Source: Xestospongia muta
Lineage: Eukaryota > Porifera > Demospongiae > Haplosclerida > Petrosiidae
Length of the DNA stretch: 64,000 nt
Assembly: GCA_963693285.1 (NCBI GenBank)
Contig: OY848931.1
Span: 2,110,644 to 2,174,643 of the forward strand
Reading direction: 5' to 3'
Part shown: one piece after another, positions 1 to 64,000 of the stretch
Layout: every line of letters begins with the position of its first letter
Position numbering within the stretch: position 1 is the first letter of the stretch
Position numbers and translations under genes: made by a program
The notes under the pieces: generated by a model
The model's input: the letters and a program-made list of their open reading frames with translations, nothing else
Told to the model about the DNA's origin: nothing
Databases searched by the model: none

Positions 1-1822
1 TACAGAAGCCATGGTACCATCAAATAATCTTAGGATTATTTTTACAATTGTAAACTTGTTCTGAAATTAAATTCATTTGTTTTTAAGGCGTGTGTTATTG
101 TTCTTGATTGTTATGCCATATTGTAGGACAATAAAGACTAACATTATTAGTATTATACAGGAATTGGAGTAGCATTGTTTGTGTATTATGTATAGAGCTA
201 CTAGAAGTGAATGGATAGTGCACAGATAGCAGTGGCTGTATTATATATATTCCAAGTGTCATTAGATTTTTAACAAAGAGTAACTATAAATGTGTCTACT
301 ATAAATTAGTACCATTCCCAGTATCTTATTTGGCCAGGCTCTTTCATAGAACATTGTAGTATATAATTGTTGTACTCAGTAGACAAGTCTGGCTTGCCAA
401 GACTAAATTTCATCTTAGTACCCAGACCCATTCCTAGAATATTGTACTATGTAAATGTTGTTGCCAGCCAAAGCCTGGTGAGCCAATACTACAGTTTACA
501 AACCTGAGTATATACTTGATATATTCAATTGAGCAATATAGACAATATGGACAAAGTAAGACATGTGTCACTGGTTGTGATTCACTTATAAAAATCAATT
601 ATAAATAACTTTGTTGAAGATATTGTCTTATGACTACATTAGCCATTTATTTTAATGTGGTTTGAATTTCCTTCACACAACCACCTGCAATACTTTTCTT
701 AAATTGCAAATTCCTTGTACATTTCTAACTATATTGCAGCAATACACTTTACATCACATTGTAGTTAAATAATAGAATCTATGATGAGTATGGTCACATA
801 TTGTGTTTTGCCCCACAATATGGTTGACTAATTAACAGCATGGTTTCAAATCATATGAATAAATTAAAACTGAAAAAGTGTATTTGATTTTTTTTTAAAT
901 TGCATTTGTATTTAGCCACAATTGTGTACCTCAAGCAATGAATGTATATTTGAACTATGACGTCATTATTATCTTATATACATTATAATTTCATTTCTCT
1001 TTAGAAAAGATATGTTAATAAACTGTCAGAATGTTTTAGCTACTAACATACAAATTAAATTGTTGTGACAACATAACTTAAACTTCATTCTCACTATCCA
1101 TGTTAGCTATTCACTAATACTCAGACACCTTTATTAGGAGAGGACAGGTTCATTGATAATTAGTGTTAACTGTTGCTAAGTTTACAAAGGTGTGAAATTA
1201 ACATGACTCACACACACATACACACACACATATATATACTAAGAATGTTGTGTAGCATCCTGTTGTGAGAAAAGACTTGTAGTTGACCTGTTGACACATG
1301 TTTCTTGGGCAAATGGAGCAGTATTAGTTATAGTAACTGACATTACATGTACTGGCAGTGAGATTATTTGTGTTGTGGTGACACCAGCTGCTCAATAATT
1401 GTCTACTACCACCTGGTTCTGTAAAGAAGGCTCTTTTGGCTCTTTGACTTTGTTCTGGTTACTTATCCCTCCTTTTCATTAGTTGGTTCTAAATAACAAA
1501 TTTCTGGCTGCTTGTGGGTTTATTTCAATAGAGAGAGAAATAAAGAGAAATCTTTATATTATTTTCAGTGATTCTGGGCAGAATTGAGAAGTTTCTATTG
1601 ACAAATGGAGTGTTAATGGTATAGATGTTTAAGCAAGCTAACTGTGTATAAAAAACCTGCTCTGCTCATTGTCAACAACCATGATGAATTTAAATTTAAG
1701 TATTTATTGTAGTTTGTTGAATCTTGCTGCTGACAGATATGTGAGTGTCAGTTAGATCACTGTGGCACTGGTTATAATAGTAGTGATTTAAATGGTTTTA
1801 ATGGTGTATTGTGTTCATTTAG
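1..1822 (+). other. CLASP intronic/upstream sequence, no exon recognised
   Basis: AT-rich sequence without a convincing open frame. It ends in a splice acceptor at 1821-1822 directly before the first recognisable CLASP exon, so at least its 3' part is intron. A short CA-rich run lies at about 1208-1232. The N-terminal CLASP exons (TOG1, TOG2) are expected further 5', outside the window. Confidence 0.5.
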
Positions 1823-4976
<3,154 letters not shown>

Positions 4977-5717
4977 CCACACCCCTTTATTAACAGCAAA
5001 TTGTTCTACTGATTAATTTTTTTGGTGGCAGGCAGTCCACACAAAAATAATCATTTATTTTAACTCCATAAAATCAACTGTGCTTGCTATAGAGAACTTT
5101 GCCCCTTCGTTTAAATGTATACCTAGTTAGATGTTATGTAAAATTGCCATCTTTAATTACTATTTATCCTTTACTTAATGTACATCATTTGATGAATTCT
5201 TCTATTTTTCTCTATCTACAACTACATCACACTCTCATCACAAGTATAATGTACTGTTTATTAGTGTGCTAATATTGTGTAGTGTTATTGTTTGTTGTTT
5301 TCTTTGTACATATAGATGTTTAAAGTGTTCTCTGTAAATGATTTTTGTTCTATGAAACATTAGCACTGTTAGTTTTGTCTAGTAGGTCAATCAGCAAACT
5401 GCAGCAGTCACTGCTAAAAAATGATTCATATGCTACCAATAACCACATACCTCTCCCATCTCTGTTAATCAAAATAACTTCGTGTACAACTAGCACTAGC
5501 TACATTTACTGAATTCTGCTGTCAAATTTTTTGATATTTCCTTATTTTAGACAGAAAAACTATTAAAACAATAATATAATTAACAATCACACAGTCTATT
5601 TTTTGAAATTTACAATCTAAAATAAAATCTTGAGGGAACAAAAAGTATTATCTATTTGTACATGATTATAGCAATTCTAAAATGGGTCAGTAAACAAATT
5701 AAATAATTGGTTCAATT
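4977..5717. other. Convergent intergenic region, CLASP 3'UTR and giant-gene 3'UTR
   Basis: The 741 bp lie between two converging stop codons. No ORF of note. The stretch 5,296-5,400 is repeated with small changes at 39,209-39,295, beside CLASP pseudogene fragments, consistent with a CLASP 3'UTR piece carried along in a duplication. I could not pick a confident polyadenylation signal for either gene. Confidence 0.6.
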
Positions 5718-8700
5718 TTATGGCGTAGCAATTTGACATGTAACTTTACAGTCAAATTTACCACAATCACAGAAGGCATCTACACTTCCTTTGAACGAAA
5801 TGTTGTGTCCCAAATGGCAAGTTTGCATACATTGATAACAACAACCAGCTCTTGGATTAGTAAAGCAAGAGTGACAAAAGTAAAAAGGTTGCCTTAGATA
5901 TTGATTTCCAGTGAAGTAGTAGGTGCATACTTTGGCCTGGTGACGACTAATGCCACAGTGACAGATAAAATCTTCAGCATCATGATGAGGGACTAATTTA
6001 TGTTCAGAATGGCATTCATTAGCACATACTTCACAACAACCAATTCTTGATTCTTTACCCCAGCAGGACAGGCATTCATACCATTTCTGATTCCTGGGAG
6101 CACTTCCATATTGATCATAGGTACATTTGGGTCCGATCTTACAAGTTATGGCACAGCACTCTAAGCCACAGTCACAAAATGCATTTCTCATTCCACTGTC
6201 TTCTACATTGTGACCTCTGTGACAATTCTCAACACAGGCACTACAACATCCCTTCGTACTTTCAGTAAAACAGGTATGACATCGATAGAACCACTGGTTG
6301 ACATATTCTTTCTTTGTGGTAGTGTACGTACATACAGCATCAACACTGTACTTTGGTGTTACTTTGTGACTGTTGGCACCACAGTCACAGAAAAAGTCTC
6401 CTGATTCATGAGATACTAAGTTATGTCCTGAATGGCATTCTTCGGCACATACTACACAGCACCCATACCCTGATCCTTCATCCCAACAAGACAGGCATTC
6501 ATACCATTTCTGATTCCTGTGAGCACTTCCATATTGATCATAGGTGCATTTGGGTCCGATCTTACAAGGTGTGTCACAGTACTCTAGGCCACAGTCACAG
6601 AATGCATTTATTATCCCACTGTATTCCACATTGTGACCTTTGTGACAGTTCTCAATACAGGCACTGCAACACCCCTCGTTACTTTCAGAGAAACAGGTGT
6701 GACATCGATAAAATGGCTGGTTAATGTATCCTTTCTTTGTTGTAGTATAGGTACACACAGCATTAACACTATACTTTGGTGTTACTTTGTGACTGTTAGT
6801 ACCACAGTTGCAGACAAAATCTCCTGATTCATGAGTTACTAATTTATGTCCTGAATGGCACTCTTCAGCACATACTACACAGCACCCATACCCTGATCCT
6901 TCATCCCAACAAGACAGGCATTCATACCATTTCTGATTCCTGTGAGCACTTCCATATTGATCATAGGTGCATTTGGGTCCGATCTTACAAGGTGTGTCAC
7001 AGTACTCTAGGCCACAGTCACAGAATGCATTTATTATCCCACTGTATTCCACATTGTGACCTTTGTGACAGTTCTCAATACAGGCACTGCAACACCCCTC
7101 GTTACTTTCAGAGAAACAGGTGTGACATCGATAAAATGGCTGGTTAATGTATCCTTTCTTTGTTGTAGTATAGGTACACACAGCATTAACACTATACTTT
7201 GGTGTTACTTTGTGACTGTTAGTACCACAGTTGCAGACAAAATCTCCTGATTCATGAGTTACTAATTTATGTCCTGAATGGCACTCTTCAGCACATACTA
7301 CACAGCACCCATACCCTGATCCTTCATCCCAACAGGACAGGCATTCATACCATTTCTGATTCCTGGGAGCACTTCCATATTGATCATAGGTGCATTTGGG
7401 TCCGATCTTACAAGTTACGGCACAGCACTCTAGGCCACAGTCACAGAATGCATTTATTATCCCACTGTATTCTACATTGTGACCTTTGTGACAGTTCTCA
7501 ATACAGGCACTGCAACACCCCTCGTTACTTTCAGAGAAACAGGTGTGACATCGATAAAACAGCTGGTCAATGTATCCTTTCTTTGTTGTAGTATAGGTAC
7601 ATACAGCATTAACACTATACTTTGGTGTTAGTTTGTGACTGTTAGTACCACAGTTGCAGACAAAATCTCCTGATTCACGAGTTACTAACTTATGTCCTGA
7701 ATGGCATTCTTCAGCACAAACTACACAGCACCCATACCCTGATCCTTCATCCCAACAGGACAGGCATTCATACCATTTCTGATTCCTGGCAGTGCTTCCA
7801 TATTGATCATAGGTGCATTTGGACCCAAACATACAAGGTATGGCACAGTACATTAGGCCACAGTCACAGAATGCACTTGATATTCCACTGTATTCCACAT
7901 TGTGACCTTTGTGACATTTTTGTATGCATGCAGTACAACAATGTGTGTTTTTGCAGGTATGGCAATTGTAAATGTGCTGTTTAATAATATTGGTTTTTAT
8001 AGAACTATATGTACAGGTAGTACCACTTGTTGCCATAGCACTCAAGTGAGATGCTGAATGATTGTTCAAACCACAGTCACATGAAAACTCCTTTGCTTCA
8101 TTTAGTACTAGTTCATGTCCTGAGTGACATTCTTTAGCACAGAGTTTACAACAGCCAAAATCAGATGTATTTGGCCAGCATGTTTGACATGAATACCACT
8201 CTTGTAGCTTTAAGGTATTGCCATATTGGTCATAAGCGCATCGCTTTGTTTTGTGGTTATTTTCACCACAATCGCAGATGAAATCTGTGGAATCAAGAGG
8301 CACTAAACTATGTCCCAGGTGGCATTCATTAGCACATATTTCACAACAGCTAAATTTGGATGTCTCTTGCCTACATGTGAAACATTCAAATCCTCTCATT
8401 TTGGACATGCTAGATTGTTCATCATGTTCATCAAAAGAACATTTATGACCAATTTTACAGTTATTCTCACACTCTTTGAGACCACAGTCACAAAATCCAT
8501 TAAAAATACCACAATACAGTATGTTATGGCTAGTGTGACAGCTTCGAATGCAGGAGACACAGCAACTTTCAGTAGAACAATCAACACAACGATAGAATGG
8601 TTGCTTAACATGTGCTGTCTTCATTAAAGAATATGTACAAACTCCATTACAGGTCATTTTGTCTGTGTAAGGAAAGAATAATCATGTATAATGACATACT

Positions 8701-11700
8701 AAGATATTGTTCCAAAATTAGTAAATGATATACATGTACAATAAAACTCACCTCCTTTTGTGCCTCTTTTAATGATCTCAACTGACAATAATTCTAATTC
8801 TTTACTAAGTTGCTGCACAGAGATCTCACTTGAAGAATATCCACAAAGCACTTGTTGACTTAAAGATTTAAAATCAAAAATTTGAATCTCCCCTGTTTCA
8901 ACCTCTAATGCAACTTGATGCTCCCAAATCTTTTCTTGACATTTGTCTGGAGTTAAGTTTACATATTCTACAATGTTCTTGCTTGTGCATTTAATGAATA
9001 CTTTGAGAGAAGAGGCAGAGTGAAGCTTAGATTTGATTGAGCCAAGATTAAGTTGAAATTTCATTTTGTTTTCATACATTGATAAATGATGGTTATAGAC
9101 AGATATTGGTAAAGCAGGATCGCTAACATCAACAAGTTCAACCTGGTATTGATAATCCTTTCTTTCTTCTAAAATGACTTGGATAGTGTTATCTTCTTTT
9201 TGGTAGTTCATCTCCATTGCCAAGAACTCAATTTTAGTTTCTCTGCTAGGGCTAGAAATACAATTAGGACCCATAGCAGTTATCTGGACAATGTACTCTC
9301 TTCTGTTAAGACTTTTCATGTCATTTTCACTCAAAAAGTATACTGAAGGTAAATAATCAGTACACTTGACAATACTGTGAGATGGATAGCGTTTCTCAGC
9401 AAGTAAGGCTAAAAGATCTTTGTCATCAACAGTTATGATCTTTGTTAGAATTGGCACTTGGTTTGCTTCATCATAGAACTCAATCTTGTAGGCCTGTGCA
9501 TGTGGGACTTGCGTCCAGATTACGATGAGAGTTCCAACTTCCAATGAATAGAAGACATTCAATGCTTTTAGAGTTGGAAGTAGATTTATTTCATTGGAAA
9601 GTAGGGGATCACTATCCAGGGTGTTTTCATCACCTTTTGCAATGACCATGCTCTCAAGGCAGATAAGTTCTTCCACAAATTTTTTTCTTACTTGCTCAAG
9701 AGGAAATTTGTGGCATAAAACAACTTCTTCACCATCTCCACACAGCTGGTAATTTGTTAGATCAAGAGAATGTTCCATAAGATACACTGGAGTCTTCCCA
9801 TCTGGAGTGCATTTCAAAATTACAGACAACCCTGACTTAAATTTGTCAATAGATTTCAGTGGTAACGTCATTTTTGCTTCCAAGTTTTCATTAAGTAAAC
9901 ATGACAACTGTGAAAGGTGTTCTTGGTTGAATAATTGCATACATTCATGATACACACTACTAGTTCCTTCAGATGAAATGGAGAGAGCTCTTATTTGGTA
10001 TGGACTTTCATAGTCAGCTAGTGAATCAGGGAGTTTGAGAGAAAAGCTAATATTGTCATTATCAGGATGGGATAGTAATTGATGGTTCAAAACTCTTTTG
10101 GTTGTGTCTACTATTTCAACAAGGTATTCAGCAGCATTTTCAACTGTTTGAATCTCACCAAATATGCACCTTTTAAGACAATTGTTGTAAGTATGTAAAA
10201 TTACAGGAGGATGAAGATCTTGACAATGATTAATTTCTTTGAAGAACTCACAGTGAAGTATCTTGCCAAGAAGGGTAACTTCCGTTCTCACAAGTTCAGT
10301 ACCAGTACGTAAACGGAAACGACTCATTTCTTGTTCATCAGTTGGAATGATATCATTATTAAATTCAGGCTGGACAGTCATTCTAACACAGGCTTTAATG
10401 GAAACCTTAATAGAGATTGCCCTTGAAACTACTTTTGAGAAATTCTCATCTTTTATAACAAGTGGGTCATTACTAGCTATCCTCCTTATATATTTGAGCT
10501 GTAATTCATTTTCAAAAAAATTGCCTTTAGAAACTACAGTAGCAACAATGGTCACTATGTAATCAACTTTACCTTCTTCTTTCTCAGTGACTTCATCGTT
10601 CATTTTCCAACTTAATGAAATATTGTTGTTTGAGTCAAGTTTCATATCAAGTTCCTTTACAGACAATAGTTCAGATACTTCTTGCTGAGCTAGGCTGCTG
10701 ATTTCATCTATATGAACTATATCTCTCATCATTTGGTCTACTTCAGGAGTGACATCATCTCCATCACAAGCGGAGCACATGTCCTTTATAAACTGTTCTA
10801 TACCAATTACTGCAGCATATGGTCCAAACAACTCTGCAAATGGAGGTACTTTGTTTGAATGCTCAATTGGTTCACACTCCCATTTTCCACTCTCCTTATC
10901 AAAATATAGCTTCCCTCCAATAATGCTAGCTGCAATACCATGATCACTTTCAACTTTAATGCAATTAAAAATGCACCGAAAAAAGCTCCCGATAGCTTTC
11001 CCTGCTTTTACAACTCCTTTTGCCACCATTTTAGCATCTTCAATGACAGCTTTTCCAGCATCAACGACACCTCTTACAGCACTTTTAACAATATTTCCAG
11101 GAATTTTGATTAGTTCATATCTGACCACATTCCAAAGTGTTTCAAAAATTACAGCATAATTTTCTTTTGCAATTTTAAGAAGAAACTGTGACCAACTATC
11201 TGCCAGAAACCCTGTTGGAATTCGTATGCGAATAGGAATTTCCAATGCTTCAATTTCAAAACCTAAAAACATTACTCCAAGTACAATAGTGAAGTTACAT
11301 ATCATCAGATATCTGTCTGGATCTGGATTCTCATCAGTACTAAATCTTACTTTAACTGTAGGAGTTGGCCTTAGACTTTTGACAAGCCTATATAAGAATA
11401 TAGCATATTTTTTAATACAACCCAGGAATTCACCAAACAATTCAAAAGGATCAAGTCCAAGTTCTAACTTAACAACTCGAAAGTCCTTTTTTCTCCATCT
11501 TACAGTAATTGATGGCTGGAAAAATTTTACAAGGCAAAGTTTTGGAGAACCTTCGAAGTAAGTTCGTCCACGGCGTCCACGTTCTTTCTTCTTGATCATT
11601 GACAATGTGCCCTGCAAAAATGGCCATCCAAATAGCTCTATACCGACTTCAAATCTGGTACATCCTTTCTCGTGGACTATTGCTGGTCCTTTTTTAAAAT

Positions 11701-14700
11701 CAAGATCTGTGAACTTCACAAAAGCAACTTTTATTTTTTCACATGTATATCCTTTTATCCACTCTAGCTTACGCTTCTTACTAAAATGAGCATGGACTGA
11801 GAACACTTTGTCTAAGGAGAAAATAGAAGCTGTCACGTTAAGGTCATATCCCTCTTTATACTTTTCCCCTGAATCAGTGAAACTTTTAGAAGCAAAATAG
11901 AGTGTGCTCTCCTTCTTTAAAACAAGATCAAGTGATTCCAGATCTTCTGATTCTATGTTAACAGCTTTTAGAAGACTACATACAGATATTTCTTCAGATA
12001 ATGTTATTTTCAAAAGTGTTAGTTTTGTAGCTTCAAAATGTAGCAGACAATTAAAGCAGATGTTTGCTTTTAAGTCAAGCAGTCCTGTAATTTTGACTTC
12101 TGGTTTCTTTTTTTTCTTAAAAATTCCTTCAACTTTAAGGTTTCTTACAGTTCCTTTGATCTTGTTTTTCTTCAATCCATGTATAGAATCACTTTCAAGT
12201 CCTTTAGCTGTGAGAGTTGCTCCATCATTATGTATTTCAAGTTCAGCATCAACACAAAGTCTGCCACTGCCTACTGCTATAGAAACCTTTCCTTTTGCTG
12301 ACAAGTGCTGCTTCCCTTTTTCCCATGTATAGAGGAACATAAGATTGTTTACTTTAATGTCATCATTTTCTGTCAACAACCATTCTGACAGATGGCCACA
12401 GAATATCAACTTTGGCTTTGCATTCTTCAAGTTTCCTTTGCTGATACTAACACCAATTTGTATCTCATTCAGAGATGAAGTGTCAGTGATTTCTTTCAAT
12501 CCATGGAAAAAGCTTTTTTCAGAGAAGGAAAGAGCTCCTGTTAGAATTACACCTGAACCTTCTATAGATGATGTTTCTAGTAAATCTAAATGAGAAGATG
12601 AATATAAATTGAGAGAAGGTAGAGATGTCTTGTCCTTATGACTTTCTAAAGTCTTTTGAAAGATGTCAGCAATTTTATCATTCAAGGTCTTAAGTGAACA
12701 CTCAGGGAGAGAATAAACAAGAAGTTCTGGTGACTTAATTTGTATTAAGTTGTCAATTTCAGTGAACATGCCAGTATCAGATAGGCTTGAGAACTTGAAG
12801 TTCTTAACTTGAACGGATAAGACAAAGTTTGGATCTTTGTTTGTTCCCCTTTCAATGAACATACTTCCTGATCCCAAGCCCTCAATACTACCATCTATCA
12901 ACATACAAGGTTTTGACATGTTGAAAGCTACTTTGGCTGATGTTAGGGATAACGTACGTATGTTGGTAGGTGCAAGATCAGTAAACTCAGTAGTACTTTT
13001 ATTGCCAAATTTTACAGCACTGGAAAGAGGTAGATCAGATTCGAGTGTTCCAATGATAACACTTTCTTCTGAAATGTACATTTCACCCTTTATCTGAAAG
13101 CTATTGAAGGAAACTAAACAACTTAGGTAAAAGGACTGACTATCTTTTTCCCATATGTACTGGGCAACTGCTTTGTTGATGTGGATGTCTTTAGTAAGAG
13201 AAAAGTCAGCAACATCACCATATAATTCAAGTTTTGGTGTTTTGTCGTTTTTCTCTTTAGTAACACTAATTCCAAATTTCATGTCAATCAATGGAGTCCC
13301 TGTTACCTCTTGTAATTTACTAAGAGGACTATGCTTCATAATATCGACGTGACAGAATAAGAATAAGCCAAATGAATCTGAAGGTAGTGAAACTTCGGGG
13401 TCTGCAAAAGTATTTAAGGATGGAGGGTTTAATAAATCCGGGAAAGATTTTGAGATATTTTTGATAACACCCTTAGCAGATGAATTCTGCAAGCAATACA
13501 TTAACATTTCGGCAGATTTTATTTTCAGTAAGCTGTCTACTTGTGTAAGAGTGTCACTTAGACTTGAAAATTGAAATCCTTTATCAAGTGACAGAGACAA
13601 TGCAAACCCTTTACTATTCAGGTCAATGAACAAACCACCAGTTCCTAAATTAGTAACACAACCTTTCACAAATACAGTAGACTTTGTTGTGTTCATCAGA
13701 ATTGAAGCAGACTCAAATGAAAATTCATGTTTATCAAACAAATCGAATGCATCTTTATCAAGAAGAGCATCAGTTATAGTAGTCAAATTAACATGTGAAG
13801 TGATATGACCTTTAAAGAAGGAATCACACTCACTATCAGATAGCAACATTGCCCCTTCAGCAGTCACTCCAACTTCTTCAAAGGACACACTAAAATAGAG
13901 ATTTAAGGAAGCATTTGACTCTTTTTTGTTATAGTTAAACATAGCCTTCTCAACAGTAATTGAGCCAAGGGACAACTGTGACACTTCACCACAGATTTCC
14001 ATGGTCATCTCTTTTTCATCAGTATTTAGCCACATACCAACATCAATGGTTTCGCTAGACTCAGTAACATCAGACAGTCGTTTGAGGAGGCCACTTTCAG
14101 CTTTCACTAGGACTTTACCAATAAATAGGAGGCCAGAACATTCCTTTGAAACATTAGTTGTCATATTTTTTGGTACCTTAAAATCAGAGAAGGCCTTCAA
14201 AGACACAACTTGCTTGTCTTCACTATCAGAATGAGACTTGTGAGCTTCTATAGCACTAGTGAACAAAGTGGTCAGTAATTTGTCCATGTGGTTGAAGGTT
14301 TTGTTTGGAAGAGAGAATGCTAGAAGATGAGCGTTCTTGACATCTAAAAGCTTGTCGATTTCTGAGAGGTTATCAGAGAGGTGTTCAAACTTAAAATTGT
14401 CCTCAAGTTGAACTGAAAGAGCATATCCTGCCTTCCTTTTGTCTCCTCTCTCATAGAACAGACTTCCCGATCCTAGATTGGAGATTTTCCCTTCTACTAA
14501 CAAACATTCTTTTGTGATGTTAAATGCCATTGAGACTTCCAAGGCTGCCCCAAAGGACATGCTGTGTTCAGGAGTGGGTTTTACCAGCTCCTGATGTGAA
14601 ATAGTGCCAACAATGCTAGAGAGATTAAGATCTGATGAAAGCTTCCCAATGACAATGGAGTCTTGGTCTTTGTCCTCACACAGTGACATTGTTCCTTCTC

Positions 14701-17700
14701 CAGTAACTCCAATCTCTTTGAAGGACACACTAAAGTAGAGATTTAACGAAGTACCTGACTCTTTTTTGCTGTAGTTGAATGTAGCCTTTTCAACAGTAAT
14801 TGAACCAAGTGTCAGCTTTGAGACTTCACCACAGATTTCGATGGTCATCTTATTTTTATCAGTATTTAGCCACATACCAACATCAATGGTTTCGCTAGAC
14901 TCAGTAACGTCAGACAGTCGTTTGAGGAGGCCACTTTCAGCTTTCACTAGGACTTTACCAATAAATAGGAGGCCAGAACATTCCTTTGAAACATCAGTTG
15001 TCATATTTTCTGGTGCCTTAAAATCAGAGAAAGCGTTTAAAGAAACAACTTGCTTGTCTTCACTATCAGAATGAGACTTGTGAGCTTCTATAGCATTTGT
15101 GAACAGAGTGGTCAGTAATTCGTCGATGTGGTTGAAGGTTTTGTTTGGAAGAGAGAATGCTAGAAGACGAGCATACTTGATATCTAAAAGCTTGTCGATT
15201 TCTGAGAGGTTATCAGAGAGGTGTTTAAACTTAAAATTGTCCTCAAGTTGAACTGAAAGAGCATATCCTGCCTTGCTTTTGTCTCCTCTCTCATAGAACA
15301 GACTTCCCGATCCTAGATTGGAGATTTTGCCTTCCACTAACAAACATTCTTTTGTGATGTTAAATGCCATTGAGACTTCCAAGGCTGCCCCAAAAGACAT
15401 GCTGTGTTCAGGAGTGGGTTTTACCAGCTCCTGATGTGAAATAGTGCCAACAATGCTAGAGAGATTAAGATCTGATGAAAGCTTCCCAATGACAATGGAG
15501 TCTTGGTCTTTGTCCTCACACAGTGACATTGTTCCTTCTCCGGTAACTCCAATTTCTCTGAAGGACACACTAAAGTAGAGATTTAACAAAGTAACTGACT
15601 CTTTTTTGCTGTAATTAAATGTAGCCTTTTCAACAGTAATTGAGCCAAGTGTCAGCTTCGAGACTTTACCACAGATTTCGATGGTCATCTCTTTTTCATC
15701 AGTATTTAGCCACATACCAACATCAATGGTTTCGCTAGACTCAGTAACGTCAGACAGTCGTTTGAGGAGGCCACTTTCAGCTTTCACTAGAACTTTACCA
15801 ATAAATAGGAGGCCAGAACATTCCTTAGAAACATCAGTTGTCATATTTTCTGGTACCTTAAAATCAGAGAAAGCGTTTAAAGAAACAACTTGCTTGTCTT
15901 CACTATCAGAATGAGACTTGTGAGCATCTATAGCATTTGTGAACAGAGTGGTCAGTAATTCGTCGATGTGGTTGAAGGTTTTGTTTGGAAGAGAGAATGC
16001 TAGAAGACGAGCATACTTGATATCTAAAAGCTTGTCGATTTCTGAGAGGTTATCAGAGAGGTGTTTAAACTTAAAATTGTCCTCAAGTTGAACTGAAAGA
16101 GCATATCCTGCCTTGCTTTTGTCTCCTCTCTCATAGAACAGACTTCCCGATCCTAGATTGGAGATTTTGCCTTCCACTAACAAACATTCTTTTGTGATGT
16201 TAAATGCCATTGAGACTTCCAAGGCTGCCCCAAAGGACATGCTGTGTTCAGGAGTGGGTTTTACCAGCTCCTGATGTGAAATAGTGCCAACAATGCTAGA
16301 GAGATTAAGATCTGATGAAAGCTTCCCAATGACAATGGAGTCTTGGTCTTTGTCCTCACACAGTGACATTGTTCCTTCTCCAGTAACTCCAATCTCTTTG
16401 AAGGACACACTAAAGTAGAGATTTAACGAAGTACCTGACTCTTTTTTGCTGTAGTTGAATGTAGCCTTTTCAACAGTAATTGAGCCAAGTGTCAGCTTTG
16501 AGACTTCACCACAGATTTCGATGGTCATCTCTTTTTCATCAGTATTTAGCCACATACCAACATCAATGGTTTCGCTAGACTCAGTAATGTCAGACAGTCG
16601 TTTGAGGAGGCCACTTTCAGCTTTCACTAGGACTTTACCAATAAATAGCAGGCCAGAACATTCCTTTGAAACATCAGTTGTCATATTTTCTGGTGCCTTA
16701 AAATCAGAGAAAGCGTTTAAAGAAACAACTTGCTTGTCTTCACTATCAGAATGAGACTTGTGAGCTTCTATAGCATTTGTGAACAGAGTGGTCAGTAATT
16801 CGTCGATGTGGTTGAAGGTTTTGTATGGAAGAGAGAATGCTAGAAGACGAGCATACTTGATATCTAAAAGCTTGTCGATTTCTGAGAGGTTATGAGAGAG
16901 GTGTTCAAACTTAAAATTGTCCTCAAGTTGAACTGAAAGAGCATATCCTGCCTTGCTTTTGTCTCCTCTCTCATAGAACAGACTTCCCGATCCTAGATTG
17001 GAGATTTTGCCTTCCACTAACAAGCATTCTTTTGTGATGTTAAATGCCATTGAGACTTCCAAAGCTGCCCCAAAGGACATGCTGTGTTCAGGTGTGGGTT
17101 TTACCAGCTCCTGATGTGAAATAGTGCCAACAATGCTAGAGAGATTAAGATCTGATGAAAGCTTCCCAATGACAATGGAGTCTTGGTCTTTGTCCTCACA
17201 CAGTGACATTGTTCCTTCTCCAGTAACTCCAATCTCTTTGAAGGACACACTAAAGTATAGATTTAACGAAGTACCTGACTCTTTTTTGCTGTAGTTGAAT
17301 GTAGCCTTTTCAACAGTAATTGAGCCAAGTGTCAGCTTTGAGACTTCACCACAGATTTCGATGGTCATCTCTTTTTCATCAGTATTTAGCCACATACCAA
17401 GATCAATGGTTTCGCTAGACTCAGTAACATCAGACAGTCGTTTGAAGAGGCCACTTTCAGCTTTCACTAGGACTTTACCAATAAATAGGAGGCCAGAACA
17501 TTCCTTAGAAACATCAGTTGTCATATTTTCTGGTACCTCATAATCAGAGAAGGCCTTTAAAGAAACAACTTGCTTGTCTTCACTATCAGAATGAGACTTG
17601 TGAGCTTCTATAGCACTTGTGAACAGAGTGGTCAGTAATTCGTCGATGTGGTTGAAGGTTTTGTTTGGAAGAGAGAATGCTAGAAGACGAGCATACTTGA

Positions 17701-20700
17701 TATCTAAAAGCTTGTCGATTTCTGAGAGGTTATGAGAGAGGTGTTCAAACTTAAAATTGTCCTCAAGTTGAACTGAAAGAGCATATCCTGCCTCACCTTT
17801 CTCTCCTCCCTCATAGAACAGACTTCCCGATCCTAGATTGGAGATTTTGCCTTCCACTAACAAACATTCTTTTGTGATGTTAAATGCCATTGAGACTTCC
17901 AAGGCTGCCCCAAAGGACATGCTGTGTTCAGGAGTGGGTTTTACCAGCTCCTGATGTGAAATAGTGCCAACAATGCTAGAGAGATTAAGATCTGATGAAA
18001 GCTTCCCAATGACAATGGAGTCTTGGTCTTTGTCCTCACACAGTGACATTGTTCCTTCTCCAGTAACTCCAATCTCTTTGAAGGACACACTAAAGTAGAG
18101 ATTTAACGAAGTACCTGACTCTTTTTTGCTGTAGTTGAATGTAGCCTTTTCAACAGTAATTGAGCCAAGTGTCAGCTTTGAGACTTCACCACAGATTTCG
18201 ATGGTCATCTCTTTTTCATCAGTATTTAGCCACATACCAACATCAATGGTTTCGCTAGACTCAGTAATGTCAGACAGTCGTTTGAGGAGGCCACTTTCAG
18301 CTTTCACTAGGACTTTACCAATAAATAGCAGGCCAGAACATTCCTTTGAAACATCAGTTGTCATATTTTCTGGTGCCTTAAAATCAGAGAAAGCGTTTAA
18401 AGAAACAACTTGCTTGTCTTCACTATCAGAATGAGACTTGTGAGCTTCTATAGCATTTGTGAACAGAGTGGTCAGTAATTCGTCGATGTGGTTGAAGGTT
18501 TTGTATGGAAGAGAGAATGCTAGAAGACGAGCATACTTGATATCTAAAAGCTTGTCGATTTCTGAGAGGTTATCAGAGAGGTGTTTAAACTTAAAATTGT
18601 CCTCAAGTTGAACTGAAAGAGCATATCCTGCCTTGCTTTTGTCTCCTCTCTCATAGAACAGACTTCCCGATCCTAGATTGGAGATTTTGCCTTCCACTAA
18701 CAAACATTCTTTTGTGATGTTAAATGCCATTGAGACTTCCAAGGCTGCCCCAAAGGACATGCTGTGTTCAGGAGTGGGTTTTACCAGCTCCTGATGTGAA
18801 ATAGTGCCAACAATGCTAGAGAGATTAAGATCTGATGAAAGCTTCCCAATGACAATGGAGTCTTGGTCTTTGTCCTCACACAGTGACATTGTTCCTTCTC
18901 CAGTAACTCCAATCTCTTTGAAGGACACACTAAAGTAGAGATTTAACGAAGTACCTGACTCTTTTTTGCTGTAGTTGAATGTAGCCTTTTCAACAGTAAT
19001 TGAGCCAAGTGTCAGCTTTGAGACTTCACCACAGATTTCGATGGTCATCTCTTTTTCATCAGTATTTAGCCACATACCAACATCAATGGTTTCGCTAGAC
19101 TCAGTAATGTCAGACAGTCGTTTGAGGAGGCCACTTTCAGCTTTCACTAGGACTTTACCAATAAATAGCAGGCCAGAACATTCCTTTGAAACATCAGTTG
19201 TCATATTTTCTGGTGCCTTAAAATCAGAGAAAGCGTTTAAAGAAACAACTTGCTTGTCTTCACTATCAGAATGAGACTTGTGAGCTTCTATAGCATTTGT
19301 GAACAGAGTGGTCAGTAATTCGTCGATGTGGTTGAAGGTTTTGTATGGAAGAGAGAATGCTAGAAGACGAGCATACTTGATATCTAAAAGCTTGTCGATT
19401 TCTGAGAGGTTATGAGAGAGGTGTTCAAACTTAAAATTGTCCTCAAGTTGAACTGAAAGAGCATATCCTGCCTTGCTTTTGTCTCCTCTCTCATAGAACA
19501 GACTTCCCGATCCTAGATTGGAGATTTTGCCTTCCACTAACAAACATTCTTTTGTGATGTTAAATGCCATTGAGACTTCCAAAGCTGCCCCAAAGGACAT
19601 GCTGTGTTCAGGTGTGGGTTTTACCAGCTCCTGATGTGAAATAGTGCCAACAATGCTAGAGAGATTAAGATCTGATGAAAGCTTCCCAATGACAATGGAG
19701 TCTTGGTCTTTGTCCTCACACAGTGACATTGTTCCTTCTCCAGTAACTCCAATCTCTTTGAAGGACACACTAAAGTATAGATTTAACGAAGTACCTGACT
19801 CTTTTTTGCTGTAGTTGAATGTAGCCTTTTCAACAGTAATTGAGCCAAGTGTCAGCTTTGAGACTTCACCACAGATTTCGATGGTCATCTCTTTTTCATC
19901 AGTATTTAGCCACATACCAAGATCAATGGTTTCGCTAGACTCAGTAACATCAGACAGTCGTTTGAAGAGGCCACTTTCAGCTTTCACTAGGACTTTACCA
20001 ATAAATAGGAGGCCAGAACATTCCTTAGAAACATCAGTTGTCATATTTTCTGGTACCTCATAATCAGAGAAGGCCTTTAAAGAAACAACTTGCTTGTCTT
20101 CACTATCAGAATGAGACTTGTGAGCTTCTATAGCACTTGTGAACAGAGTGGTCAGTAATTCGTCGATGTGGTTGAAGGTTTTGTTTGGAAGAGAGAATGC
20201 TAGAAGACGAGCATACTTGATATCTAAAAGCTTGTCGATTTCTGAGAGGTTATGAGAGAGGTGTTCAAACTTAAAATTGTCCTCAAGTTGAACTGAAAGA
20301 GCATATCCTGCCTCACCTTTCTCTCCTCCCTCATAGAACAGACTTCCCGATCCTAGATTGGAGATTTTGCCTTCCACTAACAAACATTCTTTTGTGATGT
20401 TAAATGCCATTGAGACTTCCAAGGCTGCCCCAAAGGACATGCTGTGTTCAGGAGTGGGTTTTACCAGCTCCTGATGTGAAATAGTGCCAACAATGCTAGA
20501 GAGATTAAGATCTGATGAAAGCTTCCCAATGACAATGGAGTCTTGGTCTTTGTCCTCACACAGTGACATTGTTCCTTCTCCGGTAACTCCAATCTCTTTG
20601 AAGGACACACTAAAGTAGAGATTTAACGAAGTACCTGACTCTTTTTTGCTGTAGTTGAATGTAGCCTTTTCAACAGTAATTGAGCCAAGTGTCAGCTTTG

Positions 20701-23700
20701 AGACTTCACCACAGATTTCGATGGTCATCTTATTTTTATCAGTATTTAGCCACATACCAACATCAATGGTTTCGCTAGACTCAGTAACGTCAGACAGTCG
20801 TTTGATGAGGCCACTTTCAGCTTTCACTAGGACTTTACCAATAAATAGGAGGCCAGAACATTCCTTAGAAACATCAGTTGTCATATTTTCTGGTACCTTA
20901 AAATCAGAGAAAGCGTTTAAAGAAACAACTTGCTTGTCTTCACTATCAAAATGAGACTTGTGAGCTTCTATAGCATTTGTGAACAGAGTGGTCAGTAATT
21001 CGTCTATGTGGTTGAAGGTTTTGTTTGGAAGAGAGAATGCTAGAAGACGAGCATACTTGATATCTAAAAGCTTGTCGATTTCTGAGAGGTTATCAGAGAG
21101 GTGTTCAAACTTAAAATTGTCCTCAAGTTGAACTGAAAGAGCATATCCTGCCTTGCTTTTGTCTCCTCTCTCATAGAACAGACTTCCCGATCCTAGATTG
21201 GAGATTTTGCCTTCCACTAACAAACATTCTTTTGTGATGTTAAATGCCATTGAGACTTCCAAGGCTGTCCCAAAGGAAATGCTGTGTTCAGGAGTGGGTT
21301 TTACCAGCTCCTGATGTGAAATAGTGCCAACAATGCTAGAGAGATTAAGATCTGATGAAAGCTTCCCAATAACAATGGAGTCTTGGTCTTTGTCCTCACA
21401 CAGTGACATTGTTCCTTCTCCGGTAACTCCAATCTCTTCGAAGGACACACTAAAGTAGAGATTTAACGAAGTAACTGACTCTTTTTTGCTGTAATTAAAT
21501 GTAGCCTTTTCAACAGTAATTGAGCCAAGTGTCAGCTTTGAGACTTTACCACAGATTTCGATGGTCATCTCTTTTTCATCAGTATTTAGCCACATACCAA
21601 CATCAATTGTGTCGCTAGACTCAGTAACGTCAGACAGTCGTTTGAGGAGGCCATTTTCAGCTTTCACTAGGACTTTACCAATAAATAGGAGGCCAGAACA
21701 TTCCTTAGAAACATCAGTTGTCATATTTTCTGGTACCTCATAATCAGAGAAGGCGTTTAAAGAAACAACTTGCTTGTCTTCACTATCAGAATGAGACTTG
21801 TGAGCTTCTATAGCACTTGTGAACAGAGTGGTCAGTAATTCGTCGATGTGGTTGAAGGTTTTGTTTGGAAGAGAGAATGCTAGAAGATGAGCATACTTGA
21901 TATCTAAAAGCTTGTCGATTTCTGAGAGGTTATCAGAGAGGTGTTCAAACTTAAAATTGTCCTCAAGTTGAACTGAAAGAGCATATCCTGCCTCACCTTT
22001 CTCTCCTCCCTCATAGAACAGACTTCCCGATCCTAGATTGGAGATTTTGCCTTCCACTAACAAACATTCTTTTGTGATGTTAAATGCCATTGAGACTTCC
22101 AAAGCTGCCCCAAAGGACATGCTGTGTTCAGGAGTGGGATTTACCAGCTCCTGATGTGAAATAGTGCCAACAATGCTAGAGAGATTAAGATCTGATGAAA
22201 GCTTCCCAATGACAATGGAGTCTTGGTCTTTGTCCTCACACAGTGACATTGTTCCTTCTCCGGTAACTCCAATCTCTTTGAAGGACACACTAAAGTAGAG
22301 ATTTAACGAAGTACCTGACTCTTTTTTGCTGTAGTTGAATGTAGCCTTTTCAACAGTAATTGAGCCAAGTGTCAGCTTTGAGACTTCACCACAGATTTCG
22401 ATGGTCATCTTATTTTTATCAGTATTTAGCCACATACCAACATCAATGGTTTCGCTAGACTCAGTAACGTCAGACAGTCGTTTGATGAGGCCACTTTCAG
22501 CTTTCACTAGGACTTTACCAATAAATAGGAGGCCAGAACATTCCTTTGAAACATCAGTTGTCATATTTTCTGGTACCTTAAAATCAGAGAAAGCATTTAA
22601 AGAAACAACTTGCTTGTCTTCACTATCAAAATGAGACTTGTGAGCTTCTATAGCATTTGTGAACAGAGTGGTCAGTAATTCGTCAATGTGGTTGAAGGTT
22701 TTGTTTGGAAGAGAGAATGCTAGAAGACGAGCATACTTGATATCTAAAAGCTTGTCGATTTCTGAGAGGTTATGAGAGAGGTGTTCAAACTTAAAATTGT
22801 CCTCAAGTTGAACTGAAAGAGCATATCCTGCCTTGCTTTTGTCTCCTCTCTCATAGAACAGACTTCCCGATCCTAGATTGGAGATTTTGCCTTCCACTAA
22901 CAAACATTCTTTTGTGATGTTAAATGCCATTGAGACTTCCAAGGCTGTCCCAAAGGAAATGCTGTGTTCAGGAGTGGGTTTTACCAGCTCCTGATGTGAA
23001 ATAGTGCCAACAATGCTAGAGAGATTAAGATCTGATGAAAGCTTCCCAATAACAATGGAGTCTTGGTCTTTGTCCTCACACAGTGACATTGTTCCTTCTC
23101 CGGTAACTCCAATCTCTTCGAAGGACACACTAAAGTAGAGATTTAACGAAGTAACTGACTCTTTTTTGCTGTAATTAAATGTAGCCTTTTCAACAGTAAT
23201 TGAGCCAAGTGTCAGCTTTGAGACTTTACCACAGATTTCGATGGTCATCTCTTTTTCATCAGTATTTAGCCACATACCAACATCAATTGTGTCGCTAGAC
23301 TCAGTAACGTCAGACAGTCGTTTGAGGAGGCCACTTTCAGCTTTCACTAGGACTTTACCAATAAATAGGAGGCCAGAACATTCCTTAGAAACATCAGTTG
23401 TCATATTTTCTGGTACCTCATAATCAGAGAAGGCGTTTAAAGAAACAACTTGCTTGTCTTCACTATCAGAATGAGACTTGTGAGCTTCTATAGCACTTGT
23501 GAACAGAGTGGTCAGTAATTCGTCGATGTGGTTGAAGGTTTTGTTTGGAAGAGAGAATGCTAGAAGATGAGCATACTTGATATCTAAAAGCTTGTCGATT
23601 TCTGAGAGGTTATCAGAGAGGTGTTCAAACTTAAAATTGTCCTCAAGTTGAACTGAAAGAGCATATCCTGCCTCACCTTTCTCTCCTCCCTCATAGAACA

Positions 23701-26700
23701 GACTTCCCGATCCTAGATTGGAGATTTTGCCTTCCACTAACAAACATTCTTTTGTGATGTTAAATGCCATTGAGACTTCCAAAGCTGCCCCAAAGGACAT
23801 GCTGTGTTCAGGAGTGGGATTTACCAGCTCCTGATGTGAAATAGTGCCAACAATGCTAGAGAGATTAAGATCTGATGAAAGCTTCCCAATGACAATGGAG
23901 TCTTGGTCTTTGTCCTCACACAGTGACATTGTTCCTTCTCCGGTAACTCCAATCTCTTCGAAGGACACACTAAAGTAGAGATTTAACGAAGTAACTGACT
24001 CTTTTTTGCTGTAGTTGAATGTAGCCTTTTCAACAGTAATTGAGCCAAGTGTCAGCTTCGAGACTTTACCACAGATTTCGATGGTCATCTCTTTTTCATC
24101 AGTATTTAGCCACATACCAACATCAATTGTGTTGCTAGACTCAGTAACGTCTGACAGTCGTTTGAGGAGGCCATTTTCAGCTTTCACTAGGACTTTACCA
24201 ATAAATAGGAGGCCAGAACATTCCTTTGAAACATCAGTTGTCATATTTTCTGGTACCTCATAATCAGAGAAGGCGTTTAAAGAAACAACTTGCTTGTCTT
24301 CACTATCAGAATGAGACTTATGAGCTTCTATAGCATTTGTGAACAGAGTGGTCAGTAATTCGTCAATGTGGTTGAAGGTTTTGTTTGGAAGAGAGAATGC
24401 TAGAAGATGAGCGTTCTCGATATCTATAAGCTTGTCGATTTCTGAGAGGTTATGAGAGAGGTGTTCAAACTTAAAATTGTCCTCAAGTTGAACTGAAAGA
24501 GCATATCCTGCCTTGCTTTTGTCTCCTCTCTCATAGAACAGACTTCCCGATCCTAGATTGGAGATTTTGCCTTCCACTAACAAACATTCTTTTGTGATGT
24601 TAAATGCCATTGAGACTTCCGAGGCTGCCCCAAAGGACATGCTGTGTTCAGGAGTGGGTTTTACCAGCTCCTGATGTGAAATAGTGCCAACAATGCTAGA
24701 GAGATTAAGATCTGATGAAAGCTTCCCAATGACGATGGAGTCTTGGTCTTTGTCCTCACACAGTGACATTGTTCCTTCTCCGGTAACTCCAATTTCTTTG
24801 AAGGACACACTAAAGTAGAGATTTAACGAAGTACCTGACTCTTTTTTGCTGTAGTTGAATGTAGCCTTTTCAACAGTAATTGAGCCAAGTGTCAGCTTTG
24901 AGACTTCACCACAGATTTCGATGGTCATCTTATTTTCATCAATATTTAGCCACATACCAACATCAATTGTGTTGCTAGACTCAGTAACGTCTGACAGTCG
25001 TTTGAGGAGGCCATTTTCAGCTTTCACTAGGACTTTACCAATAAATAGGAGGCCAGAACATTCCTTTGAAACATCAGTTGTCATATTTTCTGGTACCTCA
25101 TAATCAGAGAAGGCGTTTAAAGAAACAACTTGCTTGTCTTCACTATCAGAATGAGACTTATGAGCTTCTATAGCATTTGTGAACAGAGTGGTCAGTAATT
25201 CGTCAATGTGGTTGAAGGTTTTGTTTGGAAGAGAGAATGCTAGAAGATGAGCGTTCTCGATATCTATAAGCTTGTCGATTTCTGAGAGGTTATGAGAGAG
25301 GTGTTCAAACTTAAAATTGTCCTCAAGTTGAACTGAAAGAGCATATCCTGCCTTGCTTTTGTCTCCTCTCTCATAGAACAGACTTCCCGATCCTAGATTG
25401 GAGATTTTGCCTTCCACTAACAAACATTCTTTTGTGATGTTAAATGCCATTGAGACTTCCAAGGCTGCCCCAAAGGACATGCTGTGTTCAGGAGTGGGTT
25501 TTACCAGCTCCTGATGTGAAATAGTGCCAACAATGCTAGAGAGATTAAGATCTGATGAAAGCTTCCCAATGACAATGGAGTCTTGGTCTTTGTCCTCACA
25601 CAGTGACATTGTTCCTTCTCCGGTAACTCCAATTTCTTTGAAGGACACACTAAAGTAGAGATTTAACGAAGTACCTGACTCTTTTTTGCTGTAGTTGAAT
25701 GTAGCCTTTTCAACAGTAATTGAGCCAAGTGTCAGCTTTGAGACTTCACCACAGATTTCGATGGTCATCTTATTTTCATCAATATTTAGCCACATACCAA
25801 CATCAATGGTTTCGCTAGACTCAGTAACGTCAGACAGTCGTTTGAGGACGCCATTTTCAGCTTTCACTAGGACTTTACCAATAAATAGGAGGCCAGAACA
25901 TTCCTTAGAAACATCAGTTGTCATATTTTCTGGTACCTTAAAATCAGAGAAAGCATTTAAAGAAACAACTTGCTTGTCTTCACTATCAGAATGAGACTTG
26001 TGAGCTTCTATAGCATTTGTGAACAGAGTGGTCAGTAATTTGTCGATGTGGTTAAAAGTTTTGCTTGGAAGAGAGAATGCTAGAAGACGAGCATACTTGA
26101 TATCTAAAAGCTTGTCGATTTCCGAGAGTTTATGAGAGAGGTGTTCAAACTTAAAATTGTCCTCAAGTTGAACTGAAAGAGCATATCCTGCCTTGCTTTT
26201 GTCTCCTCTCTCATAGAACAGACTTCCTGATCCTAGATTGGAGATTTTGCCTTCTACTAACAAACATTCTTTTGTGATGTTAAATGCCATTGAGACTTCC
26301 AAGGCTGCCCCAAAGGACATGCTGTGTTCAGGAGTGGGTTTTACCAGCTTCTGATGTGAAATAGTGCCAACAATGCTAGAGAGATTAAGATCTGATGAAA
26401 GCTTCCCAATGACGATGGAGTCTTGGTCTTTGTCCTCACACAGTGACATTGTTCCTTCTCCGGTAACTCCAATTTCTTTGAAGGACACACTAAAGTAGAG
26501 ATTTAACGAAGTACCTGACTCTTTTTTGCTGTAGTTGAATGTAGCCTTTTCAACAGTAATTGAGCCAAGTGTCAGCTTTGAGACTTCACCACAGATTTCG
26601 ATGGTCATCTTATTTTCATCAATATTTAGCCACATACCAACATCAATTGTGTTGCTAGACTCAGTAACGTCTGACAGTCGTTTGAGGAGGCCATTTTCAG

Positions 26701-29700
26701 CTTTCACTAGGACTTTACCAATAAATAGGAGGCCAGAACATTCCTTTGAAACATCAGTTGTCATATTTTCTGGTACCTCATAATCAGAGAAGGCGTTTAA
26801 AGAAACAACTTGCTTGTCTTCACTATCAGAATGAGACTTATGAGCTTCTATAGCATTTGTGAACAGAGTGGTCAGTAATTCGTCAATGTGGTTGAAGGTT
26901 TTGTTTGGAAGAGAGAATGCTAGAAGATGAGCGTTCTCGATATCTATAAGCTTGTCGATTTCTGAGAGGTTATGAGAGAGGTGTTCAAACTTAAAATTGT
27001 CCTCAAGTTGAACTGAAAGAGCATATCCTGCCTTGCTTTTGTCTCCTCTCTCATAGAACAGACTTCCCGATCCTAGATTGGAGATTTTGCCTTCCACTAA
27101 CAAACATTCTTTTGTGATGTTAAATGCCATTGAGACTTCCGAGGCTGCCCCAAAGGACATGCTGTGTTCAGGAGTGGGTTTTACCAGCTCCTGATGTGAA
27201 ATAGTGCCAACAATGCTAGAGAGATTAAGATCTGATGAAAGCTTCCCAATGACGATGGAGTCTTGGTCTTTGTCCTCACACAGTGACATTGTTCCTTCTC
27301 CGGTAACTCCAATTTCTTTGAAGGACACACTAAAGTAGAGATTTAACGAAGTACCTGACTCTTTTTTGCTGTAGTTGAATGTAGCCTTTTCAACAGTAAT
27401 TGAGCCAAGTGTCAGCTTTGAGACTTCACCACAGATTTCGATGGTCATCTTATTTTCATCAATATTTAGCCACATACCAACATCAATTGTGTTGCTAGAC
27501 TCAGTAACGTCTGACAGTCGTTTGAGGAGGCCATTTTCAGCTTTCACTAGGACTTTACCAATAAATAGGAGGCCAGAACATTCCTTTGAAACATCAGTTG
27601 TCATATTTTCTGGTACCTCATAATCAGAGAAGGCGTTTAAAGAAACAACTTGCTTGTCTTCACTATCAGAATGAGACTTATGAGCTTCTATAGCATTTGT
27701 GAACAGAGTGGTCAGTAATTCGTCAATGTGGTTGAAGGTTTTGTTTGGAAGAGAGAATGCTAGAAGATGAGCGTTCTCGATATCTATAAGCTTGTCGATT
27801 TCTGAGAGGTTATGAGAGAGGTGTTCAAACTTAAAATTGTCCTCAAGTTGAACTGAAAGAGCATATCCTGCCTTGCTTTTGTCTCCTCTCTCATAGAACA
27901 GACTTCCCGATCCTAGATTGGAGATTTTGCCTTCCACTAACAAACATTCTTTTGTGATGTTAAATGCCATTGAGACTTCCAAGGCTGCCCCAAAGGACAT
28001 GCTGTGTTCAGGAGTGGGTTTTACCAGCTCCTGATGTGAAATAGTGCCAACAATGCTAGAGAGATTAAGATCTGATGAAAGCTTCCCAATGACAATGGAG
28101 TCTTGGTCTTTGTCCTCACACAGTGACATTGTTCCTTCTCCGGTAACTCCAATTTCTTTGAAGGACACACTAAAGTAGAGATTTAACGAAGTACCTGACT
28201 CTTTTTTGCTGTAGTTGAATGTAGCCTTTTCAACAGTAATTGAGCCAAGTGTCAGCTTTGAGACTTCACCACAGATTTCGATGGTCATCTTATTTTCATC
28301 AATATTTAGCCACATACCAACATCAATGGTTTCGCTAGACTCAGTAACGTCAGACAGTCGTTTGAGGAGGCCATTTTCAGCTTTCACTAGGACTTTACCA
28401 ATAAATAGGAGGCCAGAACATTCCTTTGAAACATCAGTTGTCATATTTTCTGGTATCTCATAATCAGAGAAGGCGTTTAAAGAAACAACTTGCTTGTCTT
28501 CACTATCAGAATGAGACTTATGAGCTTCTATAGCATTTGTGAACAGAGTGGTCAGTAATTCGTCAATGTGGTTGAAGGTTTTGTTTGGAAGAGAGAATGC
28601 TAGAAGATGAGCGTTCTCGATATCTATAAGCTTGTCGATTTCTGAGAGGTTATGAGAGAGGTGTTCAAACTTAAAATTGTCCTCAAGTTGAACTGAAAGA
28701 GCATATCCTGCCTTGCTTTTGTCTCCTCTCTCATAGAACAGACTTCCCAATCCTAGATTGGAGATTTTGCCTTCTACTAACAAACATTCTTTTGTGATGT
28801 TAAATGCCATTGAGACTTCCAAGGCTGCCCCAAAGGACATGCTGTGTTCAGGAGTGGGTTTTACCAGCTCCTGATGTGAAATAGTGCCAACAATGCTAGA
28901 GAGATTAAGATCTGATGAAAGCTTCCCAATGACAATGGAGTCTTGGTCTTTGTCCTCACACAGTGACATTGTTCCTTCTCCGGTAACTCCAATCTCTTTG
29001 AAGGACACACTAAAGTAGAGATTTAACGAAGTACCTGACTCTTTTTTGCTGTAGTTGAATGTAGCCTTTTCAACAGTAATTGAGCCAAGTGTCAGCTTTG
29101 AGACTTCACCACAGATTTCGATGGTCATCTCTTTTTCATCAGTATTTAGCCACATACCAACATCAATTGTGTTGCTAGACTCAGTAACGTCAGACAGTCG
29201 TTTGAGGAGGCCACTTTCAGCTTTCACTAGGACTTTACCAATAAAGAGGAGGCCAGAACATTCCTTAGAAACATCAGTTGTCATATTTTCTGGTACCTTA
29301 AAATCAGAGAAAGCCTTTAAAGAAACAACTTGCTTGTCTTCACTATCAGAATGAGACTTGTGAGCTTCTATAGCATTTGTGAACAGAGTGGTCAGTAATT
29401 CGTCAATGTGGTTGAAGGTTTTGTTTGGAAGAGAGAATGCTAGAAGACGAGCATACTTGATATCCAAAAGCTTGTCGATTTCTGAGAGGTTATGAGAGAG
29501 GTGTTCAAACTTAAAATTGTCCTCAAGTTGAACTGAAAGAGCATATCCTGCCTTGCTTTTGTCTCCTCTCTCATAGAACAGACTTCCCGATCCTAGATTG
29601 GAGATTTTGCCTTCCACTAACAAACATTCTTTTGTGATGTTAAATGCCATTGAGACTTCCAAGGCTGCCCCAAAGGACATGTTGTGTTCAGGAGTGGGTT

Positions 29701-32700
29701 TTACCAGCTCCTGATGTGAAATAGTGCCAACAATGCTAGAGAGATTAAGATCTGATGAAAGCTTCCCAATGACAATGGAGTCTTGGTCTTTGTCCTCACA
29801 CAGTGACATTGTTCCTTCTCCGGTAACTCCAATTTCTTTGAAGGACACACTAAAGTAGAGATTTAACGAAGTACCTGACTCTTTTTTGCTGTAGTTGAAT
29901 GTAGCCTTTTCAACAGTAATTGAGCCAAGTGTCAGCTTTGAGACTTCACCACAGATTTCGATGGTCATCTCTTTTTCATCAGTATTTAGCCACATACCAA
30001 CATCAATTGTGTTGCTAGACTCAGTAACGTCAGACAGCCGTTTGAGGAGGCCACTTTCAGCTTTCACTAGTACTTTACCAATAAAGAGGAGGCCAGAACA
30101 TTCCTTAGAAACATCAGTTGTCATATTTTCTGGTACCTTAAAATCAGAGAAAGCCTTTAAAGAAACAACTTGCTTGTCTTCACTATCAGAATGAGACTTG
30201 TGAGCTTCTATAGCATTTGTGAACAGAGTGGTCAGTAATTCGTCAATGTGGTTGAAGGTTTTGTTTGGAAGAGAGAATGCTAGAAGACGAGCATACTTGA
30301 TATCTAAAAGCTTGTCGATTTCTGAGAGGTTATGAGAGAGGTGTTCAAACTTAAAATTGTCCTCAAGTTGAACTGAAAGAGCATATCCTGCCTTGCTTTT
30401 GTCTCCTCTCTCATAGAACAGACTTCCCGATCCTAGATTGGAGATTTTGCCTTCCACTAACAAACATTCTTTTGTGATGTTAAATGCCATTGAGACTTCC
30501 AAGGCTGCCCCAAAGGACATGTTGTGTTCAGGAGTGGGTTTTACCAGCTCCTGATGTGAAATAGTGCCAACAATGCTAGAGAGATTAAGATCTGATGAAA
30601 GCTTCCCTATGATAATGCAGTCAACGTGTCTATTGTCAGACAATAACATAGTTCCTGTTGCAGTTATTTTTTTTTCAGGATATGAAATTTTGCAGTGCAA
30701 GATAGGAAATGAAGTGTTTATTTTTATAAAGACATTGTCTATTAATATTTTGCTAATTAATCTTTTTGTGGTTGGCACTCTAAACTGTACATTACCATCA
30801 TTAAAAAATTGGAGGGACTGATAAGAGATGGGTGTACTCAAACAATATATATCTGTGTTGTTCTCTTTGTATTTCATTAGAGAAAACATGGTTTTGATGT
30901 TTTCTTTCGTTATGTGAGACAAATATTGTACTTCCAAATGTAAAGCACTGTTATAAGTTACCTTAATTCTATTGCTTTTCCATTCCTTGATCAGTTCATG
31001 TGTCTGCTCCTGGATTTCATCCAGTATAGCTACTTGGAACAATTCTGTAAACTTAATTAGTTGTTTACCAAAATTAAAAATGCTGTTCAGCGTATCAAGT
31101 AATGTCACATTACTACTCATGCAGACAACAGAATGAAGGAAATACTTTTCATTCCGGAAATGCATCCTTAATTTTTCTGACAACCTTTCTTTACCATAAG
31201 AGCTGGTTCCAATGAATATGATATATTGTGAATCTGCAAACAAAATAAATACCCAATTCAAAGATTCTTACATGTTATTTTAGAAGAACTCTTAGTATTG
31301 AAGTACATATGTAGAGGCTTGGAAGATATCATTGATACATAATACATACTGTCTGTCATTCATGTATATTATACATAGTGTCTGATATGATCCTGTTCTA
31401 TTTTGGTATGAATTTTCCCAGAGGGAGTGTTTAATTTCTATCCTACACACTTGGATACATTATTTAGAACTAATACAATCTTTCTCTTTTTGCCTGAACT
31501 AACTAATTGATTTATTTATTTTTATGTTATGCAATCAAGAAAAAGAACTCTGTTGATGTTGTAAAATCAGATGGCTCCTTGAGCTTCAGAAAATTCTTGC
31601 TTCAATATATTATGTGAATGTTAACATCATATGGATGCGTTTTAGATTAGCATATGCTCTTTGATGTCCTGTGCTTAATGCAACAATTTTTATAAAGGCA
31701 GTGGTTATTTGACTGTGATTGGCAACTTACAAGTTTTGGCAATTCTGATTAGCCTTGTACCCAGGCTTTTGGCAAAAGGAAGAAATGCCTGGTAACTACT
31801 GCTTACATATGCAGTAATTATTGTAGTTATACAATATAATGACGTCATGACTACAACGTTTTTAAGTAAATGACAAATCAATGGGTTGAGTTTCTATTGA
31901 TAACATTTTATTTTCTATATGAGTTTAAGCATGTCTTCAAACAGTCAAGTTTGTCATTTGTGTAGAGATTCAGTGCTTGTAAACAGAGCGATACACTTCT
32001 TTGGTACAAATGGGACCCAAAATGAATGGGCTTTGTGAAACATGCACTCATTCTAAAACCAGTTGGCAACCATAGGAACGCATCTTTCCATCATACATAG
32101 CTTTAATGGATAAGAGCTGCTCTGTTTAAAAAGATATATCTAGTCTTTCAACCTACTTGAAGCAAGGACATTGGAAGCAGATAAAAAGAGAGTTAACCTC
32201 ATCAACATTAATGATAATTTTTATGATCATGATATTAAGTACACACGTGTACAACTGATCAAAGGTGAATAATATGGCTGCAATCTTGTCAGCACAAGTA
32301 CTAGTAGAAGCATGTTGAGCCATAACCCAAATTTTTTAAAACTTGACTACAGTTTTGCAAGAAAGATCTTAATGAAGAACAACTTGGATATGAAAGCTGC
32401 TTAGACTGGTACCACTTTAATTGTGTTGGTTTAAAAGGGCTCCTAAAGCCAAGATTTGGTTTTGCAGATACTGCTATGGAAACATGTAGTATTAACATTA
32501 GTATTTATCTGTTTAATGGGCCCTCGTTATAATGAAGTACATTGTGAAGAACCACACCTGTCAGTTATATCACATGTATAGCCAATCAGAATTAAGTGGC
32601 AGTTAAATAGCCAAAATTCATAAGTTGCCAGTCACAGTCAAATAACCACTGCCTTTTATAAAAGCATATACTGTATTTCCTCAATTAAACGTCTACTTTA

Positions 32701-34989
32701 AATAAACACCTGCCTTGATGAGACACTGGGAACAAACACTTTCCTTGAGTAAATAAAGATCTAACTCAAATAATGCTGAAACTAAAGTTCCAGTTAGGAT
32801 GTATGTACAATAGGATAGAATCATGACCCCTTAGTGTCATTAAAAACCTTGAAACTTAAGAAAATAGTTCTAGCATATAGCCATATACTTAAGCTTATCA
32901 GAGAAGATTTCACTTGATGTAGCTGGTTCTTGTCATATATCATGCTTTGAAAGTGTATCAAACATCAATGCATCTGTGTTTTGTAAGTGCTTTTACTATT
33001 ATACCCTAAAAATCTTTAAAAAGGTAAAGAAAATTTACAATATTATTATGAAGTGAGTCTAAAGGTTAAATGGTGACAGAGAAGAAGAGCAGATAACATT
33101 TTCTATTTTTCACTGGGAAAGTGTTGATAAATAAATACCTATTTTGTTTTAACACTGGTCAAAAATGATCTGAGTTAAATAAATGCTAGGGCATTTAATT
33201 GAGGAAATACAATATTAGTGTCGAAGTATATCATTCCTCTACAGCAGCCAATGAATTTAATTAATTTATTGCAAGCAGTACAATGTTGGGTGTTACTCTA
33301 CTATACTATACTCAAAGCAATGTACTCATCACTTCTTTCTTTGTATTGACACGTGGAAAAGTTAGCTTTAGGCTAAAACAATTCTCTCACACAAATGGAT
33401 GGAAAAATTCAAAATTAGATACAGTGCCATTAGCATTTGTCCCTTACACAAATAACTAAAGCACAGAGGTATGATTGGGCATGAGACACACTACGTCAAC
33501 TACTTCACCATGCCTCTCATGCATTAATTCCACAATGCACTTGAATTGTACTTCATCTATTTACATATGACCATTACCTTTATCCACATATTTCATTTCA
33601 AGAAGTATACCATCATTATCAGAAGCATCCATCAAATGAAAAAAAATCTAAAATTATAATCAACAATATATACATTAAAGGACATGTATGATTACCTCTT
33701 CTGGCTGTGGAAATGTGTCTTCAGTAATGTCATGCACTTGTTTATTTGAATGCTCAGCATAAATGAATAACAACACTAGTACTAGTATTGGTGAACAGAC
33801 CAGGAGACCATACCTATACAAGCATTATGTAAAACACTGATACATGTGATCATTTATATATAGGTAGGGACAGATGTTTTGCGTAACACTGTATAACAAA
33901 CTCTTACAAAAGAGTCTGACTAGCCTATAATAATACCCAATTCAAAGTAAAGCCTAGCAAAATAATGTGACACAAATCATGGTGAGTCTGTAGCAAGTAA
34001 TATTGTTATACTAAATAAATGACTGGTGAGCTTTACGTAGTAGCGGAGAAAATGGTAATTTTTAAGTTTCTAACGTAAACATCATGAAACTAAGTAAAAT
34101 TAATATAAAATGGATTCCTTTCATAGAGCTAAATGAGTGACGAGTTTTATGTAATATTGTCAATGACCTATTACGTTTAACATACATATACCATATGAAG
34201 TTAACATATTTAGATATAGCTGTATCTTATCCTTAAGATCAGTTTACATAAACAGACACACTTATCCTCCCACTAATACACACTATGGAATTTATAGTCA
34301 GTTGAATGCCTAGCCCTTTTCCTCCACCACTGGCCTAATTGATTTTAGATAAGCACAGACACTTTAAAGTCATCATTGGGACTATAATATTACAAACCTT
34401 CCCTCTTCCTCTACCACTTGCCATCAACATGTTGTTACATGTAGTACCAGAAAACTCCCCTTTTCCTCCGTATTGGTTTACTTGTGATGTGGTTTTACTA
34501 GATACATATAATCTATACACTGCATAACTGATCAGTGCTTTTGAATACCTGTGGTTCTGGGTTCCCAATTATCACATTCCTAAGTTTGATGTCGACCACA
34601 CCACTTATATATATATATATATATATATATTAGGAATACATGAATATGCTGGACCTCACGTAGTGATAGGCTAGATTTAAAAACAAATGCGACTTTAATT
34701 TGATCACTTAGTCTGTCCAAGATGCAAGAAAAGGTAAACTTTAGCACTTGTAGGATAATTTCTGTATACCTAGGTTCTAACTTAGTCTTTGATCTTATTC
34801 ACCTTCAAACTGCTCTAGACGTCTTATATACATCTTTTAATTGTTTTAAATAAGTCTGCGCAGAAATATTCCACCATATATACCATGTATATAATTAAAA
34901 TAAGTTACAACTTACCAACTCCAAAACTGGATGTTGAGCAGCACGATGGCAAAGGCCATCATAAATGTAAGAGTTGAACCTTTCGCCAT
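5718..34989 (-). CDS. Giant 8,562-residue protein: TM/signal, ~22 long repeats, Fn3-like, 14 UBR boxes
   Basis: Not a family I recognise as a whole. Exons on the minus strand: 34989-34916, 33813-33696, 33647-33578, 31233-8752 (22,482 nt) and 8662-5718. All introns are GT..AG, and phases match at every junction (2, 0, 1, 1). The sum of 25,689 nt is 8,563 codons including the stop. The start ATG (34989) has an in-frame TAA three codons upstream. Order of parts by residue: 1-45 two hydrophobic stretches (FMMAFAIVLLNI; LLVCSPILVLVLLFIYA), so a signal anchor or hairpin; 46-296 unique, partly helical; about 297-5895 twenty near-identical 280-residue repeats; about 5896-6430 two diverged repeats; then a unique region with amphipathic Ala/Val/Lys helices; about 6958-7421 Fn3-like; 7584-8562 UBR-box array. 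No HECT, RING, kinase or protease domain was seen. Expression and splicing are unproven, but four independent phase matches argue strongly for one transcript. Confidence 0.85.
5730..8645 (-). other. Array of 14 UBR-box-like zinc modules (C-terminus of the giant protein)
   Basis: UBR boxes are about 70-residue folds with bound zinc ions that recognise N-degrons in UBR-family E3 ligases. Here 14 modules of 60-75 residues follow one another, each showing a C..C..C..C spacing, a CHxGH pair and a terminal CDCG or CNCG. Two subtypes alternate: type 1 (starts VCTYTTTKKGY, contains FYRCHTC, ends AFCDCGL; closest to the UBR4-type box as I remember it) and type 2 (starts KCTYDQYGS, contains WYECLSCW, ends DFVCNCGTNSHK). 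A type 1 + type 2 pair is 141 residues, encoded by a 423-bp unit. Equivalent positions recur at 6061, 6484, 6907, 7330 and 7753, and two neighbouring copies are almost identical. The first three and last two modules are more diverged. Known UBR proteins carry one box, so an array without ligase domains is unusual. N-degron binding here is inference. Confidence 0.85.
8663..8751 (-). other. 89-bp intron joining the giant repeat exon to the UBR-box exon
   Basis: The donor reads GGAG|GTGAGTTT at 8752/8751, a near-consensus site. The acceptor reads TTCCTTACACAG|ACAAAATG at 8663/8662 with a pyrimidine tract. The upstream exon ends after the first base of a codon and the downstream exon supplies two bases (G+AC = Asp), followed by AAA and then the ATG at 8657, all in frame with the UBR array. 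Without splicing, the upstream frame stops 17 codons later at 8699. Confidence 0.9.
9230..10640 (-). other. Fibronectin-III-like modules in the giant protein
   Basis: Three stretches look like Fn3 beta sandwiches by their strand pattern: one around ISLSWKMND...VDYIVTIVATV (about 10,560-10,640), one around AEYLVEIVDTTKR...YQIRALSISSEGTSS (about 9,940-10,200), and one around GTLIVIWTQVPHAQAYKIEF...YIVQITAMGPNCISSPS (about 9,240-9,550). The Trp in strand B and the Tyr-x-Ile/Val-x-Ile strands are the visible hallmarks. The calls rest on pattern only; a profile search would settle them. Confidence 0.5.
12200..13807 (-). repeat. Two diverged copies of the 280-residue repeat
   Basis: At protein level this section repeats landmarks of the main array: TKSTVFVKGCVTNLGTGGLF and SKPCMLIDGSIEGLGSGSMF match ITKECLLVEGKISNLGSGSL, and SLSDTLTQVDSLLKIKSAEM matches LSHNLSEIDKLLDIKYARLL. 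DNA identity to the main array is low and the spacing is not exactly 840 bp, so these are old units that escaped the homogenisation seen upstream. Confidence 0.8.
13808..30607 (-). repeat. Tandem array of 20 coding repeats, 840 bp each
   Basis: The junction marker GCTTCCC (plus strand) recurs at 14641, 15481, 16321 and so on to 30601: nineteen steps of exactly 840 bp, with no indel and no stop codon. Each unit encodes 280 residues beginning GKLSSDLNLSSIVGTIS and ending near CEDKDQDSIVI. The pattern alternates beta-rich segments (TIEICGEVSKLTLGSITVEK, SLNLYFSVSFKEIGVTGEG) with a helical segment (NLSEIDKLLDIKYARLLAFS). Each consensus unit has about six N-x-S/T sequons (NLS, NIT, NLS, NKT, NMT, NYS) and four cysteines. 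Units differ by only a few per cent; the unit nearest 14 kb is the most diverged. Confidence 0.97.
16455..20063 (-). repeat. Higher-order duplication of three repeat units (2,520 bp offset)
   Basis: Variant bases that mark individual 840-bp units recur together 2,520 bp apart. The string ggtgtgggtt occurs at 17091 and 19611, gatcaatggt at 17401 and 19921, and the Glu/Gly-rich variant cctcaccttt at 17791 and 20311. Sampled lines between the two copies show only about one difference. A second pattern with a 1,680-bp offset links the units at 20,580-21,700 and 22,260-23,400. This is the signature of recent unequal exchange or gene conversion. Confidence 0.85.
31689..32663. mobile_element. Non-autonomous inverted-repeat element (~975 bp)
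   Basis: The left end (31689-31754) and right end (32579-32663) are inverted copies sharing AAGGCAGTGGTTATTTGACT and, further in, TGGCAACTTA and TTCTGATTGGC/AGCC. The interior has a weak Cys-containing reading (VCHLCRDSVLVNRAIHFFG, about 31945-32005) followed by stops, so any coding content is decayed. No transposase was recognised and target-site duplications are unclear. Confidence 0.7.
32673..33210. mobile_element. MITE with GTATTTCCTCAATTAAA terminal inverted repeats
   Basis: The left terminus GTATTTCCTCAATTAAACG (about 32673) is matched by the reverse complement at about 33192-33210. Subterminal AAATAAA-type motifs are also inverted. It is about 540 bp long with no ORF, and it abuts the preceding element within 10 bp. 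The transposon superfamily was not assigned. Confidence 0.75.
34062..34481. repeat. Copy of the giant gene's 5' flank inside its intron 1
   Basis: This segment matches 34,996-35,423 over about 420 bp with few differences (for example AACATACATATACCATATGA and TGAATGCCTAGCCCTTTTCC), in direct orientation at an offset of about 934 bp. Exon 1 (34916-34989) lies between the two copies. Intron 1 also has an (AT)n run at 34605-34631. Confidence 0.85.
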
Positions 34990-34995
34990 AGTCAG

Positions 34996-35423
34996 TTAAG
35001 TTTCTAATGTAAACATCATGAAACTAAGTAAAATTTCTATAAAACGCATTCCTTTTATTGAGCTAAATGAATGACGACATTTTATGTAACGACAAACGAC
35101 TTATGACGTTTAACATACATATACCATATGAAGTTAACATATTTACGTGTAGCTGTATCTTATCCTTAAGATCAGTGAATAAAAACAGACACACTTATCC
35201 TGCCACTAATACACAACTATGGAATTTATAATTGCATTGTTAGTTGAATGCCTAGCCCTTTTCCTCCACCACTGGCCTAATTGATTTTAGATAAGCACAG
35301 ACACTTTAAAGTCATCATTGGGAGTATAATATTACAAAACTTTCCCTTTTCTTCCACTACTTGCCATAAACATGTTGTTACATGTGATACTAGAAAAACT
35401 CCCCTTTTCTCCACACTGGTTTA
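34996..35423. promoter_or_regulatory. 5' flank of the giant gene (promoter-bearing repeat copy)
   Basis: It begins at the in-frame TAA just upstream of the predicted start codon, so it should contain the 5'UTR and core promoter of the minus-strand giant gene. It is the second copy of the direct duplication at 34,062-34,481; a shorter, more diverged third copy lies at 37,958-38,160. No TATA or initiator element could be assigned with confidence. Confidence 0.5.
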
Positions 35424-35755
35424 ATTATATATAATGTATTTTTATTACATAAATGTAACTTAGGCCTAGACACTTTTAGACTGCCACATTTTAGTTAGTA
35501 CAATGTTTTCATACAGCTCAATACTGTTAGTAATATCATTTATTATTAATTGTATTTTTTATTAAAGATCTGGCCGTCAACAACATACATAAATTTACAC
35601 ACAACTCTCTCAACTTTGTACCCTAAGTGAAAGTCTGAATACAAGCTAGAGTATAGCAGTAATATTATGACTTATTTTTTTTATTAAAGGCTGGCCTTAT
35701 CAATATAAATGAATTTACATATTTCCATGATACTGGGTAGTCATCCCATTTTGTG

Positions 35756-35997
35756 CACTGTAAAAATTGATTTGTTGATTTAACTAATATATTGTTATAC
35801 AGGTTGCATGTAGAAAAATTAGTGTAATGTAAAAGTAAACGTAACACTGTTTTTACTACTAATGCACTACAGCTGCACAAACAGTAGTATGTTAGTAATA
35901 AAAACAGTGTTATATTTACTTTCACATCGTATTAGTTTACTACCTGCAACCTGTTTAACAATATATTGGTTAAATCAACAAATCAATTTTTACAGTG
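35756..35997. mobile_element. Foldback (hairpin) MITE, 242 bp
   Basis: It is nearly a perfect palindrome. Arm 1 (35756-35868) starts CACTGTAAAAATTGATTTGT and arm 2 (35888-35997) is its reverse complement with minor mismatches; the loop is about 19 bp. The CACTG terminus occurs in some animal DNA transposon groups, but I do not assign one. A similar CACTGTAAAAACT start occurs alone near 38,717. Region 35,424-35,755 holds nothing else recognised. Confidence 0.85.
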
Positions 35998-36287
35998 TGT
36001 ACATGCATATGTACACAAACTAGGTATCCCTCTTTAGTCAGTAGGAAAGAGAAAGTCTAGCATTTTTCCCCTTGCATCAGTCATCAACTCTTGAATCACC
36101 TCACCATTGATATACACATACTTTCTTAGCGTGCACTATGTGTGAAGCAGAACTTGTGTACATATCAATGCAGTTACAAAGTATGTGGATATTAAATATT
36201 ATTATCAAAATTAACAATTAAAATATTATAAAATCTCAAATAAAATGGGGACATAAAACAAAAGACACAAGGAAACTAACCTATTGA

Positions 36288-36313
36288 TATATATATATAT
36301 ATATATATATATA
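36288..36313. repeat. (AT)n microsatellite
   Basis: About 26 bp of alternating AT, just 3' of the LRAT-like gene. The surrounding 35,998-36,339 has no other feature apart from a possible ATTAAA signal at 36331-36336 (minus strand) just after that gene's stop. Confidence 0.9.
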
Positions 36314-36339
36314 CATTCAAGAATGTCATGTTTAATAAT

Positions 36340-36945
36340 TTAAAATTTTCCTTTAACATAGTCAACAATGACTGGAATAGCCAAGGTAAATGCAGAGACC
36401 ATTGTAACACCTTTCACTATCTGTTCACTACCAACTGGAATATCTTTAGGGGCGCCCAATCGTTTCGCCAATAGTTGAACATACTTTTGACAGTTGTTTT
36501 CAAATAAAGTGTAAGCTCCCATATCAAAAAGAATATCATACGAATTGTCAAAAATCTCATGCATTGACTTATTTATATCCCCAATGTAATATGCCTTCCA
36601 TTCTTTCTTCCAATCAAAAGGATTCATGATATTAAAGGTCAATGTGACTTTGAACTTATTGCTCACTGCAGATTCATCTTTCTTATGTGTTAGATGAACA
36701 ATAATGCCACTTATATTATCAATATGACTCTGAACAAACACGATAACGTAATGCTCAAATACGGTTTTGTTTAGTACGTATGTATTCCAGGTTATAGTGT
36801 TATCCATTTTAGGGAGTTCGAATTTTTTGGCATTTTCTTTATGAAATTTGTCCACTCTCTCCCAAAAGTCTGCCTTCTGTTCATCATAGGGTTTTGCATA
36901 CGTTCCAGGATTTGTCTGATCGGCTATTTTTGCTGTTTGAGCCAT
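36340..36945 (-). CDS. LRAT/NlpC-P60-like (permuted papain-fold) protein, 201 aa
   Basis: Intact single-exon ORF. Residues 59-72 (NKTVFEHYVIVFVQ) hold a His in a beta strand and residues 149-157 (ENNCQKYVQ) hold a Cys. His first and an NCxxxV-type Cys motif later is the order seen in circularly permuted papain folds (LRAT, H-rev107/PLAAT and related acyltransferases or hydrolases). His65 and Cys152 are the proposed catalytic pair. A C-terminal hydrophobic stretch (about 177-196, VTMVSAFTLAIPVIV) resembles the membrane tail of H-rev107-type proteins, which suggests lipid or acyl chemistry at a membrane. Length is normal for the group. The fold assignment is from motif and order only. The stop codon is followed by an (AT)n tract, and the gene lies upstream of and in the same orientation as the giant gene. 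Its 5' end (36,946-37,110) is locally GC-richer. Confidence 0.6.
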   Translation of the reverse strand: MAQTAKIADQTNPGTYAKPYDEQKADFWERVDKFHKENAKKFELPKMDNTITWNTYVLNKTVFEHYVIVFVQSHIDNISGIIVHLTHKKDESAVSNKFKVTLTFNIMNPFDWKKEWKAYYIGDINKSMHEIFDNSYDILFDMGAYTLFENNCQKYVQLLAKRLGAPKDIPVGSEQIVKGVTMVSAFTLAIPVIVDYVKGKF

Positions 36946-37456
36946 TTTTCTCCGAGTCGCGTCAAGTTGTCAATTGCTTTACTTCTAACCCTAAACACAA
37001 ATTTTAACCTCCTTCAATGACGCTCTATTTGTAGTCTGACGTGTTTGGGGAGGGAAACCAAGGCGAAGCAAGACTACCCAGAGTCGAAAAATGCGGGGAA
37101 CTCTGGGAACAAGACTATCGTGCCAAAAATGTTGTACATTTACAAAAGGGCTGAGATCCTGTAGTACTAGCCCCGTTCTAGGCATGTATTCATTTCTCAT
37201 AGGCATTGAGATCTACGTACCTTTTTCTGTCTGGGCTCTATATACAGCAAATAATTTGTAAAATTTGTTCATGTATTGTACATGTGAACTAATGAGGTAT
37301 TTCATTTACTCAGATAGTGGATAATAGCCACTTGGCTATTGAAATTATATTAAGCTACATTGAATAGGAACATTAATATGATGGGTACTGCATAGTAGGT
37401 ATTATGAGACTAAGAGTTACCTCATGTCTATCCTCAAATTATTTTTCTATTGGTAT
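36946..37456. other. 5' flank of the LRAT-like gene
   Basis: About 36,990-37,150 is noticeably richer in G+C and CpG than its surroundings and is a plausible promoter for the minus-strand gene ending at 36,340. A 71-codon minus frame here is not convincing. Nothing was recognised in 37,150-37,456. Confidence 0.35.
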
Positions 37457-37575
37457 GTTCTTTCTTCTTCTTTAACAATCATAACACAAACAAGACACTG
37501 ATATGCTCAAATCAGTTTAATTCAAGTTACAGTTAGTATTGGAACATGTGAGGTAAGACATCTACTAGTAATTAT
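37457..37575 (+). pseudogene. CLASP TOG3 exon fragment
   Basis: It matches CLASP positions about 2,528-2,632 (end of the 2457-2620 exon plus donor), sharing GACACTGATATGCTCAAATC and the donor context GTGAGGTAAGACATCTACTA. A change upstream (tttaacaatcataacac for ttttaagattattacac) breaks the frame. It is isolated from its neighbouring exons, so this is a duplicated fragment. Confidence 0.85.
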
Positions 37576-37957
37576 AAATTATTTTCTGTTGGTATGTTTA
37601 ATAGCACATCTGGCTGGTACTATTTTGTTGGATGTAGTGTTACAACTTTTACCTATGTATATTGGCAAAGTTGTATAGACAGTCTTATACAATGTTTACC
37701 TAACCTCAAGCCTTATTATTATGTAGTTCACAACAGATCTAGAATAAAATTCCCTTTTCCTCCTTATTATATTACATTAACATCTACATATTAAAGCTAC
37801 TACATAACTAAATAAAAACAGAATGAAGGACTGGATCAGCCTGTTGCTAATGATATATATATATAATGCTAGAATGATTTATTGAAAAAGAAATCCGGCT
37901 TAGCAGGCCTTCATTAGGTTTATGGAGTATGCATCAGATAGTAGGCTGTTGATGTCG

Positions 37958-38160
37958 TAAGTAAACAGACACACTTTCTTCCCACTGATACACACCCATA
38001 GAATCTATAATTGCAGTGTTTGCTAAACATCTGTCCCTTTTCCTCTACCACTGGCCTAATTATGACATGCATGGTTGGATAAACATGCACATTTCAATTA
38101 AGTCATCACTATATTATCATGGTAGTGCTAGAAAAACTCCCCTTTCCTTACCACTATGTG
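37958..38160. repeat. Third, partial copy of the 5'-flank repeat
   Basis: It shares AAACAGACACACTT, TTTTCCTCTACCACTGGCCT and AGAAAAACTCCCCTTT with 34,240-34,470 and 35,180-35,410, with indels. It lies between CLASP fragments, so the two duplication histories overlap here. The stretch 37,576-37,957 is otherwise featureless. Confidence 0.7.
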
Positions 38161-38209
38161 TTATATGTTGTTTATTGCAAGTAACTACTACACATAATAG
38201 TGTGATCAA

Positions 38210-38557
38210 GATGAACTCTGGGGGCATTCAGAGACAATCAAGCTATGTAATGCATTGTGAATGTGCCTCAATGAGTTCTCAATCTCAGACATGTCAATCT
38301 CAGTCTCATTCTGAATCTAGTTGTTGTTCAGTATATCACCATCCACAAATTTCTCAATATCTTACCATTCAATATCATATTATAAAACAATTCAGGTAAT
38401 ACTAAGAAAGATTTCCAATGAGCTCCCTATTTATTTAAAAGGAGTATCATGCTTGTTTAAAACTTAATGAATTGATCAAGTTATGTCATTTACAATCTTG
38501 GTCCAAGGGTATTGCTCAACTTCACCTCTTGTTGGGAAATGATCAAGAAATATTGTA
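38210..38557 (+). pseudogene. CLASP linker and first TOG3 exon fragment
   Basis: 38,461-38,557 matches the CLASP exon 1823-1926 (TTAATGAATTGATCAAGTTA versus the exon's CTTGATGAATTGATCAAG; GGTATTGCTCAACTTCACCT is shared). It has lost about 12 bp and carries a stop near the end. The preceding Ser/Cys-rich open stretch (38,210-38,396, ending at a GT donor) could correspond to the Ser-rich linker before TOG3, but that match is weak. The order here is reversed relative to the TOG3 fragment at 37,457. Confidence 0.7.
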
Positions 38558-39208
38558 GGAGGATGTTATTGTACTCTCTATGTAGACAGAGTGTTTATGG
38601 TTTGCTTGATGTGTTAAGATAAACAAAAGACTCAACTGCCATGAAATCAACTCTTATATTAAGGTGAGTTTCCTACTAAGTATGTTTAACTTACAATGCA
38701 ATATCTTCTGTTATACACTGTAAAAACTAATATGCTATTTTAATAACAAATTTGTAGCTTATCTGGGTGGATTACTATAGAATCCAAATTTCAGGTGAAT
38801 TATTCACTATATAGTTTTCTTTGTAATATTATAACATACCAGCAAATTATTCAGTGAGTAATTCACACGAATAATCCATCCATGCAAGCTATTTGGTTGT
38901 TAAAAATAATTAATTTTATTGTGTAATCATTATTCATTTTGCCCACTCACATTCTGCTTGCACAGCCTAGGAACGTACAACACGTAAAGCCCTCCCATTG
39001 AGAGTTATTTTGATAGACATGGATCAAAGATAACTTAAAAATTATTCGATGGAACTATTTTGATTATAAAAAATCACACACCAATAACCACATAGATGGA
39101 TGGCATTGATACTTAAAGAAATTATTGAGCAAAGCTTATCTTGATATATGTTATAGATCATTGAAGTAATTAATAATAAGAGCATGTAGTGTCTGAAATG
39201 AACCTTGT

Positions 39209-39295
39209 ATGTTGTTTTCTTTGTACATATACGTGTCTATGAAACATTAGCACTGTTAGTTTTGTCTAGTAGGTCAGTCAGCAAATATAGCTGTA
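39209..39295 (+). pseudogene. CLASP 3'UTR-like fragment
   Basis: About 85 bp match 5,296-5,400 (shared run CATTAGCACTGTTAGTTTTG, then TCTAGTAGGTCA). It lacks the middle of that segment. In the intact gene this sequence lies downstream of the stop codon, yet here it precedes TOG1-like sequence. The stretch 38,560-39,208 holds nothing else recognised. Confidence 0.75.
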
Positions 39296-39526
39296 TGTTG
39301 ACTTATTAAGTACAGATGACTTCACTACTACTATATCTGGCTGGCTATACTGTAAAAAAGAGTGATATACAACTATATATAATAATATATCTAATAAATA
39401 ATCTAAAGGTAATAAATATTTTACATAAAATTTAAAAATGGGCTGAGTGGACTGATGAGATTAAGAGAGATTGAAAACAGGCAGTAGAATTAATCCCAAA
39501 TTAAAATCGGGAAGCTCCTAGGAGGA

Positions 39527-41400
39527 GTACAGAGTCAAAGATATTAGCTGGTGTCCTGCATAGTGACACACACACCTGTCTTCAAGCTGGTAAACAGCTG
39601 CTGAACTATTTAAGAGATGAAAATAATGACTTAGCTGAGTATGAAGAGTTGGAGAGTCTTATAGGAGGTCTAGCTAATTGGATGGTAAGTAATAACTTTG
39701 GATTAAGTAACTTTTAATACGTCAGTCTGACCGGAGTGACATAGAAGGGCAAACATGATGTGTAGTCCTGCAGGTGTCCAATAAGTCCTACATGGCTCCA
39801 ACTGAACAGACTACTGATATTTCAATTTGCCTTTCAACCAGTCAAGATCACAAGGAATTATGGCAAGAATGTTTTTGGCCTAAATCCTATTCCTATTAGG
39901 TTTGTATTTTCAAGTCAATATTTTATATACATTGTAGATTAATCCAAGAGTTGTGTATGTAGGTGCAGTGATGGTGCAGGTGCAATTAACATAATATAAT
40001 TATTAGTCAGTTGCCTCCTGTTGTCAATACTATCTAGCTACTTAATTATCATTAGGTAACCTTTGTTTTATTATTGTATGTCAGTTTACTAGCAATAGAT
40101 ATTTTAATAATGACAATAATGCAGTTAAAGAAGAGATTTAAACAATATTGTCCAACCAGTAAGTTAAAGTAAACAAAAAGGAACATAATTAATGCAGGCA
40201 GTTATTAAAACAACTGAAAATGTCCTGGAAATTAATTATATGGTATGTGCTGGAGAAAATCTTTAGAATTAATATCTTTTTCACTTTTACATAAATTCAC
40301 ATTTGTATTTTGAATGTGGTCTTTCCTCTGCAAGAACTCAAGGCTCTGCTCCTCCCAATTCCTCACTTGTAACCAAATGAAAAGCCAATACTTCAGCTGC
40401 CACAAACTCTGGCTCTGGAGGTGTTATGAAACTCAATTTAAAAAGGCCTTTCTGGTGTACCTCAAGTTAATGTGAGTATCTGTAAGAATAGGTACATGTA
40501 TATACTCTTTCTAACACACATATATTCACACAGAGTGATGTAGAAAAGACTATAGACAACATTTGTCAAGTATTAGGCAACAAAAAACAAGTTGGAATAA
40601 TCATGTTACAGCACTCAATGAACTAAGAGCTGTGATCCTACTGACCATCAAGTCTTCCTTGGTCTATTATGTAACATGGATATACCCTTTAGTGATGCAT
40701 TGAAAGATCTCTCCATTCACAAGTAGTGAGAGAAGCCTGTGTGACTCTGAGTGGTTTGGTAGTCCATTTGAGAGTTGATTACTCAATATTTGCTGAACTA
40801 ATGTTACCACATCTGGTTGCTTTATTACCTAATTCAGCTAAAGTCATGGCTTCTTTAGCTAGTGTGTGTACAAAGATTATAATAAAGGTACTACACTCTT
40901 TGTAATGGAAGGTATAAGAATTTTTTATTTTATTATTGATAACTTTCCAGTTATATTCTACTTTTATTGATGGTTCTCAATGTCCACTTTAGAATTTTCC
41001 TAGTCATCAGTTAATTCATCCTTTAATTCAAGGATATCAAACATCAAAGTCACCATAACTTGTAAAAGTTGTGCTGAATTAATTGAATTAATCACTCACG
41101 TTTGGGACACTAGTGTTGTAGATAGAGCAGGGAGTTCATTAGAGGAAGTAATCGTAAAGGGAATTAAAGATGCTGACCCTATTGCTAGGAAATTAACGAG
41201 AAGGTAATTAATTTGTTATTGTACTAATTATATCATTCTTATCTTATTATAGAGCATTCTGGGGTTATCATCATCACTATCCTACTACAGCTGATAGATT
41301 ATTTAACTCTTGATCATTATTTTCAGAAACATTTCAACAATGAAAAAAGACTGTTGGATGGAGGACCAGCTGCTACACCAATGCATCTGTCTCAAGTTTA
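39527..41400 (+). pseudogene. Broken N-terminal half of a second CLASP copy (TOG1-linker-TOG2)
   Basis: Collinear pieces: 39,527-39,684 encodes a TOG1 start (LQAGKQLLNYLRDENNDLAE, then GGLANWM before a GTAAGT donor). 40,320-40,470 encodes a Ser/Ala/Gly-rich linker with an in-frame stop. 40,530-40,889 encodes the first half of TOG2 (VVREACVTLSGLVVHLRVDY, LPNSAKVMASLASVCTKIII). 41,029-41,400 encodes the second half (GIKDADPIARK, RAFWGYHHHYP). At least two frameshifts lie in 40,560-40,740, with more stops near 41,060. The homology is clear by comparison with CLASP TOG1/TOG2 as known, but it cannot encode a working protein as it stands. Intron-like AT-rich sequence separates the pieces. Confidence 0.8.
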
Positions 41401-41818
41401 GTATGTTAGCATTTATCAGATACATGTACAGTTTATATTTTGTATGTAGATTTGTATGTAATAATATAGCATTTGTGTCATCTTTATTAGGAACAATCAT
41501 CATTCTGAGACCACACCCTTTAAAGTAAAGTTACCAAAATCTCCCTTCACATAAATACCACACCTATTCTGTCCAATAGTAACATGTATATCTAAATGTA
41601 TCTATCCATCAATCTGATAGTCATCTATACGTTGTACATCTAATTTATCTCTTTCTTTCTCACTCTCTCCATTTTCCTTTTTCAGTCAAATATCTTACCA
41701 CTTGTTTGCAGGTTGTTTCTTTCCCTTAACCTCTTATAGAAACAAGTGGTCTTAAGGTTAGAAGTCAAGACACCAATATTTGAGAGCCATCTATTGAGCT
41801 ATATAATCAATAGAAAAC

Positions 41819-41820
<2 letters not shown>

Positions 41821-41865
<45 letters not shown>
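41821..41865 (+). repeat. (GA)n microsatellite
   Basis: 45 bp of GA. Related GA tracts sit at the same place in other copies of the family A segment (42,667-42,685; 57,109-57,140; 59,811-59,883), so the microsatellite was duplicated with its flank and has since changed length. Confidence 0.95.
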
Positions 41866-41868
<3 letters not shown>

Positions 41869-43090
41869 ATTCTAAATAAATTAAGTGTTATAATTACCTA
41901 TTGAGCAGTAGCTTGAACAATTCTCATATCAGCTTTTTCAGTAATAACTGTTGATTGCATTGCTATATGATAGTAGATAGAAACACTAAATACTTATCTA
42001 GATCTTTCTCTTTGTCCAATCATCTGTAAATCCATTCCTCTTTTTAAAATCTAAATCTATCCCTTTAACAATCTACCTATCTATCCATTATCCAACTACC
42101 CATCTGTCCATCTATTCATCCATTCTTACTCCAGAGTTATCAACATGAATGAAGCCTCCAAATATCTTGATACTTTATCATAAGTCACAGTAATAGAATG
42201 AGGCTTACCACATGGTTCAGTTCATCATGAGATTCTCAAGATCAATTACACAGACTATTACTTATAGCATCATTAGAGGAGAACTTGAGTTTACCATCAG
42301 ATAATATGTTAGTCATTAACTTGACTAATGTGCTCTGTAAATATAAAAATGCAGTGTCCATTTACTTCTGTATTAAGTTTCTGTCCAATAGTAACATGTA
42401 TGTCTAAATGTACTTATCCATGCATCAATCTGATAGTCATCTACGTATTATACAACTAATCCATCTATCACTCTACGTACTTGTCAGAGGTTCCCTCTTT
42501 CAGTCAAATATCTTACAACTAGTTTGCAGGTTGTTTCTCCCCCTTGACCTCTTCCATACCAGAAATAACTTCACTGACATTAGCAAATACCAGACATTGA
42601 AGTAGAAATGGGTTATCTTGAGGTTAGAAGTGAAGAAACCAACATTTAAGAGCCATCTGTTCAGCTAAAGAGAGAGAGAAAGAAAGTTTATTCTAAAGAA
42701 TTAAGTGATATCATTACCCCTTGAGCAGCAGGTTGAACAATTCTCATATCAGTTTTTTCAGTATCATTAGGATAATAACTAACAGTTAATTTCTCTATTG
42801 AAAAAAGGAGAGGTTAATCAAAGTACACTAGTCAATGGCAGCACATGGTACATGTACATGCAGACAATAATAACTCGCATCGTGTATGGCTCTGTTTATT
42901 TCACTGACTAGGATATAGAAGGTTGAGATCTTCAAAGAGGAGTGCACCAGTGCATAGCACTCAAAGTAGCTAATTCTTTCTCTAACAAAGACAAACACGA
43001 AAGAGAGAAAGACAATAGTGAGATATATCATGATTCTCATATAACGTATGTATTATGATCAGATGATTCCCATATGACAATCACCTGTTT
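41866..43090. repeat. Segmental repeat families A and G, first copies
   Basis: Family A (marker TTGAACAATTCTCATATCAG; then AAAGTACACTAGTCAATGGC; then GGATATAGAAGGTTGA) occurs here at about 41,880-41,960 (partial) and 42,685-43,090. Family G (marker TTGCTATATGATAGTAGATA) occurs at 41,955-42,145 and again at 47,575-47,770. On the minus strand family A has short exon-like readings (YYPDDTKKADMRIVQAAAQG in the cleanest copy, 59.9 kb) ending at GT donors. The stretch 42,160-42,290 is an inverted relative of 49,070-49,200. Confidence 0.75.
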
Positions 43091-44020
43091 TCTATCTCTT
43101 GATCATTCTTAACTAATAAGTTGACATTCAGTATTAACTATAATATGTACTTCATTACCTAAATTAAAAAAAAGATTATATAGATTAATGGATAAATACT
43201 TGAATAGCTAGATGGATGGGTTAATGAATGAATGGATGCCTGAATGAACAAATATTTAGACAAATGGATGAGTGGTTATATAAATGGATGGATGGTGGTT
43301 GAATGAAAGGATAACAGAGAAGTGAAGAGATGGATCCTTTTAGAACTACATGTAGTTCAAGAATCAGAATATAGATTATCCAAATTAATACCAATCATTG
43401 ATGATACAACAGTCTCTGTAGTCGGAGGAACTACACTATTGCCAGCTTTCTTACAGAGAATCAACAAACTGCCCAGTTTGTCTTCTTCTTGTGCAAAACT
43501 GCCTTTAGGATCAAATTTCAGACTCATTTACTGAACCTGGTCTGGGAACTGGGCTCTGAAATGTGAGACTGAGGCTTGTTTGTAATGATGATCAATTTCA
43601 AATGAAGCATAATGAGTTAGTTTAGCATCTAAATAGCCATTTGTTTCTTCAAGGAGATTTTTTAAGTTCCTGTACAGTTGAAGGTAAAACAGGATATATA
43701 TGTTGTACCATATCCAATACTACTACTGATGTCTAAATAAAGTAAGGACAATGTATATTGGTAATGGATACATGGATGAATGAATAGATGGATGGGTGTA
43801 CAGGTCACAGATTGATGAATGGATGGATTAAAGGATGAATGGATAGAGGACATATCACAGATGGACAGATGGGCAAATAGATATAATACCTTGGGTTGTA
43901 GTGAAGCAATAGGTCCTAAATGAGCTATAGTAGTTGGTAATAAATTACAGATTAAAAATGATGCTGAGAAAATTTTAACAGCCTCTACTGTTGGTCCATC
44001 ACTCAACTCTATTGAGCTGG
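43091..44020. repeat. Segmental repeat families B and C with ATGG/GGAT tetranucleotide tracts
   Basis: Family B (marker GATGATACAACAGTCTCTGT, 43,335-43,690) recurs at 48,715-48,800, 55,455-55,870, 57,615-57,995 and 60,310-60,705, and inverted at 56,085-56,275. Family C (marker GTAGTGAAGCAATAGGTCCT, about 43,690-44,020) recurs at 55,850-56,045, 58,010-58,310 and 60,715-61,000. The minus-strand readings of C share GDGPTVEAVKIFS. Degenerate GGAT tracts lie at 43,190-43,310 and 43,760-43,870. Confidence 0.8.
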
Positions 44021-45759
44021 GCAATGTTTTAAAGACTTCCAAAAGGACTACAAAATGATATGTAATTATACGGTATGCATGTAAATGTATGTTATGTGAT
44101 TGTCACCTGGCTCTGAATAATGGGAGTTTGTAGCTGGTCCTGTTTATGGATTAGGATTAACAGTTCATACAGTGTGAAAATCATGCCCCCTGGTCCTTAA
44201 CTACTCATTTCTCCCTCAAGAAAGAGGGTAAAAGAAGGCCACAAAATCAACTTGAGTTATGTAGATCACTTCTGGTTCCAGTTTCAAGGGTTCTGGGAAC
44301 ATTAAATTGTTGTTTCCATAAAAACCCGATCGATCAAATGATCCTTTGTGTAATCCTATAGTTGTACCATCCGATAAAAAGTAACCATAGCATTGATTTA
44401 ATGACAGGTATCTATAGTAACCATTACGACTGTTTGTATCTGATGTAATCACTATGCAAGAATGAATTAACTGTTTTCATTGTAACTATCACTGAAATTT
44501 TTACCTTTAAGATGAAGATTTCATATGTATAAGAACTATCCCCTGAGCCGTTGAACACTCCAAACCTCTTTAACAGGACAGACTTGTTCACAGAAAAGAT
44601 GATATCACTAACAGGTCACTACTGCACCTAGTACCCTGAAAGTATTCTGAATTATATCTGTGTTCATGACTGATAATTATAGGGATGTTATCTGAAAGTA
44701 TTCTAATTCATATATGAATATGATCTACTTTATAGACACCAATATATATAAATATTATCTTAAATAAATATATACCATTGGTTAATATAAAAAAGTGAAA
44801 CAGTCTGAAGTGTGAACTCAACACAACTATATAGAGATAAGTCTCAAGTCAATGTGTCAATGAAACTCCATTTATTTTAGTTTCTTTGTCTTTTACTACA
44901 GACTTGACCTCTTTGAAAAATGTCTTTTGAGAGAGTTCTGTAAATGTATCCTCCAGATAGTTGCTTCTTGGAAAGCCTCTACCTTTTCCATAGTAAGACA
45001 TGTCCTTCCTAAACAATGAAATGACTGCAATGACTTGTTTAACTGCTCGTACTTATTACCTTTAACAGGTCAAAGCTGGACTTTATTTTGACCACTAGTT
45101 GAACAAACAGGAGCTGGAAGTTCTATCATTGGAATTTGCTCCATAACATAGCAATCAAGCTTGATAATTGCATATGTATCTATGAAGAAAGTACAGTGTG
45201 ATAAGAACAATTACAACAACTTTACCATCACTATAGGACATGTAAGTACCAGTAGCAAGTTTTTCATTTTGTATGAAATTAAGACTGATTACCTATGTTA
45301 GAATATAGATTACACGTTAATGAAAGATGATTATTTATGTATTCTTCTATAATATCAGAAGAACTCTGACATGACTAAAGGATGATTTAGAGCTTAAAAG
45401 TAGTGGTGGAATATGTTGAGTACCTATGATGATTTTTTGCATTGGGTCTTCCTTATCTAAACAAAGATTGTCAAGTACTGTTATGACTAACTTACAAGCA
45501 CATAACAAAATGCACTTTAAAGTCCCACTGTATAAAGATATCACATTGCATATTGTCAGCACTTTGTCTTAATGGCAGGTGGGTGGAGTCATCTTGAGTG
45601 CCACACCATGGAGACATGGGAGACAGTTCTTCTCTCCTTTTACACATCAAGACATTGAGGTATCACAGACAGGCCTCTCTTGACACTCGGGATCAGCATA
45701 AACATTACCAATAGCTAACAGATCACAATATTACTGTTAATACCACAGAACCTGTAGGC
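44021..45759. other. Low-information stretch with one minus-strand open frame
   Basis: No repeat family was matched with confidence. A 78-codon minus frame (44,216-44,452) contains YRYLSLNQCYGYFLSDGTTI, which looks protein-like, but it has no recognised homologue, start context or partner exons. The rest is AT-rich with scattered stops. Confidence 0.3.
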
Positions 45760-46510
45760 ACCTTTACCTCTACCTGTAATATAGACAGTCAGTGTTGTCA
45801 TGGATACTGTTGCTATGATAATTATCAATCAATTAATGTTAATTAATTGCTATTAAATATGGGGTCTTTAGGGTGTTGATATGGTGATTATCAGTGAATA
45901 TTTACATTGTATTTCCTTACCTCCTACAGTGTCTTTGAATTCACCATTTCATTCAAAGTACAAGAGTCAGCTAGTGATATAGACCAATAGAATTTGATAA
46001 CCATACCCTTCATGAAGATCCATTTTAACAGGTTCTTCTTAGAACATCTGAAAAGAGATGGAGGCCATTGCCACTCACATTAGTTAAGTTCTCACTTCTC
46101 ACAAAACTGTGTGTGTGTGTGAGAGATGTTACATGTATGTATCATATCAGCTACTACTTGCAGTATGGGAATACATTCCAGATTACAATTTTCCTCATTG
46201 ATACTTGTCAAATGTAACACAACTTGTCCTATAGCTATAATTGACTTAGTATAATCCTTCAATTGGTCCTTAAGTACAGACTATATAAAGAGATAGGACA
46301 TAATATAATATAATTCATAGATCATAAGACACTAGTTATTAAATATTCATAATTACACACTATATAATTACAAATAAAGTGATAAAGATCACAGAAAAGA
46401 GATACAACACAGAATGTTAAAAATAGCAATGGTCTTTAAAAGCCACATGCTAATTGGCCCTCAGTAGTAACCAGTATATAAAATGTACATCTACATATAC
46501 ATGTACAAGT
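45760..46510. repeat. Segmental repeat families D and E
   Basis: Family D (marker GATAATTATCAATCAATTAA, 45,760-46,040) recurs at 54,870-55,150, with an inverted, more diverged relative at 51,230-51,450. Family E (marker TATATAAAGAGATAGGACAT, 46,230-46,510) recurs at 62,750-63,030 and inverted at 50,460-50,870. Minus-strand E readings share a phrase of the type KxQLKDYxxSxIGQxVL and end at stops or donors, so decayed exons are likely. Confidence 0.8.
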
Positions 46511-48202
46511 ACACATAGTAATGTTTATAATTTATCAAATCATATCATTGAGTAGTTTAACTATCTTTATTGCTACGTCTTGCTCAATAGACCCTTGTAG
46601 ATACTAATGCTGACCTCTAACACGAGACTCATCTACAACAGGTTTGGGATCTTTAGGAGTTTCTAGTGTCACTACAGTCACAGCAGTATCACCAGTGTGT
46701 TGCTGATGGCATTATTGGACATGGACATTTAAAAGAGGTGGTTCCAATGTGTGAATGGGCCATTTATCTGTAATATAGTTAAGTCATGCCCCTTCACTAT
46801 AATAGCAAACAGACAGCCCTGGGGGCCAAGTTGATCGGTAGCATTAGCTGAATTAACAGTCTTAGCTATAGCACTGTAACCCAGATATGGTCAGTCATTG
46901 TAGCAAAGTATCTTGGTTTGATATATCGAAAAGTACATTGTAATAGAGAACATAACTAATGGAAATTGAGAGAGAAAATATAGAATAATTAGATGTGCAT
47001 AATGGTACATGTGCATGTGTACAATTAAATAGTTTGTTAATCAATAACTCATAACAATATGTATCAGGCCCTTTACTATGACTACTAATTCCCTCAAAAA
47101 TACTGGGTTCACGGCTAGTTTGGGAACCTAGAGATACCTTTAGCCTTGTAGGTTTCATATGGTAACTCTTTTCCTAGTCTTATTTCATATGGGATGCTTC
47201 AGTGTGAACAGAATCCACAATATGTTGACCGACTGCTTTTTAGTAGACCAGATAGATGACTCTTTCTGAAGAGAACATTGACCATTGAAATGGTTCTTCT
47301 TCTGTTTGTTCTAAGTTAAAATCTGTCTCTTCTTATTCTCCTTTTTTGGGTTGAGAGGTAGACAAAAGGAGAACACCGAATACATGAATGGATAGATGGA
47401 TAGATAGGTAGTTGAATAAAATCATATAAATGAATGGATGGTTGCCATTGGTTGAATGAATGAATGATGTATCAATTCACTGTAACTATTTAAGTCAATA
47501 ATCCAAATAATCTAAGTACCTCAGTTTCACAATCTTTTTGCATAGCAACAGGAGTAGTTGAAGAGGCATAGAGGAACTCTTCAAGACATTGCTATATGAT
47601 ATTAGATAGAAATACTAAGTACTTATCTGCATCTCTCTCTTTGTCCAATCATCAATAAGTCCATTTCTCTGGTTAAAATCTAAATCCATCCATCAATCAA
47701 TCTATCCATCCATCCATCTATTCATCCATTCTTACACCAGAATCCTCTGGTTATCAATATGAATGGAGGCTACTACCACTAGGCACCAGCTCCAGTTCCA
47801 CTTGCACCTCCACTTTATTTCTCTTTCCTTTCGTCAACTTTTCCATTTCTTTCTCCTCTTTGTAGGATTTCTGGAGCTCTTGTATGTAACTGGCTACATT
47901 TGAAAGTGCAAACATGACAAATCAGTTGTCGATGACCATATGATAGATCTCATGCCAAATGTCACAAGATGATTGAGTGGTGAGGGAATTAGAGGGCTTA
48001 CATTTTACCCAATTTTGACTTGGCATGAATCTTTTATTCTTCTTTATCATTTCATCTTGTGTTGAGAAATCTGCTTTCTTTTCAATAATTCAGAATGAAA
48101 CTTTAAATAGACAGATGAAGCATTTGAGAACTCAAATGTTTTGTACCTGTCATTGCCTTCTTGTATTAAGAAAATATAACCACTGTGATGAACTGATAGT
48201 TA
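46511..48202. other. Decayed exon-like fragment, tetranucleotide tract and family G copy
   Basis: On the minus strand about 46,880-46,740 reads SAIAKTVNSANATDQLGPQG. Partly similar readings occur on the plus strand at 50,215-50,280 and on the minus strand near 63,110-63,180, so this is another duplicated exon. A GGAT-type tract lies at 47,380-47,470 and its ATCC complement at 47,690-47,740. Family G is at 47,575-47,770. Nothing was recognised in 47,780-48,200. Confidence 0.5.
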
Positions 48203-48715
<513 letters not shown>

Positions 48716-48800
48716 CCCGAGAACCAATCCAGTAGGAGTGTCTTATCAAAAGTGTAGCTTGTCCAAATTAATATCAATCATCGATAATACAACAGTCTAT
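48716..48800. repeat. Family B copy truncated by the assembly gap
   Basis: About 85 bp matching the start of family B (AACCAATCCAGTAGGAGTGT, then ATCGATAATACAACAGTCTA) before the N run. The remainder of this copy is missing from the assembly. Confidence 0.85.
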
Positions 48801-49000
48801 NNNNNNNNNNNNNNNNNNNNNNNNNNNNNNNNNNNNNNNNNNNNNNNNNNNNNNNNNNNNNNNNNNNNNNNNNNNNNNNNNNNNNNNNNNNNNNNNNNNN
48901 NNNNNNNNNNNNNNNNNNNNNNNNNNNNNNNNNNNNNNNNNNNNNNNNNNNNNNNNNNNNNNNNNNNNNNNNNNNNNNNNNNNNNNNNNNNNNNNNNNNN
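48801..49000. other. Assembly gap (200 N)
   Basis: Exactly 200 N, probably a fixed-size placeholder. It is bounded by a family B fragment on the left and a TC microsatellite on the right. Confidence 1.
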
Positions 49001-49592
49001 TCTCTCTCTCTCTTTCTAGATCTCTTTTTTCTCTCTCCCCCTCTCTTTCTCTCTCTAGTTAGCTGTTGTTTCTATAGTTTATGATGGTAACCTCAAGATC
49101 TCCTCTAATGATTCCATGAGCAATAGTCTGAGTAATGGATATAGTGAAACCTTTGGAGATTTTCATGATGAACCATGTGGTAAGTGTCATTCTATTGCTG
49201 TAACTTATGAGAAAGTAATCGAAATATTTGCAGCCTTCATTCATATTGATAATCAGTTGACTCTAGAGTAAGAATGGACAAATAGATGGACAGATGGGTA
49301 GTTGATGGATGTGTGTGTGGGTAGATTGATAGAGGGATGAATTTACGTTTATACGGAGAAATGGATTTACAGATGATTATAAAAAGAGAGAGGTATAGAT
49401 AAGTAGTTAGTATTTTTATTATCATATAGCAATGTATTGAACAGCTCTCTCTCTGATTGACCTGACAAAGACAGCCTGAAAAAATTTATAAGGTAAGAAG
49501 TGCAACACTACAGTTTGCATAAAAATTCCCCCTTTTTTGATGTTATTAATGTGACTATTTACATCTGTAAATAGTCTTTTAGCTGCCCTTTA
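49001..49592. repeat. TC microsatellite edge, inverted segment and GGAT tract
   Basis: 49,001-49,058 is TC-rich and ends the gap. 49,070-49,200 is an inverted relative of 42,160-42,290. On the plus strand it reads VYDGNLKISSNDSMSNSLSN and GYSETFGDFHDEPCG before a GTAAGT-like donor at about 49,180, so it is an exon candidate, unidentified. A GGAT-type tract lies at 49,262-49,350. Confidence 0.5.
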
Positions 49593-50215
49593 TTGTGTAA
49601 ATTGGCTATTGTAACACCTTTTTTTAATGAAGGGCTCAACTCAACCTGGACAAAGTATAGTCGTGATGGTTGGAAGACTCTCATAGTACCTGAAGACGAT
49701 GAACAGTATAAAGTTGTGCATTTCAAGTTACATGGAGTTCAAAATAACATACGAGCTACACGAGAACAAATACTGGGTCAATTTGATAAACCTGCTTTTA
49801 TTCCTGTCCAACTACTGCTGTTGCTATGCAAAAAGATTGTGAAACTGAGTCATTTAGATTAATTATATTATTGACTTCACAGTTAAAAAGAGAATTGATG
49901 TACTGTCATGTCATTCATTCATCCATATAATTTTATTCACTTATCTATCTATCCATCTATTCATTCATTCAGGTATTTGGTACTCTCCTATTATCTACCA
50001 CTCAATTCAAAGAAGGATAAGAAGAAAAGACATTCTAACCTTGAAAAAACAGAAGAACCCTATTCGATGGCCAGTGTACTTTTTAACAGTCATCTCTGTG
50101 GTCTGCTAAAAGCAGTTTGTCAACATATCATTGACTCATGTATTATTCTTCCATATATTAAACCAAGAGACTTTGCTACAATGACTAATGTGACAGTCCT
50201 ATCACCTCTTTGTTA
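49593..50215 (+). pseudogene. Unidentified exon-like fragments
   Basis: 49,630-49,861 encodes a protein-like stretch (WTKYSRDGWKTLIVPEDDEQ, then YKVVHFKLHGVQNN). 49,973-50,215 follows an ATTCAG acceptor-like site and contains LLKAVCQHIIDSCIILPYIK and RDFATMTNVTV, but the frame continuing from the acceptor stops after 15 codons while another frame stays open, suggesting a frameshift. An ATCC tract lies between them (49,915-49,975). Homology was not recognised. Confidence 0.4.
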
Positions 50216-51719
50216 GAGTGCTATAGCTAAGGCAGTTAATTCAACTGTTACTATCAATCAACTTGGCTTCCTAGACTGTTATTGGTAATGTGCTGTCTGT
50301 ACAAGTCAAAGTGAAAGGGCAGGGCTCATATATATTACAAGTGAATGTGTCTATTAACATGTTGGAACCACTTCTTTTACATGTCCATGTCAGATAATAC
50401 TTTCAGTTAAGTTGCCCAATTGTACTTAGATGAATAAAGTTCCACCATACCTAGTCACTAATGCATTGTTTGTACATGTGCATAATATAAACATTACACA
50501 TATTTGTGATATATTATAGCTATGTGTTATTTGTATCATTACATTAGAAAGTTACTGCTATGACTGCAATGACACCAGAAGTTCCCAAAGAGCACAAACC
50601 TGTTATAGATGAGCCTCATGTTTGATGTACATTTTTTTGTACTGGCTACTAATGAGGGCCAAATACTATGTGGTCCTTTAAAGACTATTGCTATTTTGAA
50701 GAACATGTTTGGCATCTATTCTCTTATTAATAGTGATCTTTACCACTTTATTTGTAATTACATAAAGTATAACATGAATATGTAAAAGTAGTGTCTAATG
50801 ATCTATGAATTATATTATATTATATTATGTCCTATCTCTTTATATAGTCTGTACTTTTAAAGGTCAATTGAAGGATTATGCTAAGTCGGCTATTGGACAA
50901 GTTGTATTACATTTGTAATGCTGATCCTGTAAGTAGTAACTGATATGATACATACATGTAACATCTCTCTCTCTCTCACACACACACACAGACATTCTGG
51001 CTTTGCTTAGCTGTTCTGTCTGCCATTGATGAAGAACATATTGTTGCTATCTCCTCAGGATAATAGCTATGACAATATAGCATACCTTGGTTGAGGATGC
51101 TTGGGGAAGAGAGAGTTTATTTATAACAGTGTTATTCTTGTCCTTTTAGCCTCTACACAATAATCATGGTGATTGTAAAAAAATAAAGCTCTTATATTAT
51201 GTAATTATTATGAAACTTGTTGGATAATGTGATCATTATCACGAACATACTGATAACTAATGTGATTGATAATGACCTCCACTTCTATTCAGATGTTCAA
51301 AGAGAACCTGTTAAAATGGCTCTTCATGAAGGGATAGTCATATCAAACTCTGCTTGACAATATCATTACCCGACTCTTGTACTTTAAATGAAATGGTCAA
51401 ATTCAAATACACTGTAGGAGGTAAGGAAATACAATTTAAATCTTTATTGACAATTGCCATAGCAACATATATGTACATCCTAAAGAGCTATGTGCATGAT
51501 ATTTTATACAGAGGGATGGTCATGTACTCCAGCTATCTCGTTAGAGTGTGATCATATTTTTCATTATTAGTGTTTTCATAATACTCTCAGTAAGAAGTGA
51601 TAAGGAGTATCCATTGATCCATTAATCTGTTGTCTATCCATTGTATCATCTCTGGTAGTTGATTTCATATTCTATTTTTCACTATAAAGACAAACACATA
51701 GGTCATCCTTATCTCTCTC
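50216..51719. repeat. Inverted copies of families E and D with decayed exons
   Basis: 50,215-50,620 carries readings similar to the 46.6-46.9 kb fragment but on the opposite strand. 50,460-50,870 is an inverted family E copy. 51,230-51,450 is an inverted, partial family D copy, open as FKYTVGGKEIQFKS on the plus strand. TC/CA dinucleotide runs occur at 50,965-50,992. No intact gene. Confidence 0.65.
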
Positions 51720-52115
51720 AGATGTGGTTATACCCCTGTTTGAGATTTATGATGATGTGAAGAGAAATTGTCAGTTACATTTGAAGTATGAGTACTAATC
51801 AAAATGTGACGCTATCATTTTCCCCCATCTAATTCTATAAAAAATTGAGTATACCATGTGGAAATATGCTTACTAAATCTGTTACAAATGTAAAGTCAAA
51901 CAATTTGTTCATCTATATGTCTATCTTTCCAGTATTTATCAACCATCTATCTATTCATTCATTCTTCCATCCACTGATCTTTCTACCTGTTTTCATGCAT
52001 CCATTAGACATGTTACGGTGGTGAAGCACACTATGCTGTTGCTAGTGATGATTTTGATCCTAGTGAACTAATTTTGTCCAACTTGTTCTAATGGTGGAGG
52101 TCAGTCCAGGTAAAT
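51720..52115 (+). pseudogene. Decayed exon pair, inverted relative of 59,150-59,535
   Basis: The plus strand reads PLFEIYDDVKRNCQLHLKYE and then a stop. After an ATCC tract (51,900-52,008) it reads TCYGGEAHYAVASDDFDP. The minus-strand copy at 59.15-59.53 kb reads PLFEIYDDVKMSCWLHLEYD and TCYDGEAHCGDASDEFDP without those stops. The protein family was not recognised. Confidence 0.6.
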
Positions 52116-53465
52116 ATGTTATGTAGAAGCCATTTTCATTACTGTAAGAATAGAACTGAGTCTTCTTTTTAATGTTATGTAGTATAAATGTCATTAATGT
52201 TGTTCTGTGCCCATGTACTTCTGCTTTGGGTACCACCCACTTTTGGATACAGATACAGAGCGCAGACTAGTGATAAGTTTGCTACTTTCAGGGAAGTCAC
52301 ATTTGCTTGTATTGAGTAACTAATTCACATACAAACCTTTACTATCACTGAAGTCAGTAGAGACTTGTACCTTGTCTTGTAGATCAAGTAAACCTAATGG
52401 CAAACATTATGTTCAAAGCTTGCATAGACAGTCATTGAGTTTAATGTATCTTGATGTATGTAATTATTTTAGATAAAGTAAAGGAAAACATGAGACAAGT
52501 GGCATCAGCACATCAAACTCTTAAGTAAGTTTTCCTGTCAATCTTTCTGTGGATACATTATTGACCAACAAGACTGTCTGTTCATTCTTCTAGGAATCGT
52601 CTTTTCTTACTTCAATTGCTTTATCTCAATTATTAAGTCTATTAACAATGTGATCAAAGATAAAAGACTATCTGTTGTCTCAGACTGTGGCTAACACCAT
52701 TGAAATAAAATAAATCATTGCACATAAATCAACTACTTTGTATGAAAATGTGACTGAAACATTGTTGTGTGTGAGTATCAGATACATATTATGTATTGTA
52801 CTAGACTAAAACTGAAAGTCATCATGTAACCTTCCTACATATCTGTGACAGTATACCCAAATGGAACCAAGTCTGATATGCATACTTCAATTTTGAGAGT
52901 AACATTACCTATTGAGAAGGATTTATAATTTGTTTCAGTCCTAGGCTAAGTACTGATGTTGACTAGTTTATACCATACTATGGTAAGCATCCTATGTAAT
53001 TTTCCTAGGTTATGTACTTCTCTGCCAGCTTCATCTGCTCTTGTTGACCACCTTTTATTATCTTTGAAATGTGTAGGTTACAGATGAATGATTCTATTTA
53101 TAAAATTATCTTCATTATACGTAAGTAACATGTAATACAATATTAAATTGCATTGAAAAAATGATTTCTATTATTTAATTTGATACTTGAACTAATACTT
53201 TGGTGCATTTAAAAATTTGTTGTATAATTATCTTGACCATTCCAAGCAGAGGCAAACACATTATTACATGAACACAGAAGTTATATTGGTAGGACATGTT
53301 GTTATCAAATGCTAGCTATTACATGTATATCCTTGAATCAGTGATGTTATCACATCACTATTAACAGAGAGAGACACAAAGCGAGAAAGAGAGAGAGACA
53401 GAGAAAGGATGAATGAATATTAGTATTTAATATGAGAATTACAGAGAACATAATATAATAACACG
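52116..53465. repeat. Segmental repeat family F and unassigned AT-rich sequence
   Basis: 52,435-52,795 matches 56,285-56,895 (shared AATTATTAAGTCTATTAACA or TCAACA variants, ACTACTTTGTATGAAAATGT, CATTGTTGTGTGTGAGTATC). The stretch 52,330-52,400 also shares CTGAAGTCAGTAGAGACTTG with 56,215-56,275. The remainder (52,800-53,465) has no recognised content. Confidence 0.7.
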
Positions 53466-53974
53466 ATTCATCTGAGGTGAGGTCAGCCGATTTTCCTTCT
53501 CCGGGAAGTGACGGTCCAAAGAGTCGATCCATCTGAGGCGGTCAAGCCGATATTCCTTTCAGGGGAAGTGACGGTCCAATGAGTCGATCCATCTGAGGCA
53601 AGCGAGGTCAAGCAGACTTTTATTCCGGGTAGTGACAGTCCAATAAATCGATCCATCTCAGGCGAGGTCAGGGCGACTTTCCTTGCCCGTGAACTGACGT
53701 TCCAAAGAATCGATCCACCTGAGGTGAAGGTAAGCCGACTTTTCTTCCCCAGGAAGTGACGGTCCAAAGAATCGATCATGTGAGGCGAATTCAGGCTGGT
53801 TTTCTTTTCCAAGGAAGTGACGGTCCAATGAGTCAACCCATCTCAGGCGATATAAAGCGGACTTTCATTCCTGGGAAGTGACAGTCCTATGAGTCAATCA
53901 TGAGGCGAAGTCAGGACGACTTTCATTCTCAAAGAAGTGACGGTCCAATGAGTCGATCCATCTGAAAAGTCAGG
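53466..53974. repeat. GC-richer ~60-bp minisatellite, about 8 units
   Basis: Units contain GGAAGTGACGGTCCAA and GAGTCGATCCATCTGAGGCG and recur about every 60 bp, at 53,509, 53,568, 53,627, 53,687, 53,753, 53,814, 53,874 and 53,935 (phase of the GTGA core), with small indels. Base composition is clearly richer in G+C than its surroundings. It has open frames on the minus strand because 60 is a multiple of three, but these are not supported as genes. Confidence 0.9.
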
Positions 53975-54345
53975 TCTAAGGGGTAATTTCTCTATTAAAA
54001 AAGGAGACGTCAATCAAAGTACACTAGTAAATGGTAGCACATGATACATCCACATGCAGACAATAATAACTGGCATCGTGTATGGTTCTGTTTATTTTAC
54101 TGACCAGGATATAGAAGGTTGATCTTGAAAGAGGAGTGCACCAGTGCACATAGCAACCAAAGTAACTAACTCATTCTCCAACAGAGACAAACACTAACCT
54201 GGTTACAACAAACAAACAATCTTTAGACATATTAAATTTTTAAGATGAGTTAATAGTCTACTTTTATTGTTTGATTTTACATTAGTCTCTTTATGATTTT
54301 CTTAACTATAGCTACTGTAACTAGTCCATCATCTGGAAATTAAGC
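53975..54345. repeat. Family A copy (closest to 63,560-63,920)
   Basis: It runs nearly base for base with 63,560-63,920, including TAACCTGGTTACAACAAA and TTGTTTGATTTTACATT, beyond the part shared by other family A copies, so these two are a later duplication pair. Confidence 0.85.
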
Positions 54346-55227
54346 ACGTATAAACATTTTCAATTTCTAATGGATGGATAAAAACAGATAGATAGATGAG
54401 TCGATGGATGGATGAATGAGACAGACATATGGTCTTATCTTTTTACATTTCAGGAGATAAGGATGAGCTATAGGTTTTTTCTGTATAGTGAAAAATAGAT
54501 TGATGATTACAGAATGGACTACAGAAATGATAGAATGGATGGACAATAGAATTATGGATCGGTTTATACAGTTAAATGGACACCTGCTACCCTTTTACCC
54601 CACAAATCTTAGTCTAGACCATTTCTTACTGAGAGCATTAGACAACACTCATAATCGAAACACTACCCCACTCTAACTGGATTGCTGGAGCACACGACAG
54701 TCCCTCATATAAAATAGCATTCATATTTCATCAGCATCTTTTTAATGATGGTGAGTGGAGTCATCTTGAGTGCCAGACCCATCTTCACATTAGAGACAAT
54801 TGTTCTTTCCTTTTATGTCACAACAGAGATGACCACAAGACAGTGACTTATCACAGACAGACTTAACTCTTTCTAGTACCTCTACCTCTACCTGTAATAG
54901 AGGTAGTCAGTGTTGTCGTGGATACTGTTTCTATGATAATTATCAATCAATTAATGTCAATTAGTTGATATAACAAAGTGGGCTCTTTAGGATGTACACG
55001 TATGTTGCTCTAGTGAATATCTGTGAACATTTATATTGTATTTTCATACTCCCTGCAGTTCATTTGAATTCAACCATTCCACTCAAGTTACAAGTCAGCT
55101 AATGATATAGTCCAATAGAATTTGACATGACGATACCCTTTATGAAGAACAACTTTCTGTATAGTAAAAAATAGATTCTTGATTATGGAATGGACTAGCA
55201 GAGATGATAGAATGGACCATTGATCTG
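54346..55227. repeat. GGAT tract and family D copy
   Basis: GGAT-type tetranucleotides lie at 54,368-54,420. 54,870-55,150 is a family D copy. 54,480-54,740 includes sequence shared with 59,565-59,780 (for example the AAAAATAGATTG run and a stretch CACATGACAGTCCCTC/CACACGACAGTCCCTC). No intact ORF. Confidence 0.65.
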
Positions 55228-56045
55228 TATGGATCTGTTTCTTTCACTGACCAGAGTACAGAAGGTTGAGATCTTCAAAGAGGAGTACACCAGTGCACAT
55301 ATATACCAAATTAACAAACGCTTCCTCCAACAGAGACAAACACTAAAGAGAGAAAGACAATAGTGACATATGTATTATGATATCATGATTCTCATTTGAC
55401 ATATCTATTATGATCTCATGATTCCCATATGATAATCACCTGTTTGCTACATTTAGTTCAAGAATCAGGATACACCTGGTATGAGAACCAGTCCAGCAGG
55501 AGTGTCTAATTCAAAGTGTTGAAATCAAAATATAGATTGTCCAAATTAATATCAATCATTGATGATACAACAGTCTCTGTAGTGGATAGAGCTTTGCTAT
55601 TACAAGCGTTTTACACAGAATCAACAAACTGACCAGTTTGTCTTCTTGTGTAAAACCACATTTAGGATCAACTTTCAGACTCATTTATTGAACCCGATCT
55701 GGGAAGTCGACTCTAAAATGTAAGAATGAAGTTTATTTGTAAGGATGATCAGTTTCAACTGAAGCATAATAAGTTAGTTTAACATCTAAATAGCCATTTG
55801 TTACCCCAAAAAGACTTTTAAGTTCCTGTATAGTTGAAGATACAACAGTACATGTATGTTGTACCATATCCAATGCTGCTACAGATGACTAAATAAAGCA
55901 AGGACAAGGTATATTAATAATGGATGAATGGATGGATTGAAATGTGGATTGAAGGATGAATGGATGAGAGGACATATCACAGATGGACAAATGGGCAAAC
56001 AGATACAATACCTTGGGTTGTAGTGAAGCAATAGGTCCTAATGAG
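55228..56045. repeat. Long duplication, copy 1 (pairs with 60,080-60,915)
   Basis: More than 800 bp covering the ends of families A, B and C matches 60,080-60,915 with only scattered substitutions and small indels (shared unusual string GGATAGAGCTTTGCTATTAC, absent from other family B copies). This is the most similar long pair I saw in the cluster. Confidence 0.9.
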
Positions 56046-57108
56046 TTAAAGCGGCTAGATTCCAGTTCCCAGACCAGGTTCAATAAATGAATCTGAATGT
56101 GATACCTAAATTTGGTTTTGTGGCAAGTTCATTGATTCTATGTAAGAAAGCTTGTAATAGCAAAATTTCACCCACTACAGAGACTGTTGTATTATCTGGT
56201 TTTTTTTTCTTATCACTGAAGTCAGTAGAGACTTGTACTTTGTCTTGTAGATCAAGTAAACCTAATGTCAAAATCATTTATGTTCAAATCATGCATAGAC
56301 AGTCATTGATTTTAATGTATCTTGATCTATGTAATTTTTTTAGATAAAGCAAATGCTCCTTTATAGCTCTTTGGAAGAGTAGCTGAGAGCACACATTGTG
56401 ACAAGTACTGACGTACAGTTTATTAACTTTCATAGATCATTATTGAATAGGTTGTAATGTGGACTACATTATCTAGTGGTACTTAATAAAATATCCTATG
56501 TATTGTTAGCCAATCTTAGGCCACCTACTTTAAATTTATATTTCTGTTTTGACACAATGAATTCACTAATGCATGAGTAGAAGGGAAATGTGAGACAGTG
56601 GCATCAGTACATTAAACTTTTAAGTGAGTTTCCTTGTTAATTTTCTGTCCATACATTATTGACTAGCAAGTCTGTTTGTCTGTTCATTGTTCTAGGAATC
56701 ATGTTTTCTTATTTCAATTACTCTGTCTCAATTATTAAGTCTATCAACAATGCGACCTAGCTTGACCAAGGATAAAAGCCTGTCTATTGTCTCAGACTGT
56801 TGCTGACACCTAAGAAATAAAATAAATCATTGTACATAATCAACTACTTTGTATGAAAATGTGACTGAAACATTGTTGTGTGTGAGTATCAGATACCATA
56901 ATCAAGTACCATCATCATTTTCAACCTGAAAGAGTGAAAGAGAGAGAGAGAGAGTCATTTTATTCAATATAAATTATGTATCTTTACAGATTTACCAATT
57001 TAATAGCTTCAATTTTATTCGTCTTAGCCAAGAAGAGATCCCTTTACATTAAGTTTGGAACAAATAATGTGACCACATTCAACGATGCTATATGTACTAG
57101 GACCATTT
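56046..57108. repeat. Inverted family B piece, family F copy 2, family H copy 2
   Basis: 56,085-56,275 is a family B segment in opposite orientation to its left neighbour, meeting it near 56,080. 56,285-56,895 matches family F. 56,903-57,108 matches family H and ends at a short GA tract. The boundary at 56,045-56,090 is therefore an inversion joint. Confidence 0.75.
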
Positions 57109-58310
57109 AGAGAGAGAGAGACAGAGAGACAGAGAGAGAGTGAATGAAGTGATAACATTACTTCTTGAACAACAGCTTGAATGAAATCAAATGGAACATT
57201 GAGATCTTCAAAAAGGAGTGCACCAGTGCACATAGGACCAAAAAGCAGACATTAAAGAGAGAAATGAAACAGTGACATATGTATTATGATAAGATGATTC
57301 TCATATGACTATCACATGTTTGTTACCTCTTGATCATTCTTAACAAATAAGTTGACATTTTTATGATATAATGATTGGACTTGTCCCTTTTCTCATATTC
57401 TATTGCAGTATTAACTATAACATGTACTTCATTTCCTAAATTGAAAATGAATATTATATAGATTAATGGATAAATAGTTGAATGACTAGATGGATGGCTG
57501 AATGAACAGATAGATAGACAAATAGATGGGTGGTTATATGAATGGATGTATGATGATTGAATGAATAAATAAACAGAGAAGTAAAGAAATGGATCCTTTT
57601 AGTGCTACATTTAGTTCAGGAATCAGGATATACCTGGTACGATTACTAGTCCAACAGGAATTTCTAATCAAAAGTGTTGAAATCAGAATATAGGTTGTCC
57701 AAATTAATATCAATCAATGATACAATAGTCTCTGTAGTGGGTGGAGCTTTGCTTTCACAAGCTTTCTTACACAGAGTCAACGAACTGGCCAGTTTGTCTT
57801 ATTGTACAAAACCACATTTAGGATCAAATTTCAGACTCATTTATTGAACCTGGTCTGGGGACTGGACTCTGAAATGTAAGACTGAGGTTTGTTTGTAAGG
57901 ATGATCAGATTCAATTGAACATAATGAGTTAGTTTAACATCTAAATAGCCATTTGTTTCCTCAAGGTGATTTTTAAGTTCTTGTACAATTGAAGATACAA
58001 CATGAAGTGTATGTCATACCATATCCAATACTTGCATTGATGACTAAATAAAACAAGGAAGAAGTATATTGGTAATGGGTGAATTGATGGACAAGTCACA
58101 GATGGATGAATGGATGGATTAAAATGTGCATTGAAGGATAAATGGATGAGAGGATATATCACAGATGGATAGATGGACAAACAGATACAATACCTTGAGT
58201 TATAGTGAAACAATAGGTCCTAAATGAGCTATAGTGGTGAGTAGTAACTTAGAGACTAAGAATGATGATGAGAAAATTTTAACAGCCTCTACTGTTGGTC
58301 CATCACTAAG
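57109..58310. repeat. Families A, B and C, additional copies
   Basis: Partial family A at 57,130-57,340 (minus reading CTGALLFEDLNVPFDFIQAV), GGAT tract 57,470-57,560, family B 57,615-57,995, family C 58,010-58,310 with an internal GGAT tract at 58,080-58,170. The A-B-C order matches 42.7-44.0 kb and 59.9-61.0 kb, so A-B-C is one ancestral block. Confidence 0.8.
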
Positions 58311-59149
58311 TACACAATTCAAAAATCCAACTGCAAGATCTAAAAACATGGAAATCACGTTGACACTCAGCTGGACAATGTTTTAACGAGTTCTGGAAGG
58401 ACTATAATATGACATGCAATTATACAGTATACATGTACATGTTATGTGTTATCACCTGACCTTCAATAAAGAAACTTTGTGTCTGGTCTAATTTTTGGAT
58501 CAGACTAAAGAACACTGTATAAACAAAGAGTGAAAAAAACACCCCTTACAATAAATATTCATTTCTCTATTAAGATTAGTTGGTCATTAATTTTGATTTT
58601 AAAAATACCAATTTTTTGCAACTGTAGATCTGGTTTAGTTGTCATTTTTTTCATTACTCTTACAACTAATTTTACATCTTCACTTTCGGTACCTAAATAA
58701 TTCAAGATCAAGACACTCATAACCATCATATAACCATCCACTATACTCACCTTGATAGAGCTCTACTAAAAACATTTTCTAGCATGTTCCACCTGTGGTA
58801 GTTGAGTACCAAACATTCTATTAGTGGCTTAAGGAATTTTAACCAGTTCTGATACTGTAGGTGTGTCAGACAGTCTAGGATGATCTACTCATAGATTAGT
58901 TGTAGGATTGTCAGACATAGTGACAGTAAGTCAGAAAGTAAGGAAATCATTGTGACATGGGTTACAAAAGTGGATGGAGGCAAAACAGAAGTAAATGGAT
59001 GCAGAACAACAGTAACAACATTTGTACTCCAAGAAATCTGTCACGTGTTTTGAACATATGTATATAACATTAAAAAGAAGACTCAGTTCTATTCTTACAG
59101 TAATGAGAATGAGCCTATACAATACATAAGAATATATTACCTGACCTCC
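58311..59149. other. Downstream part of the duplicated block, unidentified
   Basis: A minus-strand frame at 58,559-58,750 (contains MSVLILNYLGTESEDVKLVV) looks protein-like and ends beside an acceptor-like tract, but no family was recognised. 58,380-58,480 has relatives at 61,040-61,170. The rest is AT-rich without features. Confidence 0.35.
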
Positions 59150-59624
59150 AATGTTAGAACAAGCTCAGCAAACTACTTTAGTAGGATCAAATTCATCACT
59201 AGCATCGCCACAATGTGCTTCACCATCATAACATGTCTAATGAATGGATAAAAACATGTAGATAAATGAGTGGATGGAGGAATGAATGAATAAATAGATT
59301 GTTGATAAAATACTAGACAAACAGATATATAGATGGACAATAGTCTTACCTTCTTAAATTTGTGACATACATAATGAGCATATTTCCACTTGGCATACTA
59401 AAGTGGTTTCTGATAGAACTAGATGGTCGAGAAGTGATAGCCTCACATTTCGATTGGTTATCATACTCCAAATGTAACCAACAACTCATCTTCACATCAT
59501 CATAGATCTCAAACAGAGGCATGGACACATCTGAGAGATAAGGATGAGCTAGAGGTTTGTCATGTATAGTAAAAAATAGATTGTTGATTATGGAATGGAC
59601 TAGCAGAGATGATAAATGAATCAT
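59150..59624 (-). pseudogene. Exon-like pair, best-preserved copy of the 51.7-52.1 kb fragment
   Basis: The minus strand is open from about 59,624 to 59,346 (HPYLSDVSMPLFEIYDDVK, then MSCWLHLEYDNQSKC). A GGAT tract (59,220-59,330) follows, then TCYDGEAHCGDASDEFDP and a Cys pair to about 59,150. The Cys/His content hints at metal binding, but this is too short to assign. It may be real exons of an unrecognised gene; flanking exons were not identified. Confidence 0.4.
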
Positions 59625-59806
59625 TATATACAGTTATAATGGACAGCTGCTAACCTCTTCTCTCACAAATGGAACATAACATAACACACATCTTGACATA
59701 ACATAACACGCATTATGACAATACTGATAATGCAAACTTGACCATACTCTAACTGGATAGCTAGAGCACATGACAGTCCCTCTGTATAACATTTCACACA
59801 CATATT

Positions 59807-59810
<4 letters not shown>

Positions 59811-59883
<73 letters not shown>
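59811..59883 (+). repeat. (GA)n microsatellite
   Basis: 73 bp of GA immediately left of a family A copy, in the same relative position as at 41,821. Confidence 0.95.
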
Positions 59884-59886
<3 letters not shown>

Positions 59887-60079
59887 ATTCTAAAGAATAA
59901 CCTGATATCATTAAACCTTGAGCAGCAGCTTGAACAATTCTCATATCAGCTTTTTTAGTATCATCAGGATAATAGCTAACAGGTAATTTCTCTATTGAAA
60001 AAAGGAGAAATCGATCAAAGTACACTAGTCAATGGCAGCACATGATACATGTACACGCAGATAATAATAACCGGCATCT
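59884..60079. repeat. Family A, best-preserved copy
   Basis: The minus strand is open from 60,025 into the GA tract (KLPVSYYPDDTKKADMRIVQ, then AAAQG before a GT donor-like site). It is one of seven direct copies plus one inverted copy at 62,275-62,375. Confidence 0.8.
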
Positions 60080-60915
60080 TGTATGGATCTGTTTCTTTCA
60101 CTGACCAGAGTACAGAAGGTTGAGATCTTCAAAGAGGAGTACACCAGTGCACATATAAACCAAATTAACTAACTCTTTCTCCAACAGAGACAAACACTAA
60201 AGAGAGAAAGACAATAGTGACATATGTATTATGATATCATGAATCTCATTCGACATATCTATCATGATCTCATGATTCCCATATGATAATCACCTGTTTG
60301 CTACATTTAGTTCAGGAATCAGGATACACCTGGTATGAGAACCAGTCCAGCAGGAGTGTCTAATTCAAAGTGTTGAAATCAGAATATAGATTGTCCAAAT
60401 TAATATCAATCATTGATGATACAACAGTCTCTGTAGTGGATAGAGCTTTGCTATTACAAGCGTTTTACACAGAATCAACAAACTGGGCAGTTTGTCTTCT
60501 TGTGTAAAACCACATTTAGGATCAACTTTCAGACTCATTTATTGAACCCGATCTGGGAAGTCGACTCTAAAATGTAAGAATGAAGTTTATTTGTAAGGAT
60601 GATCAGTTTCAACTGAAGCATAATAAGTTAGTTTAACATCTAAATAGCCATTTGTTACCCCAAAAAGACTTTTAAGTTCCTGTACAGTTGAAGATACAAC
60701 AGTAAGTGAATGTTGTACCATATCAAATGCTGCTACTGATGACTAAATAAAGCAATGACAAGGTATATTAATAATGGATGAATGGACGGAAAGGTCACAG
60801 GTGGATGAATGGATGGATTGAAGGATGAATGGATGAGAGGACATGTCACAGATGGACAGATGGGCAAACAGATACAATACCTTGGGTTGTAGTGAAGCAA
60901 TAGGTCCTAATGAGC
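60080..60915. repeat. Long duplication, copy 2 (pairs with 55,228-56,045)
   Basis: See the paired entry. This copy has an intact junction into family C and continues past the point (56,045) where copy 1 is interrupted, so copy 1 was truncated after duplication. Confidence 0.9.
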
Positions 60916-62274
60916 TATAGTGGTTAGTAGTAAATTAGAGACTAAGAATGATGATGAGAAAATTTTAACAGCCTCTACGGTTGGTCCATCACCGAGTACA
61001 TGTTCCAAATCCAGCTGTAAGATCTAATAACATGGACATCATGTTGATAATGAGCTTGACAATGTTTTGACAAGTTTCGGAAGGACTATGATATGAAATG
61101 TAATAATACAGTATACATGTACGTGATATGTCATTGTCACCTCACTTTGAATAAAGGAACTTTGCATCTGGTCCAGTTTCTGGATCAGGCTTAAGAACTC
61201 AGGTTGAATGAAGAGTGAAAAATACACACACCTTCGTCCAAATATATTAATTTCTCTATTAAGATGAGTTGGTTGTTGGTATCAAGAAATCAAGAGGACA
61301 CTCAAAGTAAAATTGGATATGTTAATCCACCAGCAGTCACTGGTAGTGTAATTAATACATCTGTTGTTTCGCCACCAATTATCAATTCATACAATGTATA
61401 GATTAGAAATTCATGTTCATTGAAGGTTAAACCATTCTTTTTCAGTGTGGACTTGCTCCATTATAACTTCACCTGTACATTCTCTTTTAGTCAAAGTACA
61501 AGTTTATGAAATGTACATGTAGACATAGTGTTGTATGTACATAAGATAGATTACAAACCAAAAGATTACAGCTATTGGTATGTAATCTATCTTATAGAAA
61601 TTGTGTGGTATTAACATAATATGTAAGAGTTGTAAGGAACTAGTACAACACTGTACTATTTCTAAAGCCTTTGTTTAGAATGCATTCTATTTCAATATTA
61701 TAGAGACACCCTTGTAGCACTCCTATGACTATTAATATAGACAGTTAAAAGAGGCAATGAACACGCCATTGTGTCATAACATAACAACGGATAAAATCTA
61801 TTAACACTTAGGGACTGAAAATATTGATTTATAATCATTATACAACAAGACATATACATTTATCCTTTTACATAGATGCCATGAGTGTTCCGAAGATACA
61901 AGAAGTACATCCACAAAAGTTTCATCATTACTGATTACCATTTTATATCAATACTATGTCCCAGAGATTACGGACAGTCCAAACAACAAAAAGCAGTTAA
62001 ACTTGACAAACGAGCTACTGTATATTCTGATTACATTCATAGTCTCATCAAACAAATGTTTTGCCTTGCAGTGTAGTGACTACAGAGGCATCATGTTATA
62101 GTATATATAAACCATGTATGTATCAATTAAAGGATTGAATGTTCACCTTGATGCTTATGTTATATGACTAGGTTCATCATGGAGAAGAATTACACAAAGG
62201 ACATCATTGTATGTGAGAAAGAATGTCTACACAATTTATTACTAACATTTAACTTGTAGATATATTATAGTTAA
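60916..62274. other. Family C end, then unassigned AT-rich sequence
   Basis: 60,916-61,260 continues family C (minus reading GDGPTVEAVKIFSSSFLVSN). 61,540-61,600 contains a short inverted repeat (ATCTTATAGAAATTG facing ATAAGATAGATTAC). Nothing was recognised in 61,600-62,270. Confidence 0.4.
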
Positions 62275-62369
62275 TATTGAAAAATGAGGCCAGTTATTAT
62301 CGTCTGCATGTACATGTACCATGTGTTGCTGCCCAAGAAGCAATGATATCACTCAATTCTTTAGAGTAT

Positions 62370-62413
<44 letters not shown>

Positions 62414-62600
62414 GCACACTCTGTTCTCTTCTCTTCTCTTCTTTGTCTATCTATTTATGACATTACCCATTCATTCATTCATCTGTCCATTTGTTTATCT
62501 ATCGTTCATCCATGTATCTACCCATTCATTGATCCATTCACACATCTAGCTATCCATTCACCTATTCATCTATTCGTTCATCCATTAGGTGGTTCCAACT
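62275..62600. repeat. Inverted family A piece, TC/CA microsatellite, ATCC tract
   Basis: 62,275-62,371 is family A in reverse orientation (TATTATCGTCTGCATGTACA). The TC-then-CA run 62,372-62,420 takes the place of the GA tract seen in direct copies. ATCC-type tetranucleotides extend to 62,590. Confidence 0.85.
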
Positions 62601-63460
62601 AGATCGTTCTGTTGATCCTAATGCACCAGATCTTGAACTAACCAGTTGTCAATAAACAGATTGAGTTTGTTGTATAAAGGCATAAATGTAAGATAACATC
62701 TTTGTTAAACGTAATACAGCTTGTCCAATAGCTGATGTAGCATAATCCTTCAATTGACCTTTACGTACAGACTATATAAAGAGATAGGACATACTATAAT
62801 ATAATATAATGTAATAATAATTCATAGATCATTAGACACTACTTATTAAAATTCATATTAAATACTATACAATTACAAAAACAATGGTATAGATCACCAT
62901 GAATAAGAGAACAGATGCCACACAGTCTCTTCAAAATACCAATAGTCTTTAAAGGACCACATGCTATGTGGCCTTCATTACTGACCAGTACAAAAAATGT
63001 ACACGTACATATACATACATGCTAATGTTTATAGATTCACCTGCTATAGCCTTGAGTCTGGCCTCCTTTACTTATTAACTTGTACAGACAGCACTTTATC
63101 AATAACAGTCTAGGAGGCCAAGTTGATTATGAGTAGCAGCTGAATTAACTGTCTCATCTATAGCACTATAAACCAGAGGTAGTAGGACTGTCACATTAGT
63201 CATTGTAGCAAAGTCTCTTGGTTTAGTATACGAAAGAATACATTGTAATAGAAAACACACCTAATGGAAATTGTGAGAAGAATATAGAATTACATGTGTA
63301 TAATGGTGCATGTATGTGATACAATGGCTCCATCAACCTCTTGCATGCCAGAAACAACTTCACTGAGGTTAGTGAATACCAGAAATTAAGAAGGAATTAG
63401 TGATCTTGAGGTTAGAAGTCAAGACACCAATATTTGAGAGCCATCTGTTGAGCTAGAGAG
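62601..63460. repeat. Family E copy with flanking decayed exons
   Basis: 62,750-63,030 is a direct family E copy (marker ACTATATAAAGAGATAGGAC). 63,050-63,290 shares the decayed exon also seen at 46.8 kb and, inverted, at 50.2 kb. No intact ORF. Confidence 0.75.
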
Positions 63461-64000
63461 TAAAAGCACATTCTAAAGAATTAAGTGATATCATTACCCC
63501 TTGAGCAGGAGCTTGAACAATTCTCATTTCAGCTTTTTTAGTATCATTAGGATAATAACTAAGAGGTAATTTCTTTATTAAAAAAGAAGACGTCAATCAA
63601 AGTACACTAGTAAATGGTAGCAGATGATACATGCACATGCAGACAATAATAACTGGCATCGTGTATGGATCTGTTTATTTTACTGACCAGGATATAGAAG
63701 GTTGATCTTGATAAGAGGAGTGGACCAGTGCACATAGCAACCAAAGTAACTAACTCATTCTCCAACAGAGACAAACACTAACCTGGTTACAACAAATAAA
63801 CAATCTTTAGACATATTGAATTCTTAAGATGAGTTAATAGTCCAGTTTTATTGTTTGATTTTACATTTGTCTCATTATGATTTTCTTAACTATAGCTACT
63901 GTGTCCATCATCTGGAGTCATCATCGTCTGGAGTCATCATCATCTGGAGTCATTACAGGTAGTACAACATCTTCATCACCATCAGGTAATTTAGCACGTA
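63461..64000. repeat. Family A copy at the right edge of the window
   Basis: 63,470-63,920 is family A, paired with 53,975-54,345. It ends in a short ATCATCTGGAGTC triplicate (63,905-63,955). The cluster probably continues beyond the window. Confidence 0.8.

Follow-up and report, generated by a model that had tools for sequence, protein, structure and literature searches.

The window analysed here, a stretch of 64,000 nt from Xestospongia muta contig OY848931.1 whose positions serve as coordinates below, most likely contains one minus-strand gene that would encode a single protein of about 8,560 residues, a giant repeat array ending in UBR boxes. The exon structure, the repeat array, the two types of UBR box in their fixed order and the design as a whole are preserved in an inverted second copy that lies on the same contig.

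Gene structure and the inverted paralog

The spliced model comprises 25,689 nt in five exons, or 8,563 codons of which only the last is a stop, and predicts a protein of 8,562 residues for the window copy. Exon 1 (34916..34989; all parts of the gene are on the minus strand) contains the start codon and the first hydrophobic stretch (aa 1–24), with an in-frame TAA 9 nt upstream of the ATG. Exon 2 (33696..33813, 118 nt) carries the remainder of the hydrophobic N-terminus and is followed by exon 3 (33578..33647). Exon 4 (8752..31233, 22,482 nt) holds the N-terminal domain, the 280-residue array, the diverged units and a unique C-terminal region. It is separated by intron 4 (8663..8751) from exon 5 (5718..8662), which encodes the UBR array and the stop codon. 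Introns 1–4 are 1102, 48, 2344 and 89 nt long, their donors start with GTAAGT, GTAATC, GTAATG and GTGAGT, and all end in AG. The model of the earlier note, with its GT..AG sites, cumulative phases of 2,0,1,1, codon number and upstream in-frame stop, was thus reproduced exactly. The N-terminus (aa 4–41) contains two 19-residue segments with mean Kyte–Doolittle values above 1.6 (1.62 and 2.03), and that of the paralog, also hydrophobic, contains one such segment. This hydrophobicity is the feature that weakly suggests a membrane-anchored or secreted product, as the earlier note had proposed.

A search of the genome (158.0 Mb in 28 contigs) located the second copy at C15:3218039–3239895, on the same contig as the window copy, inverted and 1.07 Mb away. 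It is intact and predicts a protein of 6,467 aa from five matching exons with the same phases; exon 2 is one codon longer (121 nt) and the introns measure 912, 48, 1404 and 89 nt. The ATG, the upstream in-frame TAA, the exon 1 donor and the exon 4/5 donor and acceptor are all shared, and the two proteins are 0.816–0.946 identical by region. A second genomic copy with identical intron positions and phases indicates that the gene model is not a product of chance.

A giant ORF and a UBR-array ORF also occur as a pair on three further database contigs, the pairing being judged by equal contig sizes in the protein records: P0023 with P0001 (335,303), P0025 with P0003 (437,947), and P0024 with P0002 and P0005 (1,538,468). 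In the unique region P0023 and the window gene share 99.0% identity, P0025 and the paralog 98.6%, so these are apparently other assemblies of the two genes. The unique region of P0024 is 90.5% identical to the window gene and 88.9% to the paralog.

A mechanical six-frame ORF list divides the coding region into a 7,522-aa ORF (8699–31267) and a 987-aa ORF (5718–8681), which could represent neighbouring but independent genes, one for a repeat giant that stops at 8699 and one for a UBR array that begins at the exon 5 Met. Both ORFs are open and a stop codon lies inside intron 4. Read on beyond the exon 4 donor, the frame meets this stop after 17 codons (8699–8751); P0023, P0024 and P0025 have a very similar tail, and the database proteins P0001–P0004 start at the exon 5 Met. 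ATTAAA motifs are also present near the exon 4 end, but polyadenylation signals do not discriminate between one gene and two, A(A/T)TAAA being found both there and downstream of the stop codon. Against a split, the putative stop and start are only about 41 bases apart, so that two genes would have to fit an end and a start into this interval or within the flanking exons. The phase-matched exon 4/5 donor and acceptor are present in the paralog too, and the adjacency of the giant and UBR ORFs recurs on the three database contigs. Two genes are considered very improbable. That one gene joins the repeat giant to the UBR array, the central claim of the earlier note, is strongly supported by the matching exons, phases and splice sites of the paralog. 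A transcript that kept intron 4 would encode a protein lacking the UBR boxes.

When window 5418–35289 is compared with C15:3217739–3240195, the two copies prove much closer in their coding exons than in introns 1 and 3 or in the flanking DNA. Those two introns and the flanks show differences at 25–49% of aligned positions, figures that include poorly aligned stretches, local matches there being 69–79% identical. Coding-part dS is 0.056–0.140, and intron 4 differs at 9 of 89 positions and intron 2 at 1 of 48. The simplest reading of this pattern would be gene conversion between the inverted copies, which lie 1.07 Mb from each other. Such conversion has probably lowered dS, which therefore cannot serve as a clock and makes dN/dS only a rough guide: of the six regions compared between window gene and paralog, five have NG86 values that point to constraint (0.435, 0.465, 0.479, 0.341 and 0.500), whereas the value for the first 87 aa is 0.876, which counts against the functional reading given below.

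A 209-aa ORF adjoining the gene (36340–36969, minus strand) gives weak PPPDE/LRAT-like Pfam matches below the cut-off. Its family has 17 matches in the genome, 14 of which cluster at C1:24479214–24586169. Two short fragments of this ORF, one with a stop codon, adjoin the paralog, which makes it probable that the ORF was part of the duplicated segment. The window also contains about eight tandem units of 61–62 bp, about 73% matching, at 53464–53965. Elsewhere, exons matching Peptidase_C1 (PF00112) are densely clustered at C11:4506853–4521119. Of 14 active-site motifs listed for 25 of the loci that match PF00112, none was of the silicatein type.

The 280-residue repeat array

Exon 4 begins with a unique stretch (aa 89–290, 30626..31231) that has two matches in this genome, namely the two copies of the gene. 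A degenerate P-loop-like motif can be seen in it by eye (GTSSYGKE ... AILDE). A Torsin/AAA identity was considered on account of this motif and rejected, the Pfam match of aa 89–298 being at chance level (E 0.25); the same residues had no match among PDB sequences at E up to 10.

The tandem array follows (aa 291–5890, 13826..30625). The 20-fold repeat described in the earlier note was recovered as 20 units of exactly 280 residues, which are pairwise 0.871–1.000 identical in protein (mean 0.945) and 0.914–1.000 in DNA. Mean dN and dS among the units are 0.026 and 0.063 (188 of 190 pairs, the other two being identical or not computable). Two diverged units (aa 5891–6430, 12206..13825, boundaries approximate) come next; comparison of such units with an array unit in the paralog gave identities of 26.6% and 32.1%. 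A unique region with no family assigned (aa 6431–7581, 8753..12205) then leads to the UBR array.

The number of modules varies between copies and assemblies. Counting as array units those more than 60% identical to unit 4, there are 20 in the window gene, 16 in P0023, 18 in P0024 and 12 in both the paralog and P0025. UBR boxes, counted by their CxCG motif, number 14 in the window gene, 16 in the paralog, 20 in P0001, 22 in P0002, 16 in P0003 and 14 in P0005. The window gene and its 99% identical counterpart thus differ in both modules (20 vs 16 units, 14 vs 20 boxes), which may reflect polymorphism or assembly error. The equal counts of the paralog across assemblies (12 units, 16 boxes) somewhat favour real differences.

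The 280-residue unit appears to be an orphan family without an assigned fold. In the genome it was found at the two gene loci only. Among long database proteins it was matched by three, all of them relatives of this gene, with no homolog outside the gene family in proteins of about 960–3,060 aa, and PDB sequences gave no meaningful match. For aa 5833–7581, the 7,981 candidates with the most words in common, from proteins of the same size range, were scored and none reached E ≤ 1. Four Pfam families (PTSIIA_gutA, DcpS, Dala_Dala_lig_C and Translat_reg) pass the curated cut-off in aa 89–1832 at the whole-protein level only; no stretch passes individually in any of the 12 rows, and these scores are read as sums over near-identical repeats and were rejected. 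NCBIfam rows were far under the cut-off or, in one case, at 22.3 vs 30 bits. The idea that the unit consists of two homologous sub-repeats was likewise discarded, a profile comparison of the halves showing no similarity (probability 0.1–0.2).

An AlphaFold2 model of units 20–22 is β-rich with short helices, but weak (mean pLDDT 52.5, pTM 0.36). Its Foldseek and VIA matches are within background, the top Foldseek row being ApoB-100 at a non-significant E of 1.9e-3. The strand-type amphipathic signal is positive but small in the four units tested (z 1.1–1.7, up to 1.8 when aa 6431–6700 are included), and the non-repeat parts give values similar to those of the repeat units.

The UBR boxes and their predicted pockets

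Exon 5 matches PF02207 in 14 stretches with 276.3 bits (curated cut-off 25.2, whole-protein E 7.4e-84), in agreement with the 14-fold array of the earlier note. The boxes (5721..8639) are of two types in the order ABBABABABABABA, and the ABBABA... order is seen in all six giant-linked arrays. They resemble those of UBR4, UBR5 and FBXO11. A model of boxes 8–11 has a mean pLDDT of 62.2, mostly 61–82 within the box cores, and its top Foldseek and VIA rows are UBR6, UBR4 and UBR5, one of them at E ≤ 0.001. Profile matches and the predicted model together establish the UBR family and, as modelled, the UBR fold for these boxes. In other proteins UBR boxes are zinc-binding modules that recognise protein N-termini, well known from E3 families; FBXO11, whose match is about as good as that of UBR4, is not known as an established N-degron reader. 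One box was queried against phage records and gave no match. At C1:3269161–3269884 (minus strand), downstream of coiled-coil-like ORFs, lies a separate exon whose three UBR boxes are, as judged by eye, of types A, B and A in turn.

The ligand N-terminus is bound by the amine-pocket residues Phe148 and Asp150, according to PMC10687169. Equivalents of both are present in 8 of the 14 boxes, and the Asp in 10. The two box types differ in this respect: A-type boxes keep both residues in 7/7 cases, B-type boxes in 1/7 (Asp in 3/7). The A-type pocket residues are largely kept across the six giant-linked arrays (both residues in 7/7, 7/8, 10/10, 11/11, 7/8 and 7/7 A-type boxes), the paralog having both in 7 of its 8 A-type and 4 of its 8 B-type boxes. 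Some A-type boxes of the astacin relatives described below are without the Phe or the Asp. At the position equivalent to Asp153 all 14 boxes have L, E, T, A, I or K and none has Asp. Since this residue selects Arg in UBR1 and UBR2, classical Arg/N-degron reading is not supported. UBR4 likewise does not use its Asp153 equivalent, as stated in PMC10687169, and UBR4-like selectivity is the better guess. Boxes 6, 8, 10, 12 and 14 have Tyr, as judged by eye, where UBR4 has Phe1671. The earlier note's potential degron-binding modules suit the A-type boxes better than they do the B-type, and the classical Arg type finds no support.

No ligase module (RING, hemiRING, HECT or F-box) was found in Pfam scans of exon 5, aa 89–1832 and aa 5833–7581. 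The interval between the latter two, aa 1833–5832, consists of units 6–20 of the 280-residue repeat. An NCBIfam scan was likewise free of ligase modules, within the limit that a strongly diverged one could escape detection. Both agree with the earlier observation of no visible ligase domain.

Possible function and related proteins

A tentatively favoured reading, somewhat short of an even chance and drawn from sequence, is that the gene encodes a giant, multivalent N-terminus-binding scaffold that is membrane-anchored and ligase-free. The hydrophobic N-terminus, to judge from its hydropathy, would anchor the protein in the membrane. The 20 or more 280-residue units could form a long arm whose length changes by whole units, as their repetition suggests; given the low confidence of the repeat model, the arm is a guess. 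At the far end, the UBR4-class array may capture proteins through their exposed N-termini, as suggested by the pocket residues, with the A-type boxes as main readers and the B-type boxes as altered readers or spacers. The spacer role may be wrong, because the B-type pocket is kept more often in relatives (Asp in 10/11 B-type boxes of P0002, 6/8 of the paralog and 5/7 of P0005). Many weak sites per chain would add up to strong multivalent capture. Since the scans revealed no ligase domain, the protein's role would be that of a tethered receptor or adaptor rather than an E3 enzyme.

It is also conceivable, if unlikely, that the protein is an extracellular or luminal structural giant, with an N-terminal signal or anchor, a glycosylated adhesive or matrix arm, and UBR boxes serving as rigid zinc knots whose partners are unrelated to N-degrons. 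Glycosylation sequons are more numerous than in shuffled controls in both array units tested (6 vs 3.2 and 7 vs 2.8, sd 1.5), but diverged unit 22 shows no such excess (2 vs 3.3) and the UBR part has fewer than its shuffled control (3 vs 8.0, sd 2.6). UBR arrays co-occur with astacins, which are called extracellular in PMC9848320, yet no obvious signal peptide is seen by eye in the astacin relatives P0006, P0007 and P0008. Retention of the amine-binding residues in 7/7 A-type boxes also speaks against purely structural knots.

An improbable alternative is a lineage-specific bridge-like lipid carrier with a Tweek- or Hobbit-like membrane segment, a β-sheet arm bearing a hydrophobic groove, and a UBR docking tail. 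Hydrophobic aa 4–41 could correspond to the N-terminal transmembrane segment of Tweek and Hobbit, both of which begin with ER transmembrane helices, Tweek reaching about 5,000 aa (PMC7613979). The weak β-rich model of units 20–22, the weak amphipathic signal and the non-significant ApoB-100 row would fit such an arm. Pfam gave no RBG family (Chorein_N/RBG) at E up to 1 or 10, by models that can miss diverged RBG domains, and no UBR array is known from Tweek or Hobbit. A relic or selfish coding satellite, its repeats propagated through unequal exchange or gene conversion and its protein non-functional, would account for repeat numbers that differ among copies and assemblies and for exons much closer to each other than introns 1 and 3 or the flanks are, but is barely credible in view of 8,562 and 6,467 codons without stop or frameshift, dN/dS of 0.34–0.50 in 5 of 6 regions, and a mean dN below dS among the array units.

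The scaffold reading can be taken further to a membrane-tethered, ligase-free N-terminus receptor in which UBR4-like readers are interleaved with altered-pocket boxes, reach (12–20 units) and valency (14–22 boxes) shift by whole modules from one copy or assembly to the next, and UBR arrays are a general targeting module outside ubiquitin ligases. This extended version is doubtful. If true, it would go with the attachment of UBR arrays to proteases and kinases in related proteins, and would suggest UBR boxes as a portable multivalent binding module apart from ubiquitin ligases. The protein would be unusually large, made up of units that hardly differ, and would exceed the astacin and kinase relatives counted in its number of UBR boxes.

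The earlier note knew of no described protein with this architecture, and no giant UBR-array protein was found among the open-licence PMC papers listed by the searches. UBR boxes joined to non-ligase domains do exist, in astacin and kinase proteins, which qualifies the claim. UBR4 (8j9q/8j9r), FBXO11/UBR6 (7yrb) and UBR5 (8p82) share the UBR box with the array, but here a single protein joins 14 boxes, of two types, to a giant made of orphan repeats, and no E3, HECT or F-box module was found. Tweek/BLTP1 and Hobbit, as presented in PMC7613979, are also large and have an N-terminal membrane segment and β-rich repeats, features that may have counterparts here. No sequence link to them was found, and the units here are nearly identical and variable in number, whereas length variation in Tweek is ascribed wholly to disordered loops in that text.

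Closer in their UBR boxes are shorter proteins with enzymatic domains. The kinase-UBR protein P0011 has three boxes in the order ABA and, like the giant, no ligase among its listed Pfam domains, but is only 550 aa long and has a protein kinase domain; P0015 and P0022 are further candidates for this group. ZF-UBR is named among astacin-associated domains in PMC9848320, so non-ligase UBR proteins are already in print. In the astacin-UBR proteins P0006–P0010 and P0012 the A and B boxes mostly alternate, as in the array here (BABABA in 4/6, BABAABA and BBABA in the others), and identity to the window array is 39–47% for P0006–P0010 and 31% for P0012. They differ from the giant in being short (660–796 aa), an astacin domain taking the place of the giant repeat.
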